Assembly (NCBI RefSeq): GCF_026151205.1
Contig: NC_087076.1
Location: 3,743,902 to 3,807,901, forward strand
DNA length: 64,000 nucleotides
Source of the DNA: Bolinopsis microptera
Taxonomy: Eukaryota; Ctenophora; Tentaculata; Lobata; Bolinopsidae
Reading direction: 5' to 3'
The notes under the pieces: model-generated
Told to the model about the DNA's origin: nothing
Database searches by the model: none
What the model saw: the letters and a program-made list of their open reading frames with translations, nothing else
Part shown: one piece after another, positions 1 through 64,000 of the stretch
Layout of the letters: every line of letters begins with the position of its first letter
Numbering within the stretch: the first letter of the stretch is position 1
Program-made: the position numbers and the translations under genes

Positions 1-388
1 GAGCCAAGAAGAGTAGCAAAATAGTCCTTCCATTCTGAACCCTTTCCGATGTGATTTCCCTTGATTTTGCCAGTATATGATGGGACTTTACCTGTGATTC
101 TGTTTGATCATGGGTCCAGCTTTTAGCATGTCTGCCCCCAAGCTTGCTTCTCCAGTTCCCGAACCTGCCCCTCCAGCAGTGGCTCTTTGCGGCTGATTGA
201 TAAGCATACGTGCCTACTTCTTTTGCCCCTCTTGAACAGCTAATCGGTTGTCCTTCTGTAGCACTGATGGTGTATTTTATCTACATTCCCTCAGCTTCGA
301 GCCTCTCAATCTCAACAACTTGGAGTCCTGAGCATTTTACATCTTTTTCTTTTTCCCTTTACAGGTAGTAACAGTCGAGAATTGTCCC
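1..388 (-). mobile_element. LINE copy 0, partial: N-terminal linker end only
   Basis: The left window edge cuts this copy. What remains matches the 5' side of the truncated LINE seen in complete units: the stretch read on the minus strand as GNSPTERVQKW (around 20 to 70), then the EHLLEGQVREL linker (around 140 to 190), ending at the pyrimidine-rich block near 340 to 366. The reverse transcriptase motifs lie outside the window. The frame is broken by small indels. Confidence 0.9.
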
Positions 389-1380
389 CTACTACCCACT
401 TGAACTAACATTTATCAAGTTATGCGCCACCTACCCACTGACTAACATTTATCATGTTAAACGCGCCACTACCACTGACCTACCATTTACAGGTTTACAC
501 GCCACTACCAACTGAACTACCATTTTATCATGGTTACACGCCACTACCACTGAACTAACATTTATCAGGTTATGCGCCACTAACTCACTGAACTAACATT
601 TACAAGTATATGCGCCACTACCACTGAACTACCATTTATCAGTTACGCGCCACAGTGCCACTAACACTGAACTAACATTTATCAGGTTATGCCACACCAC
701 TCAACTAACATTTATCAGGTTATGCGCCACTACCACTGAACTAACATTTAACAGGTATGCGGCCACTTACACTGAACTAACATTTATCAGGTTTTACGAG
801 GCGCCACTACCACTGAACTAACATTAATCCAAGGGCATGTTACGCGCCACTACCACATGAACTAACATTTATCAGGTTTATGCGCCACTACCACTGAACC
901 TAACATTTATCACGTTACGCAACACTACCCACTGAACTAACATTTTAATCCAGTAATGCTACCATCTACCACTGAGACTACATTATCAGTTTATGCGCCA
1001 CGACCACTGCAACTAACATTTAATTCAGTTACGCGCCACTACCACTGCACTAACATTTATCACAGGTTACGCGCCACTAACCACTGAACTAACATTTATC
1101 CAGGTTATGCGCCACTACCACTGAACTAACATTTATCAGGTATGCGCCAGTTTTTTTTTTCTCAATTTCTACCACTGAAACTAACATTTATCATAGGTTA
1201 CGCGCCACTACCGACTTGAACTAACATTGTTATCAGGTTATGCGACCCTACCACTGAACTAACAGTTATCAGGTTATGCGTCACTACCACTGAACTACCA
1301 TTTATCCAGGTTATGCGGCCACAACCTCTGAACTACCATTATATCCAGGTTATCTGCACTACCACTACTCCAACTATGTC
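389..1380. repeat. Minisatellite block 1 (36-bp monomers)
   Basis: About 25 direct repeats of a 36-base monomer. Its key blocks on the plus strand are GCGCCACTACCACTGAAC and ACATTTATCAGGTTA. Monomers 3 and 4 carry the ACCATTT and TTACACGCC variants. The ACAGGCC landmark is present in damaged form near 648 to 662. The block ends with GCGTCAC, a CCTCTGAAC monomer and an ACTACTAC tract. A run of ten T with flanking TCTCAATTTCT (1150 to 1170) interrupts one monomer here and in no other block. Confidence 0.97.
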
Positions 1381-3360
1381 GGAGCTAAGTCCGATCTACG
1401 CCAGAAAACCCCCTCCATATATCCTGTCCCGCATCAGGGTTCGAAGTTCCACATTATGAGATTGTCCCAACATCCTTCAGTAAAATGACAGTAGCATTGT
1501 CTTGGTCGGCCTTGCAGTGCTTCTATCCGTGCGTAGGTCCCTAAGACTAAATCACTGGCAAGTAGCTCAGGATGTCGATGCCAGTGTCCCGCCATTTTTA
1601 ATATCTCCTGCTTCGTAAACTTGTTTGACAGCACTTGGGAGTCTCCCATACAAATTATATTGCAGACCTTGTCCTTCCATGAGATACCCAGCCAACCATA
1701 CGCAACACTTTGTGTATGTCCCGTCCAACATTTTCTACTTGAGCCATTGTCCAGTGTCCCAGGTTTCTGATCCGTAGAGCAAGTAACTGATTCACAACCG
1801 CTATGAACAAACAAATCATTAGAGGCTCTTGGAGAGTTGGATTTCCCAGATATCCCTTCAGTCTATGTAGGGCACCCCGACGCTTTTCCTTTCTAACCCT
1901 TATCACCCTATCTGTGCATCTCAATCCAGGAACCTAAGTAGATGAAATCATCTACATTTTCTATGGCTTCCCCGATCGACTTTGTAGGTCGCTAGATCGA
2001 TCTCCCATATTCAGTGTCCCAGGACCTTGTCTTGCCTTTCTTTAATGTGTAGTCCCACGCTTTGCTGCCGCCGAATCTTCTCTGAGCAGGAAACTCGTTA
2101 GCCTGTCCATGTCCTCAATATAAGTGCTATATCATCTGCAAGTCCACAACGGTGATGACTGGGCCCCACTTCTTCTCTTATTCTACGTTTCGAGGGATGG
2201 ATCCAAGTCGCCCCGCATCATCCCCTATGGCTGTGCCTCAACAGTAGTCGAGACTATTGCACAGAAGGTTAAGGTGCTAAGGTAATCACCCTGTAACACA
2301 CCTGCCAGTATCTCGACAATTCAGTCTTTACTTCTCTCCGTCTGGAGTTTAGGACTTAGGCATTGTCTTCTCGTACATGACCGTATAAGCTGCACGATTT
2401 TGACTGGAAATGCCGTTAGCTTCTAGAATCGTTAGCATTTTCCCCCACGATTTACACTGTCGAAAAGCCTTCTTAAAGTCTATAAATGTCAGGAACCAGC
2501 TGGCCATTTATCCGAACTCTACACCCTCTATAAGACGTCCAGTACCAAAACCTGTTGATTTGTTGACCCTCCTGGTCTGAATCCATTCTGTTTCTACGCA
2601 GAATTGGTCTCGATATTCTGGCTTCAACCGGTTTAGAACCATCTTGTTTTAGAGACTTGCAACTAGGGATGACAAGCTATTCCCGAATAGTTCATATGTT
2701 TTCGCTAAGGACGCCCTTCTTTGGAATTGGTATGATGTTGGCAGTTGACCATTGGTCTGGTTTCTCACCTTTCAATAGAGCATTGTTACAGAAGTCTAAG
2801 ACAATTTGACTCAAGGTCGCATCTTTTAAGACTTCTGGAGGCTATGTTGTCGTCACCCCATGCTTTCCCTTCCTTATGCAGACTTGCCTTTCCTGTACCA
2901 TCCAAACGTAAACGGTTCTGTTCCGAAATTCAGATTTGGGTGGACTGGACAAATATCCCTCTTCCGCGTTCACTACCGTCGGTTGGTGAGCCAGAAGATT
3001 AGCAAAATAGCTTCCATGTCTGATCCCTTTCGTTGGTGAGTTTTTCCCTTGATTTTGCCAGTATATGATGGAGCTTTACCTTGATCTTGTGGATCATGTC
3101 CAGCTTTTTAGCATGTCAGCCCTGCCAACTTGCTCTCCATTCCCGTACCTGCCCCTCCACCAGCGGTGCTCTTTGTGGCTGCTTGATAACTCGCCTACTA
3201 TCTGTATTGCCCTCATGAACAGCTATTCGGTTGTCATCCTGTAGCATCTGGAGTGGTATTTTATCTACATTCCCTCAGCTTCATCCTGCAACTTCAACAC
3301 TTGGAGTCGTGAGATTTTACATCTTTCTTTTCTCCTTTTCAGGTAGTAAAAGTCGAGAAG
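1381..3360 (-). mobile_element. LINE copy 1: 5'-truncated non-LTR retrotransposon, RT plus C-terminal region
   Basis: Reference description for all copies. On the minus strand the unit consensus reads about 640 codons. In order: a basic/linker region (residues about 1 to 150, with EHLLEGQVREL and GNSPTERVQKW); reverse transcriptase (about 155 to 500) with NYRGISL, NGFRPGRST, FIDFKKAFD (motif A, first catalytic Asp), GVLQGDTLAP (motif B), FADD (motif C, catalytic Asp pair), NEGKTKVM and YLGS; then a C-terminal region with MAGHC, ASDLVLWEPTHG and DRDIWRGFSGVDRT followed by TAG. The enzyme copies element RNA into DNA at the target site. The apurinic-type endonuclease that should come first is absent, as after 5' truncation. 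In this copy the KAFD codons lie at about 2461 to 2488 and the FADD codons at about 2131 to 2145, where two bases are missing. Readable pieces include MAGHWHRHPELLASDLVLG (within 1434 to 1814) and ALHRLKGYLGN (within 1655 to 1924). Clade (RTE-like or jockey-like) is uncertain. Confidence 0.93.
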
Positions 3361-4324
3361 TTTCCTACTACCACTTGAACTAACATTTAGCAGGTTATGC
3401 GCCACTACCACTGAACTAACATTTTATCAGTTTACGACCCACATACCAGAACTATCCATTTATCAGTTACACGCCACTACCACGAAACTACCATTTATCA
3501 GGTTACACGCCACAACCACTGAACTAACATTTATCAGTTACGCCACTACCACCTGCAAACTAACATTTATCAGTTATGCGCCATACCACTGAACTCCAAT
3601 TATCAGGTTAACGCGCGCCACAGGCCCACTACCACTGAACTAACAATTATCAGGTTATGCCCACTAATACCACTGAACTAACATTTATCAGTTATGTCCC
3701 ACTAACTCACTGAGACAACATTTATCAGTTATGCGCCACTTACCACTGAACTAAACATATTATCAAGGTTACGCAGCCACTACCACTGAACTAAACATTA
3801 ATCAGGTTACGCGCCACTACCTACTGAACTAACATTTATCAGGATTATGCGCCACTACCACTGAACTAACATTATTATCAGGTTACCCACCACTACCACT
3901 AGTAACTAACTTTTTATCAGGTTATGCGCCACACCACTGAACTAACCTTTATCAGTATATGGCTGGCCACTACCTACTGAACCATAACATTTTATCAGGT
4001 TACGCGCCACTACCACAGACTAACATTATCAGGTTACGCGCCACGACCCTGACTAACATATATCAGGTATGCGCCACTACCACTGAACTAACAATATCAG
4101 GTTATGCTCCACTACCACAGAACTAACATTATCATTTACGCGCCCACCTACCACTGAACTACATTTATCAGGTTATGCGACACTACACTGAACGAACATT
4201 TATCAGGTTATGCGTCACTACCCTGAACTACCAGTTAACAGGTTTATTGCGCCACTACCTCTGAACAAAAAAACCCCAAAATTTCTCAGTGCTATCTGCC
4301 ACAACCACTACTATTCTACTATTG
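3361..4324. repeat. Minisatellite block 2 (36-bp monomers)
   Basis: Same monomer order as block 1, with the ACAGGCC landmark at about 3617 to 3630. Near 4262 to 4290 the last monomers are disturbed by an A/C homopolymer stretch (AAAAAAACCCC then AAAATTTCTCAGTG) where other blocks read ACTACCATTTATCAGG. This looks like a local base-calling failure. Confidence 0.96.
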
Positions 4325-6327
4325 TCGGAGCTAAGTCCGTCTACGCCAGAAAAACCCCCTCCATATATCCCTGGTCCCGCATCAGGGTTCGCAGTTTCCT
4401 CTTAGAGTTTTGATCCCAACTCCTTCATAACTAGACAAGTAGCCTTTGTCTTGGTCGGCCTTTCGTGCTCTACCGTGCGTAGGTTCCCATAAGAACTAAA
4501 TCACTGGCAAGTAGCTCAGGTGTCGGATGCAGTGTCCTCGCCATTTTTTAATCACCAGCATCGTAACTTGTTTGACAGCCTTGGTAGGCTACCATATCAA
4601 ATTATATAGCTGACCTGTCCATCATGAGATACCCGCACCATACGCAACATCATTGTGTAATGTCCCTCCCAAACTTATTTTCTTCTTGACCTTTGTCCAG
4701 TTCCAGTGTTGTTTCTGATCCGTAAGCAGTACTGATTCACAAGCCGCTATGAACAATCTAATCTTTAGGCTCTTCTTTGAGACTTTGGATTTTCCAGATA
4801 ATCCATCTAGTCTATTGTAGGGCACCCCACGCTTATCCCATTTCAACCCTTATCTCCCTATCTGTGCTCTCAATCCAGGAGCGCTAAGTCTATAAATCAT
4901 CTACATTTTTTCTATGCGTTCCCGGATCGACTTTGAAGGTCGCTAGATCGATCCTCCATATACATGTCATGACCTTGTCTTGCCTTCGTTTATGTGTAGT
5001 CCCACGCTGGCTGTCCGCCGTTCTACTCCGACAGGAACTCGTTAGCCTGTCCATGTCCTCAGATATAAGTCTATATCATTCTGCAAAGTCCACATCGTGA
5101 TGATCTTGGGCCCCACACCTGCTTTTTCTACGTTCGGAGGGTGAGTCCAAGTCGGCTCCGCATCATCGCCTATGGCTTTCCTCAATACAGTAGTCTATGA
5201 CTATTGCAAAGAGTAAGGTGCTAAGTTATCACCCTAACACACCTGCAATATCACGAACAATTCAGTTTCTCCGTCTGGAGTTAGGAACTTTGTGCCATGT
5301 CTTCTCGTACATGAAGGCCGTATAAGCCGCAACGAATATTGACTGGAATGCCGTAATCTTTCTAGAGAATCTTTAGCATTTCCCACGATGATACAACTGT
5401 CGAAAGGCCTTCATAAAGTCTTATAAATGTCAGAACAGCTAGGCCGTTTCCGACTCTTTGACACCCTCTAAAAAGACGTCTCAGTACCATATCTGTTGAG
5501 TTGTTGAACCTTACCCTAGTCTAGAAATCCATTCTGGTTTCTACGCAGAATTGGTCTCGATTCTGGCTTCAACCGTTTAGAACCATCTTGTTAGAGACTT
5601 GGCAACTAGGGATGACAAGCTTATTCCCCGATAGTTCATTGGTTCGCTAAGTATCGCCCTTTCTTTGGAATTGTTATGGATGTTGGCAGTTGACCATTGG
5701 TCTGGTTTCTCACCTTTCAATAGAGCAATGTTACAGGAAGTCTAAGTCAAATTTATCAAGGTCGCATCGTTAAAGACTTCTGGGGCTATGTGTCGTCAAC
5801 CCATGCTTTCCCTCCTTTAATCTGGACTTTGCTTTACCTGAACTCATCCAACGTAAACGGTATCTGTTTCCGATATTCAGAGGATGGTGACTGGATCAAT
5901 ATCACTCTTCCGCGTTTCTCACCGTCGGTGGTGAGCCGAGAAGAGTAGCAAAATAGTCCTATCCATTCTGAACCCTTCCGTTTGGTGAGTTTCCCTTGAT
6001 TTTGCCATTATATGATGGAGCTTTTACCTGTGATCTTGTTATCATTTGGTCCAGCTTTTAGATGTCTGCCCTGCAACTTGCTTTCCTCCGAGTTCCCACG
6101 GACCTCCTCCTCCACAGTGTGCTCTTTGGCTGCGATGATAAGCACTCGCCTAGCTTTCAGTTTAGCCCCCTTGAAACACTATTACGTTGTCTTCTTACAT
6201 CTGAGGGGTATTTTTTATGCTACATTACCCCCCTCAGCTTCAGCCTTGGCAATCTCAACACTTTGGATCAGTGAGATTTTACATCTTTTCCTTTTTCACC
6301 TTTCAGGTAGAAAAAGTCGAGAAGTTG
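4325..6327 (-). mobile_element. LINE copy 2 (truncated, frameshifted)
   Basis: Landmarks on the minus strand: FADD codons about 5073 to 5091 with an extra T inside the motif, KAFD codons about 5401 to 5430. The longest readable C-terminal piece is SKKSLKIRLFIAACESVLL (within 4622 to 4846), the region just after the reverse transcriptase fold. Plus-strand frames of 124 and 70 codons at 6012 to 6386 lie across the linker and block 3 and are shadows. Confidence 0.93.
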
Positions 6328-7279
6328 TCCTACTAACCACTGAACTAACATTTATCAGGTTATGGACGCCACTACCACTGAACTAACATGTTACTCAGGG
6401 TACGCGCCACTACCCACTGAACTACCATTTATCGGTTACAAACGCCACTACCACTCACTGAAACTCACCATTTATCAGTTACACCCACTACCACTGAACT
6501 AACATTTATCAGGTATGCCCACTACCACTGAACAACATTTAACAGGTTATAGCGCCCCTACCGACTGAACTACCATTTATCAGGTTACGCGCACAGGCCA
6601 CTACCACTGAAACTAAACATTTTCAGTTATGCGCCCCTAACCACAGAACTAAACAATTTCAGTTTATGGCCGCCACTACAATGAACTACCATTTATCAGG
6701 TTATGCCACAACCTCTGAACTAACATTTATCAGGTTACGCCCACTACCACTGACAACTAACATTAATCAGTTACGCGCCACTACCACAGACTAACATTAA
6801 TCATTAATCGCCACTACCCTCTGAAACCTAACATTTATCATGTTACGCCACACACTCCCACTGAACTAACATTTTATCAGTTATGCGCCACTAACACTGA
6901 ACTAACATTTATCAGTTATGCGCCACTAACCACTGAAACTAACATCTTTGTCAGTTACGCGCCACTACCACTGAACTAACATTTATCATGTTACGCGCCA
7001 CTACCACTGAACTACATTTACAGGTTTATGCGCCATCTAACCACTGAACTAACATTATATCAGTTATGCGCCACTACCACTGAACAACATTTATTCAGGT
7101 TACGCGACCACTACCACTGAGAACTAACATTTATCAGGTTATGCGAGACAACCACTGAACTAACATTTATCAGTGGTTTATGCGTCACAACCACTGAACT
7201 ACATTTATCAGTTATGCTGCCACACCTCTGAACTACCAAATATCAGGGTTATCTGCCATACCACTACTACTACTATGTC
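6328..7279. repeat. Minisatellite block 3 (36-bp monomers)
   Basis: ACAGGCC landmark at about 6588 to 6600. The TTACACCC variants are in monomers 3 and 4. The block closes with GCGTCAC, then the CCTCTGAAC monomer, then ACTACTACTACTATGTC. There are no foreign bases. Confidence 0.96.
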
Positions 7280-9265
7280 GGAGCTGAAGTCCGATCTACG
7301 CCAAAAACCCCCTCCATATAAACCAGGAGGTTGTCCCGCATCAGGGTTCGCAGTTCCCTCATTAAGTTTTCCCAACTTCCCGTTCAGAACAAATACAGTA
7401 GCTTTGTCCTTGTCGGGCCTTGCGTGCTCTAAAACGTGCGTAGGTTCCCATAAGACTAAATCACTGGCAAGTAGCTCAGGAATTCGGATGCAGTTTCCCG
7501 CCATTTTTAATCTCCTGCCTTTACAGTCGTAACAATGTTACAGCCCTTGGGAGCTACCAGTACAAAGTTATTATTGCTGACCTTTCCTTCCATGAGATAC
7601 CCGCACATACGCAACATCTTTGTTAATGTCCGGGGCGTCCAAACTTTTCTCTTATAGGCCTTTGTCAGTGTCCATTTCTGATCCTAGAGCAGTACTGATC
7701 ACAAGCCGCATAGAACAATCTAATCTTAAGGCTCTTTGAGGAGTTTGGATTCAGATACCTTCAGTCTATGTAGGTCACCCCACGCTTTCCTTTCTAACAC
7801 CTATCTCCCTATCTGTGCTCATCATCCAGAGCCAAAGTAGACGAAATCATCTACATTTTCTATGCTTCCCCCGATCGACTTTGTAGTCGCTATGATCGAT
7901 CCTCCATATTCAGTGTCATGACCAAGTCTTGCTTCGTTATGTTAGTCCCACGCTTGCTGCGCCGATTCTACTACTGAGCCGGAACTCGTTAGCCTTTCCC
8001 ATGTTCCTCAGATATAAGTGGCTATCCATGCTGCAAAGTCACATCGAGGAGATGAACTTGGGCCCCTCTTCTCTTTTTCTACGTTCAGGGAGTCCCAAGT
8101 CGCTCCGCAACATCGCCTATGGCTTATCCTCATACAGTAGTCGATGACTAATTGCAAAAGTAAGGTGCAAGGTATCTCACCCTGTAACACACCTCAAGTA
8201 TCCTGAACAATTCATTTCTCGTCTGTGATTAGGACTGGAGCCAATGTCCTTCTCCGTACATGAGCCGTATAAGCTGCACGATTTAGATGGAATGCCGTAA
8301 GCTTCTAGAATCTTTAGCATTTCCCACGATGTACATACTGTCGACAAGCTTCTTAAAGTCTATAAATGTCAGATACAGCTGGCAGTTTCCGACTCTTGAC
8401 ACCCTCTATAAGACGTTCAAGTAACAAATCTGTTGCGTTGTGACCTTCCCTGTCTAAATCCATCTGGTCTCTACGCAGAATGTCTCCGTATTTCTGGCTT
8501 CAACCGTTAAGAACCATCTTGTTTAGAGACTTGGCAACTAAGGATGACAAGGCTTTATTCCCCGATAGTTCATTGTTCGCTAAGGTCTCCCTTTTCTTGG
8601 AATTGTGATGATTGATTTGGCATGTTCTGAGACCATTGGTCTGGTTTCCACCCCTTTCAATAGAGCAATAGTTACAGAAGGCCTAAGACAATTTGATCAA
8701 GGTCGCATCGTTTTAAAAAGACTTCTGGGGCTATGTTGTCGTCACCCATCATTCCCTCCTTTATGCTGGACTTTTTTTCCTGTACTCATCAACGAAAAAA
8801 ACGGTTCTGTCCGATAATCAGAGGTGTGTACTGGATCAATATCCTCTTCCGCGTTCTCTACCGTCGGTGGTGAGCCGAGAAAGAGTAGCAAAATAGTCCT
8901 TCCATTTCTGAACCCTTTCCTGTTGGTGAGTTCCCTTGATTTTGCCAGTATAATTTATGGGGAGCTTTACCTGTGATCTAGTTGCTCAGTCCAGCTTTAG
9001 CATTCTGCCCTGCAACTTGCTTCCTCCAAGTTTCCCGGACTGCCCCTCCAGCAGGTGCGCTAATGGCTGCTTGATAAGCATCGCCCTAGCTTCTGATTGC
9101 CTCTTTGAAAACAACTATTCGGTGTCTTCAGTATCATCCTGAGTGAGTATGTTTTATGCTACATTCCCTCACTCAGCCTGGCAATCTCAACACATAGTGG
9201 AGTCTGCTGAGATTTTACATCTTTCTTTTTCTCCTTTTCAGGTATAAAAGTCGAAGAAGTTTAGT
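7280..9265 (-). mobile_element. LINE copy 3 (truncated, frameshifted)
   Basis: The best preserved C-terminus: the minus-strand frame at 7208 to 7504 reads GNCIRIPELLASDLVLWEPT, shifts frame, and runs past the LINE stop into the trinucleotide tract as a run of valines. FADD codons lie at about 8023 to 8042 (damaged) and KAFD codons at about 8341 to 8370, where the Phe-Asp codons carry an indel. Confidence 0.93.
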
Positions 9266-10220
9266 CCAACTACCACATGAACTAACATTTATCAGGTTAT
9301 GGCGCCACTACCACTGAACTAACATTTTAATCCAGTTACGCGCCACTACCACTGAACTACCATTATCAGGTACACGCCACTACCACTGAACTACCATTTA
9401 TCAGGTTACAACACCCACAACCACTGAACTAACATTTATCATGTTATGCGCCACTACCATTTGAACTAACTTTAGCAGGTTAGCGCCACTCACCACTGGA
9501 ACCTATACCCATATTATCAGGTTACGGCACAGGCCACTCACCAACTGAACTAACATTTATCAGGTATATGCTCCCACTACCAGCATGAACTAACAATTAT
9601 CAGGTATATGCGCCACTACCACTAACTAACATTTATCAGATTATGCCACCACTACCACTGACCTAACATTTATCAGGTTACGGCGCACTAACCACTGAAC
9701 TAACATAATCCAGGTTACGCGCCACAACCACTGAACTAACATTACAGGTTTATGCCCACTACCTACTGAACTAACATCTATCAGGTTACGCACCACTACC
9801 ACTGAACTAACATTTATGCAGGTTATATGCTCACTACCACTGAACTAAATTATCAGTTTATGCGCCACTACCAACTGAACAAACAATTATCAAGGTTACG
9901 CGCCACTACCACTGACTAACATTTATCAGGTTACGCGCCACTCTATCTACCACTGGGAACTAACATTTATCAGGTTATGCGCCACTACCACAGAACTAAC
10001 ATTTAATCAGGTTATGCGCCACTAACCACTGAACTAACATTTATCAGGTTACGAGCGCCACTACCACTGAACTAACATTTATCAGGTTAGCGACACAACC
10101 ACTGAATAACATTTATCATTATGCGTCACCTACCACTGAACTACATTTATCAGGTTATGCGCCACTAACCTTCGAACTACCATTTAACAGGTTAATCTGC
10201 CACTACCACTACTACTACTT
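9266..10220. repeat. Minisatellite block 4 (36-bp monomers)
   Basis: ACAGGCC landmark at about 9527 to 9536. The fourth monomer reads TTACAACACCC. The penultimate monomer has ACCTTCGAAC in place of ACCTCTGAAC. The right end is the ACTACTACTACTTGTCGG junction. Confidence 0.96.
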
Positions 10221-12197
10221 GTCGGAGCTAAGTCCGATCTACCCAGAAAACCCCCTCCATATATCCCCTGTCCCGCAACCGGGTTCGCAGTTCCTCGTTT
10301 AGAGTTTGTCCCCACTTCCTCAGTAACATAGACAAGTAGCTTTGTCTTTGTCGGCCTTGCTGTGCTCTACCGGCGTAGTTTCCCAAAGACAAACACTGGC
10401 AAGTACTCCAGGATGTCGATGCAGTGTCACGCCATTTTTAATCTCCTGCTTCGAAACTTGTTTGTACAGCCTTGGGAGGCTACCATACAAAGTTATATGC
10501 TGCCCTGTCCCTTCCCATGAGAAACCCAGCACCATACCCAACATCATTGTGTATGTCCCGATCCAAACTTTTCTCTTGAGCCTTTGTTCAGTGTCCAGGT
10601 TTCTAGTCCGTAGAGCAGTACTGATCACAAGCCGCTATGAACACTCTAATCTTTAGGCTCTTTGAGAGTTTGGATTTCCCAGATATCCTTCAGTCTATGT
10701 AGGGCACCCACCTTTTTTTCCTTTCTAACCCTTATCTCCCTAGCTTGCTCTCAATCCAGGATAGCCTAAGAAATGAAATCATATACATTTTCTATGGCTA
10801 CCCGGATCGACTTTGTAGGACCAGATCGAATCCCTCCAAATTCATGTCATGGACATTGGTCTTGCCTTCGTTTATGTGTATCCCACGCTTGCTCCGCCGA
10901 GTCTACCGTGATCAGGAACTCGTTAGCCTTTGTCCCATGTACTCAGATATAAGTGCTATATCATCTGCAAATGTCCACATCGGTGATGATCTTGGGCCCC
11001 ACTCTTCTGCTTTTTCTACGTTCGAGGTGAGTCCAAGTCGCTCCGGCATCATGCCTATGCTTGCCTCCTACATTGTCGATGACTATTGCAAAAGGTAAGG
11101 TGCTAAGGTATCACCCTGTAACACACCTGCAAGGATCTCGAACAATTCCAGTTTCTTCCCGTCTGGGAGTTAGACTTATGGCCATTGTCTTCTCGTACAA
11201 TGAGCCGTATAGCCACGATTTTGACTGGGAATGCGTAAGCTTCTAGAATCTTTAGCATTTTCCCACGATGTACACTGTCGAAAGCCTTCTTAAAGTCTAT
11301 AAATGTCAGAACCAGCTGGCAGTTTCCGACACTGACACCCTCTAAAAACGCTGTCTCTAGTACCAATATCTGTTGAGTTGTTGACCGCTTCCTGTCTGAA
11401 TCCAATCTGGTTTCTACGCAGAATTGTCTCGATCTGGCTTGCCAACCGGTTTAGAACCAATCTGTTTTTAAGACTGGCAATAGGCGGAAGACAAGCTTAT
11501 TCCCGATATTAATCGTTTCGCTAGGTCGCCCTTCTTTGGAATTGTATGAGTTGCAGTTGACCATTTGGCTGGTTTCTCACCTTTCAATAGAGCAATTGTT
11601 ACAGAAGTCTAAGACAATTTGGATCAAGGCTCGCATCGTTTTAAAGACTTCTGGGCTAATTTGACGTCACCCCATGCTTTCCCGTCCTTTATGCTGCGAC
11701 TTTGCTTATCCGTACTCATCCAACGTCAAACGGTTCTTTCCGATATTCAAGGGGTGACTAGGATCAATATCCTCTTCCGCGTCTTCTCATACCGTCGGTG
11801 GTGAAGCCGAGAAGATAGCAAAATAGTCTATCATTTCTGAAGACCCTTTCCGTTGGTGAGTTTCCCTTGATTTTTGCCATAATGATGGAGCTTTACCTGA
11901 AATCTTATGTTGATCATGTCCAGCTTTTAGAATGTCTGCCCTGCCCAACTTGCTTCCTCCAGTTCCCGAACCTGCCCCCCAGCAGGTGCTCTTTGGTTTT
12001 CTGCTGATAAGCATCACCTAGCTTCCTGTTTGCCCCTCGCTTGAACACTATTCGGGTGTCTTCTGTAGCAATCTAGTGGTATTATCATGCTACATTCCCT
12101 CAGCTATCAGCTGGCAATCTCAACACTTGGAGTCCGCTGAGATTTACCATCTTTTCTTTTTCTCCTTTTCCAGTAGCTAAAAGTTCGAGAAGTTGTC
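10221..12197 (-). mobile_element. LINE copy 4 (truncated; best motif A segment)
   Basis: The minus-strand frame at 11103 to 11405 holds the longest unbroken reverse transcriptase core in the window. It reads STTQQILVLE, then LTFIDFKKAFDSVHRGKMLK and ILEAYAFPVKIVA before shifting near the GVLQGD motif. The catalytic Asp of motif A is intact. FADD codons at about 10959 to 10980 carry one extra base. A C-terminal piece at 10320 to 10628 is out of frame with it. Confidence 0.94.
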
Positions 12198-13130
12198 CTA
12201 CTACCACTGAACTAACATTTATCAGGTTATGCGCCACAACCACTGAACTATAACATTTATCAGGTTACGCGCCACTACCACAGAACTACCATAATCAGGT
12301 TACACGCCCTACCACTGAACTACCATATTATCATGTTTCACGCACTGCGCTACCACTGAACTAACATTTATCAGGTTATGCGCACGACCACTGAACTAAA
12401 CATTTATCAGGTTTAGCGCCACTACCACTGAACACCATTTATCAGTATAACGCTCCACAGGCCACTACTACTGAACTAACATTTTATCAGATATGCGCCA
12501 CACCACTGAACTAACATTTAACAGGTTATGCGCCACTACCACTGAACCTATAAACCATTTAGACAGTTAAGCGCCACTTCCACTGAACTAACATATATCA
12601 GGTTACGCGCCACTACCCACTGAACTAACAATAATCAGGTACGCGCCACTACCACTGAACTAACATTTATCAGAGTATGCGCCACTACCACTGAACTAAC
12701 TAGTTATCCATTACCACCACAACCACTGACTACCAATTATCAGGTTTATGCCCCCACTACCACTGACTAACATTTTCAGTATGCCCACTACCACTGAACT
12801 AACATATATCAGGATACGCGCCACTACTACGAACTCAACTTTTATACAGGTTACGCGCCACTACCACAGATAACTAACATTTATCAGTTATGCGGCCACT
12901 ACCACAGAACTAACATTATTCAGGTTATGCGCCACTACCACTGAAACTAACATTTATCAGGTACGCCCACTACACTGAACCTAGAACATTTATCAGTTAT
13001 GCACACTGACCACTTAACTAACATATATCCAGGTTATGCTCACTACCACTGAACTACCATTTAACAGGTATCGCCACAACCTCTGAACTACCAATTATCA
13101 GTTATCTGCCACTACCACTACTACTACTAT
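12198..13130. repeat. Minisatellite block 5 (36-bp monomers)
   Basis: ACAGGCC landmark at about 12455 to 12463. Monomers 3 and 4 show the TTACACGCC and TTTCACGC variants. The end tract ACTACTACTACTATGTCGG is clean and ends at 13133. Confidence 0.96.
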
Positions 13131-15107
13131 GTCGGAGCTCATCCGATCTACCAGAAATCCCCCACCATATATCCCGTCCCGCATCAGGGTTCGCGTTCCT
13201 CTTTAGAGTTTTTCCCAACTTCCTTCATTAACATAACAAGTAGCTTTGTCCTTGGTCGTCCTTGCTGTGCTCTACCGTGCGTAGTTCCCATAAGAAATTT
13301 TTATTGACAAAATTCTCGGCAGGTAGCTCAGATGTCGGAGGCAGTGTCCCGCCATTTTAATCTCGCTGCAACGTACATTTTGACAGCCTTGGGAGGCTAC
13401 CATACATAGATAATATTGCTGACCTTGTCCTTCCATTGAATACCCGCACATACGCAACATCTTTGTGTATGTCCCTCCAAACTTTTCTCAATGATCCTTT
13501 GTCATTCCAGTTTTCAGATCCGTAGATCATTTACTGAATCACAAGAGCCCGCTATGACCAATCTAATCTTTAGGCTCTTTTAAGTTTGGATTTCCGATAT
13601 CATTCATCTAATAGGGCACCCCACGCTTTCCCTTTCTAACCCTTATCTCCCATTGTGCTCTCAATCCAGGAGCCTAAGTAGATGAAATCATCTACATTTT
13701 CTATGGCTTTCCCCGATCGACTTTGTCGGGTCGCTAGATCGATCCCACATTCATTGTCATGACCTTGTGTCTTGACCTCGTTCTTATGTGTAGTCCCACG
13801 CTTGCTGCCCCGCCGATTCTACTCTGACAGGAACTCGATAGCCTTGTCCATGTCCTCAGATAAAAGTGCTATATCATCGGCAAAGTCCACATCGGTGATG
13901 ACTTGGGCCCCACTCTTCTGCTTTTTCTACGTTCTGAGGGAGTCCAAGTCGCTCCGCATCATCGCCTATGGCTTGCCTCATACAGTACGATGACTATGCA
14001 AAGAGGTAAGGGTGCTAAGTATCACCCTGTAACACACCTGCAAGTATCTCGAACAAATCATTTCTCCGTCTGGAGTTAGACTTTGGCCAGTGTCTTCTCT
14101 ACATGAGCCGTATATAAGCAGCACGATTTTGACTGGAATGCCGTAAGCTTCTAGAATCTATAGAGCAAATTTCCCACGATGTACACTGTCCGAAAGCCTT
14201 CTCAAAGTCAATAAATTCAGAACAGCTGGCAGTTTCCGACTCTTGACACCCTCATAAGACGTCTCAGTACAATATCTGTTGATTTGTTGACCTCCTGTCA
14301 GAATCCATTCTGGGTTTCTACGCAGAATTGTCCTCGATTTCTGGCTTCAAACCGGTTTAGAACCATCTTGTTTAGAGACTTGGCAACTAGTGATGACAAT
14401 CTTATTCCCGGGATAGTCATTGGATCGCTAATAGGTCGCCTTCTTTGGAATGGGTATGATGTTGCAGTTGTGACCATTGGTCTGGTTTTCTCACCTTTCC
14501 ATAGCAATTGCGAGCACAGAAGTCTAAGTACACTTTTGATCAAGGTCGCATCGTTTTAATACTTCTGGCTATGTTGTCGTCACCCCCATGCTTTCCACTT
14601 CCTTTAATCTTGGACTTTGCTTTCTGTACTCTCCAAACGTAAACGGTTCTGTTCCGATATTCAGAGTGGGTGACTGATCAATATCCTCTTCCGCCTCTTC
14701 CGCGTTCTCTACCGTACGGTGGTGAGACCGAGAAGAGTAACAAAATAGACCTACCCATTATCTGAACCTTTCCGTTGTGAGTTTTCCCTTGATTTTTGTC
14801 CAGTATATGATGGAGCTTACCTGTGATCTTGATGATCAATGGTCGCACTTTTAGCATGCTGCCCTGCCAACTGCTTCCCTCCATTTCCCGACCTCCCCTC
14901 CAGCAGGTGCTCTTTGGATGCTTGATAAGCATCGCCTTTACTTCTGTTTGCCCTCTTGAACAGCTATTCGTTTTCTTCAGTAGCATCTGAGTGGTATTTT
15001 ATGCTACAATCCCTCATCTTCATGCCTGCAATCCTCAACACTTGGCGTCGCTGAGATTTTAACATCTTTTTCTTGTTCTCCTTTTCAGTATTACAGTCGA
15101 GAAGTTG
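13131..15107 (-). mobile_element. LINE copy 5 (truncated, frameshifted)
   Basis: The minus-strand frame at 14298 to 14543 keeps RLSSLVAKSLNKMVLNRFEA and, at its end, ETQNGF, the segment leading to the NGFRPGRST motif. The C-terminal piece SEIKMAGHCLRHLSYLP lies in 13272 to 13460. KAFD codons are at about 14191 to 14220 and FADD codons at about 13873 to 13890, one base changed. Near 14680 to 14705 the CTCTTCCGC stretch is duplicated (CTCTTCCGCCTCTTCCGC), seen in no other copy. Confidence 0.93.
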
Positions 15108-16049
15108 TCCTAACTACCACTGAACTAACATTTATCGGTTATGCGCCACTACCACCTAACTAACATTTATCAGGTTACCGCCACTACCACTGAACTGCCC
15201 ATTAATCAGGTTACAACGCCACTACCACTGACTACCATATAACAGGTACACTGCCACTTACCACTAACAACATTTAATCAGGTTATGCGCCCTAACCACT
15301 GAACTAACATTTATCAGGTTATGCGCCACTACCACTGAACTATACCATTATCAGGTTACGCCGCCACAGCCACTACCACTGAACTAAAACATTTAACAGT
15401 TATCGCACTACCACTGAACTAACATTTTATCAGAGTTATGCGCCAACTACCACTGAACTAACATATATCAGGTTATGCGCCACTACCCACTGAACAAATA
15501 TTTATCAGGTTACGGCGCCACTACCACTGACAAACATGTAATCCGGTTTACGCGCACACATACCCACTGAACTAACATTTATCAGGTTAGCGCCACTACC
15601 ACTGAACTAACATTTATCGGTTACGCCACCACTAACTACTGAACAACATTTTATCATGTTTATGCGACCACTACCACTGAACTAACATTTATCAGGTTAA
15701 GCGCCACTACACTGACTATCATTATCAGGTACGCCACTACCACTGAACTAACATGTACAGGTTACGCGCTCACTACCACTGAACTAACATCTACATGGTT
15801 ATGCCCACTACCCACTGAACTAACAATTATCAGGTGTATGCGGCCACGACCAAGTAACTAACTTTATCAGTTACGAACTGACCTCCACTACCACTGAACT
15901 AACATTTTAACAGTTATGCGACACTACCACTGAACTAACATTTTATCAGTTATCGTCACTAACCACTGTAACTACCATTTATCAGGTTATGCGCCACTAC
16001 CTCAGAACTACATCAATCAGGTTATCAGCCGACTACCTACTACTACTAT
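15108..16049. repeat. Minisatellite block 6 (36-bp monomers)
   Basis: ACAGGCC landmark at about 15361 to 15371, reading ACAGCC. Monomer 3 carries a GCCCATT change in the ACCATTT variant. The right end reads CTACTACTACTATGTCGG. Confidence 0.96.
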
Positions 16050-18030
16050 GTCGGATCTAAGTCCGATCAAACGCCAGAAAACCCCCTCCATATATCCCTG
16101 TCCCCCGCAATCAGTTCGCAGTTCCTCTTTAGAGTTTGTCCCAACTTCCTTCAGTAACAAAGACAAGTAGCTTTTTGTCTTTGGTCGGGCCTTGCTGGTG
16201 CCTTACCGTGCGTAGGTCCCATAAGACTAAAACACTGCAAGTAGCTCAGGATGTCGGAATGCAGTGTCCCGCCATTTTTAATCTCCTGCTTCGTAACTTG
16301 TTTGACAGCCTTGGGAGGCTACCAAACAAAGTTATATTGCTGACCTTGTCCTTCCATGAGATACCCACACAAACCAACATCTTTGTGTATGTCCCCGTCC
16401 AAAACTTTGTCTCTTGAGCCTTTGTCAGGTCCAGGTTTCTGAAATCCCCGTAGGAGCATTACTGATTCACAAGCCGCTATGAACAAACCTAATCTTTAGG
16501 CTCTTGGATAGTTGGATTTCCAGTATCCTTCAGTCTATGTAGTGCACCCCAACGCCTTTTCCCTTTCTCAAACCCTTATCTCCCTATCTGAGCTTCTCAA
16601 TCCATGGAGCCTAAGTAGAATGAAAACATCTACATTTTTTCTTCTTCCCCCGGATCGACTTTGTAGGTCGCTAGATCGATCCTCCATATTCAGTTCAATG
16701 ACCTTGGTCCTTGCCTTCGATTAAGTGTAGTCCCACGCTTGCCATCCCGCGATCTACTCTGAGCAAGGAACTCGTTAGCCTTGTCCATGTCCTCAGATTA
16801 TAATCTATATCATCTGCAAAGTCCACATGTGAGAGATCTTGGCCCCACGCTTCTGCTTTTCTACGTTCGTGGGTGAGTCCAAGTCGCTCCGCATCATCGC
16901 CTATGGCTTGCCTTCATACATAGTCCGATGACTATTGCAAAGAGGTAAGTGCTAAGGTATCCACCCTGTAACACACCTGCAGTATCTCGAACAATTTCAA
17001 GTTCTCCGTCCTGGAGTTAGACTTTGGCCATTGTCTTCTCGTACATGAGCCGTATAACTGCAACGATTTTTGACTGGAATGCCCGTAAGCTTCTAGAATC
17101 TTTAGCATTTTTCCCACGATGTACACTGTCGAAAGCCTTCTTAAAGTCTATAAATGTCAGAACAGCTGGCATTTCCACTCTTGACACCCTCTATAAGGAA
17201 GTCCTCATACCAATATCTTGTTGATGTTGACCTTCCTGGTCTGAATCCATTCTGGTGAGACGCACGCAGAATTGACTCGATTTCTGGCTTGCGAACCGGT
17301 TAGTAACCATCTTGTTTAGAGACTTGGAACTAGGATGACAACTTATTCCCCGATAGTACATTGTTCGCTAAGGTCGCCCTGTCTTTGGAATTGAGTATTG
17401 AAGTTGGCATTGACCCTTGTCTGTATTCGCACTCTTCAATAGAGCATTGTTACAGAAGTCTAAGACAATTTGATCAAGTCGCATCGTTTTTAAACTTCTG
17501 GGGCTATGTTGTCGTAACCCCCATGCTCCTTCTTTATGCTGGACTTTAGCTTTCCTGTACTCATCCAACGTAAACGGTTCCGTGTTCCGATATTCAGAGG
17601 TGGGGTGGACTGGATCAATATCCTCTTACCGCGTTCTTCTACCGTTCGGTGGTGAGCCGAGAAGAGTAGCAAAATATTCCTTCCATTTCTGAAACCCTTC
17701 CGTTGGTGAGTTTCCCTTTGATTTTGCAGAAATGAAATGGAGCTTTACCATGTGATCTGTTGACATTGGATCCAGCCTTTTAGCATAGCTTGCCCTGCCA
17801 ACTTGCTTCCTCCAGTTCCGACCTGCCCCTCAACAGTGCTCTTTGGCTGCTGATAAGCATCGCCTAGCTTCTGTTATGCCCTCTTGAACAGCTATTCGGT
17901 TGTCTCTGTAGCATCTAGGGTATTTTTTTGCACATTCCCTCACTTCACCTGGCAATCTCAACACTTGGAGTCGCTGAGATTTTACATCTTTCTTTTTCTC
18001 CTTTTCAGGTAGTAAAAGTCGAGAAGTTGT
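16050..18030 (-). mobile_element. LINE copy 6 (truncated, frameshifted)
   Basis: KAFD codons at about 17131 to 17160 are intact, as are FADD codons at about 16809 to 16825. Readable pieces are VGKMLKILEAYGHSSQKS (within 16932 to 17126) and SLKTMRLDQIVLDFCNNALL (within 17368 to 17568), the latter just before the PKKGDL motif. The two lie in different frames. Confidence 0.94.
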
Positions 18031-18979
18031 CCGCTACAAAACCACTGAGAACTAACATTTAGCGGTTATGCGCCACTACCACTGAACTACACATACTAAT
18101 CAGGTTACGCGCCACTACCACTGAACTACATTTTATCCGGTTACACGCCACTACCACAGAACTAACCATTTAACAGGTTACACACGCCACACCACTGAAC
18201 TAACATTATCAGGTTATGCGCCACCTACCACTGAACTAACATTTAAACAGGTTATGCCCACTACCACTGAACTACCTTATCAGGTTTACGCGCCACCAGG
18301 CCACGTAACCACTGAACAAACATTTATCAGGTTATCGCCACTACTACCCACTGAACTAACATTTATCAGGTTATGCCGCCACTACACTGAACTAACATTT
18401 ATCAGTTATGCGCCACTACCACGGAACTAACATTAATCAGGTACGCGCCACTACCACTGAAACTTTAACATAATCAGGTTACGCGCCACACCACGAACTA
18501 ACATTTATCAGGTTATGCGCCACTACCACTGAACGAACATTTCTCAGGTTACGCACCACTACCCACTGAACTAACATTTATCAGGTTTATGCGCCACTAA
18601 CCACTGAACTAACATTTATCAGTTATGCGCCACTACCACTGAACAACATATATCAGGTACGCGCCACTACCACTGAACTAAACATATATCAGGTTAACGC
18701 CCACTACCACTGAACTAACATTTATCACGAGGTTTAAGGGGCCCACTACCACTGAACTAACATTTATCAGTTATGCGCCACTACCAACTGACTAACATTT
18801 ATCAGGTTACGCGCCACTTTACCACTGAACTAACATTATATCAGGTTATGCGACACGACCACTGAACTAACATTTACAGTTATGCTCACTACCACTGAAC
18901 TACCATTTATCAGGTTATGCGCCACTACTCTGAACTACCATTTTATCAGGTTCTCTGCCCTACCACTAACTACTACTAT
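18031..18979. repeat. Minisatellite block 7 (36-bp monomers)
   Basis: ACAGGCC landmark at about 18291 to 18303, with one C added. Near 18728 to 18745 a monomer reads TCACGAGGTTTAAGGGGCCC, a local scramble. Otherwise the shared variant order holds. Confidence 0.96.
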
Positions 18980-20960
18980 GTCGAGCAAGTCCGATCTAAC
19001 GCCAGAAAAACCCCCATCCATATATCCCTGTCCCCATCGAGGGTTTCCAGTTCCTCTTTAAGAGATTGTCAAACTTCCTCAGTAACATAACAAGTACTTT
19101 GTCTTGTCGCCTTTGCTGTGGCTCATACCGTTGCGTATGTTCCATAAGACTAAATCACTTGGCAAGTAGCTCCAGATGTCCGGATTGCAAGTGTCCCCGC
19201 ATTTTTAATCACCCTGCTTCGTAACTTGGTTTGACTAGCCTTGGAGGCTACCATACAAAGTTATAATGCTGACGCTGCTCCTTCCATTGCAGATACCCAG
19301 GCACCATACCAACATCTTTGTGTATGTCCCGTCAAACTTTTCTCTTGAGCCTTTGTCAGTGTCCAGGTTTCTGATCCGTAGAACAGTACTGATTCACAAG
19401 CCGCTATGAACAATCTAAACTTTAGGCTCTTTGAGAGTTTGGATTTCCATATATCCTTCAGTCTATGTATGGCAACCCCACCTTTTCCCTTTCTAACCCT
19501 AACTCCCTATCTGTGCTCTCAATCCAGGAGCCTAAGTAGATTAAATCATCTACATTTTCTATGGCTTCCCCGGATCGACTTTGTGAGGTCGCTAGAGATC
19601 CTATCCTCCATATTCAGTGTCATGACCTTGGTCTTGCCTTCGTTTATGTTATCCCACGCTTGCTGCCGCCGATTCTACTCTGAGCAGGAACTCGTTACCT
19701 TGTCCATTCTCTCAGATATAATGGCAATATCATCTCAAAAGTCCACTCGGTGATGATCTTGGCCCCACTCCTTCTGCTTTTCTACGTTCGAGGGTGAGGT
19801 CCAATTCGCCTCCGCATCATCGCCATATGGCTTGCCTCATACAGTAGTCATGACTATTGCAAAGAGGTAAGGTGCTAAGGTAATCACCTGTAACACACCT
19901 GCAAGTATCTCGAACAATTTCAGTTTCTCCGTCTGGAGAGTTAGACTTTTGGCCATTGTCTTCTCGTACATGAGCGTATACAGCTGCAACGATTTGACTG
20001 GAAATGCCGTAAGCTTCTAGAATCTTTAGCATATGTCCCCCACGATGTACAACTGTCGAAAGCCTTCTTAAAAGTCTATAAATGTCAAACAGCTGCAGTT
20101 TTCCGACTCTTGACACCCTCTATAAGATATCTCAGTACCAATATCTGTGAGTTGTTCGACCTCTGTCTGAATCCATTCTGGTTTCTACGCAGAATGGTCT
20201 CGATTTCTGGGCCTTCACCGTTTAGAACCATCTTTGTTTAGAGACTTGGCAACTAAGGGATGACAAGCGTATTCCCCGATTAGTTCCATTGGTTCGCTAA
20301 GGTCGCCCTTCTTCTGGAATTGGTAATGGTTGGCATTACCCATTGGTCTGGGTGTTTCTCACTTTCAATAGAGCATTGTTACAGAAGTCAAAGACAATTG
20401 ATCAAGACCGCATCGTTTTAAAGACTTCTGGGCTAATGTGTCGTCACCCCATGCTTTTCCCTTCTTTATCTGACTTTGTTTCCTGTACACATCCAACCGT
20501 AAACGGCTCTGTTCCGATATTCAAGGTGGTGACTGGATCAATATCCACATCCGCGTTCTCTACCGTCGTGGTGCGCCGAGAAAGAGTAGCAAATAGTCCT
20601 TCCCATTTCTGAACCTTTCCGTGGTGATTTCCCCTTGATTTTGCCATATATGATGGAGCTTTAACCTGTGATCTTGTGTTGATCAAGGTCCAGCTTTAGC
20701 ATGTCCTCCTGCCAACTTGCTTCCTCCAGTTTCCCCGAACACCCCGCCAGCAGGTGCTCTTTTAGAGGCTGCTTGATAAGCATTCGCCTAGCTTCTGTTT
20801 GCCCTCTTGAACACTATTCGGTTGACTTCTGTAGCATCCTGAGTGGTATTTTATGCTACAGTCCTCAGTTCAGCCTGGAGGCTATCTCAACACGTGGAGT
20901 CGCTGAAGATTTACAATCTTTTCTTTTTCTCCTTTTCAGGTAGTAAAAAGTCGAGAAGTT
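18980..20960 (-). mobile_element. LINE copy 7 (truncated, frameshifted)
   Basis: The minus-strand frame at 19817 to 20116 reads MLKILEAYGISSQIV and ends with DYCMRQAIWR, spanning the segment around motif B, although GVLQGD itself is read out of frame. FADD codons at about 19728 to 19745 have lost a G. KAFD codons at about 20057 to 20085 have an extra A. Confidence 0.93.
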
Positions 20961-21893
20961 GTCCTACTACCACTAACTAACAATTATCATGTATGCCACT
21001 AACACTGAACTTACATTTATCAGGTTACGCGGCCACTACCACTGAATCAAACCATTTACAGGTTACACGCCACTACCACTGAACTACCATTTATACAGGT
21101 TACAACCCACTGACCACAGAACTAACATTTATCAGGTTATCGCACACTACCACGGACTAACATTTAACAGGTTATGCGCACTACCTACTGACTACCATTT
21201 ACAGTTTAACGCGCCACAGGCCACTACCAATGAACTAACATTTATCAGGTTATGCGCCACTACCACAGAACTAACATTTATCAGGTTATGCGCCACTACC
21301 ACTGAACTAACATTTTATCATGTTATGCCCATACCACTGAACTAACATTTACCAGGTTACGCGCCACTACCACTGAACTAACATTAACAGTGTTACGCGC
21401 CACTACCGACTGAAACTAACAGTTTATCAGTTATGCGCCTCAACCACTGAACTAACATTTATCAGTTTACGCAACCACTACCACTGAAACTAACATTTAT
21501 CAGGTTAGCCCACTCACCACTGAACTAACATTTAATCAGGTTTTGCGGCCCCGACCACTGAACTAAGCATTTTTTATCAGTTACCGCCACTACCACTGAA
21601 CTAACATTTATCAGGTTACCGCCACTAACCACTGAACTAACATTTATCAGGTTATGCGGCCACTACCACAGAACAAACATTTATCAGGTACGCGCCACTA
21701 CCACTGAACTAAATTTATCAGTTAGCGCCACTGAACCACTGAACTAACATTATCGGTTAGTGCGACACCTACCACTGAACTAACATTTATCAGTTAGCGT
21801 CACGACCACTGAACTACCATTTATCAGGTATGCCCGCCACTACTCTGAACTACCATTTATCAGGTTATCTGCCACTACCACTACAGACTACTA
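20961..21893. repeat. Minisatellite block 8 (36-bp monomers)
   Basis: ACAGGCC landmark at about 21211 to 21222. The trinucleotide tract at the right end is damaged (ACTACAGACTACTATTCCC), so the junction is placed by the following CTAAGTCCGATC. Confidence 0.95.
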
Positions 21894-23865
21894 TTCCCAG
21901 CTAAGTCCGATCTTAACGCCAAAAACCCCCCTCCACTATCCCTGCCCGCATCAGGGTTCGCAGTTCCTCTTAGAGTTTGGTCCAACTTCCTTCAGTAACA
22001 TAGACAATAGCTTTGCTTGCCCTTGCAGCACTAACCGTGCGTAGGTTTCCCATAAGACTAAATTCACTCAAGTAGCTCAGGATGTCCTGATACAGCGTCC
22101 CGCATATTTAATCTCCTGCTTCGAACTTGTTTGACAGCCATGGAGGCTACCATACAAAGTTTAATTGCTGACCTTGTTCCTTCCATGAATACCCACACCA
22201 GACGCAACACTTTGTGTATGTCCCGGCCAAACTTTTCCTACTTGAGCCTTGTCATGTCCAGTTTCTGATCCGTAGAGCAGTAAAGGATCGCCACAAGCCG
22301 CTATGAACAAACTAATCTTTAGTCTCTTTGAGAGTGTTGGATTTTCCAGATATCCTACAGTCAATGTAGGGCACCCCCGCTTTTCTTTTCCCTTTCTAAC
22401 CCTTATCTCCCTAACTGTGCTCTCAATCCAGGAGCCTAAGTAATTGAAATCATCTACATTGTCCTATGGCTTCCCCGGATCGACTTTGTAGGTCGCTAGA
22501 TCGATCCTCCATATTCAGTGTCATGACCATGGTCTTGCCTCGTTTATGTAGTCCCACGCTTGCTGCCGCCTTCAACTCTGACAGAACTGATAGCCTTGTC
22601 CATAGTCCCTCAGAAATTATAAGTGCTTATATCCCATCTGCAAGTCCACATCGGTGATGATCTTTGGGCCCACATTCTGCTTTTTCTACGTTCGAGGTGA
22701 GTCCAAGTCGCTCCGCATCACCCCGGCCTAGGCTTGCCTCTACTGTAGTCGATGACTAAAGGCAAGAGTAAGGGTTCTAAGTTATCACCCTGAAACACAC
22801 CTGCAGTATCTCGAACAATTCAGTTACTCCGACTTGGATTAGGACTTTGGCCATTGTCTTCTCGTACATGAGCCTATAGGAAAAGGGAGCTCACGATTTT
22901 GACTGGAAATGCCGAAGCTCTAGAACTTACATATTCCCACGATGTACACTGTCGAAAGCCGTCTTAAAGTCTATAAATTTCAGAACAGCTGCAGTTTCCG
23001 ACTCATGAACACCCTCTATAAGACGTCTCAATTACCAATATCTGTTGATTGTTGACCTTCCTGTCTGAATCCATTCTGGTTTTTCACGGAGAATTGCTCG
23101 ATTTCTGCTTCAAACCGTTTAGGAACCATCTTGTTTAGAGACTTGGCAACTAGGGATGACAAGCTTTTCCCGATAGTTCATGGTTCGCTAAGGTCGCCCT
23201 TCTTTGGAATTGGTATGAAAGTTTGGCAGTTGACCATTGGTCTGGTTTCTCACCTATTCAATAGAGCAATTGTTACAGAAGTCAAAGACAATTTTGATCA
23301 AGGTCGCATCGTTTTAGACTTCTGGCTATTTGTCGTCACCACTCATGCTTTCCTCCTTTATGCTGGGACATTTGCTTTCCCTGTACGCATCCACACGTAA
23401 CCGGTTCTGTTCCGATATCAAGGTGGTTGACTGGATCATACTCTTTCCGTCGTTCGCTACCGTCGTGGTGAGCCGAAAGAGTATCAAAATAGTCTTTCCC
23501 ATTTCTGAACCCTTTCCGTTGGTGAGTTTCCCTTGATATTTGCCAGTATATGATGGAGCTTTAACCTGTGATCATGTTGATCATGGTCCAGCTTTAGCAT
23601 GTCTGCCCCTTGTCCCCCAAAGTTCTTCCTCAGTTCCCGGACCTGCCCCTCCAGCAGGTGCTCTTTGGCTTGCTTGATCAGCATCGGCTAGCTTCTGTTT
23701 TGCCCCTCTGAACAGCTATTTCGGTTGTCTTCTGAAGCATCTCATCTGAGTGTATTTAATGCTACATTCCCCTCATCTTTCACTCTGGGCAATCTCAAAA
23801 CTTGGAGTCGCTGAGATTTTACAACTTTTCTTTTCTTCCTTTCAGGTAGATAAAAGTCGAGAGTC
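21894..23865 (-). mobile_element. LINE copy 8 (truncated, frameshifted)
   Basis: The linker is well kept in the minus frame at 23484 to 23684: AKEHLLEGQVREL followed later by KGNSPTERVQKWERLF. The post-RT piece KISLFIAACGDPLLLYGSET lies in 22161 to 22364. FADD codons about 22630 to 22650, KAFD codons about 22951 to 22980. An extra AAAAGGG at about 22878 to 22886 sits inside the MYEK region. Confidence 0.93.
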
Positions 23866-24811
23866 GTCCTACTACCACTGAACTAACATTTATCCGTATG
23901 CGCCCTCACCATTAGAACTAAACATTTATCAGTTACGCGCCACTACACTGAACTACCATTTATCAGTTACACGCCACTACCACTGAACTAACAACCATTT
24001 ACAGGTTACACGCCACTACTGACCACTGAACTAACATATATCAGGTTATGCGCCACTAACCAACTGAACTAACATTTATCATGTATATGCGCCACTACCA
24101 CTGAACTACCATTTATCAGGTTACGCGCCACAGGCCACTACCACTGAACTAACATTTATCAGGTTATGCGCCACTACCACTGAACTAACATTTAACAGGT
24201 TATGCGCCACAACTACCACTGAACTAACATTTTATCAGGTTACGCCTACACCACTGGAACTAACATTTATCCAGTACGCGCCACTACCACTGAACTAACA
24301 TTAATCAGGTATACGCGCCACTACCACTGAACTAACATTTTACAGGTTCTGCGCCACTACACTGAACTAACAATTATCAGGTTACTCACCATAACACTGA
24401 CCTAACATTTATCAGGTTATGGCGCCACTATATCCACTGAACTAAACATTTATAGTTATGCGCCCACCTACCACTGAACTAACATTTATCAGGTTACGCG
24501 CCACTTACCACGAACTAACATGTTATCAGTTACGCGCGCCACTACCACTGAACTAACATTAATCAGGTTTGCGCCACTACCACTGAACTAACATTTAACA
24601 GGTTATGCGCCACTACCACTGAACTAACATTTATCAGGTTTACGCGCCACTACCACTGAACAAACATTTTTATCAGGTTATGGCACACTACCCCGAACTA
24701 ACATTTATCAGGTTATGCGTCACTACCACTGAACTACCATTATCAGGTTATGCGCCACAACCTCGAACTACCATTAATCAGTTATCTGCCACTAATCCAA
24801 AACTACTACGA
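23866..24811. repeat. Minisatellite block 9 (36-bp monomers)
   Basis: ACAGGCC landmark clean at about 24127 to 24137, 261 bases from the left edge. The final tract is damaged (ACTAATCCAAAACTACTACG). One monomer (24680 to 24700) reads ACTACCCCGAAC. Confidence 0.96.
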
Positions 24812-26815
24812 TGTCGGAGCTAATCCGATCTACGCCCAGAAAAACCCCCTCCATATAACCCGTCCCCATCAGGTTCGCAGTTCCCCTCTTTAATGAGTTT
24901 TCCAACTTCTTCAGTAACATAGTACAAGTACTTCGTCTAGGTCGGCCTTGCTGTGCTCTATAACCGTGCTAGGTTCCCATAAGACTAAATCACTGGGCAA
25001 GGTAGCCTCAGGATGTCGATGCAGTGTCCGCCATTTTTTCATCTCCTGCTACGAAACTTTTGACAGCCTTGGGAGGCTAACCATACAAAAAAGGTTAATT
25101 GCTGACCTAGTCCTTCCATGAGATACCCAGCAACATATCGCAACACTTTGTGTATGTCCGTCCAAACTTTTCTCTTGAGCCTTAGTCATGACCAGGTTTC
25201 TGATCCGAGAAGCAGTACTGATCACGAAGCCGCTATGAACAATCTAAATCATTTAGGCTCTTTGAGAGATTTGGATTTCCAGATACCTTCATATATGTAG
25301 GGCACCCCACGCTTTTCCCTTTCTAACCCTTATCACCCTATCTGTGCGCTCATGCCAGAGCCTAAGTAGATGAATCAATCTACATTTTCTATGGCTTCCC
25401 CGGAATCGACTTTGTAGGTCGCTAGACGTATCCTCCATATTCAGCTGTCAAGACTTGGTCTTGCCTTCCGTTTATTGTGGAGTCCCACCTTGCTGCCGGC
25501 CGATCTACTCTGCGCATGAACTCGTTGAGCCTATTGTCCATGTCCTCATCATAATAAGTGCTATAAGCATCTGCAAAGTCCACATCGGTGATGAAATTTC
25601 TTGGGCCCCACTTCTTCTGCTTTCTTTCTACTTATCGAGAGAGGTGATCCCACGTCCACCGCATCATCGCCTATTGCTTGCCTCATACAGAAGTCGATGA
25701 CTATTTGCAAAGAGGGTAGTGCTAAGGTATCACCCTGTAACCACCTGCAAGTATCTCGAACAATTCAGATTTCTCCCGTCTGGATTAGTGACTTTGGCCA
25801 TGACCTTCGTCGTACATGAGCCGTATAAGCTGCACGATATTGACTGGAATGCCGTAAGCTTCTAGAATCTTTAGCATTTTCCCACGATAGTATCACTGAC
25901 GAAAGCCTTCTAAAGTCTATAAATGTCAGAACAGCTGGCAGATTCCGACTACTCTTGACACCCTCTAAAAGACGTCTCCGTAAACCAATAACTGTTTAGT
26001 TGTTGACCTCCTGGTCTGAATCCATTCTGGTTTCTACCAGAATTGTCTCGATATCTGGCTTCAAACCGATTAGAACCATCTTGTTAAGACCTTGGCAACT
26101 AGGATGACAAGCTAATTCCCCATGTTCATTGTTTCGCTAATGGTCGCCCTTCTTGGATTGGATGATGTAGCAATGACCAATTTGGGTCTGGTTACTCACC
26201 TTATCAATAGAGCATTGTTACAGATATAAGACAAATTGATCAATGTGCATCGTTTTAAGACTTCTGGGGCTATGGTTGTCGTCAGCCCCCATGCTTTTCC
26301 CTTCCTTATTGCTGTGGACTTGCGTATTCCTGTACTCAACCACGTAAAACGGTTCTGTATTTCCGATATTCAGAGGTGGGAGGACTGGAAATATCCTTCC
26401 GCTTCTCTACCTCGTGGTGAGCCGAGAAAGAGTAGCAAAATAGTCTTCCATTTCTGAACCTTTTCCGTTGGTGAGTTTCCCTTGATTTTGCCAGTATATG
26501 ATGGAGCTTTACCCGAGAGTGTGATCTTGTTGATCATGGTCTCCACTTTTAGCATGTCGCCTGCCAACTTTCTTCCTCCAGTTCCCGGACCTGCCCCTCC
26601 GCAGTGCTCTTTGGCTGCTTGTGATAACATCGCATAGCTTCCAGATTGCCTCCTTGAACAGCTATTCGGTTGTCTTCTTAGCAACTTGAGTGGTATTTTT
26701 ATGCTACATTCCTATCCCATCAGCTTCAGCCTGTGCAATCTCAACACTTGGAGCGCTGAGATTTTTTACTTCTTTCTTTTTCTCCTTTTCAGGTAGTAAA
26801 AGTCGAGAAGTTGTC
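24812..26815 (-). mobile_element. LINE copy 9 (truncated, frameshifted)
   Basis: The minus-strand frame at 26370 to 26684 carries the linker: SQAAKEH, MLKVETMINKITLSGKAPSY and TGKIKGNSPTEKVQKW. It departs from the consensus by extra bases at about 26514 to 26520. FADD codons about 25566 to 25582, KAFD codons about 25901 to 25925. Extra AT-rich bases at about 25594 to 25600 lie just before the GGGCCCCAC stretch. Confidence 0.93.
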
Positions 26816-27763
26816 CACTACTACCACTGAACTAACATTTATCCAGTTATGCGCCACTCCACGATCTAACATATATTCCAGGTATACGCCCACTACCACT
26901 GAACGTACCATTTATCAGTTTACAACGCCACTACCCACTGAACTACACATTTAACAGTTACACGCCACTACCACTGAACTAACATTAATCAGGTTATGCG
27001 CCACTACCACAGAACTACATTATCCAGTTATGCCACTACCACTGAACAACCATTTATCAGTTAACGCGCCACAGGCCACCACCTACTGAACTAACATTTA
27101 TCAGGATATGCGCCACTAACACGAACTAAACACTATCAGGTTATGCGCCACTACATGAACTAACATTTATCAGGTTATGCGCCACTACCACTGAACAAAC
27201 CTTTATCAGGTTACGCCCACAACCACTGAACTAACATTAATCATTTACGCGCCACTACAGTTTTTGTTTTTCTGACTAACATTTATCAGGTAATGCCCAC
27301 TACCACTGAACTAACATTATCAGGTTACGCACCACTACCACTGACTAACATTTATCAGGTTTATGCGCCACCTACCACTGAACTAACATTTATCAGTTAT
27401 GCCGCCACTACCACTTGATCTAACATTTAACAGGTTACGCGCCACTACCACTGAACTAACATTTAATCAGGTTACGCGCCACTAACCACTGACAAACATT
27501 TATCAGGTTATGTATCGCCACTACCACTGAACTAACATTATCAGTTTATGCGCCACCTACCACTGAACAAACATTTATCAGGTTACCGCCACTAACCACA
27601 GAACTAACATTTAAATCAGGATATGCGACACTACCAAACTGATACTAACATTTATCAGGTTATGCGTCACTACCACTGAACACCATTTAACAGGTATATG
27701 CGCCACTACCTTCGGAACTTACCATTTATCAAGGTGTATCAGCCACACCACTAACTACTACTT
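26816..27763. repeat. Minisatellite block 10 (36-bp monomers)
   Basis: ACAGGCC landmark at about 27067 to 27078. A T-rich interruption (GTTTTTGTTTTTCTG, about 27260 to 27274) replaces ACCACTGAAC in one monomer. It resembles the T-run in block 1 but sits in a different monomer, so it is not an inherited variant. Confidence 0.96.
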
Positions 27764-29753
27764 ATGTCGAGCTAAGTCCGATCTACGCCAGAAAACCCCC
27801 TCCATAATCCCTGTCCCGCATCAGGGTTTCGCAGTTCCTCTTTAGAGTTTGTCCCCACTTCTCAGTAACTAGACAAGATACTTTGTCTGGTCGCCATTGC
27901 TGTGCTCTACCGTGCGTAGTTCCCATAGACTAAATCAACTGGCAATAGCTCAGGATGTCCCGGCTGCAGTGTCCCGCCATTTTTAATCACCCGCATCGTA
28001 ACTTGTTTGACAGCCCTTGGGAGCTACCATACAAATTATAATATATGCAGACCTTGTCCTTTCCATGAGAAACCAGCACCATACGCAACCTATCTTGTGA
28101 TGTCCCGTCCAAACTCTTTCTCTGACTCCTTTGTCAGTGTCCCAGGTTTTCCTTCAGATCTTAAGTGCAAGTACTGCTACACAAGCGCTATGAACATCTA
28201 ATCTTTAGCTCTTTGAGAGTTTTGGATTTCCAGATATCCTTCAGTCTACTGAAGGGCACCCCACGCTTTTTTTCCTTTCTAAACCCTTATCGTCCCTATC
28301 TGTTTGCTCCTCAATCAGGAGCCTAAGTAATGAAGATCATCTACAATTTCTATGGGCTTCCCCGATCGACTTTGTAGGTGCGCTAGATCGATCCTCCATA
28401 TCAGTGTCATGACCTTGGCCTTGCCTTCGTTTAATGTATCCCCACGCTTGCTGCCGTCGATTTCACTCTGAGCAGGAACTCGGTAGCCTTGTCATGTCCT
28501 CAATATAAGATGCTATATCAACTGCAGAAGTCCACATCATGATGATCTTGGGCCCCACTCTTCTCATTTTCTACGTTCGAGGGTGAAGTCCAATCGCTCC
28601 GCATCATCGCCTAGGCTGGCCTCATACAGTAGTCGATGACTATTGCAAAGAGGTAAGGTGCTAAGTATCACCCTGTAACACACCTGCAAGTATCTCGAAC
28701 AATTCAGTTTTCTTCTCCGTCTGAGTTAGGACTTTTGGCATTGTCTTCTCGAACATGGTAGCCTATAAGCAGCATCGAATTTATTTGACTGGAACCGTAA
28801 TCTTCTAGACTCATAGCATTTTCCCACGATGTACACAGTCGAAAGCCTTCTAAAGTCTAATAAATGTCAGAACAGCTGGCAGTTGCCGACTCTTGACACC
28901 TTATGAAGACGTCACAGTACCAATATCTGTTGAGTTGTAATGACCTTCCATGGTCTGAAGCCATCTTGTTTCTACGCAGAATTGTCTCGATTTCTGCTTC
29001 AACGGTTTAGAACCAACTTGTATTAGAGACTTGGCAAATAGGGATTACAAGCTATCCCCGAATAGAGTTCATGTTCGCTAAGGTCGCCCTTCTTTGGAAT
29101 TGGTAGAATGTTGGGCAATTGACCATTGTCTGGTTTTCTCACCTTTATCAAAGTAGCATTTTTACAGAAGTCTAAGACAATTTGACAAGGCGCATCGTTT
29201 TAAAGACTTCTGGTCTATTTTGTATCGTCCCACCCCCTGCTTTCCCTTCCTTTATGCTGGACTTGGCTTTCCTGTACTCCATCCACGTAAACGAATCTGT
29301 TCCGAATTCAAGGTGGGTGGACTGGATCAATATCCTCTTCCGCGGCGTTACTCATGACAGTCGGTGGTGACCGTAGTAGAGTAGCAAAATAGTCTGTCCA
29401 TATCTGAACCTTTTCCGTTGGTGAGTTTCCCTTGATTTTGCCAGTATATGATGGAGCATTACCCTGTATCTTGTTGATCCATGGTCCTACTTTTAGCATA
29501 GTCTGCCCTGCCAACTATGCTCCTCCAGTTGCCGGACCTGCCCCTCCACAAGGTGCTCTTTGGCTGTTGATAACATCGCCTAGCTTCTGTTTGCGCCTCT
29601 TGCGAATCAGCTATTCGGTTGACTACTGAACATCTGAGTGTATTTCATGCTACATTTCCCTCAGCTTCAGCCTGGCAACTCAACACTTGGAGTCGCTGTA
29701 GATTTTACATCATTTTCTTTTTCTCCTTTCCAGTAGTAAAAGTCGAGAGTTGT
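27764..29753 (-). mobile_element. LINE copy 10 (truncated, frameshifted)
   Basis: The minus-strand frame at 29308 to 29514 reads NAPSYTGKIKGNSPTEKVQ and DYFATLLRSPPTV, ending AAEEDIDPVHPP: the linker that leads into the reverse transcriptase. FADD codons about 28516 to 28533, with two changes. KAFD codons about 28841 to 28865, with a base missing. Confidence 0.93.
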
Positions 29754-30697
29754 CCTACTACCACTGAACTACATTTATCTAGGTTATCGCCACACCACTG
29801 AACTAACATATATCAGCGGAGGTTACGCGCCACTACCACTGAACTACCATTTACAGTTACACCCCACTACCACTGAACAACCAGTTATCAGGTTACCGCC
29901 CACTACCTACCACTGAACTAACATTATACAGGTTTATGCAGCCACTACCCCTGAACTAACAATTAATCAGGTTATGCGCCACTACCACAGAACTACCATT
30001 TATTCATTACGGGCCCCACAGGCCACTACCACTGAACTAACATTTATCAGGTTTGCGCCACTACCACTGAGAACTAACATTTAATCAGGTTATGCGCCAC
30101 TACCACGTGAACTAACATTTATCAGTTCCGCGCCACTACCACAGAACAATACATATACCAGTTACGCGCCACTACCACTGAACTAACATTAATCAGGTTA
30201 CGCGCCACTACTCACTGAACTAACATTTAATCAGGTTATCGCCACTACCACTGAGAACTAACATTTTCAGATTACGCACCTACTACACAGAAACTAACAT
30301 TTATCAGGTTATGCGCCCACTACCACTGAACCAACATTTAATCAGGTTATGCCCACTACACTGAACTAACAATTATCAGGTTACCGCACACTACCACTGA
30401 ACAAACATTTATCAGATACGGCGCCACTACCACTGAACTAACATTATCAGGTTTTGCGCCACTACCACTGAACTAACATATTATCAGGTTATGCGCACTA
30501 CCACGAACTAACATTTATCAGGTACGCGCCACTACCACTGAACTAACATGTTATCATGTTATGCGACCACTACCACTGAACAACATTTATCAGGTTTTAT
30601 GCGTCACTACCACTGACAACCATTTATCATGTTTAGCCCACTACCTCTGAACTACCATTTAACAGGTTATCTGCCACTAACCACTACTACTACTATG
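29754..30697. repeat. Minisatellite block 11 (36-bp monomers)
   Basis: ACAGGCC landmark at about 30012 to 30024. An extra GCGGAGG near 29816 to 29822 lies in monomer 2. The closing tract ACTACTACTACTATGTCC is nearly clean. Confidence 0.96.
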
Positions 30698-32680
30698 TCC
30701 GGTAGCTAAAGTCCGATCTAACGCCAGAAAATTCCCCCTCCCATATCTCCCAGTCCCGCATCAGGTTCGCAGTTCCTCTTTAGAGTTTTGTCCCAACTTC
30801 CTTCCAGTAAACATAGACAAGTAGCTTTTCTTGGTCGCCTTGCTGTGCCAACCGTGCGTATGTATGCCCATAAGACTAAATCACTGGCAAGTAGCCTCAG
30901 GATGTCGGATGCCTGTGTCCCGCCATTTTTAACTCCTTGCTTCGTAATCTTGTATGACAAGTCCTTTGGAGGCTACCATACAAATTATATGCTGACCTTG
31001 TCCTTCCATGAATATCCCAGCACCATACGCAACATCTTTGGTGAATGTCCCGTCCAACTTCTCTTGAGCCTTTGTCGTGTCAGGTTTCTGCACCTAGAGC
31101 AGTACTGATTCACAAGCCGCTATGAACAATCTAATCTTTAGGCTCTTTGAGAGTTTGGATTCAGATAACCTTCAGTCTATGTAGGAGGCACCCCACGCTT
31201 TTCCTTCTAAACCCTTACTCCCTATCTGTGCTTCTCAATCCAGGAGCCAAAGAAATGAAATCATCTACATTTTCTATGGATCCCGGATCGACTTGTAGGT
31301 CGCTAGATCGATCCTCCATAATCAGTGTCATACCTGGTCTTGCCTTCGATATGTGAGTCCCAACGCTTCTGCCGCGATTCAACTCTGAGCAGGAAACTCG
31401 TTACCTTGTCCATGCCTCAGATATGAATGCTATATCATCTGCAAAGTCCACATCGGTGATGATCAGTGTGGGCCCCACTCTTCTGCTTTTGCTAACGTTA
31501 CGAGGGTGAGTCCAAGTTCCACCGCATCATCGCCCTATGGCTTGCCTCATACATAGTCGAATGACATTGCAAAGAGGAAAGGTGCTAAGGGTATCACCCC
31601 CTGTAACACACCTGCAAGATATCACGAACAAATCAGTTTCTCCGTCTGATTAGGAGACTTAGCCAGTGAGACTTCTCGTACATGAGCCGTATAAGCTGCA
31701 CGAATTTTTGACTGGAATGCCGTAAGCTTCTAGAAACCTTAAGGCATTTCCCACGAAGTACACAGTCGAAAGCCTTCTTAAAGTCTATAAAAGTCAGACA
31801 GCTTGGCAGTTTCCGACTCTTGACACCCTCTATAAGACGTCTCAGTACCAATATCTGTTGAGTTTTGACCTTCCTTCCTGGTCTGAATCCATTCGGTTCT
31901 ACGCAGAATTGTCTCTGATTTCTGGGCTTCAAACCGTTAGAACCATCTTGTATAGAGACTTGCAACTAGGGATGACAATCTTATTCCCGAAAGTTTCATT
32001 GGTTCCGCTAAGGTCGCCCTTCTTGGAATTGGTATGATGTTGGCAGTTGACCATTGGTTCCTAGGTTTCTGTCTCACACTTTCACTAGAGCATTGTTTAC
32101 AGAAGTCTAGACAATTTGATCAAAGGTCGCATCCGTTTTAAGACTTCTGGGCTTATTTGTCGTCACCCCATGCTTTCCCTTCCATTATGCTGGACTTTGC
32201 TTTCTGTACTCATCCAAGTAAAGGTTCTGTTTCCGATATTCAGAGGTGGGTGGACTGGATCAATATCCTCTTCCGCGTACTCATAAACCGTCGGTGGTGA
32301 CCGAGAAGAGTAGCAAATAGTCCTTCCATTCTGAACCCTTTTTCCGTTGGGTGAGTTTTCCTGATTTTTGAGCCATAATATGATGAGCTTTAACTGTGAT
32401 CTTGTTATCAAGGTCCAGCTTTTAGCATGTCTGCCTGCCAACTGCTTCCTCCAAGTTTCCCGACCTTGCCCCTCCAAGCAGGTTGCACGTTTGCTGCTTG
32501 ATAAGCATCGCTAGCTTCTTTGCCTCATGAACAGCTATTATCGTTGTCTTCTTGTAGCATCTGAGTGGTATATTATCTACATTCCTCAGCTTCATCCTGC
32601 AATCTCAACACTTGGAGTCGCTAGATTTTACAACTTTTCTTTTTCTCCTTTTCAGGTAGTAAAAAGTCGAGAAGTTGTCC
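30698..32680 (-). mobile_element. LINE copy 11 (truncated; long RT segment)
   Basis: The minus-strand frame at 31633 to 31965 (110 codons) spans NGFRPGR, QQILVLRRLIEGVKSRKLPS, LTFIDFKKAFD and into MYEKSH, so motif A with its catalytic Asp is readable in frame. FADD codons at about 31433 to 31450 are intact but in another frame. A C-terminal piece lies in 30718 to 30960 and a linker piece in 32163 to 32477. Confidence 0.94.
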
Positions 32681-33621
32681 TACTACCACCGAACTAACAT
32701 TAAACAGTATGCGCCACTACCACTGAACTAACATTTATCAGGTTCCGCCACTATCCACTGAACTACCATTTTATCAGTTACACGGCCACTACACTGAAAC
32801 TAACCATTTATCAGGTAACACGCCACTACCACAAAACTAACATTTATCAGGTTATGGCCCACTACCACTGAAACTAACATTTATCGGTTATGCGCCACTA
32901 CCTACCACTGAACTACATACCATTACAGGTTACCCGCCAACAGGCCAACTACCACCTGAAACTAACCTTTATCAAGGTTAAGCGCCACTACCACGATCTA
33001 ACATTTATCAGGTTAATGCGCCACTACCACGAACTAACATTTATCAGTTATGCGCCCACTACCACTGAACTAACATTATCAGGAGTTAAGCGCCACTACC
33101 AAGACCTAACATTAATCAGTACGCGCCACTACCACTGAACTAACATTAATCATGTGTATCGCCACGACCACTGAACTAACATTTATCAGGTTACCGCCCA
33201 AAAAACCAAAAACCCTACCACTGAACTAAACAATTATCAGGTTATGCGCCACTACCATCTGAACTAACATTTATCAGTTATGCGCACTACCACTGAACTA
33301 ACATTTACATGTTACGACGCCACTAATCACTGAACTAACATTTATCAGGTTAACGCGCCACTACCACTGAACTAACATTTATCAGGTATTGCGCCACTAC
33401 CACAGACTAACCATTTATCAGTTATCCACTACCCACAGAACTAACAATTATCAGTTAAGCGCCACTTCACAAACTAACATTTATCAGGTTATGCGACACA
33501 CCACTGAACTAACATTATCAGTTATGCGTCACTACACCTGAACTACCATTTATCAGTAATGGCGCCACTACCTCGAACTACCAATTATCAGGTATCTGTC
33601 CACTACCACTACTACTACTTA
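32681..33621. repeat. Minisatellite block 12 (36-bp monomers)
   Basis: ACAGGCC landmark at about 32931 to 32947. An A/C burst (AAAAAACCAAAAACCC, about 33200 to 33215) interrupts one monomer. The right end is ACTACTACTACTTATGTC. Confidence 0.96.
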
Positions 33622-35583
33622 TGTCTGAGCTAAGTCCCGATCTACGCCATAAGAAACCCCCTCCATAATCCTTCCCGCATCAGGGTTCGCAGTTCCTCTT
33701 TAGAGTTTGTCCCAACTTCCTTCAGTAACATAGACAAGTAGCTTTACTTGGTCGCCTGCTGTGCTCTACCGTGCGTAAGGTTCCATAAGACTAAATCACT
33801 GGCAAGTAGCTCAGATGTCGGATGCAGTGTCCCGCCCATGTTTTAATCACCTCTTCGTAACTTGGGTTTGACAGCCTTGGAGCTATCCCTACAAAGTTAT
33901 ATATGCTGACCTTGTCCTTCCAATAGATACCCAGCACCAACGAAAATCTTTGTGTATTCCTCCAAACTTTCTCTTGAGCCTGTTGTCAGAGTCCAGGTTC
34001 ATTGATCCGCGTAAGAGCAGTACTGATCACAAGCCGCCTATGAAACAATCTAATCTTTATGCTCTTTGAAGTTTGGTTTCAGATATCCTTCAGTCTAGGT
34101 AGGCAACCCAACGCTTTTCCCTTTCTAACCCTATCCCCCTATCTGTGCTCACAATCCAGGAGCCTAAGTAGATGAAATCATCTACATTTTCTATGGCATC
34201 CCCCGATCGACTTAGTAGTCGCTAATCGGATCCGCCATAGTCAGTGTCATTGACCTTGTCTGCCTTCGTTTATGTGAAGTCCCCACTGCTTGCTGCCGCC
34301 GATTCACTCTGGAGCAGGAACTCGTTTAGCCTTTTCCATGTCCTCATATATAAGTGCTATACATCTGCAAGTCCACATCGGTGATGACTGGTGCCCCTAC
34401 TCTGCTGCTTTTTCTACGTTTCGAGGGAGTCCAAGTCGCTCCGCATCATCGCCTATGGCTTGCCTCATGAACAGTAGTCGATGACTATATTGCAAGAGGT
34501 AAGTGCTAAGGTATCACCCTGTAACCACACTGAAAGTATCATCGAACAATTCATTTCTCCGTCTGGAGTTAGACTTTGCCATTGTCATCTCGGACCTGAT
34601 CCGTATAAGGCCTGCACGATTTTGACTGAATGCCGAAAGCTTCTAGAATCTTTAGCATTTTCCCCACGATGTACACTGTCGAAAGCCTTCTTAAAGTCTA
34701 AAATGTCAGAACAGTCTGCAGTCTTCCGACTCTTGACACCCTCTACTAAGACTCTCAGTACCAATATCTGTGAGTTGCTGACCTTCCTCGGCTGAATCCA
34801 TTCTGGTTTCTACGCAGAATTGTCCCTCGATTTCTGGCTTCAAACCGGTTTAGAACCATCTTGTTTAGAGACTTTGGCAACTAGGGATGACAAGCTTATT
34901 CCCCGGATAGTTCATATGGTTCGCTAAAGGTCGCCCTTCTTTGGAATTGGTATGATGTTGGCAGTTGAACCATTGGTCTGGTTTCTCACCTTCAATAGAG
35001 CATTGTTACAGAAGTCTAAGACAATTTGAATAAGGACGCATCGTTTTAAGACATCTGGGGCTAAGTTGTCGTCACCCCAGCTTTCCCTGTACTTAATGCT
35101 GGACTTTTGCTTCCTGTACCATCCAACGTTCCAGGTTCTGTTCCCGATATTACAGAAGTGGGTGGACTGGATCAATATCCTCTTCCGCGTTCTCTAACGT
35201 CGGTGTGACCGAGAAGAGGTAGCAAAAAAGTCCTTCCATTTTCTGAACCCTTTCCGTTGGTGATTTCCCTTGATTTTGCCAGTATATATGGAGCTTTACC
35301 TGTGATCTTTTGATCATGGACCAATCTTTTTAGCATGTCCTGCCCAGCCAACTTGCTTTCCCTCCAGTTCGACCTGCCCCTCCACAGTGCTCTTGCTGGC
35401 TTGATAAGCATCGCCTAGCTTCTGTTGCCCTCTTAACAGCTATTCGTTCTCTGTAGCATCTGAGGTGTATTTTATGCTACATTCCCTCAGCTTTCAGCCT
35501 GGCAATCTCAACATCTTGGAGTCGCTGAATTTTATACACTTTTCTTTTCTACTTTCAGCGTAGTAAAAGCCGATGAAGTTGTC
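33622..35583 (-). mobile_element. LINE copy 12 (truncated, frameshifted)
   Basis: The minus-strand frame at 34924 to 35175 reads DNLAPDVLKRC, QIVLDFCNNALL and NIIPIPKKGDL, covering the N-terminal part of the reverse transcriptase. It supports VLKRC rather than an in-frame stop at that point in the consensus. FADD codons about 34361 to 34377, KAFD codons about 34680 to 34706. Confidence 0.93.
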
Positions 35584-36521
35584 CTACTACACCACTGATC
35601 TAACAGTTTATAGTTATGCGCCACATACACTGAACAACATTTATCAGGTTACGCGCCACTACACTGACACACAACCATTTAATTCAGGTTACACGCACCT
35701 ACCAAGAACACCAATTATCCATGTTACACGCCACTACCACTGAACGAAACATTTATCATTATCGCCACTACCACTGACTAACATTTATCAGGTTATTCGC
35801 CACTATACCACAGAACTACTCATTTATACAGGTTCCGCGCCACAGCCACACACTGAAACAACATTTTATCAGGTTATGCGCCACTACCACTGAACAACCA
35901 TTATATCAGGTTATGCGCCACTACCACTGAACTAACATTTATCAGGTTATTCCCATCTAACCAACTGAAACTAACATTAATCAGTTACGCGCCACTACCA
36001 CTGAACTAACATTAAAACAGTTACGCGCCAACTACCACTGAACTAACAATTTATCAGGTTATGCGCCACTACCACTGAACTAACATTTATCAGGTACGCA
36101 CCACTACCGACTGAAACATAACAATTATTCAGGTTAATGCGCCACTACCACTGAACTAACATTTATCAGGATATGCGCCACTACACGAAACTAACATTTT
36201 ATCAGGTTTAAGCGCCACTACCACTGAACTAACATTTATCAGGTACGCGCCACTACCACTGAACTAACATTTAATCAGGTGTATCGCCAACCTACCACTG
36301 AACTAACATATATCAGGTTATGCGCCACAACCACTGACTAACATTTATCAGTATACGCGCCACTACCACTGAACTAAACATTTTATCAGTATAGCCCTAC
36401 CACAGAACTAAACATTACGCAGGTATGCGTCACTACCACTGACTACCATTTATCTGTTATGCGCCACTACCTCTGAACACTCATTTAAACATGTTATCTG
36501 CCATAACCACAACTACTACTA
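35584..36521. repeat. Minisatellite block 13 (36-bp monomers)
   Basis: ACAGGCC landmark at about 35836 to 35848, read as ACAGCC. Monomer 3 has extra bases (GACACACAACC). The closing tract reads ACCACAACTACTACTATGTCGG. Confidence 0.95.
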
Positions 36522-38515
36522 TGTCGGGAGCTAATCCGATCTACGCCAGAAAACCCCCTCCAAATATCCCCTGTCCCGCTATCAGGGTTCGCAGTTCCTC
36601 TTTAGAGTTTGTCCCCAACTTCCCTTCAGTACCATAGAACAATAGCTTGTCTGTCGGGCCTGCTGGTTGCTTCAACCCGTGCTAGGTTTCCCATACGACT
36701 AAATCACTGGCAAGTAGCTCAGGATTCGGATGCAGTTCCCGCCATTTTTAATCTCCTGCTTACGTAACTGGTTGACAGCCTTGGGAGGCCTACCATACAA
36801 AGTATATTGCTGACCTGTCCTTTCCATGAGATACCCAGCAACATACCAAACATCTTTGCGTATGTCCCGTCCAAACTTTTCTCTTGAGCTTTGTTCAGTG
36901 TCCAGGTTTCTGACCTAGAGCAGACTGATTCACAAGCCGCTATGAACAATCTAATCTTTAGGCTCTTTGAGAGTTTGATTTCCAGATATCCTTCAGTCTA
37001 TGTAGGGCAACCCCAACGCTTTATCCCTTTCTAAACCATACTCCCTAACTGGCTCTCAATCCAGGAGCCTAAGTAGATGAAATCATCTACATTTTCTATT
37101 GGCTTCCCCGGAATCGACTTTTGTATCGCTAGACAAGATCGATCCTCCATATATCAGTGTCATGACCTTGGTCTTGCCTCGTTTCTATGTGTAGTACCCA
37201 CACTTGCTGCCGCCGATTCTACTCTGATCAGAACTCGTTAGCCTTGTCCATGCCCTCAGATATAAGTGCTATATCATCTGCAATCCACATCGTTTGATGA
37301 TCTTGGCCCCACTCTTATCTGCCTTTTATTCTACGTTCGAGGGTGAGTCCAAGTCGCTCCGCATCATCGCCTATGGCTTCCTCATACAGTAGTCGATGAA
37401 CGTATATGCAAAGAGGTAAGTGCTACGGTATCACCCCTGTACCACCCTGCAAGTATCTCGAACAATTCAGTTTCTCCGTCTGGAGTTAGGAACTTGGCCC
37501 ATTGTCTTCTCGTACAGGAGCCGTATAACTGCAGCGATATTACTGATGGCCGTAAGCTTCTAGAATCTTTAAAAGCATTTTCCCATCGATTACACTGTCG
37601 AAGCTTCTTAAAGATCTAAAAATTCAGAACAGCTGGCAGTTTCCGACTCTTGACAACTCACTATAAACGTCTCAGTACCATATATCTGTTGAGTTAGTGA
37701 CCTTCCTGGTCGGAATCATTCTGGATTTCTACGCAGAATAGTCTCGATTTCTGGCTTCAACCGGTTAGAGACCATCTTGTTTAGAGATCTTGGCAACTAG
37801 GGATTGACAACTTATTCCACCGATAGTGATTTCATTGTTTCGCTTAAGGACGCCCTTCTTTGGAATTGATATGATTTGGCAGGTTGACCATTGCTGGTTT
37901 CTCACCTTTCAATAGAGCATTGATACCAGAATTATCTAAGACAATTTGGATCAAGGTACCGCACGTTTTAAACTTCTGTGGCTATGTTGTCGTCACCCCA
38001 TGCTTTCCCTCCATTAATGCTGGACTTGCTTTCCTGTTACTCATCCAACGTTAACGGTTCTATTTCCGATATTCAGAGTGGGTGGACTTGGATCATATCC
38101 TCTCCGCGTTCTCTACCGTCGGTGTGAGGCCGAGAATAGTACAAAATATTCCTTCCATTATCTGAACCCTTTTCGTTGGTGAGTTTTCCCTTTTTGCCAG
38201 TATAGATGGAGCTTTAACCTTTGATCTAGTGATCATTGGTCCAGCTTAATAGTCAATGTCCCGGCCCTGCCAACATGCTTTCCGTCCAGTTCCCGACCTT
38301 GCCCCTCCAGCAGGTGCTCTTGGCTGCTTGGATAAGCATCGCCTACTTCTGTTTGCCCTCTTGAACAGCTATATCGGTTGTCTTCTGTAGCAATCTGAGT
38401 GGTATTTTATGCTACATTCCTCAGCTTCAGCCTGGCAACTCAACACTTGGAGTCGCTGGAGATTTTACTAATCTTTTCTTTTTCTCCTTTTCAGTAGTAA
38501 AAGTCGAGAGTTGTC
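36522..38515 (-). mobile_element. LINE copy 13 (truncated, frameshifted)
   Basis: The minus-strand frame at 36719 to 36949 reads MFIAACESV, SETWTLNKAQEKSLDGTYAK, VSRRLKMAG, the region joining the RT fold to the C-terminal part. FADD codons about 37271 to 37288, with two bases lost. KAFD codons about 37598 to 37625, with several changes. Confidence 0.93.
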
Positions 38516-39461
38516 CCTAACTACTACCACTGAACAACATTTAATCAGGTTAGCGCCACTACCACTGAACTAACATTTATCAGTTACCGCCACACCACTG
38601 AACTTACCCATTTATCAGGTTACACGCACTACCCTGAACTACTCATTTATCAGATACAACGCCACTACCACTGAACTAACATTTATCAGGTTTATGCGCC
38701 ACTACAATGAACTAACATTTAACAGGTTTATGCGCCACTACACTGAACTACCATTTATCAGTTTCGCGCCAACAGGCCACACCACTGAACTAACATTTAT
38801 CAGTAAGCGCACTAACACTGAACTAACATTTATCAGAGTTATGCGCCACTTAACCACTGAACTAACATTTATCAGTTAATGGCGCCACTACCACTGAACT
38901 AACATTTATCAGGTTACGTGCGCCACTGACCACTGAAACTAACATTACTCAGGTTACGCGCCACTACCACTGAACTAAACATTTAGCAGGTTATGCGCCA
39001 CTAACCAACTGAACTAACATTATCAGTTTTACGCCACCTACTACCAACTGACTAACATTTTATCAGGTTATGCCCACTACCACTGAACGAACATTTATCA
39101 GGTTAAGCGCCACTAACCACAGAACTAACATTTAACAGGTTACGCGCCACTACCACTGAACTAAGCATTTATCAGGTACGCGCCACACCACTGAACTAAC
39201 ATTTATCAGGGTTATGCCCACTACCAATTCTAACTAACATTTATCAGTAATCGCCACTACCACTCTGAACAAACAATTTATCAGGTTACGCGCCCACTAC
39301 CACTGAACTAACATATATCAGTATGCACACTACCACAGAACTAACATTACTATCAGGTTATCGTCACTACCCACTGAACAACCATTGATCAGGTATGGCG
39401 GCCACTACCTCTGAACTACCATATTAATCAGTATCTGCCACTACCTAACTACTACTACTAT
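38516..39461. repeat. Minisatellite block 14 (36-bp monomers)
   Basis: ACAGGCC landmark at about 38766 to 38779. The plus-strand frame from 38694 reads about five repeats of a 12-residue unit (ELTFIS/ELTFIR) with frame slips. This is a readout of the 36-base monomer and not a gene. Confidence 0.96.
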
Positions 39462-41430
39462 GTCGAGCTAAGTCCGATCTACTGCCAGAAACCCCCCTCC
39501 CATAATCCCTGTCCCGCATCAGAGTTCAGCATTCCTCTTTTAGAGTTATGTCCCAACTTGCCTTCATTAACATAGACAAGTACTTTGTCTGGTCGGCCTT
39601 GCGTGCTCATCTACCGTGCGTAGGTTCCCATAAGACTAAATCACTGCAAGTAGCTCAGGATGATCGATGCAGTGTCCCGCCATATTTAATCTCCTGCAAC
39701 CGTAACTTGAGTTTGACACCTTGGAGCTACCATACAAAGTTATATTGCTGACCTTGTCCATCCATGCGAGATACCCAGCAACCATACGCAACATCTTTTG
39801 TTAGTCCCGTCCAAACTTTTTCTCTTGAGCCTTTGTCACTGTCCAGGTTTCTGATCCGTAGAGCAGTACTGATTCCACAAGCCGCTATGAACAATCTAAA
39901 ATCTTTAGCTCTTTGAGAGTTTGGATTTCCAGATATCCTTCAGTCTAATGTAGGGCAACCCACGCTTTTCCCTTTCTAGCCCTTAATCTCCCTAACTGTG
40001 CTCTCAAACCAGTAGCCTAAGTAGATAAATCCCTACCTTTTCTATGCTTCCCCGGATCGACTTTGTAGGTCTCTAGAGCGATCCCTCCAATTCGGTCATG
40101 CAGAACCTGGTCTTGCCTTCGGTTGAATGTGTAGTCCACGCTTGCTGCGCCTTTCTACACCTGAGGCAGGAACACGTAAGCCTTGTCCATGTCCTCAGAT
40201 ATACGTCTATAATCATCTGCAAAAGTCCAGCATCGGTGATGATCTTGGGCCCCACTCTCTGCTTTTTCACTACTACGTTCGAGGGTGAGTCCAAGTCGCT
40301 CACGCAACATCTGCCTATGCTTCCTCATACATAGTCCGATGAATATTGCAAAAGGTAAGGTGCTAAGGTAATCACACGTAACACACCTGCAATATCTTCG
40401 GAACAATCATTTCTCCGTCGGAGTTAGGACTTTGGCCATTGTCTCTCGTACATAGCCGTATAAGCTGCACGATTTTGACGTGAGAATGCCGTACGCTTCT
40501 AGAATCTTTAGCCATTTTCCCATCGATGTACACTGTCGAAAGCCCTTCTTAAAGTCTATAAATGTCAGAACAGCTGGCAGTTTCCGACTCTTGACGAACC
40601 CACTATAAAGACGTCTCAGTTACCAAATCTTTGAGTTGTTGAACCTTCCTGGTTCTGATCCAATCTGCGTTCTCGCAGAATTTCTCGATTTTCTGCTTCA
40701 ACCGGTTTAGAACCAACTTGTTTAGGAGACTTGGCAACTAGGGATGACAAGCTATTTCCCGATAGTTCATTGTTCGCTAAAGCGTCGCCCATCTTTGGAA
40801 TTGGTATGATTTTGGCAGAAGTTGACTATTGGACGTTTCCTCACCTATCATAGAGCTTTGTTACAGAATCTAAGACAAGTGATCAAGGTCGCATCGTTTA
40901 AGACTTCTGGGCTATGTTGTCGTCACCACCATCTTTCCCTTCCCTTTATGCTGGACTTACGCTTTTCCTGTACTCAACAACGTAACGTTCAGTACCGATA
41001 TTTCAAGTGGGTGGACTGGATCAATATCCTCTTCCGCGTTCTTCTACCGTCGTGTGACGAAAAGTAGCAAATAGATCCTTCCATTTCTGAACCCTTTCCG
41101 TTGTGAGTTTTCCCTTGATTTTGCCAGTATATGATGGAGCGTTTACGCTGTGATCATGTTGATCGGTCCACTTTCAGCATGTCTGCCTGCCAACATTGCT
41201 TCCTCCAGTTCCCACCTGCCCCTCCAGCAGGTGCTCTTTGGCTGCATTGATAAGCATCGCCTAGCTTCTTTTTGCCCTCTTGAACAGCGATTCGTGTCTT
41301 CTGTAGCATCTGAGGGGTAATTAATGCTACATTATCCCTCAGCTTCCCAGCCAGGCAATCTCAACACTTGGAGTCGCTGAATTACATCTTTTTCTTTTTC
41401 TCCTTTGTCAGGTATTAAAAGTCGAAAGTT
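39462..41430 (-). mobile_element. LINE copy 14 (truncated, frameshifted)
   Basis: The minus-strand frame at 40155 to 40406 contains ERLGLTLERSSEKAESGA and TFADDYRRISEDMDKAYVF: motif C with both aspartates readable. The overlapping frame at 40073 to 40303 picks up after a shift. KAFD codons at about 40535 to 40564 have an extra base. Confidence 0.94.
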
Positions 41431-42370
41431 GTCCTACTACCGACTGAACTAACATGTTACATGTTATGCGGCCAATACCACTGAAACTAACATTTTTCAG
41501 GTTACGCGCCACTAACCACTGAACTACCATTTATCAGTAACACGCCACTACCACTTACTACCATTTATCAGGTTACCACTCGCCACTACCACTGAACTAC
41601 AATTATCAGGTTATGCGCCACTACCACTGAATGACTAACATTTAACAGTATGCGCCACGACCACTGAACTACCATTATCAGGTTACGCGCCACAGCCAAC
41701 TACCACTGACCTAACATTTAATCAGGAAAGGCGCCACAACCACTGAACTAACATTTATCAGGTTATGCCCACTACCACAGAACTATACATTATCAGTATC
41801 GCTCACTTACCACTGAACTAACATTTATCATGTTACTCGCGCCTCTACCACTGTAACTAACATTATTCAGGTTACCGCCACTGACCACTGTATCTAACAT
41901 TAATCTGGTTCTGCCACTACCAGGAACTTACCATTTAAACAGTTTTACGCACCACTAACCACGAACTAACATTTTATCAGGTGTATGCGCCACTACCACT
42001 GAACTATCATTTATCAGGTTATGCCCACTACCACTGACTAACATTTAACAGGTTACGCCCACTACCACTGAACTAACATTTATCAGATACGCGCCACTAC
42101 CACTGAACTAACATTATATCATTTGCGCCTCTAACCACGAACTAACTTGGTATCAGGTTAGCGCCACTACACTTGAACTAACATTTATCCAGGTTACGCG
42201 CCACCTACCACTGAACTAACATTTAATACAAGGTTAATTGCGACACTACCACAGAGAACTTATAACATATATCAGGTATGCGTCACACCCACTGAACCCA
42301 TTTATCAGGTTATGCCCACTACCTCTAACAACCATTTATCAGGTTAGCTGCCACTACCATTCTACTACAA
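41431..42370. repeat. Minisatellite block 15 (36-bp monomers)
   Basis: ACAGGCC landmark at about 41685 to 41698. The central monomers (41820 to 41950) are more altered than usual (TATCTAACATTAATCTGG, CTACCAGGAACTTACC) but remain in register. Confidence 0.95.
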
Positions 42371-44385
42371 TGTCCGGAGCTAAGTCCGATCTACGCGCAA
42401 AAACCCCCTCCAAATATCCCTGTCCCCGCATCAGGTTCGCAGTATCCTCTTAGAGTTTGTCCAACTTCCTTCAGTATCAAACAAGTAGCTTTGTCTTGGT
42501 CGAGCCTTGCTGTGCTCTACCGAGGCGTAGGTTCCCATAAACTAATCACTGGCAATATGCTCAGGATGTCGATGCAGTGTCCCCCATTTTAATACTCCTG
42601 CTTCGTAACTTTTTTGACAGCCTTGGGAGGCTACCATACAAAATATATTGACTGACCCTTGTCCCTTCCATGAGATACCCAGCACCATAAGCAACATCTT
42701 TGTGTATGACCCGTCCAAACTTTTCTCTTGAGCCTTTTTCAGTGTCCAGGTTTCTGATCCGTAAGCAGTACTGATTCACGAAGCCGCGTATGAAACAATC
42801 CAAATCTTTAGGCTCTTTGAGAGTTTGGATTTCCAGATATCCATCAGTCTTAATGTAGGGCAACCCCACGCTTTTTTCCCGTTTCTAACCCTTATCTCCC
42901 TATCTGTGCTCCTCAATCCAGGAGCCTAAGTAGATGAAATCAACTACATATTATCTAATGGGCTATCCCTCGGATTCGACTTTGTAAGGTCGCTAGATCG
43001 AACCTCCATATTCAGTGCATGACCTTGGTCTTGCTTCGTTTATGTGTAGTCCCACCTTGCTGCCTCCGATTCTAATCTACTCTGATGCAGACGTCCGTTA
43101 GCCTTGTCCATTGTTCCTGCAGATATAAGTGGCTATATCATCTGCAAAGTCCACATCGGGTGATGATCTTGGCCCCACTCTTCTGCTTTTTCTACGTTCG
43201 AGGGTGAGTCCAAGTCGCTCCGCAATCATCGCCTATGGCTTGCCTCATACAGTACGATGAACTATTCAAGAGTAAGGTGCTAAGGTATCACCCTTAACAC
43301 CACCTGCAATGAAATCTCGAACAATTCAGTTCTCCGTCTGGAGTTAGGACTTGGCCATTTGGACTTCCTCGACAAGAAGCCGAATAAGCAGCAACGATTT
43401 TGACTGAAAGCCGTAAGCTTATAGAATCTTTAGCATTTATTCCCACGATTACGACTAGACGAAAAGTCCTTCTTAAAGTCAATAAATACAGAACAGCTGC
43501 CGTTTCCGACACTTGACACTCCTCTATAAGACGTCTCAGAACCAATACTGTTGAGTTGTTTATGACCTTCCTTGTCTGAATCCATTCTGTTTTCCTACGC
43601 AGAAAATTGTCTCGATTCTGCATCACCAACCGTTAGAACCACTTGTTTAGAGACTTGGCAACTATGGATGAACAACTTAATTCCCCGATAGTTCATTGTT
43701 TTCGCTAAGGTCGCCCTTCTTTGAATTGAGGTAAGATTTGCAAGTTGAACCATTGGTCTGTATCTCACCTTCCAATAGATGCATTGTTAACAGGACGTCT
43801 AAGGTACAATTGGGATCAAGGTCGCATCGGTTTTAAACGTACTGGGGCTAAGTTGTCGTTCACCCCATCTTTCCCTTCCTTATGCTACTTCTTTGCTTTC
43901 CTGTTTTTACTCATCCAACGTAAACGGTTCTGTTCCGATATTCAGAGGTGGTGGTGGACTGGATCAATATCCACATCCGCGATATCTCTACCGTCGGTGG
44001 TGAGCCGAGAAGAGTAGCAAAAAAATAGTCTTCCATTTCTAACCCTTTCCGTGGTCGAGTTTCCCCTTGATTTTGCCAGTATATGATGGAGCTTTAACCT
44101 GTGAATCATGTTTGATCATGTCCAGCTTTAGCATGTCCTGGCCCTGCCAACTTGCTTCCTCAGTTCCGACCTGCCCCTCCAGTCAGTGCCTTGGCTCTTG
44201 ATAAGCCATCGCCTAGCTTCTGTTTGCCCTCTTGAACAGCTATCGGTTGTCTTCTGTAGCATCTGAGTGGTATTTTATGCATACATGATCCCTCACTTCA
44301 GCCTGGCAATCTCTAACACTTGAGTCGCTGAAGATTGTAACATCTTTTCTTTTCTTCCTTTTCAGTATAAAAGTCGAGAATTGGT
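42371..44385 (-). mobile_element. LINE copy 15 (truncated, frameshifted; one of the longest)
   Basis: FADD codons at about 43136 to 43152 are intact. KAFD codons at about 43460 to 43490 are badly altered. The C-terminal frame at 42561 to 42869 reads RIRNLDTEKGSREKFGRVIH and GDTASTS, out of phase. Extra bases such as GGTGGTGG at about 43948 lengthen this copy. Confidence 0.93.
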
Positions 44386-45347
44386 CCTACTAACCCTGAA
44401 CTTACATTTATCAGGTTATGATGCGCCACTACCCACTGACTTAACATTTATCATGTACGCGCCACAACCACTGAACTACCATTAAATCAGGTTACAACGC
44501 CACTACCACAGAACTACCATTTAACAGGTTACTACCGCCACTACCACTGCGAACTACATTTATCAGGTTATGCGCCACTACCACTGACCTAACATTTATC
44601 AGTTATTGCGCCACTACCAACTGAACTACCATTTATGCCAGGTTACGGAACCACAGCATTACCAACTGAACTAACATTTATCAGGTTATGCCCCACTACA
44701 CTGAACTACCTTTTATCCAGGTTATGCAGCCACTACCACTGAACTAACATTATCAGTTATTGCGCCACAAACCACTGAACTAACCATTTATCAGGTTACG
44801 CGCCACTACCACTGAACTAACATTAATCAGTTACCGCCCAACTAAAAACCCCACTGAACTAACATTTATCAGTTATGCGCCACTACCACGACAAACATTT
44901 TATCAGGTTACGCACCACTACCACTGAACTACATTTATCAGTTTATGCGCCACTACCACTGAACAAACATTTAATCAGGTTATGCGCCACTTACACTGAA
45001 CTAACATTATCAGGTTACGCGCCACTATCCCACTGTACTAACATTATTATCAGGGGGGGGGGTACGCGCCACTACCACTGAACAAACATTTATCAGGTTA
45101 CTGCGCCACAACCACTGAACTCAACATATAACAGGTTATGCGCCACCACCACTGAAACAAAACAATTATCAGTTACGCGCCACTACCACTGAGACGAACA
45201 ATTATCAGGTTATGCGACACATACCACTGAACTAACATTTATTCAGGTTATGCGACACTACCACTGAACTACCATTTATCAGTTATGCGCCACTACCATC
45301 GAACTACCATTATCATGTGTATCTGCCACTACCACTACTACTACTAT
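44386..45347. repeat. Minisatellite block 16 (36-bp monomers)
   Basis: ACAGGCC landmark at about 44647 to 44660, altered to ACAGCATT. A run of ten G (45053 to 45062) replaces the GG of one CAGGTTACGC, and AAAAACCCC sits at about 44834 to 44842. These are homopolymer bursts with no counterpart in other blocks. Confidence 0.95.
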
Positions 45348-47343
45348 GTCGAGCTAAGTCCGAATCAACGCCAGAAAACCCCCAACCATATATCCCTGAC
45401 CCGTCATCAGTGGTTCGCAGTTCCTCTTTTAGAGTTTGTCCAACTTCCTTCCAGTATCATAGACAAGTATGCTTTGTCCTTGAGTCTGGCCTTGCTGTGC
45501 TCTACCGTGCTAGGTTCCCATAAGAATAAATCACTGGCAATTAGCTCAGGATGTTCGGATGAGTGTCCCGCCAGTTTAATCTCCTGCTTCGTACTTGTTT
45601 GACCGCCTGGGAGGCTACCATACAAACTAATATGCTTGACACTTGTCCTTCCATGGAGATACCCAGCACATACGCAACATCTTTGTGTATGTCCCGTCCA
45701 ACTTTTCTCTTGAGCCTTTGTCCAGTGACCAGGTTTCTGATCCGTAGAGCATACTTGATTCATAAAGCCGCAATGAAACAATCTAATCTTTAGGCTCTTT
45801 GAGAGTTTGGATTTCCAGAATCCTTCAAGTCATGTAGGCACCCCACGCTTTCTCCCCTTTCTAACCCTTATCTCCCTATCTGTGCTCTCAATCCAGGAGC
45901 CTAAGTAGATGAAATCATCTACATTTTCTATGGCTTTTCCCCCGTATCGACTTTGTAGGACGCTAGATCGATCCATCCTTATTCAGTGTCATGACCTTGA
46001 GGTCCTTTTGCCTCGTTATGTGTAGTACCCACGCTTGCTGCCGCCGATTCTACTCTGACAGTGGAACATCTTAGCCTTGTCCATGTCCTCAGATTATAAG
46101 TGCTAATATCTTCTGCAAGTCCACATCGTGATGATCTTGGCCACCACTCTTCTGCTTTTTCTACGTTCGATGGTGATCCAAGTCGCTCCGCATCATCGCC
46201 TATGGCTTACTGCCTCATACAAGTAGTCCGATGAACAATTGCAAAAAAAGGTAACGGTGCTAAGTTATCACCCTTAACAATCACCGCAAGTATCTCGGAA
46301 CATTTCAGTTTCTCCGTCTGGAGTTATGGACTTTGGCCATTGTCCTCTCGTACATGAGCCGTATAAGCGCAACGATTTGACTGAATGCCGTAAGCTTCGA
46401 GAATCGTAGCAATTTTCCCACGATGTACACTGGTCGAAAGCCTTCTTAAAGTCTATAATGTCAAACAGCTGGCAGTTTCCGACTCTTGACCACCTCTATA
46501 AGACGACCCTCAGTACCAATATCTGTTGATTTTTTGACCTTCCTCCTGTCAGAATCCATCTGGTTTCTACGCAGAAATGTCCCTCGATTTCTGGCTTCAA
46601 CCGGTTTAGAAACCATCTTTTTTAAGGAGACTGGGCAACTAGGGATGACAAGCTTATCCCCTATAGTTCATTGATCGCTAAGGTCGCCCCTTCTTTGGAA
46701 AGGATATGAGTTGGCAGTTGACCATTGTCTGGTTTCTCACCTTCATAAGCATTGTTACAAGAAGTCTAAGACATTTGAGATCAAGGTCGCTTCGTTTTAA
46801 GACTTCTGGGCTATGTTGTACGCACACCATGCTTTCCTTCCCTTTATGCTGGACTTTAGCTTTCCTGTACTCATCCAACTAAACGGTATCTGTCCTATAT
46901 CAGAGTTGGGTGGACTGGAGCAATATCCTCTTCCGCGTTCTCCTACCGTCGTGGTTAGCCGAGAAGTAAGTACAAAATATCCTTCCATTTCTGAACCCTT
47001 TTCCTTGGTGAGTTTCCCTTGATTTGCCAGTATATTATGAAGGAGCTTTAACCTTGATCTTGTTGATCAGTCCACACTTAATGCATGTTCCAGCCCTGCC
47101 AACTTGCTTCCTCACATTTTCCCGGTCGACCTGCCCTCCAGCAGTGCTCTTGGCTGCTTGATAAGCACGCCTAGCTTCTGTTGCCCTCTGAACACTATTC
47201 GGTTTGTCTTCTGTAGCATCTGAGTGGAATATTAAGCTACATTCCCTCAGCTTCAGCCTGGCAATCTCAACAACTATGGAGTCGAGCTGAATTTTACTCT
47301 TTCTTTTACTACCTTTTAAGTCTATAAAATCGAGAAGTTTGTC
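45348..47343 (-). mobile_element. LINE copy 16 (truncated, frameshifted)
   Basis: The C-terminal frame at 45407 to 45781 (124 codons) reads STKQEIKLAGHSSEHPELIA, SDLFLWEPSTVEHSKA, then shifts. DEYRKAKVQHKGK and later IAQKS come from 46678 to 46988. FADD codons about 46106 to 46122, KAFD codons about 46434 to 46460. The pyrimidine block near 47300 is altered and lacks the usual TTTTCAGG. Confidence 0.93.
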
Positions 47344-48300
47344 CTACCTACCACTGAACTAACATTTTAACAGGTTAAGCGCCACTACCCAGAACTAACA
47401 ATTAACAGTATTACGCCGCCCACTACCACTGAACTACCATTATCAGGTTACACCCACTACCACTGAAAACTACCTCTATCCGGGTACACCCCCACTACCA
47501 CGAACTAACATTTATCAGTTATCCCACTACCACTGAACTAACATTTATCAGGTTATGCGCCATCTACCACTGAAACTACAACCATATATCAGGTATACGC
47601 ACCACAGGCACTACCACTGAAACTAACATTTATCAGGTTATGCGCCACTACACAGAACTAACATTTATCAGGTTATGCGCCACTACCACTGAACACAACT
47701 TTATCAGTTATGCGCCACTACCACGTGAACTAACATTTATCAGGTTACGCGCCACTACCACTGAACTAACATTAAATCAGGATTCGCGCCACTACCACTG
47801 GAACTAACATTTTATCAGGTTATGCGCCACTAACCACTGTAGAACTAACATTTATCGGTACGCCCACTACCACTGCCTAACATATTATCAGGTTATGCGC
47901 CACTAACCACAGAACTAGACATTTATCAGGGTTATGCGCCACTACCACTGAACCTAACATTTATCAGGTTTACCGCGCCACTACCACCTGAACTAACATT
48001 TTATCAGGTTTACTCGCCCACTGACCACTGAACAAACATTATCAGGTTATGCGCACTATCAACTGAACTAACCATTTCTCAGGTATGCGCCGTGCACAAC
48101 CACGAACTAAACATTTATCAGGTACGCGCCACTACCACCTGAACTAACAGATTTATCCATGTTATGCCACACTAACCACTGAACAAACATTTTATCAGTA
48201 TGCGTCACTACCACTGAACTACTATTTATCAGGATATATGCGCCACTACCTCTGAACTAACCATTTTATCAGTTATCGCCACTACAACAACTACTACTAT
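47344..48300. repeat. Minisatellite block 17 (36-bp monomers)
   Basis: ACAGGCC landmark at about 47598 to 47610, one base short. An extra GTGCAC follows GCGCC near 48090. The end tract is CAACAACTACTACTATGG. Confidence 0.96.
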
Positions 48301-50292
48301 GGTCCGGAGCTTTAAGTCCGATCTACGGCCAAAAACCCCCTCCATATACCCTGTCTCCCATCAGGTTCGCAAGTTCCTCTTTTAGAGTTAGTCCCAACTT
48401 CCTTCAGTAACAAAACAAGTAGCTTTGTCTTGGTCGGCTAGCTGTGCTCTACCGTGCGTATTCCCAAGACTAAATCACTGCAATAAGCTCAGGATGTCGG
48501 AATGCAGTGTCCCGCCATTTTTAATCTCCTGCTTCGTAACTGTTTGACAGCCTTGGGAGACTCCATAGCAAATAATATTGCTGACCTTGTCCTCCATGAG
48601 ATACCCATCACCATACGCAACATCTTTGTGTATTACCGTCCAAACTTTTCTCTTGAAGCCTTTGCAGTGTCCCAGGTTTGCTGATCCGTAAGCAGACTTA
48701 TCACAACCGCTATGAACAATCTAATCTTTAGGCTCTTTGAAGAGTTTGGGATATCCAGATATCCTTCTGGGAGTCTATATAGGGCTACCCCACGCTTATT
48801 CCCTTTCTAACCTTAGCCTCCCTATCTGTGCTCATCAATCCAGGAGCCTAAGTAGATGAAATCATCTACATTTTCCTATGGCATCCCCGAGATCGACTTG
48901 TATTCGCTAGATCGACCTCCCATATTCAGTGTCATACCTTGGTCTTGCTTCGTTTATGTGAGTCCCACGCTTGCAGCCGCCGATTCTACTCTGAGCAGGA
49001 ACTCGTTAGCCTTTGAGTCCATGTCCTCAGATATAAGTGTATATCATCTAGCAAAGAGTCCACATCGGTGATGATCTGGGCCCCACTCTTCTTGCTTTCC
49101 TATGGGGGGGGCGTTTCGAGGTGAGTTCCAAGTCGCTCCGCATCATCGCCAATGCTTGCCTCATACAGTAGTCATGACTATGCAAAGGAGGTAAGTGCTA
49201 AGTATCACCCTGTAACCACCCCTGCAAGAATCTCGAACAATTCAGTTTCTCCGTCTGAGCTGGTTAGACTTTGGCCATTGTCTCTCGAACAATGAGCCGT
49301 ATAAGTCTGCACGATTTTGACTGAATGCCGTAAGCTTCTAGAATCTTAAGCATTTTCCCACGATGTACACTGTCGAAAGCCTTCTTAAAGTCTATAAATG
49401 ACAAACAGCTGGCAGTTTCCGACTCTTGACACCCTCGATAAGACGTCTCATTACCAAATACTGTTGAGTTGTAGACCTTCCAGGTCTGGAATCCATTCTG
49501 GTTTTCCTACGCAGATTGTTCTCGATTCTGCTTCACACCGTTTAGAACCATCGTAGTAAGCGACTTGGCAACGTAGGGATGACAAGCTTATTCCCCGATA
49601 AGTTTCATTGGTTCGCTAAGTCGACCCTTCTTTGTAATTGTATGATGTTGGCATGTTGACCATTGGTCCTGGTTTCTCACCTTCAATAGAGCTTTTTACA
49701 GAATCTAAGACAATTTTGATCAAGACGCATCGTTTTTAAGACTTCTGGGCTAATGTTGTCGTCACCCATGCTTTCCCTTCCTTTATGCTGCTTCTTTCCT
49801 GTAACTCATCCTAACTAAAATCGGTTCTAGTTCCGATATCAGAGGTGGGTGACTGGATCAGATATCCTCCTCTTTCGCGTTCTCTACCGTCCGGTGGTGA
49901 GCAAAAGAGAAGAGTAGCAAAATAGTCCCCTTCCATTTCTGAACCCTTTCCTTGGTGAGTTTCCCTTGATTTTGCCATGTATATGATGGAGCTTTACCTG
50001 TGATTTGTTGATCATGGTCCAGCTTAGCATTGTCTGCCCTGCCAACTTGCTTCCTCCATTTCCCGACCTGCCCCTCCGCAGGTGCTCCTTTTGGCTGCTT
50101 TGATAAGCATTCGCCTAGCTTCTGTTTGCCCTCTTGAACAGCTTATCGGTTTTGTCCTTCTGAAGCTCTTGGTGGTATTTATATGCTACATTCCCCTCAG
50201 CTCTCAGCCTAGCAAATCAACACTTTGGAGTCGCTGGAGATTTTACATCTTTTCTTTATCTCCTTTTTCAGGTAGTAAAAGTCGAGAAGTTG
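48301..50292 (-). mobile_element. LINE copy 17 (truncated, frameshifted)
   Basis: Alignment to the unit is clear throughout, but no minus-strand frame of 60 codons survives. FADD codons at about 49042 to 49061 carry extra bases. KAFD codons at about 49374 to 49400 are intact. A run of seven G (about 49104 to 49110) interrupts the TTTTCTACGTTCGAGG stretch. Confidence 0.93.
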
Positions 50293-51231
50293 CCTACTAC
50301 CTCTGAACTAACATTTATCAGGTTAATGCGCCCACTACCCAGAACTACATTTATCAGGTACGCGCCACTACCACTGAACTACCATTTCTCAGGGTACACG
50401 CGCACTACCACAGGAACTACCATATATCAGGTACAACTCCATAACCACGAACTAACATTTAATCAGTTATGCGCCACACCACTGAACACTAACATTTATA
50501 CAGGGTATGGCGCCACTACCACTGAACTACCAAATTATCAGGTGACGCGCCACAGCCACAACCCGTGAACTAACATTTATCAGGTTATGCCGCCACTACC
50601 TACTGAACTAACATTTATCAGGTTTATGGCCCACACCACTGAACTACATTATCAGGTTAAGCGCCACTATCCACTGAACTAACATTTATCAGTGTACGCG
50701 CCACTACCACTGAAACTAAATTAATCAGGTTTACGCGCCACTTACCGACTTAACTAACATTTATCAGGTATGCGCAACTACCACTGCGAACCTAACATTT
50801 ATCAGGTTACGCACCACTACCACTGAACAAACATTTATCAGTATGCGCACTACCACTGAACTAACAATTATATCAGGTTTGCGCCACAACCACTAACTAA
50901 CATTTATCAGGGTTACGCCCACAAACGCACTGGAACTAACATTATCAGGTTACGCTGCCACTACCACTGAACTAACATTTATCAGTTATGCCCACTACCT
51001 ACTGAACTAACATTTATCAGGTTATGCGCCACTTTACCACAGAACTAAACATTTATCAGTTACGCAGCCACAACCACTGAACTAACATTTATCAGGTAAT
51101 GGCACACTCCACTGAACTAACATTTATCAGGTTATGCGTCACTACCACTGAACTACCATTTATCAGGTTTATGCGCCACTACCTCGAACTCCATTTATCA
51201 GTTTATCGCCCTAACACACTACTACTACTAT
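50293..51231. repeat. Minisatellite block 18 (36-bp monomers)
   Basis: ACAGGCC landmark at about 50545 to 50558, read as ACAGCC. The plus-strand frame at 50290 to 50568 again reads ELTFIR-type 12-residue repeats with slips. The right end is ACTACTACTACTATGTCGG. Confidence 0.96.
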
Positions 51232-53223
51232 GTCGGAAGGCTAAGTTCCTAATCTAACGCCAGACAACCCCCTCCATATAACCCAGTCCCGCATCAGGTT
51301 CGCAGTTCCTCTTTAGAGTTTGTCCCCAACTTCCTTCAGTAACAAAGACAAGTTTGCTTTGTCTTGTGTCGGCCTTACTGTGCTCTACCGAGATGCGTGA
51401 AGTCCATGAAGACTAAATCACTGCAAGTAGATCAGGGAATGTCGATGCATTTTGTCCCGCCAATTTTAAATCTCCTGCATCGTAACTTGTTTACAGCCTA
51501 GGGAGGCTACATACACAGTATATGCTGACGCTTTCCTTACCCTTAGATACCCAGCACCAACGCAACATCTTTGGTATGTCCCCGTCCAAACATGTTCTCT
51601 TGACCTTTGTCAAGTGTCCAGGTTTCTGATCCGTAGAGCAGTACTGATTCACAGCCGCTATGAACAATCTAATCTTTAGCTCTTGAGAGTTGGATTTCCA
51701 GAATCCTTCAATCTATGTAAGGGCACCCCACGCTTTTCCTTTCTAACCCTTATCACCCTATCTGTGCACTCAAACAGGAGCCTAAGTAGATGAAATCATC
51801 TACATTTTCTAATGGCTTCCTCCGATCGACTTTGTAGGTCGCTAGATCGATCCTCCATAATTCAGTGTCATGACCTTGGGTCTTGCGCCCTTCGTTTATG
51901 TGTAGTCCCCCGCTTGCTTGCCGCGATACTACTCTGAACAGGAACTCGTTAGCCTTGTCCATGTCCTCAGAAGAATGTCGATATCATCTGCCAAATCCAC
52001 ATCGGTGATGAATATGGGGCCCCACAATCTCTCGCTTTTCTACTTCGAGTGAGGTCCAAGTCGCTCCGCATCATCGCCTATGGCTTTGCCTCATACAGTA
52101 GTCGATGACTATTGCAAAGAGGTAAGGTGCTAAGGTATCGACCCTGTAACACACCTCCAGTATCTCGAACAATCAGTTTCTCCGTCTGGAGTTTAGGACT
52201 TTGGCCATAGTCTTCTCGTACATGAGCCTATTAAGCTGCACGATTTTTGACTGGACTGCCCGTAATCTCACTAGAATCTTTAGCATTTTCCCACATGTAC
52301 ACTGTCGAAAGCCTCTAAAGCTATTAAAAGTCAGAACAGCTTGGCAGTTTTCCGACTCTGACACTCCCTCTATAAGACGTCTCATACCAATATCTGTTGA
52401 TTGTTGACCTTCCAGGTCTGAATCCATTCTGGATTTTCTCGCAGAATTTCCTCTGATTTCTGGCTTTCAACCGGGTTATAACTCCATCTTGTTTAGAGTA
52501 CTTAGGCAACTAGGGATGACAAGCTTATTCCCCGATATTTCTTGGTTCGCTAAGGTCGCCCTTCTTGGAATTGGTATGATGTTGCAGGTTGACCATTGGT
52601 CCTGGTTTCTCCCTTTCAATAGAGGCATTGTTTACAGAAGTCTAAGACAATTTGATCAAGGTCGCATCGTTAAGACTTCCTGGGCTATGTTTGTCGTCAC
52701 CCATGCTTTCCCTTCCTTTATGCTGGACTTTGCTTCTGACTCATACCAACGTAAACCGGTTTCTGTTCCCATATTCCAGAGGTGGGTGACTGGATCAATA
52801 TCCTCTTCCGTTCCTCGATCTCTACCGTCGTGGTGAGCCGAGAAGAGTAGCAAATATTTCCTTTCCATTTCTTCTGAACCCTATTCCCGTTGGTGTAGTT
52901 TTCCCTTGATTTTGCCATATATGATGGAGCTTACTGTGATCTTGCGTTATTCATGGTCCAGCTTTTAGCATGTCTGCCCTGCCAACTTGCGTCCCTCATT
53001 TCCGGACCGGCCCTCCAGCATGGTGCTTCTTGGCCGCTTGCGATAAGCATCGCTAGCATCTGTTTCCCTCTTGAAACAGCTATTCGGTTGTCTTCTGTAG
53101 CATCTGAGTGGTATTTTATGTCTACATCCCTCCACTTCAGCCTGGCAATCTCAACACTTGGAGTCGCTGATATTTACATCCTTTTTCTTTTTCTCCTTTT
53201 TCAGGTATTAAAGTCGAGAGTGT
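51232..53223 (-). mobile_element. LINE copy 18 (truncated, frameshifted)
   Basis: The minus-strand frame at 51753 to 51962 reads MDKANEFLFRV, GGLHINEGRKT, NVDDFIYLGS: the segment after motif C through motifs D and E. FADD codons about 51981 to 51998. Linker and RT-core pieces lie in 52173 to 52509 and 52656 to 52868. KAFD codons at about 52307 to 52330 lack several bases. Confidence 0.93.
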
Positions 53224-54203
53224 CTAACTACCACTGAACAAAACATTTATCAGGTTATGCGCCACTACCACTGAACTTACATTTATCAGGTTACAGCCCA
53301 CTACCACTGAACTACCATTTATTCCAAGGGTTACACGCACACCACTGAACTACCATTTTCAGGTTACACCCACTACCAGCTCGAACTACCCATTATCAGA
53401 GCTTATTGCTCCCTACCACTGAACTATCATATATCGCACCCCAGGCGTTATGCGCACTACCACTGAACTACCATTTATCAGGTTACGCGCCACAGGCCAC
53501 TTCCAACTGAACTACATTATCAGGTTATGCGCCACTACACAGCACTAACATTTATCAGGTATGCGCCACTAACCCCGAACTAACAATTATCAGTTATGCG
53601 CCACTACACTGAACTAACATTTATCAGTTTTACTCGCCACTACCACTGAACAAAACATTAATCAGGTTACGCGCCACTACCACTGAACTAACATTTATCA
53701 GGTTATGCGCCCACTACCACGAACTAACTTAGCAGGTTACGCACCACTACCACTGAACTAACATTTATCAGGTTATGCGCCATCTACCACTGAACATCAT
53801 TTATCAGGTTATGCGCCACTACCACTGAACTAACATTTATCAGTTGACTCGCCACTACCACTGAAACTAACATTTATCAGGATAACGCGCCACTACCACT
53901 GACACAAACATTTATCAGTTATGCCCCACTACCACTGAACTAACATTTTATCAGGTTATGCGCCACTACCACCTGAACTCAAACATTTATCAGGTTGACA
54001 GCGCCACTACCACTGACTAACATTTATCAGTTATGCGACACTAACCACTGAACTAACATTTTATCAGGTTTATGCTCATACACTGAGACTACCCATGCTC
54101 AAACCTCTACTACATATCCCCGTCGAGGCTCATAAACCACGCCACTACCTCTGAACTAACCCTTTATCAGGTTCTCTGCCACTACCACTAACTACCTACA
54201 CTC
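53224..54203. repeat. Minisatellite block 19 (36-bp monomers, locally rearranged)
   Basis: Among the longest blocks. The landmark is clean at 53485 to 53500. Just before it, 53420 to 53450 reads ATATCGCACCCCAGGCGTT, possibly a damaged extra copy of the landmark. Near 54075 to 54150 monomer order is lost in a stretch with CATGCTCAAACCTC and CCCCGTCGAGGCTCATAAAC, which I cannot match to any monomer. Confidence 0.94.
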
Positions 54204-56211
54204 TGTCGGTAGCTTAAGTCCGATCTACGCCAGAAAACCCCCTCCATATAATCCCTGTCCACAGCATTAAAAACAGGGTTCGCAGTTTCCTCTTTATATT
54301 TGTCCCAACTTCCTTCATAACATAGACCAAGGAGCTTTTTGTCTTGTCGGCCTTGCTGTCTCCTAACGTGCGTAGTTCCCATAAACTAAAATCACTTGCA
54401 AGTAGCTCATGATGCGATGCAGTTGTCCCGTCATTTTTAATCTCCATGCTTCGTAATTGTTTGACAGCCTTGGGAGGCTACCATACAAAGTTATTATTGC
54501 TGACCTGTCCTCCATGAATACCTCACCCATACATACGCAACATCTTTGTGTACCCGTCCAAACTTTTCTCTTGAGCCTTGTGTCAGTGTCCAGTTTCTGA
54601 TCCGTAGAGCATATACTGATTCCAAGCCGCTATGAACAATTCTAAACTTAGGTCTTTTCGAGCGTTTTGGCATTTCCAGATATCCTTCAGACTATAGGCC
54701 ACCCCAGCGCGTTTCCCTTTCTAACCCTATCTCCTCTCGTGCTCTCAAACCAGAGCCTAAGTAGATGAAAATCACTACAGTTTTCTATGGCTTCCTCCCC
54801 GGATCGACTTTGTAGACGCTAGATCGACTCCATATTCAGTGTCAGTACCTTGGTCTTGCCTCGTTATATGTGTAACCCACGCTTGCTGCCGCCGATTTCT
54901 ACACTGAGCAACTCGTTACCTTGTCCATTCCTCAGATATAAGTGCTATATCATCTGCAAAGTCCACAAACGGTGATGATCTTGGGCCCCACTCTTCTGCT
55001 TTTTCTACGTCGAGGGTGAGTCCAAGTCGCTCCGCATCATCGAGCCTATGGCTTGGCCTCAATACAGTAGTCAGATGACTATTGCAAAGAGTTAAGGTGC
55101 TAAGGTATCACCCTGAAACACACCTGCAATTATCTCGAACAATTTCAGTTTCTTCCGTCTGGAGTTAGGACTTTGGCCATTGGTCGTTCTCTTACATGAG
55201 CCGTATAAGCTGCACGATTTTGACTGGAATGCCGAAGCTTCTAAGAATCATTATAGCATTTTCCCCCACGATTTACACTGTCGAAAGCTCTTCTAAAGTC
55301 TATAAATGTCAAACAGATGGGACAGTTTCCGACTTACCTTGACACCCTCTATAAGACGACACAGTACCAATATCTGTGGAGTTTGTTGACCTTCCTGGTC
55401 TGAATCCATTCTGGTTTTCTACGCGTAATTGTCCGCGATTTCTGGCTTCAACCGGTTTAGAAACATCTTGTTTAGAGACTTTGCAACTAGGATGACAATC
55501 TTATTCCCCCGCGACAGCATTGGTTTACGTGCTAAGTCGCCCTTCTCCCTCTTGGAGATTGGTATGATGTGTCGGAGCAGTTGACCATTTGTCTGGTTTC
55601 TCACCTTTCACTAGAGCATTGATACGAATTCTAAGACAATTTGATCAAGGTCGCATCGTGTTTTAAAGACTTCGGGGCTATGTTTGTCGTCACCCCATGC
55701 TTTCCCTTCCGTTATGCTGGACTTTGCTTTCCTGTACTCATCCCAACGTAAACGGTTCTGTTTCCGAATTCAGAGGTGGGTGGACTGATCAATATCCACT
55801 CCGCTTTCTCTAACCGTCGTGGTGAGCCGAGAAGAGTAGCAAAATAGTCCCTCCATTTCTGAACCCTTTCCGTTGGGTGATTTCCCTTGATTTTGCCAGT
55901 ATATGATGGAGCTTAACCTGTACTGTTGATCATGGTCCAGCATTTAGCATGTCCCCTGCCCTGCCAACTTGCTCCTCACAGTTCCCGGACCTGCCCCTCC
56001 ACGCAGGTGCTCTTTGGCTGCTTGATAAGCATCGCCTAGCTTCTGTTTGCCCTCTTTGAACAGCTATTCGGTGTCTTTGTTAGCATCTGAGTGGTATTTT
56101 ATGCTACAATTCCCTCAGCTTCAGCCTGCAATCTCAACACTTGAGAGTCGCTGAGATTTTTTACATCATTTCTTTCTTTCTCCTCCTTTTCAGGTAGTAA
56201 AAGTCGAGAAG
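54204..56211 (-). mobile_element. LINE copy 19 (truncated, frameshifted)
   Basis: The minus-strand frame at 54188 to 54382 reads ETANPVFNAVDRDYMEGVFW, with a TTAAAAACAG disturbance at about 54266 to 54276 where other copies read GCATCAGGG. SLNKMFLNRLKPEIADN lies in 55419 to 55604. FADD codons at about 54949 to 54965 are intact. KAFD codons about 55281 to 55308. Confidence 0.93.
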
Positions 56212-57159
56212 TTGTCCTACTACCACTGAACTAACATGTTATCATGTTATGCGCCACTACCACTGAACTACATGTCACACAAGGTTACGCAGCCACTACC
56301 ACTGAAACTACATTTATCAGGTTACACGCCACGCAACCACTGAAACTACCATTTATCAGTAACACGCCACGACCACTGAACTAACAGTTATCAGGTTATT
56401 GCGCCCACTACCACTGAAACTAAACATTACAGGTTTTATGCGCACTACCACTAACTACATTATCAGGTTACGCGCCACAAGCCCCTTCCACTAACTAAAC
56501 ATTACTCAGTATGCGCCACTACCACTGAACAAACATTAATCAGGTTATAGCGCCACAACCACTGAAACAAACATTATAACAGGTTTTGCCACTACCACTG
56601 AACAAACATTTAACAGGTACGCGCCACTACCGACTGAGACTAACAATTAATCAGGTACGGCCACTACCACTGAACTAACATTTATCAGGTTATGCGCCAC
56701 TACCACTGAACTAACATTTTATCAGGTCACGCACCACTACCACTGAACTAACATTTATCAGTTATGCGCCAACTACCACTGAACTAACATTTAACATGGT
56801 TTATGCGCCACAACCACTGAACTAACATTTATCCAGGTTTCGCGCCACTACCACAGAACTAAACATTTTCACAGGTTACGCGCCACACCCACAGAACTAA
56901 CAATTTAATCAGGTTATCGCCACTACCGACTGAACTAACATTTATCGGTTATGCCCACTACCACTGAACTAACATTTATCAGGTACGCGCCACTACCACT
57001 GAACTAACATTTATCAGGATATGCGACACTACCACTGAACTAACATTTATCAAGGTATATGCGTCACTGACCACTGAACTACCATTTACAGGTATGCGCC
57101 ACGACCTCTGAACTCCGATTTATCAGTTATACTGCCCACAAAACCACTACTACTACTAT
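56212..57159. repeat. Minisatellite block 20 (36-bp monomers)
   Basis: ACAGGCC landmark at about 56470 to 56486, read as ACAAGCCCC. Monomer 2 has ATGTCACACAAGG in place of ATTTATCAGG. The closing tract is clean from 57146. Confidence 0.96.
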
Positions 57160-59166
57160 GTCGAGCTAAGTCCGATCTACCCAGAAAACCACTCCATATA
57201 TCCTGAATCCCCGCATCAGGGTTCGCAGTCCCTCCTCTTTAGAGTTTTTTCCCAACTACCTTCAGTAACATAGACAAGTACTTTGTCCTTGTCGGCCTTC
57301 TGACTCACCGTGGCGTAGGTTCCAAAAGACCTAAATCACTGCAAGTAAGCTCAGGATGTCGAGGATGAGTTGTCCCCTCCTTGTTTAATCTCCTGCTTCG
57401 TAACTTGTTTGAACAGCCTTGGAGGCTACCATACAAAAGTGTATAATAGCTTGACCATGTACTTCCAATGAGATACCCAGCACCAACGCAACTCTATGTG
57501 TATGTCCTCCAAACTTTTCTCTGACCTTTGTCATGTCCAGGTATCCTGATGCCTAGAGCAGTACGTGATTCACAACCGCTATGAACAAATCTAATTTGTA
57601 GCTCTTTGAGAGTTTTGGATTTCCAGATATCCTTCATTCTATGTAGGGCACCCCACGCTTTTCCCTTTCTAACCCTTATCTCCCTATCTGTGCTCTCAAT
57701 CCAGGAGCCTAATAGAATTAAATCATCTACATTTTCTATGGCTTCCCCCGGATCGACTTTGTAGGTCGCTAGATCGATCCTTCCATATTCAGTTCAAGGA
57801 CTAGGTCCTTGCCTTCGGTTTATGTGTAGTCCCACGCTTGTCTGCCGCCGAATCTACTCTGAGCGAGGAACTCGTCGTTAAGCCTTGTCATGTCCTCAGT
57901 ATATAAGTGCTATAAACATCTGCAAAGTCCAAATCGGTGATGAACTAAGGAGACCCCACTCTATGCTTTTTCTCTACGTTTCGAGGTGAGTCCAAGTCGC
58001 TCCGCATCATCGCCTATGGCTTGCCTCATACAGTATGACGCGATGACTAATGCAAAGAGTTAAGGTGACTAAGTAACAACCCTGTAACACACCTGCATGT
58101 ATCTCGAACAATTCAGTTCTCCGTCCTGGAGTTAGGACTTTGGCCATTGGTCTTCTCGTACATGAAGCCGTATAGCGGCACGATTTTTGACTGGTAATGC
58201 CGTAAGCTTCTAGAATCTTTACATTTCGCACGATGTACACTGTCAAAGCCTTCTTAAAGTCTATAAATATCAGAACAGCTGGCAGTTTTTCCCGACTCTT
58301 GACACCCTCTATAAGACGTCTCAGTAACCAATATCTGTTGACTGTTGACCTTCCAGTGCTGAATCCATTCTGGTAATTCTACGCAGAATTGTCTCGAATT
58401 CTGGCTTCAACCGGTATTAGAACCATCTTGTTTAGAGACTTAGGCAACTAGGGCTGACAAGCTTATTCCCCGATAGATTCATTGGTTCCTATTCGCCCTT
58501 TCTTATGGAATTGGTAATGATTTTGGCAGTTGACCATTGTCTGGTGATTACATCTCAACCTTTCAATAGAGTCTATTGTTAACAGAATTCTAAGACAATT
58601 TGAATCCAAGGTCGCATCGTTTAAAGACCTTCTGGGGCTATGTTGTCGTCACCCCATGCTTCCCTTCTTAATGCTGACTTTGCTTTCCAGTACTCATCCA
58701 ACGTAAACGTTCTGTTTCCGATTTTCAGAGGTGTAGGACTGGATCAATCTCCTCATGCCCGTTCCTCTTACCCGTCGTGGGTGGAGCCGAGAAGAGTAGC
58801 AAAATATCCTTCCATTTCTCGACCCTTTCCGTTGGTGATTTCGCCTTGATTTTGCCATAAAATGATGAGCTTTACCTGTGACTTGTTGATCAGGTCCAGC
58901 TTTTCAGCTGTCTGCCCTGCAACTGCATCCACCATTTCCCTGACTGCCCCTCCCAGCAGGTGCACTATGGCTGCTTGATAAGCCCTCGCCTCTACTTCAG
59001 TTGCCCCTCTTGAACAGCTATTCGGTTGTCTACTGTAGCATCTATGTATTTATGCTACATTCCCTCAGCATCACAGCCTGGCATCTCAACACTTGGAGTC
59101 GCTGAAAGAATTTACAATCTTTTCTTTTTTCTTCTCCATTTCAAGGTAGTAAAAGTCGATGAAGTT
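57160..59166 (-). mobile_element. LINE copy 20 (truncated, frameshifted)
   Basis: The minus-strand frame at 58007 to 58246 reads VKILEAYGITSQKSC, then FEIHAGVLQGCYLVTLTLCI, so part of motif B is visible in phase. FADD codons about 57915 to 57930. KAFD codons at about 58242 to 58270 have lost a base. The linker piece GEITNGKGREMEGYFATLLG is in 58768 to 58965. Confidence 0.93.
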
Positions 59167-60127
59167 GAGCCAAATACCACTGGAACTAACATTTATCAGT
59201 TTAGCGCACTACCACTGGAACTAACATTTTATCAGGTACGCGCCACTACCACTGAAACTACCATATAACAGTTACACCCACTCCCACTGAAACTACCATT
59301 TATCAGGTAACACGCCACTACCACTGAACTACCATTTATCAGTTTTGCGCCACTACACTGAACTAACATTTATCAGTTATGCTCCCACTCACACGGAACT
59401 ATACCATTATCAGGTACGAGCGCCCACAACGAGCCATACCACTGAACAAACTTTTATCAGGTTATCGCCACTTAAACCACTGAACTAACATTTATCAGGT
59501 TATGCGCCACTACCACTGAACTAACATTATCAGGTTATGGCTCCACTCCCACTGAACTAACTTTTTACACTTTATCAGGTTACGTCGCCACTACCACTGG
59601 AACAACAATAATCGAGTGTTACGCGCCACTACCACCTGAACAACATTTATCAGGTTTAATCGCCACTACCACTGAACTAACATTATCAGGTTACACACCA
59701 CTACCACTGAACTAACATTTATCAGGGTTATGCGCCACTACCACTGAACTAACATTTATCAGGTTATGCCCACTACCACTGAACTAACATTATATCAGGT
59801 TACGCTCCACTACCACTGAACTTAACAATTATCACAGGTTACGCGCCACTACCACTGAACTAACATTTATCAGGTTATGCGCCACTACCAACAAGAGAAC
59901 TAACATTTATTCAGGAGTTATGCGCCACTACCCACTGAACTAACATTTACAGGTTACGCGCCACTACCACTGATGCTAACACATTTATCAGGGTATCGAC
60001 ACCAACCACTGAACTAACATTCTATCAGTAATGCGACCTACCACTGAACTACCATTATCAGGTTATGCGCCACTACTCTGAACTACCAATTATCAGTAAT
60101 CTGCCACTAACCACTACTACTACTATG
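59167..60127. repeat. Minisatellite block 21 (36-bp monomers)
   Basis: ACAGGCC landmark at about 59420 to 59436, altered to ACAACGAGCC. A monomer near 59560 to 59575 reads CTAACTTTTTACACTTTATC, with part of the ACATTTATC segment apparently repeated. Confidence 0.95.
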
Positions 60128-62130
60128 TCGGGAGCTAATCCGATCTACGCCAGAAAACCCCCTCCATATATCCCTGTCCCGCTCAGGTTCGCGTAAATTC
60201 CTCTTTAGAGTTTGTCCCAACTTCCTTCCAGTAACATAGACAAGTAGCTATGTCTGAGTCGGCCTTGCTGTGCCTTCTACCGTGCTAGTTCCCATAATAG
60301 ACTAAATTTCACTGGCAAGTAGCTCATGGGATGTCGGATGCAGTGTCCCGCCATTTTATAATCACCTGCTTCGTAACTTTTGACAGCTTGGAAGCAACCA
60401 TACAAAGTTAATATTGCTGACCTTGTCCTTTCCCATGAGATACCCAGCACCATACGCCAACATCTTTGTTATGTCCCGCCAATCTTTTCTCTTGAGCCGT
60501 TGTCATGTCCAGGTTTCTGATCCCGAGAGCAGTACGATTCACAAGCCGCTATGACAATCTAATCTTTAGGCTCTTTGATAGTATGATTTCCAGATATCCT
60601 TCATCTATGTAGGCACCCCACGCTTTTTCCCTTTCAAACCTCTTATCTCCCTAGCTGTGCTCTCAATCCAGGCGCCTAAAAGATGAAATCATCTACATTT
60701 TCTATGGCTTCCCCGATCGACTTTGTAGGTCCGCTAGATCCGATCCTCCAATTCATGTCATGACCTTGGTCTTGCTTCGTTTATGTGAGTCCCCCACGCT
60801 TGCTGCCGTCCGATCTACTCTGAGCCAGAACTCGTTAGCCTTGTCCATGTCCCTTCAGGATAAAGTTCATATAATATCATCTGCAAATCCACATCGGTGG
60901 ATGAACTTGGCCCCACTCTTCTTGCTTTTTCTACGATCCGAGTGAGTCCAAGTCGCTCCGGCACATCGCCTATGGCATGCCTCATACAAGCTCGATGACT
61001 ATTGCAAAAGATAAGGTTGCTAATGTATCACCCTGTACAACACCTGCAAGTATCTCGACAATTCAGTTTCTCCGTCTGAGTTAGGACTTTGGCCATTGTA
61101 CTTCCTCGTAATGGAGCCGTATAAGCGCAACGATTTTGACTGGAATGCCGTAAGCTTCTAGAATCTTTAGCAATTTTTTCCCCACGATTACACTGTCGAA
61201 AGCCTCTTAAAGTCTATAAAGTCAGAACAGCTTGGCCAGTTACCGACTCTTAGACACCCTCTATAAGACGTCTCAGTACAATAACTGTTTGAGTTGTTTG
61301 ACCTTCCTGTCTGAATTCCCCCCATTCTGGTTTCTACCAGAATTGTCTCGATTCGGCTCAACCGTATAGAACCAAATCTTGTTTAGAGACTGGCTACTAG
61401 GGATGACAAGCTTATTCCCCATAGTTCATATTGGTTCGCTAAGTCGCCCCTTCTTTGGACAATTGTATGATGTTTGGCAGTTTGACCATTGGTCTGGTTC
61501 CTCACCTTTTACCATAGAGCAACGTACAGAATTCTAAGACAATTTGATCAAGTCGCATCGTTATAAAGAACTTCTGGGGCTATGATGTCGTCACCCATGC
61601 TCCCTTATCCTTTAGCGGACATTGCTTTCCGTACTCATCCAACGTACACGGTTCTGTTCCGATATTTCAAGGTTGTGTGGACTGGACAATATCCTCTTTT
61701 CCGTGTTGGGGTTCTCTACCGTCGGTTGATGAGCGAAAGAAGAGTAGCAAAATAGTCCTTCCATTTCTGAACCCTTTCCGTTGGCGGGATTTTCCCTTGA
61801 TTTCTCCATACCTATTTGATTGCTTTACCGGTAGATCTAGTGATCTGTCCACTTTTAGCATGTCTGCCCTGCCAACTTGACTTCCCTCCAGTTCCCGACC
61901 TGCCCCTTCCAGCAGTGCTTCTTTGGCTGCTTGATAAGCATCGCCTACTTCTGTTATGCCCTCATTGAACAGCTCTTACGTTGTCTTCTGTAGCATCTGA
62001 GTGGGTATTTTTATGCTACAACATTCCCTCGAGCTTCAGCCTGGCAATCTCAACACTTGTGAGGCGCTGAGATTTTACATCATCTCTTTTTCCCTCCTTT
62101 TCCAGGTAGTAAAAGTTCGAGAAGTTGTCC
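60128..62130 (-). mobile_element. LINE copy 21 (truncated, frameshifted)
   Basis: Last complete copy. FADD codons about 60876 to 60891, KAFD codons about 61195 to 61220. The linker is read at 61612 to 61861 (KGKSRQRKGFRNGRTILLL, out of the true frame). Extra GGGG near 61708 and an altered AGTATATGATGG segment near 61805 to 61822 are private to this copy. Confidence 0.93.
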
Positions 62131-63061
62131 GAACTACCACTAAACTAACATTTATCAGGTTATGCGACCACTACCACTGAACTAACATTTATCAGTTACG
62201 CGCCACTACCACTGAGAACTACCATTTATCAGTTACACGCCACTACCACTGGAACTATCCTTTTATCAGGTTACAACGCCACTAACACTTGAACTAACAT
62301 TTATCAGGTTATGCGCCACTACCACTGAACTAACAATTATCAGGTTATGCTCCACTACCACTGAACAACCATTTATCAGGTTACGCGGCCACAGGCCACT
62401 ACCACTGAACTAACATTTATCAGGTTATCGCCACTAAACCACAGAACTATCCATTTTCAGGTTATGCGCCACTACCACTGAACAACATTTATCAGTTATG
62501 CGCCACTACCACTGAACTAACATTTATCAGGGTTACGCGCCACTACCCACTAACTAACATTAATCAGGTTACGCGCCACTACCACTGAACAAACATTTTA
62601 TCAGGTGTTATCGCCACTACCACTGAACTTAACATTTATCAGGTTACGCAACCACTACCACTGAACTAACATTTATCAGGTTATGCGCCACTACCACTGA
62701 ACTAACATTTATCAGGTTATGCCCACTACCACTGAACTAACATTTATCGGTTTACGCCGCCACTACCACTGACTAACATTTATCATTTACGCGCCACTAC
62801 CACTTAACTAACATTTAAATCAGGTAATCCGCCACTACCACTGAACTAACATTTACAGTATGCGCCACTCCACTAACAACATTATCAGGTACGCGCCACT
62901 ACCACTGAACTAAACATTTATCATGTTATGCGACACTCTACACTGAACTAACATTTATCAGTTATGAGTCACACCACTGAACTACCATTTATCAGGTTAT
63001 CGCCACTACCTCTGAACTACCATTTATCAGGTTATCTGCCACTACCACTACTACTAACTAT
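62131..63061. repeat. Minisatellite block 22 (36-bp monomers; clean reference)
   Basis: One of the cleanest blocks. I counted about 25 monomers. Monomers 3 and 4 have TTACACGCC-type ends. Monomer 7 carries GCGGCCACAGGCC (62380 to 62398). Monomer 14 has TTACGCAACC, monomers 22 and 23 have GCGACAC and GAGTCAC. Monomer 25 ends TTATCTGCC before the ACTACCACTACTACTAACT tract. Confidence 0.97.
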
Positions 63062-64000
63062 GATCGAGTGCTAAGTCCGATCTACGCCAGAAAACCCCCT
63101 CCATATATCCCTGTCCCGCATCAGGGTCGCCAGTATCCTCTTTAGGAGTTGTCCCAACTCTCTTCAGTCACATAGACAAGTACTTTGTCTTGGTCGGCCT
63201 TGCTGTGCTCAACCGTGCGTAGGTATTCCATTAGACTAAATCACTGCAAGTAGCTCAGGATGTCGAACGCATGTCCCGCGCATTTGTTAATCTCCTGCAT
63301 CGTAACATGTTTTGACACCTTGGAGGCTACCATACATAGGTTATATAGCTGACCTTGTGACCTTCATGAGATACCCAGCACCATACGCAACATCTTTGTG
63401 TATGTCCCGTCCAAACTTTTTCTCTTGAGCCCTTTGTCATTGGCGTCCTAGGTTTCCTGATCCGTATAGCAGTACATGATTCACAAAGCGCTATGAACAA
63501 CATCTAATCTTAGGCTCTTGAAAGTTGAGATTTCCAGATATCCATCAGTTCTATGTAGGGCACCCACGCATTCCCATTTTCTATAACCCTTATCGTCCCT
63601 ATTCTGTGCTCTCAAACCAGAGCCGAAAGTAGATGTAAATCATCTACCTTTCTAGCTTCCCGATCGAGACTGTAGGTCGCTAGATCGATCCTCCCCATAT
63701 TCAGTGTCCAGACCTTGGTCTTGCCTTCGTTGTATGTGTAGTCCCACGCTTGCTGCCGCCGATTCTACTCTGACAGGAAATCGTTAGCCTGTCATGTCCT
63801 CAGTTTAAGTGCAATAGCACTGCAAAAGTCCCACAATCGTGATGATCTTGGGCCCCACCTTCTGCTTTTTCCTACGTTCGAGGTAGTCCAAGTCGCCCGC
63901 ATCATCGCCATGGCTTGCCTCAGACAGTAGTCGATGAACTATTGGCAAAGAGGTAAGGTGCAAGGTATCACCTGTAACACACCTGCAAGTATCTCGAACA
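63062..64000 (-). mobile_element. LINE copy 22, partial: C-terminal half
   Basis: The right window edge cuts this copy just before motif A. Present are the C-terminal region (stop codon in GCTAAGTCC near 63070), the FIAACESVLL segment near 63470 to 63510, the VDDFIYLGS segment near 63600 to 63650, FADD codons at about 63814 to 63832 (damaged), and the GVLQGDT codons near 63955 to 63985, at the window edge. Confidence 0.92.

What the first reader, a model, noticed from the sequence alone, without database searches (positions are those of the whole stretch)
1..64000. LINE-plus-minisatellite macrosatellite with at least 21 head-to-tail units
Truncated LINEs are normally dispersed. Here one 5'-truncated copy and its adjacent minisatellite form a 2.94-kb unit repeated across the full 64 kb with no interruption. 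It may be a centromeric, pericentromeric or other heterochromatic satellite, or an extrachromosomal circular amplicon.
Basis: partly seen in the sequence, partly recalled or inferred. Interest (0 to 1): 0.75.

Follow-up and report, generated by a model that had tools for sequence, protein, structure and literature searches.

The report
Raw sequencing read pasted into assembly
The 64-kb repeat is really in the sequence, but it looks like part of one uncorrected long sequencing read that was pasted into three places of a comb-jelly genome assembly; that read covers the same 2.9-kb piece of DNA about 62 times, so it does not show a satellite array at this place in the chromosome.

Summary
In detail: about 21.8 head-to-tail units of about 2.94 kb, each a 5'-truncated LINE plus about 25 copies of a 36-bp minisatellite. 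A chromosomal macrosatellite at this place does not hold. Units differ by about 17%, but by star-like, indel-rich, strand-asymmetric noise. Over 40 units the LINE part has one fixed difference from a clean copy, and four of six clean copies carry the array's base. Minisatellite copy number fits one value best in 36 of 38 blocks; the other two hold insertions that look like read faults. The block fills C5:3630072-3811850; its noise recurs letter for letter, where checked, in nested pieces at C5:20.04-20.14 Mb and C6:13.07-13.14 Mb. Its LINE/minisatellite junctions were found nowhere else in the contigs held. Statistics and one glutamate receptor point to the ctenophore Bolinopsis microptera, assembled from PacBio CLR reads with TGS-GapCloser. 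Best reading: one raw read of at least 182 kb pasted into three gaps. Its template was a 2,894-bp circle (about 0.55) or a near-perfect long array (about 0.35). The only exact clean match of the minisatellite, C9:2474664-2474971 without LINE, is a candidate source.

The parts
1..64000 (.). interior part of the 181.8-kb noisy tandem block C5:3630072-3811850 (window = C5:3743902-3807901)
1..381 (-). LINE fragment, end of a unit cut by the window start
391..1366 (+). 36-bp minisatellite block 1; holds a read-type insertion at about 1151-1169 (run of T)
1361..3360 (-). LINE segment 1 (RT-coding part, 5'-truncated)
3367..4266 (+). minisatellite block 2
4304..6324 (-). LINE segment 2
6336..7265 (+). 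minisatellite block 3
7260..9259 (-). LINE segment 3
9269..10210 (+). minisatellite block 4
10205..12192 (-). LINE segment 4
12200..13119 (+). minisatellite block 5
13114..15104 (-). LINE segment 5
15113..16037 (+). minisatellite block 6
16037..18026 (-). LINE segment 6
18049..18972 (+). minisatellite block 7
18962..20958 (-). LINE segment 7
20966..21882 (+). minisatellite block 8
21877..23862 (-). LINE segment 8
23871..24794 (+). minisatellite block 9
24802..26810 (-). LINE segment 9
26820..27757 (+). minisatellite block 10
27747..29748 (-). LINE segment 10
29757..30685 (+). minisatellite block 11
30680..32674 (-). LINE segment 11
32673..33622 (+). minisatellite block 12
33605..35578 (-). LINE segment 12
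35591..36479 (+). minisatellite block 13
36506..38509 (-). LINE segment 13
38523..39445 (+). minisatellite block 14
39448..41425 (-). LINE segment 14
41436..42359 (+). minisatellite block 15
42356..44380 (-). LINE segment 15
44389..45336 (+). minisatellite block 16
45331..47337 (-). LINE segment 16
47348..48285 (+). minisatellite block 17
48284..50289 (-). LINE segment 17
50296..51217 (+). minisatellite block 18
51217..53219 (-). LINE segment 18
53227..54075 (+). minisatellite block 19; insertion-rich towards its right end, the block where one added copy scores better than none (block 103191)
54200..56211 (-). LINE segment 19
56219..57148 (+). minisatellite block 20
57143..59164 (-). LINE segment 20
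59175..60115 (+). minisatellite block 21
60110..62124 (-). LINE segment 21
62133..63049 (+). minisatellite block 22
63044..63997 (-). LINE segment 22, cut by the window end

Best explanation
The window is part of one raw, uncorrected long read (PacBio CLR type) of at least 182 kb that a gap-closing step pasted, in nested pieces, into three scaffold gaps (C5 twice, C6 once). The read covers one 2,894-bp template about 62 times on one strand: a 5'-truncated LINE set in a 36-bp minisatellite. Most likely the template was a circle (about 0.55): an extrachromosomal circle made by recombination between the minisatellite flanks of one LINE insertion (about 0.3), or a fragment self-ligated in the tube (about 0.25), copied lap after lap by the sequencing polymerase. 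A genuine, near-perfectly homogeneous long tandem array elsewhere in the genome is the other template (about 0.35). Shown: the noise structure, letter identity of the pastes where checked, the uniformity of units, no match of the junctions elsewhere in the contigs held. Inferred: that it was a single read, which program pasted it, and the nature of the template.
For: (1) Identical noise at distant places: L001 (C5:20111614-20116563) equals L002 (C5:3743782-3748731) in 4,950 of 4,950 letters; 1,450 of 1,450 letters at the right end of the second C5 block and 196 of 196 at one end of the C6 block; triplets of equal score at matching offsets. Extents are nested: C5 3630072-3811850; C5 20037819-20140149 = 3669987-3772317; C6 13069304-13141920 (minus) = 3672056-3744672. 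(2) Noise, not divergence: 40 LINE units against L003 give insertions 4.8%, deletions 3.7%, substitutions 2.4%; one fixed difference in 1,928 bp (38 of 40), and 4 of 6 clean copies carry the array's base there; longest deletion 3 bp. T>A 768 against A>T 77, deleted G 1,337 against deleted C 371; T>A exceeds A>T in 38 of 38 units examined, so one strand was read through the 118 kb held. Neighbours do not share more substitutions (1.68 at lag 1 against 1.86 over all pairs; permutation P 0.82), and no pair of variant sites is linked beyond chance (best P 0.0019 among 2,415 pairs). A burst of about 300 T stands in one unit outside the window. (3) Uniform template: 38 minisatellite blocks share one consensus with the same order of variants, no site with more than 7 of 38 sharing another base. 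The unchanged copy number scores best in 36 of 38; simulated one-copy changes were detected in 20 of 20 and unchanged ones kept in 20 of 20. (4) The two junctions of LINE and minisatellite match only inside the three noisy blocks: 12 of 12 and 17 of 17 places with up to 3 mismatches. (5) Host: 13 large contigs hold 97.5% of 264.65 Mb, the largest 26.2 Mb, as Table 1 of PMC11797021 gives for Bolinopsis microptera (265 Mb, 13 chromosomes, largest 26.2 Mb; passages); one receptor gene matches ML032222a, a ctenophore protein (recalled), best by far. PMC10232365 (section 12 read whole): PacBio CLR, Sequel II, wtdbg2, HiRise, TGS-GapCloser 1.1.1, pilon.
Against: No raw reads were available, so 'one read' is inferred. 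Of the main block about 118 kb was read in one piece, the rest only by probes; of the other two blocks only small pieces. In two of 38 minisatellite blocks one added copy scores better than none (by 20 and by 2 points); I judged both by eye to be insertion faults, which is not proof. In one search single alternative bases reach 9 of 38 units. If the gap closer anchored on LINE copies, each edge should have one nearby: the main block has one on each side, and the right-hand spacing fits the lap (983 against about 999 bp), but the left-hand one misses by about 200 bp, and no LINE or minisatellite match (E 1e-6) lies in the 9.6-11.8 kb held beyond the four edges of the other two blocks. Two of three receptor queries have kainate-receptor entries, not the ctenophore one, on top. 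The matching receptor is 72% identical, so it suggests a ctenophore, not the species. The share of bases in 13 chromosomes is 97.51% here against 97.23% in the paper, and 232 contigs are held here against 346 scaffolds in Table 1; the smallest length seen is about 10 kb (C232), so a clean junction on a short scaffold could have been missed. A standard PacBio template has hairpins and gives alternating strands, so a circle needs an unusual template.
Confidence: 0.9

Rival explanations
1. Template rival: a genuine chromosomal macrosatellite of this unit exists (about 60 or more near-identical copies), and a very long raw read of it was used to fill gaps. It arose by unequal exchange between minisatellite flanks of one LINE insertion and is young or kept homogeneous by concerted evolution.
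For: A linear tandem array gives same-strand head-to-tail reads without any unusual template. The LINE family is young (L004-L008 match L003 at 99.88-99.97%; these six are among the best-scoring of 41 matches, not a random sample), so a young array would be nearly uniform. In one of 38 blocks an added copy scores 20 points better. Satellites from retrotransposon-derived repeats are in print (PMC7004042, title and start of abstract only).
Against: One copy number fits best in 36 of 38 blocks of a 25-copy minisatellite; no junction match outside the noisy blocks; the same noise in all three gaps although a real array at over 70x would offer many different reads (inference); a same-strand read of at least 182 kb would be needed.
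Confidence: 0.35
2. Template rival: the circle existed in the living animal (eccDNA): LINE plus minisatellite looped out by recombination between minisatellite repeats.
For: The lap holds only LINE and minisatellite with both junctions and no foreign letters; a circle explains identical laps and a single strand.
Against: No direct test. Native sequencing of a circle without hairpins is unusual (Coupland et al. 2012 did it for small genomes: seen only as a reference entry; content recalled; paper not held). Self-ligation during library preparation would look the same.
Confidence: 0.3
3. The 10-17% differences are real: an old, diverged satellite array, present three times in the genome.
For: It is what the letters say at face value.
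Against: Star-like, indel-dominated, strand-asymmetric differences with a near-perfect consensus; letter identity of pieces 16 Mb apart and on another chromosome; a burst of T.
Confidence: 0.02

Closest known systems
Uncorrected long-read insert left by a gap closer (TGS-GapCloser type)
   Same: Raw-read noise between clean flanks, abrupt edges, the same noise at several places; the tool's paper says that inserted raw segments still need error correction (PMC7476103, passages).
   Different: The inserts are 73-182 kb and tandem; four of six edges have no LINE anchor in the 9.6-11.8 kb held beyond them.
Satellites derived from retrotransposons / macrosatellites
   Same: Kilobase unit holding retroelement sequence and an internal short tandem repeat (PMC7004042 and PMC3648361, search listings and starts of abstracts only).
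   Different: No detectable variation between units, no clean copy found, no single location.
Extrachromosomal circular DNA read as a concatemer
   Same: Identical laps, one strand, a circle closed through repeats.
   Different: Whether such native reads of circles are in print was not established here (listing only); section 12 of PMC10232365 mentions no amplification step.
Non-LTR retrotransposon (LINE) with endonuclease and reverse transcriptase in one frame
   Same: Exo_endo_phos and RVT_1 domains in the clean copy; named relatives in Branchiostoma, Strongylocentrotus and Acropora, most relatives unnamed (120 of 175 listed); tail of TAG repeats.
   Different: The copies in the window are 5'-truncated and broken by noise.

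Membership tests
Chromosomal macrosatellite | Head-to-tail kilobase units | tested here: met
Chromosomal macrosatellite | One consistent chromosomal location of its own | tested here: not met
   Same noise at three places; no junction match elsewhere in the contigs held
Chromosomal macrosatellite | Supported by several independent molecules | not testable with these tools
   no raw reads
Chromosomal macrosatellite | Unit-to-unit variation with neighbours more alike | tested here: not met
   lag-1 sharing 1.68 against 1.86, P 0.82; variants carried by few units would be hidden by the noise
Raw-read insert (gap-fill artefact) | Random indel-rich noise at raw-read level with strand asymmetry | tested here: met
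   (five of six complementary substitution pairs differ 3.3- to 10-fold, one 1.2-fold)
Raw-read insert (gap-fill artefact) | Identical noise at unrelated places | tested here: met
Raw-read insert (gap-fill artefact) | Anchors shared between read and both gap flanks | tested here: inconclusive
   Main block: LINE fragment on both sides, spacing fits on the right, not well on the left; other four edges none in 9.6-11.8 kb
Raw-read insert (gap-fill artefact) | Gap closing with long reads in the assembly's history | tested here: met
   PMC10232365 section 12, provided that the host is B. microptera, which rests on statistics and one receptor
Extrachromosomal circle | Every lap identical in sequence and copy number | tested here: inconclusive
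   one consensus for 38 blocks; unchanged copy number best in 36 of 38, the other two judged by eye as insertion faults
Extrachromosomal circle | Physical circularity | not testable with these tools
   needs exonuclease-resistant DNA or reads
LINE with endonuclease and reverse transcriptase | Both domains in one frame of a clean copy | tested here: met
   PF00078 3.1e-33, PF03372 1e-8, in L003

The most novel reading that the evidence does not exclude
A living ctenophore carries an extrachromosomal circle of 2,894 bp, made when recombination between minisatellite repeats looped out a fresh LINE insertion together with about 25 repeats, and a sequencing polymerase ran about 62 laps round it natively. 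Such circles could reinsert and seed LINE-plus-minisatellite satellites.
Probability: 0.3. Interest if true: 0.5.

Novelty: not a real feature. Interest (0 to 1): 0.25.

Why it matters
The host genome appears to be the Bolinopsis microptera reference of the ctenophore-sister synteny paper (PMC10232365). About 357 kb of it (182 + 102 + 73 kb) would be raw-read sequence in false places. Repeat annotation, satellite surveys and centromere guesses on C5 and C6 could be misled; the first-stage reader took it for a satellite. The artefact also preserves a useful molecule: about 62 passes over one template, from which the true unit can be read almost without error.

Tried and rejected
Real old satellite: rejected. 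Higher-order structure or polymorphism among units: none seen; the site with a G deleted in 21 of 40 units is a run of four G (runs of three G: 8 to 15 of 40), and its carriers do not cluster (P 0.22). A copy-number change in the unit with about 300 extra bp: it is a burst of T. A copy-number change in two of 38 blocks where an added copy scores better: looked at by eye, taken for insertion faults, not excluded. The C9 minisatellite as the same allele: related, exact 36-bp phase, about 8.6 copies, no LINE, not shown to be the source. Alternating-strand read of a hairpin template: rejected, the units found lie on one strand. Literature on this array: searches (11 papers listed; 15 of 5,388 listed), nothing on it in the listings, which does not show that it is unpublished.

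Full report
Observation. The window is tandem throughout: 36-bp minisatellite blocks of about 0.9 kb alternate with LINE segments of about 2.0 kb, 21.8 units of about 2.94 kb, in one orientation. The LINE is coded on the minus strand; a clean copy elsewhere (L003) has an open frame with endonuclease and reverse-transcriptase domains. The window is C5:3743902-3807901 of a 264.65-Mb genome in 232 contigs. The block starts at C5:3630072 and ends at about 3811850 in mid-LINE, about 62 units.

Nature of the differences. I aligned to L003 the 40 LINE segments of more than 1,850 bp in the 164 kb held (window plus 50 kb on each side); two shorter hits were left out. Differences are insertions 4.8%, deletions 3.7% and substitutions 2.4% of reference bases. 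One site is fixed (38 of 40); the clean copies L005-L008 carry the array's letter there, L003 and L004 do not. No other site has an alternative base in more than 8 of 40. The commonest deletion (21 of 40; the next commonest 14 of 40) is in a run of four G and its carriers do not cluster. The errors are strand-asymmetric: T>A is about ten times A>T in counts, and T>A exceeds A>T in 38 of 38 units. Of the six complementary pairs of substitution rates five differ 3.3- to 10-fold and one (T>G, A>C) hardly. Mutation in double-stranded DNA would not do this; a raw read of one strand would (inference). Insertions above deletions fits PacBio rather than nanopore (recalled).

Uniformity. Of 39 minisatellite blocks one was left out because it holds a burst of T. 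The other 38 agree on one 966-bp block with the same variants in the same order; the largest deletion is 4 bp, the largest insertion 19 bp, and no alternative base is shared by more than 7 of 38. Against 50 templates with one copy lost or gained, the unchanged template wins in 36 of 38; in the other two an added copy scores better by 20 and 2 points, and by eye they hold a stretch of junk and a run of T. Simulated one-copy changes were detected in 20 of 20. Over whole units, neighbours do not share more substitutions than distant ones (P 0.82), single alternative bases reach 9 of 38, and no two variant sites are linked beyond chance (best P 0.0019 among 2,415 pairs). Variants in few units would be hidden by the noise; the strand-symmetric share of substitutions gives only a loose upper limit of 0.96% per site.

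Three places. A second block at C5:20037819-20140149 and a third at C6:13069304-13141920 (minus) carry the same noise. Checked letter for letter: 4,950 of 4,950, 1,450 of 1,450 and 196 of 196. The three cover nested parts of one sequence. The two junctions of LINE and minisatellite match only inside these blocks (12 of 12 places, 17 of 17, up to 3 mismatches). Contigs under about 10 kb seem not to be held, so short scaffolds were not searched. Exact matches of a 35-letter minisatellite pattern lie in the three blocks (16, 8 and 6) and at C9 (4); the list of its inexact matches was cut. The C9 place, 2474664-2474971, has about 8.6 clean copies and no LINE.

How it came about. The host is most likely Bolinopsis microptera: 13 contigs of 15.2-26.2 Mb hold 97.5% of the bases, against 265 Mb, 346 scaffolds, 13 chromosomes and a largest of 26.2 Mb in Table 1 of PMC11797021 (passages) and 97.23% in PMC10232365 (passage). 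One of three glutamate-receptor queries matches ML032222a best (188 of 260 residues identical); the other two have kainate-receptor entries on top, with ML032222a lower in one list and not among the 60 shown in the other. That ML stands for the ctenophore Mnemiopsis leidyi is recalled. The published assembly used PacBio CLR, wtdbg2, HiRise, TGS-GapCloser and pilon (PMC10232365, section 12 read whole). TGS-GapCloser takes read segments between alignments to the two neighbouring scaftigs, and its paper says that inserted raw segments still need correction (PMC7476103, passages). Around the main block an older LINE fragment lies on both sides; its distance to the right edge (983 bp) fits the lap of the read (about 999 bp), while the left distance (7,903 bp) misses by about 200 bp, and beyond the other four edges no LINE was found in the 9.6-11.8 kb held. 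So the paste is well supported; how it was anchored is not settled.

Template. The read covers the same 2,894 bp about 62 times on one strand. A hairpin template would alternate strands. A circle without hairpins explains identical laps; a real array explains the strand without an unusual template. Near-identical minisatellites in the laps, no junction match in the rest of the contigs held, and the same noise in all three gaps favour the circle. In the consensus the LINE has minisatellite on both sides, and the nine bases ACTACCACT stand at both edges, as a target-site duplication or pairing with the LINE tail would leave (by eye). Recombination between such flanks could release exactly this circle, or start an array. 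This step is inference.

Verdict. The pattern is real in the letters; the chromosomal macrosatellite at this place is not supported. Interest is low as a biological finding, moderate as a warning about a reference genome and for the molecule behind the read.

Noticed in passing
L003-L008 (C10, C5, C12, C9, C9, C8): A young LINE family: L004-L008 match L003 at 99.88-99.97% over 2.35-3.45 kb, with an open frame in L003 (the others not checked). These six are among the best-scoring of the 41 matches, which is a lower bound and includes two noisy units.
   Followed up: partly
L003:3450-3764: A different tandem repeat (about 43-bp unit by eye) directly follows the TAG tail of this LINE copy, so this LINE stands beside a minisatellite at another place too.
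   Followed up: no
L061 (C9:2474664-2474971): The only exact clean matches of the 36-bp minisatellite outside the noisy blocks, about 8.6 units at 98% match, without a LINE.
   Followed up: partly
C5:3620954-3622790 and C5:3812646-3814488: The two flanks of the main block share a 1.87-kb stretch at 95.3% identity that contains an older LINE fragment truncated at the same point.
   Followed up: partly
C5 about 3709.3 kb, left of the window: A burst of about 300 T with scattered other bases inside one minisatellite block, like a raw-read fault.
   Followed up: yes
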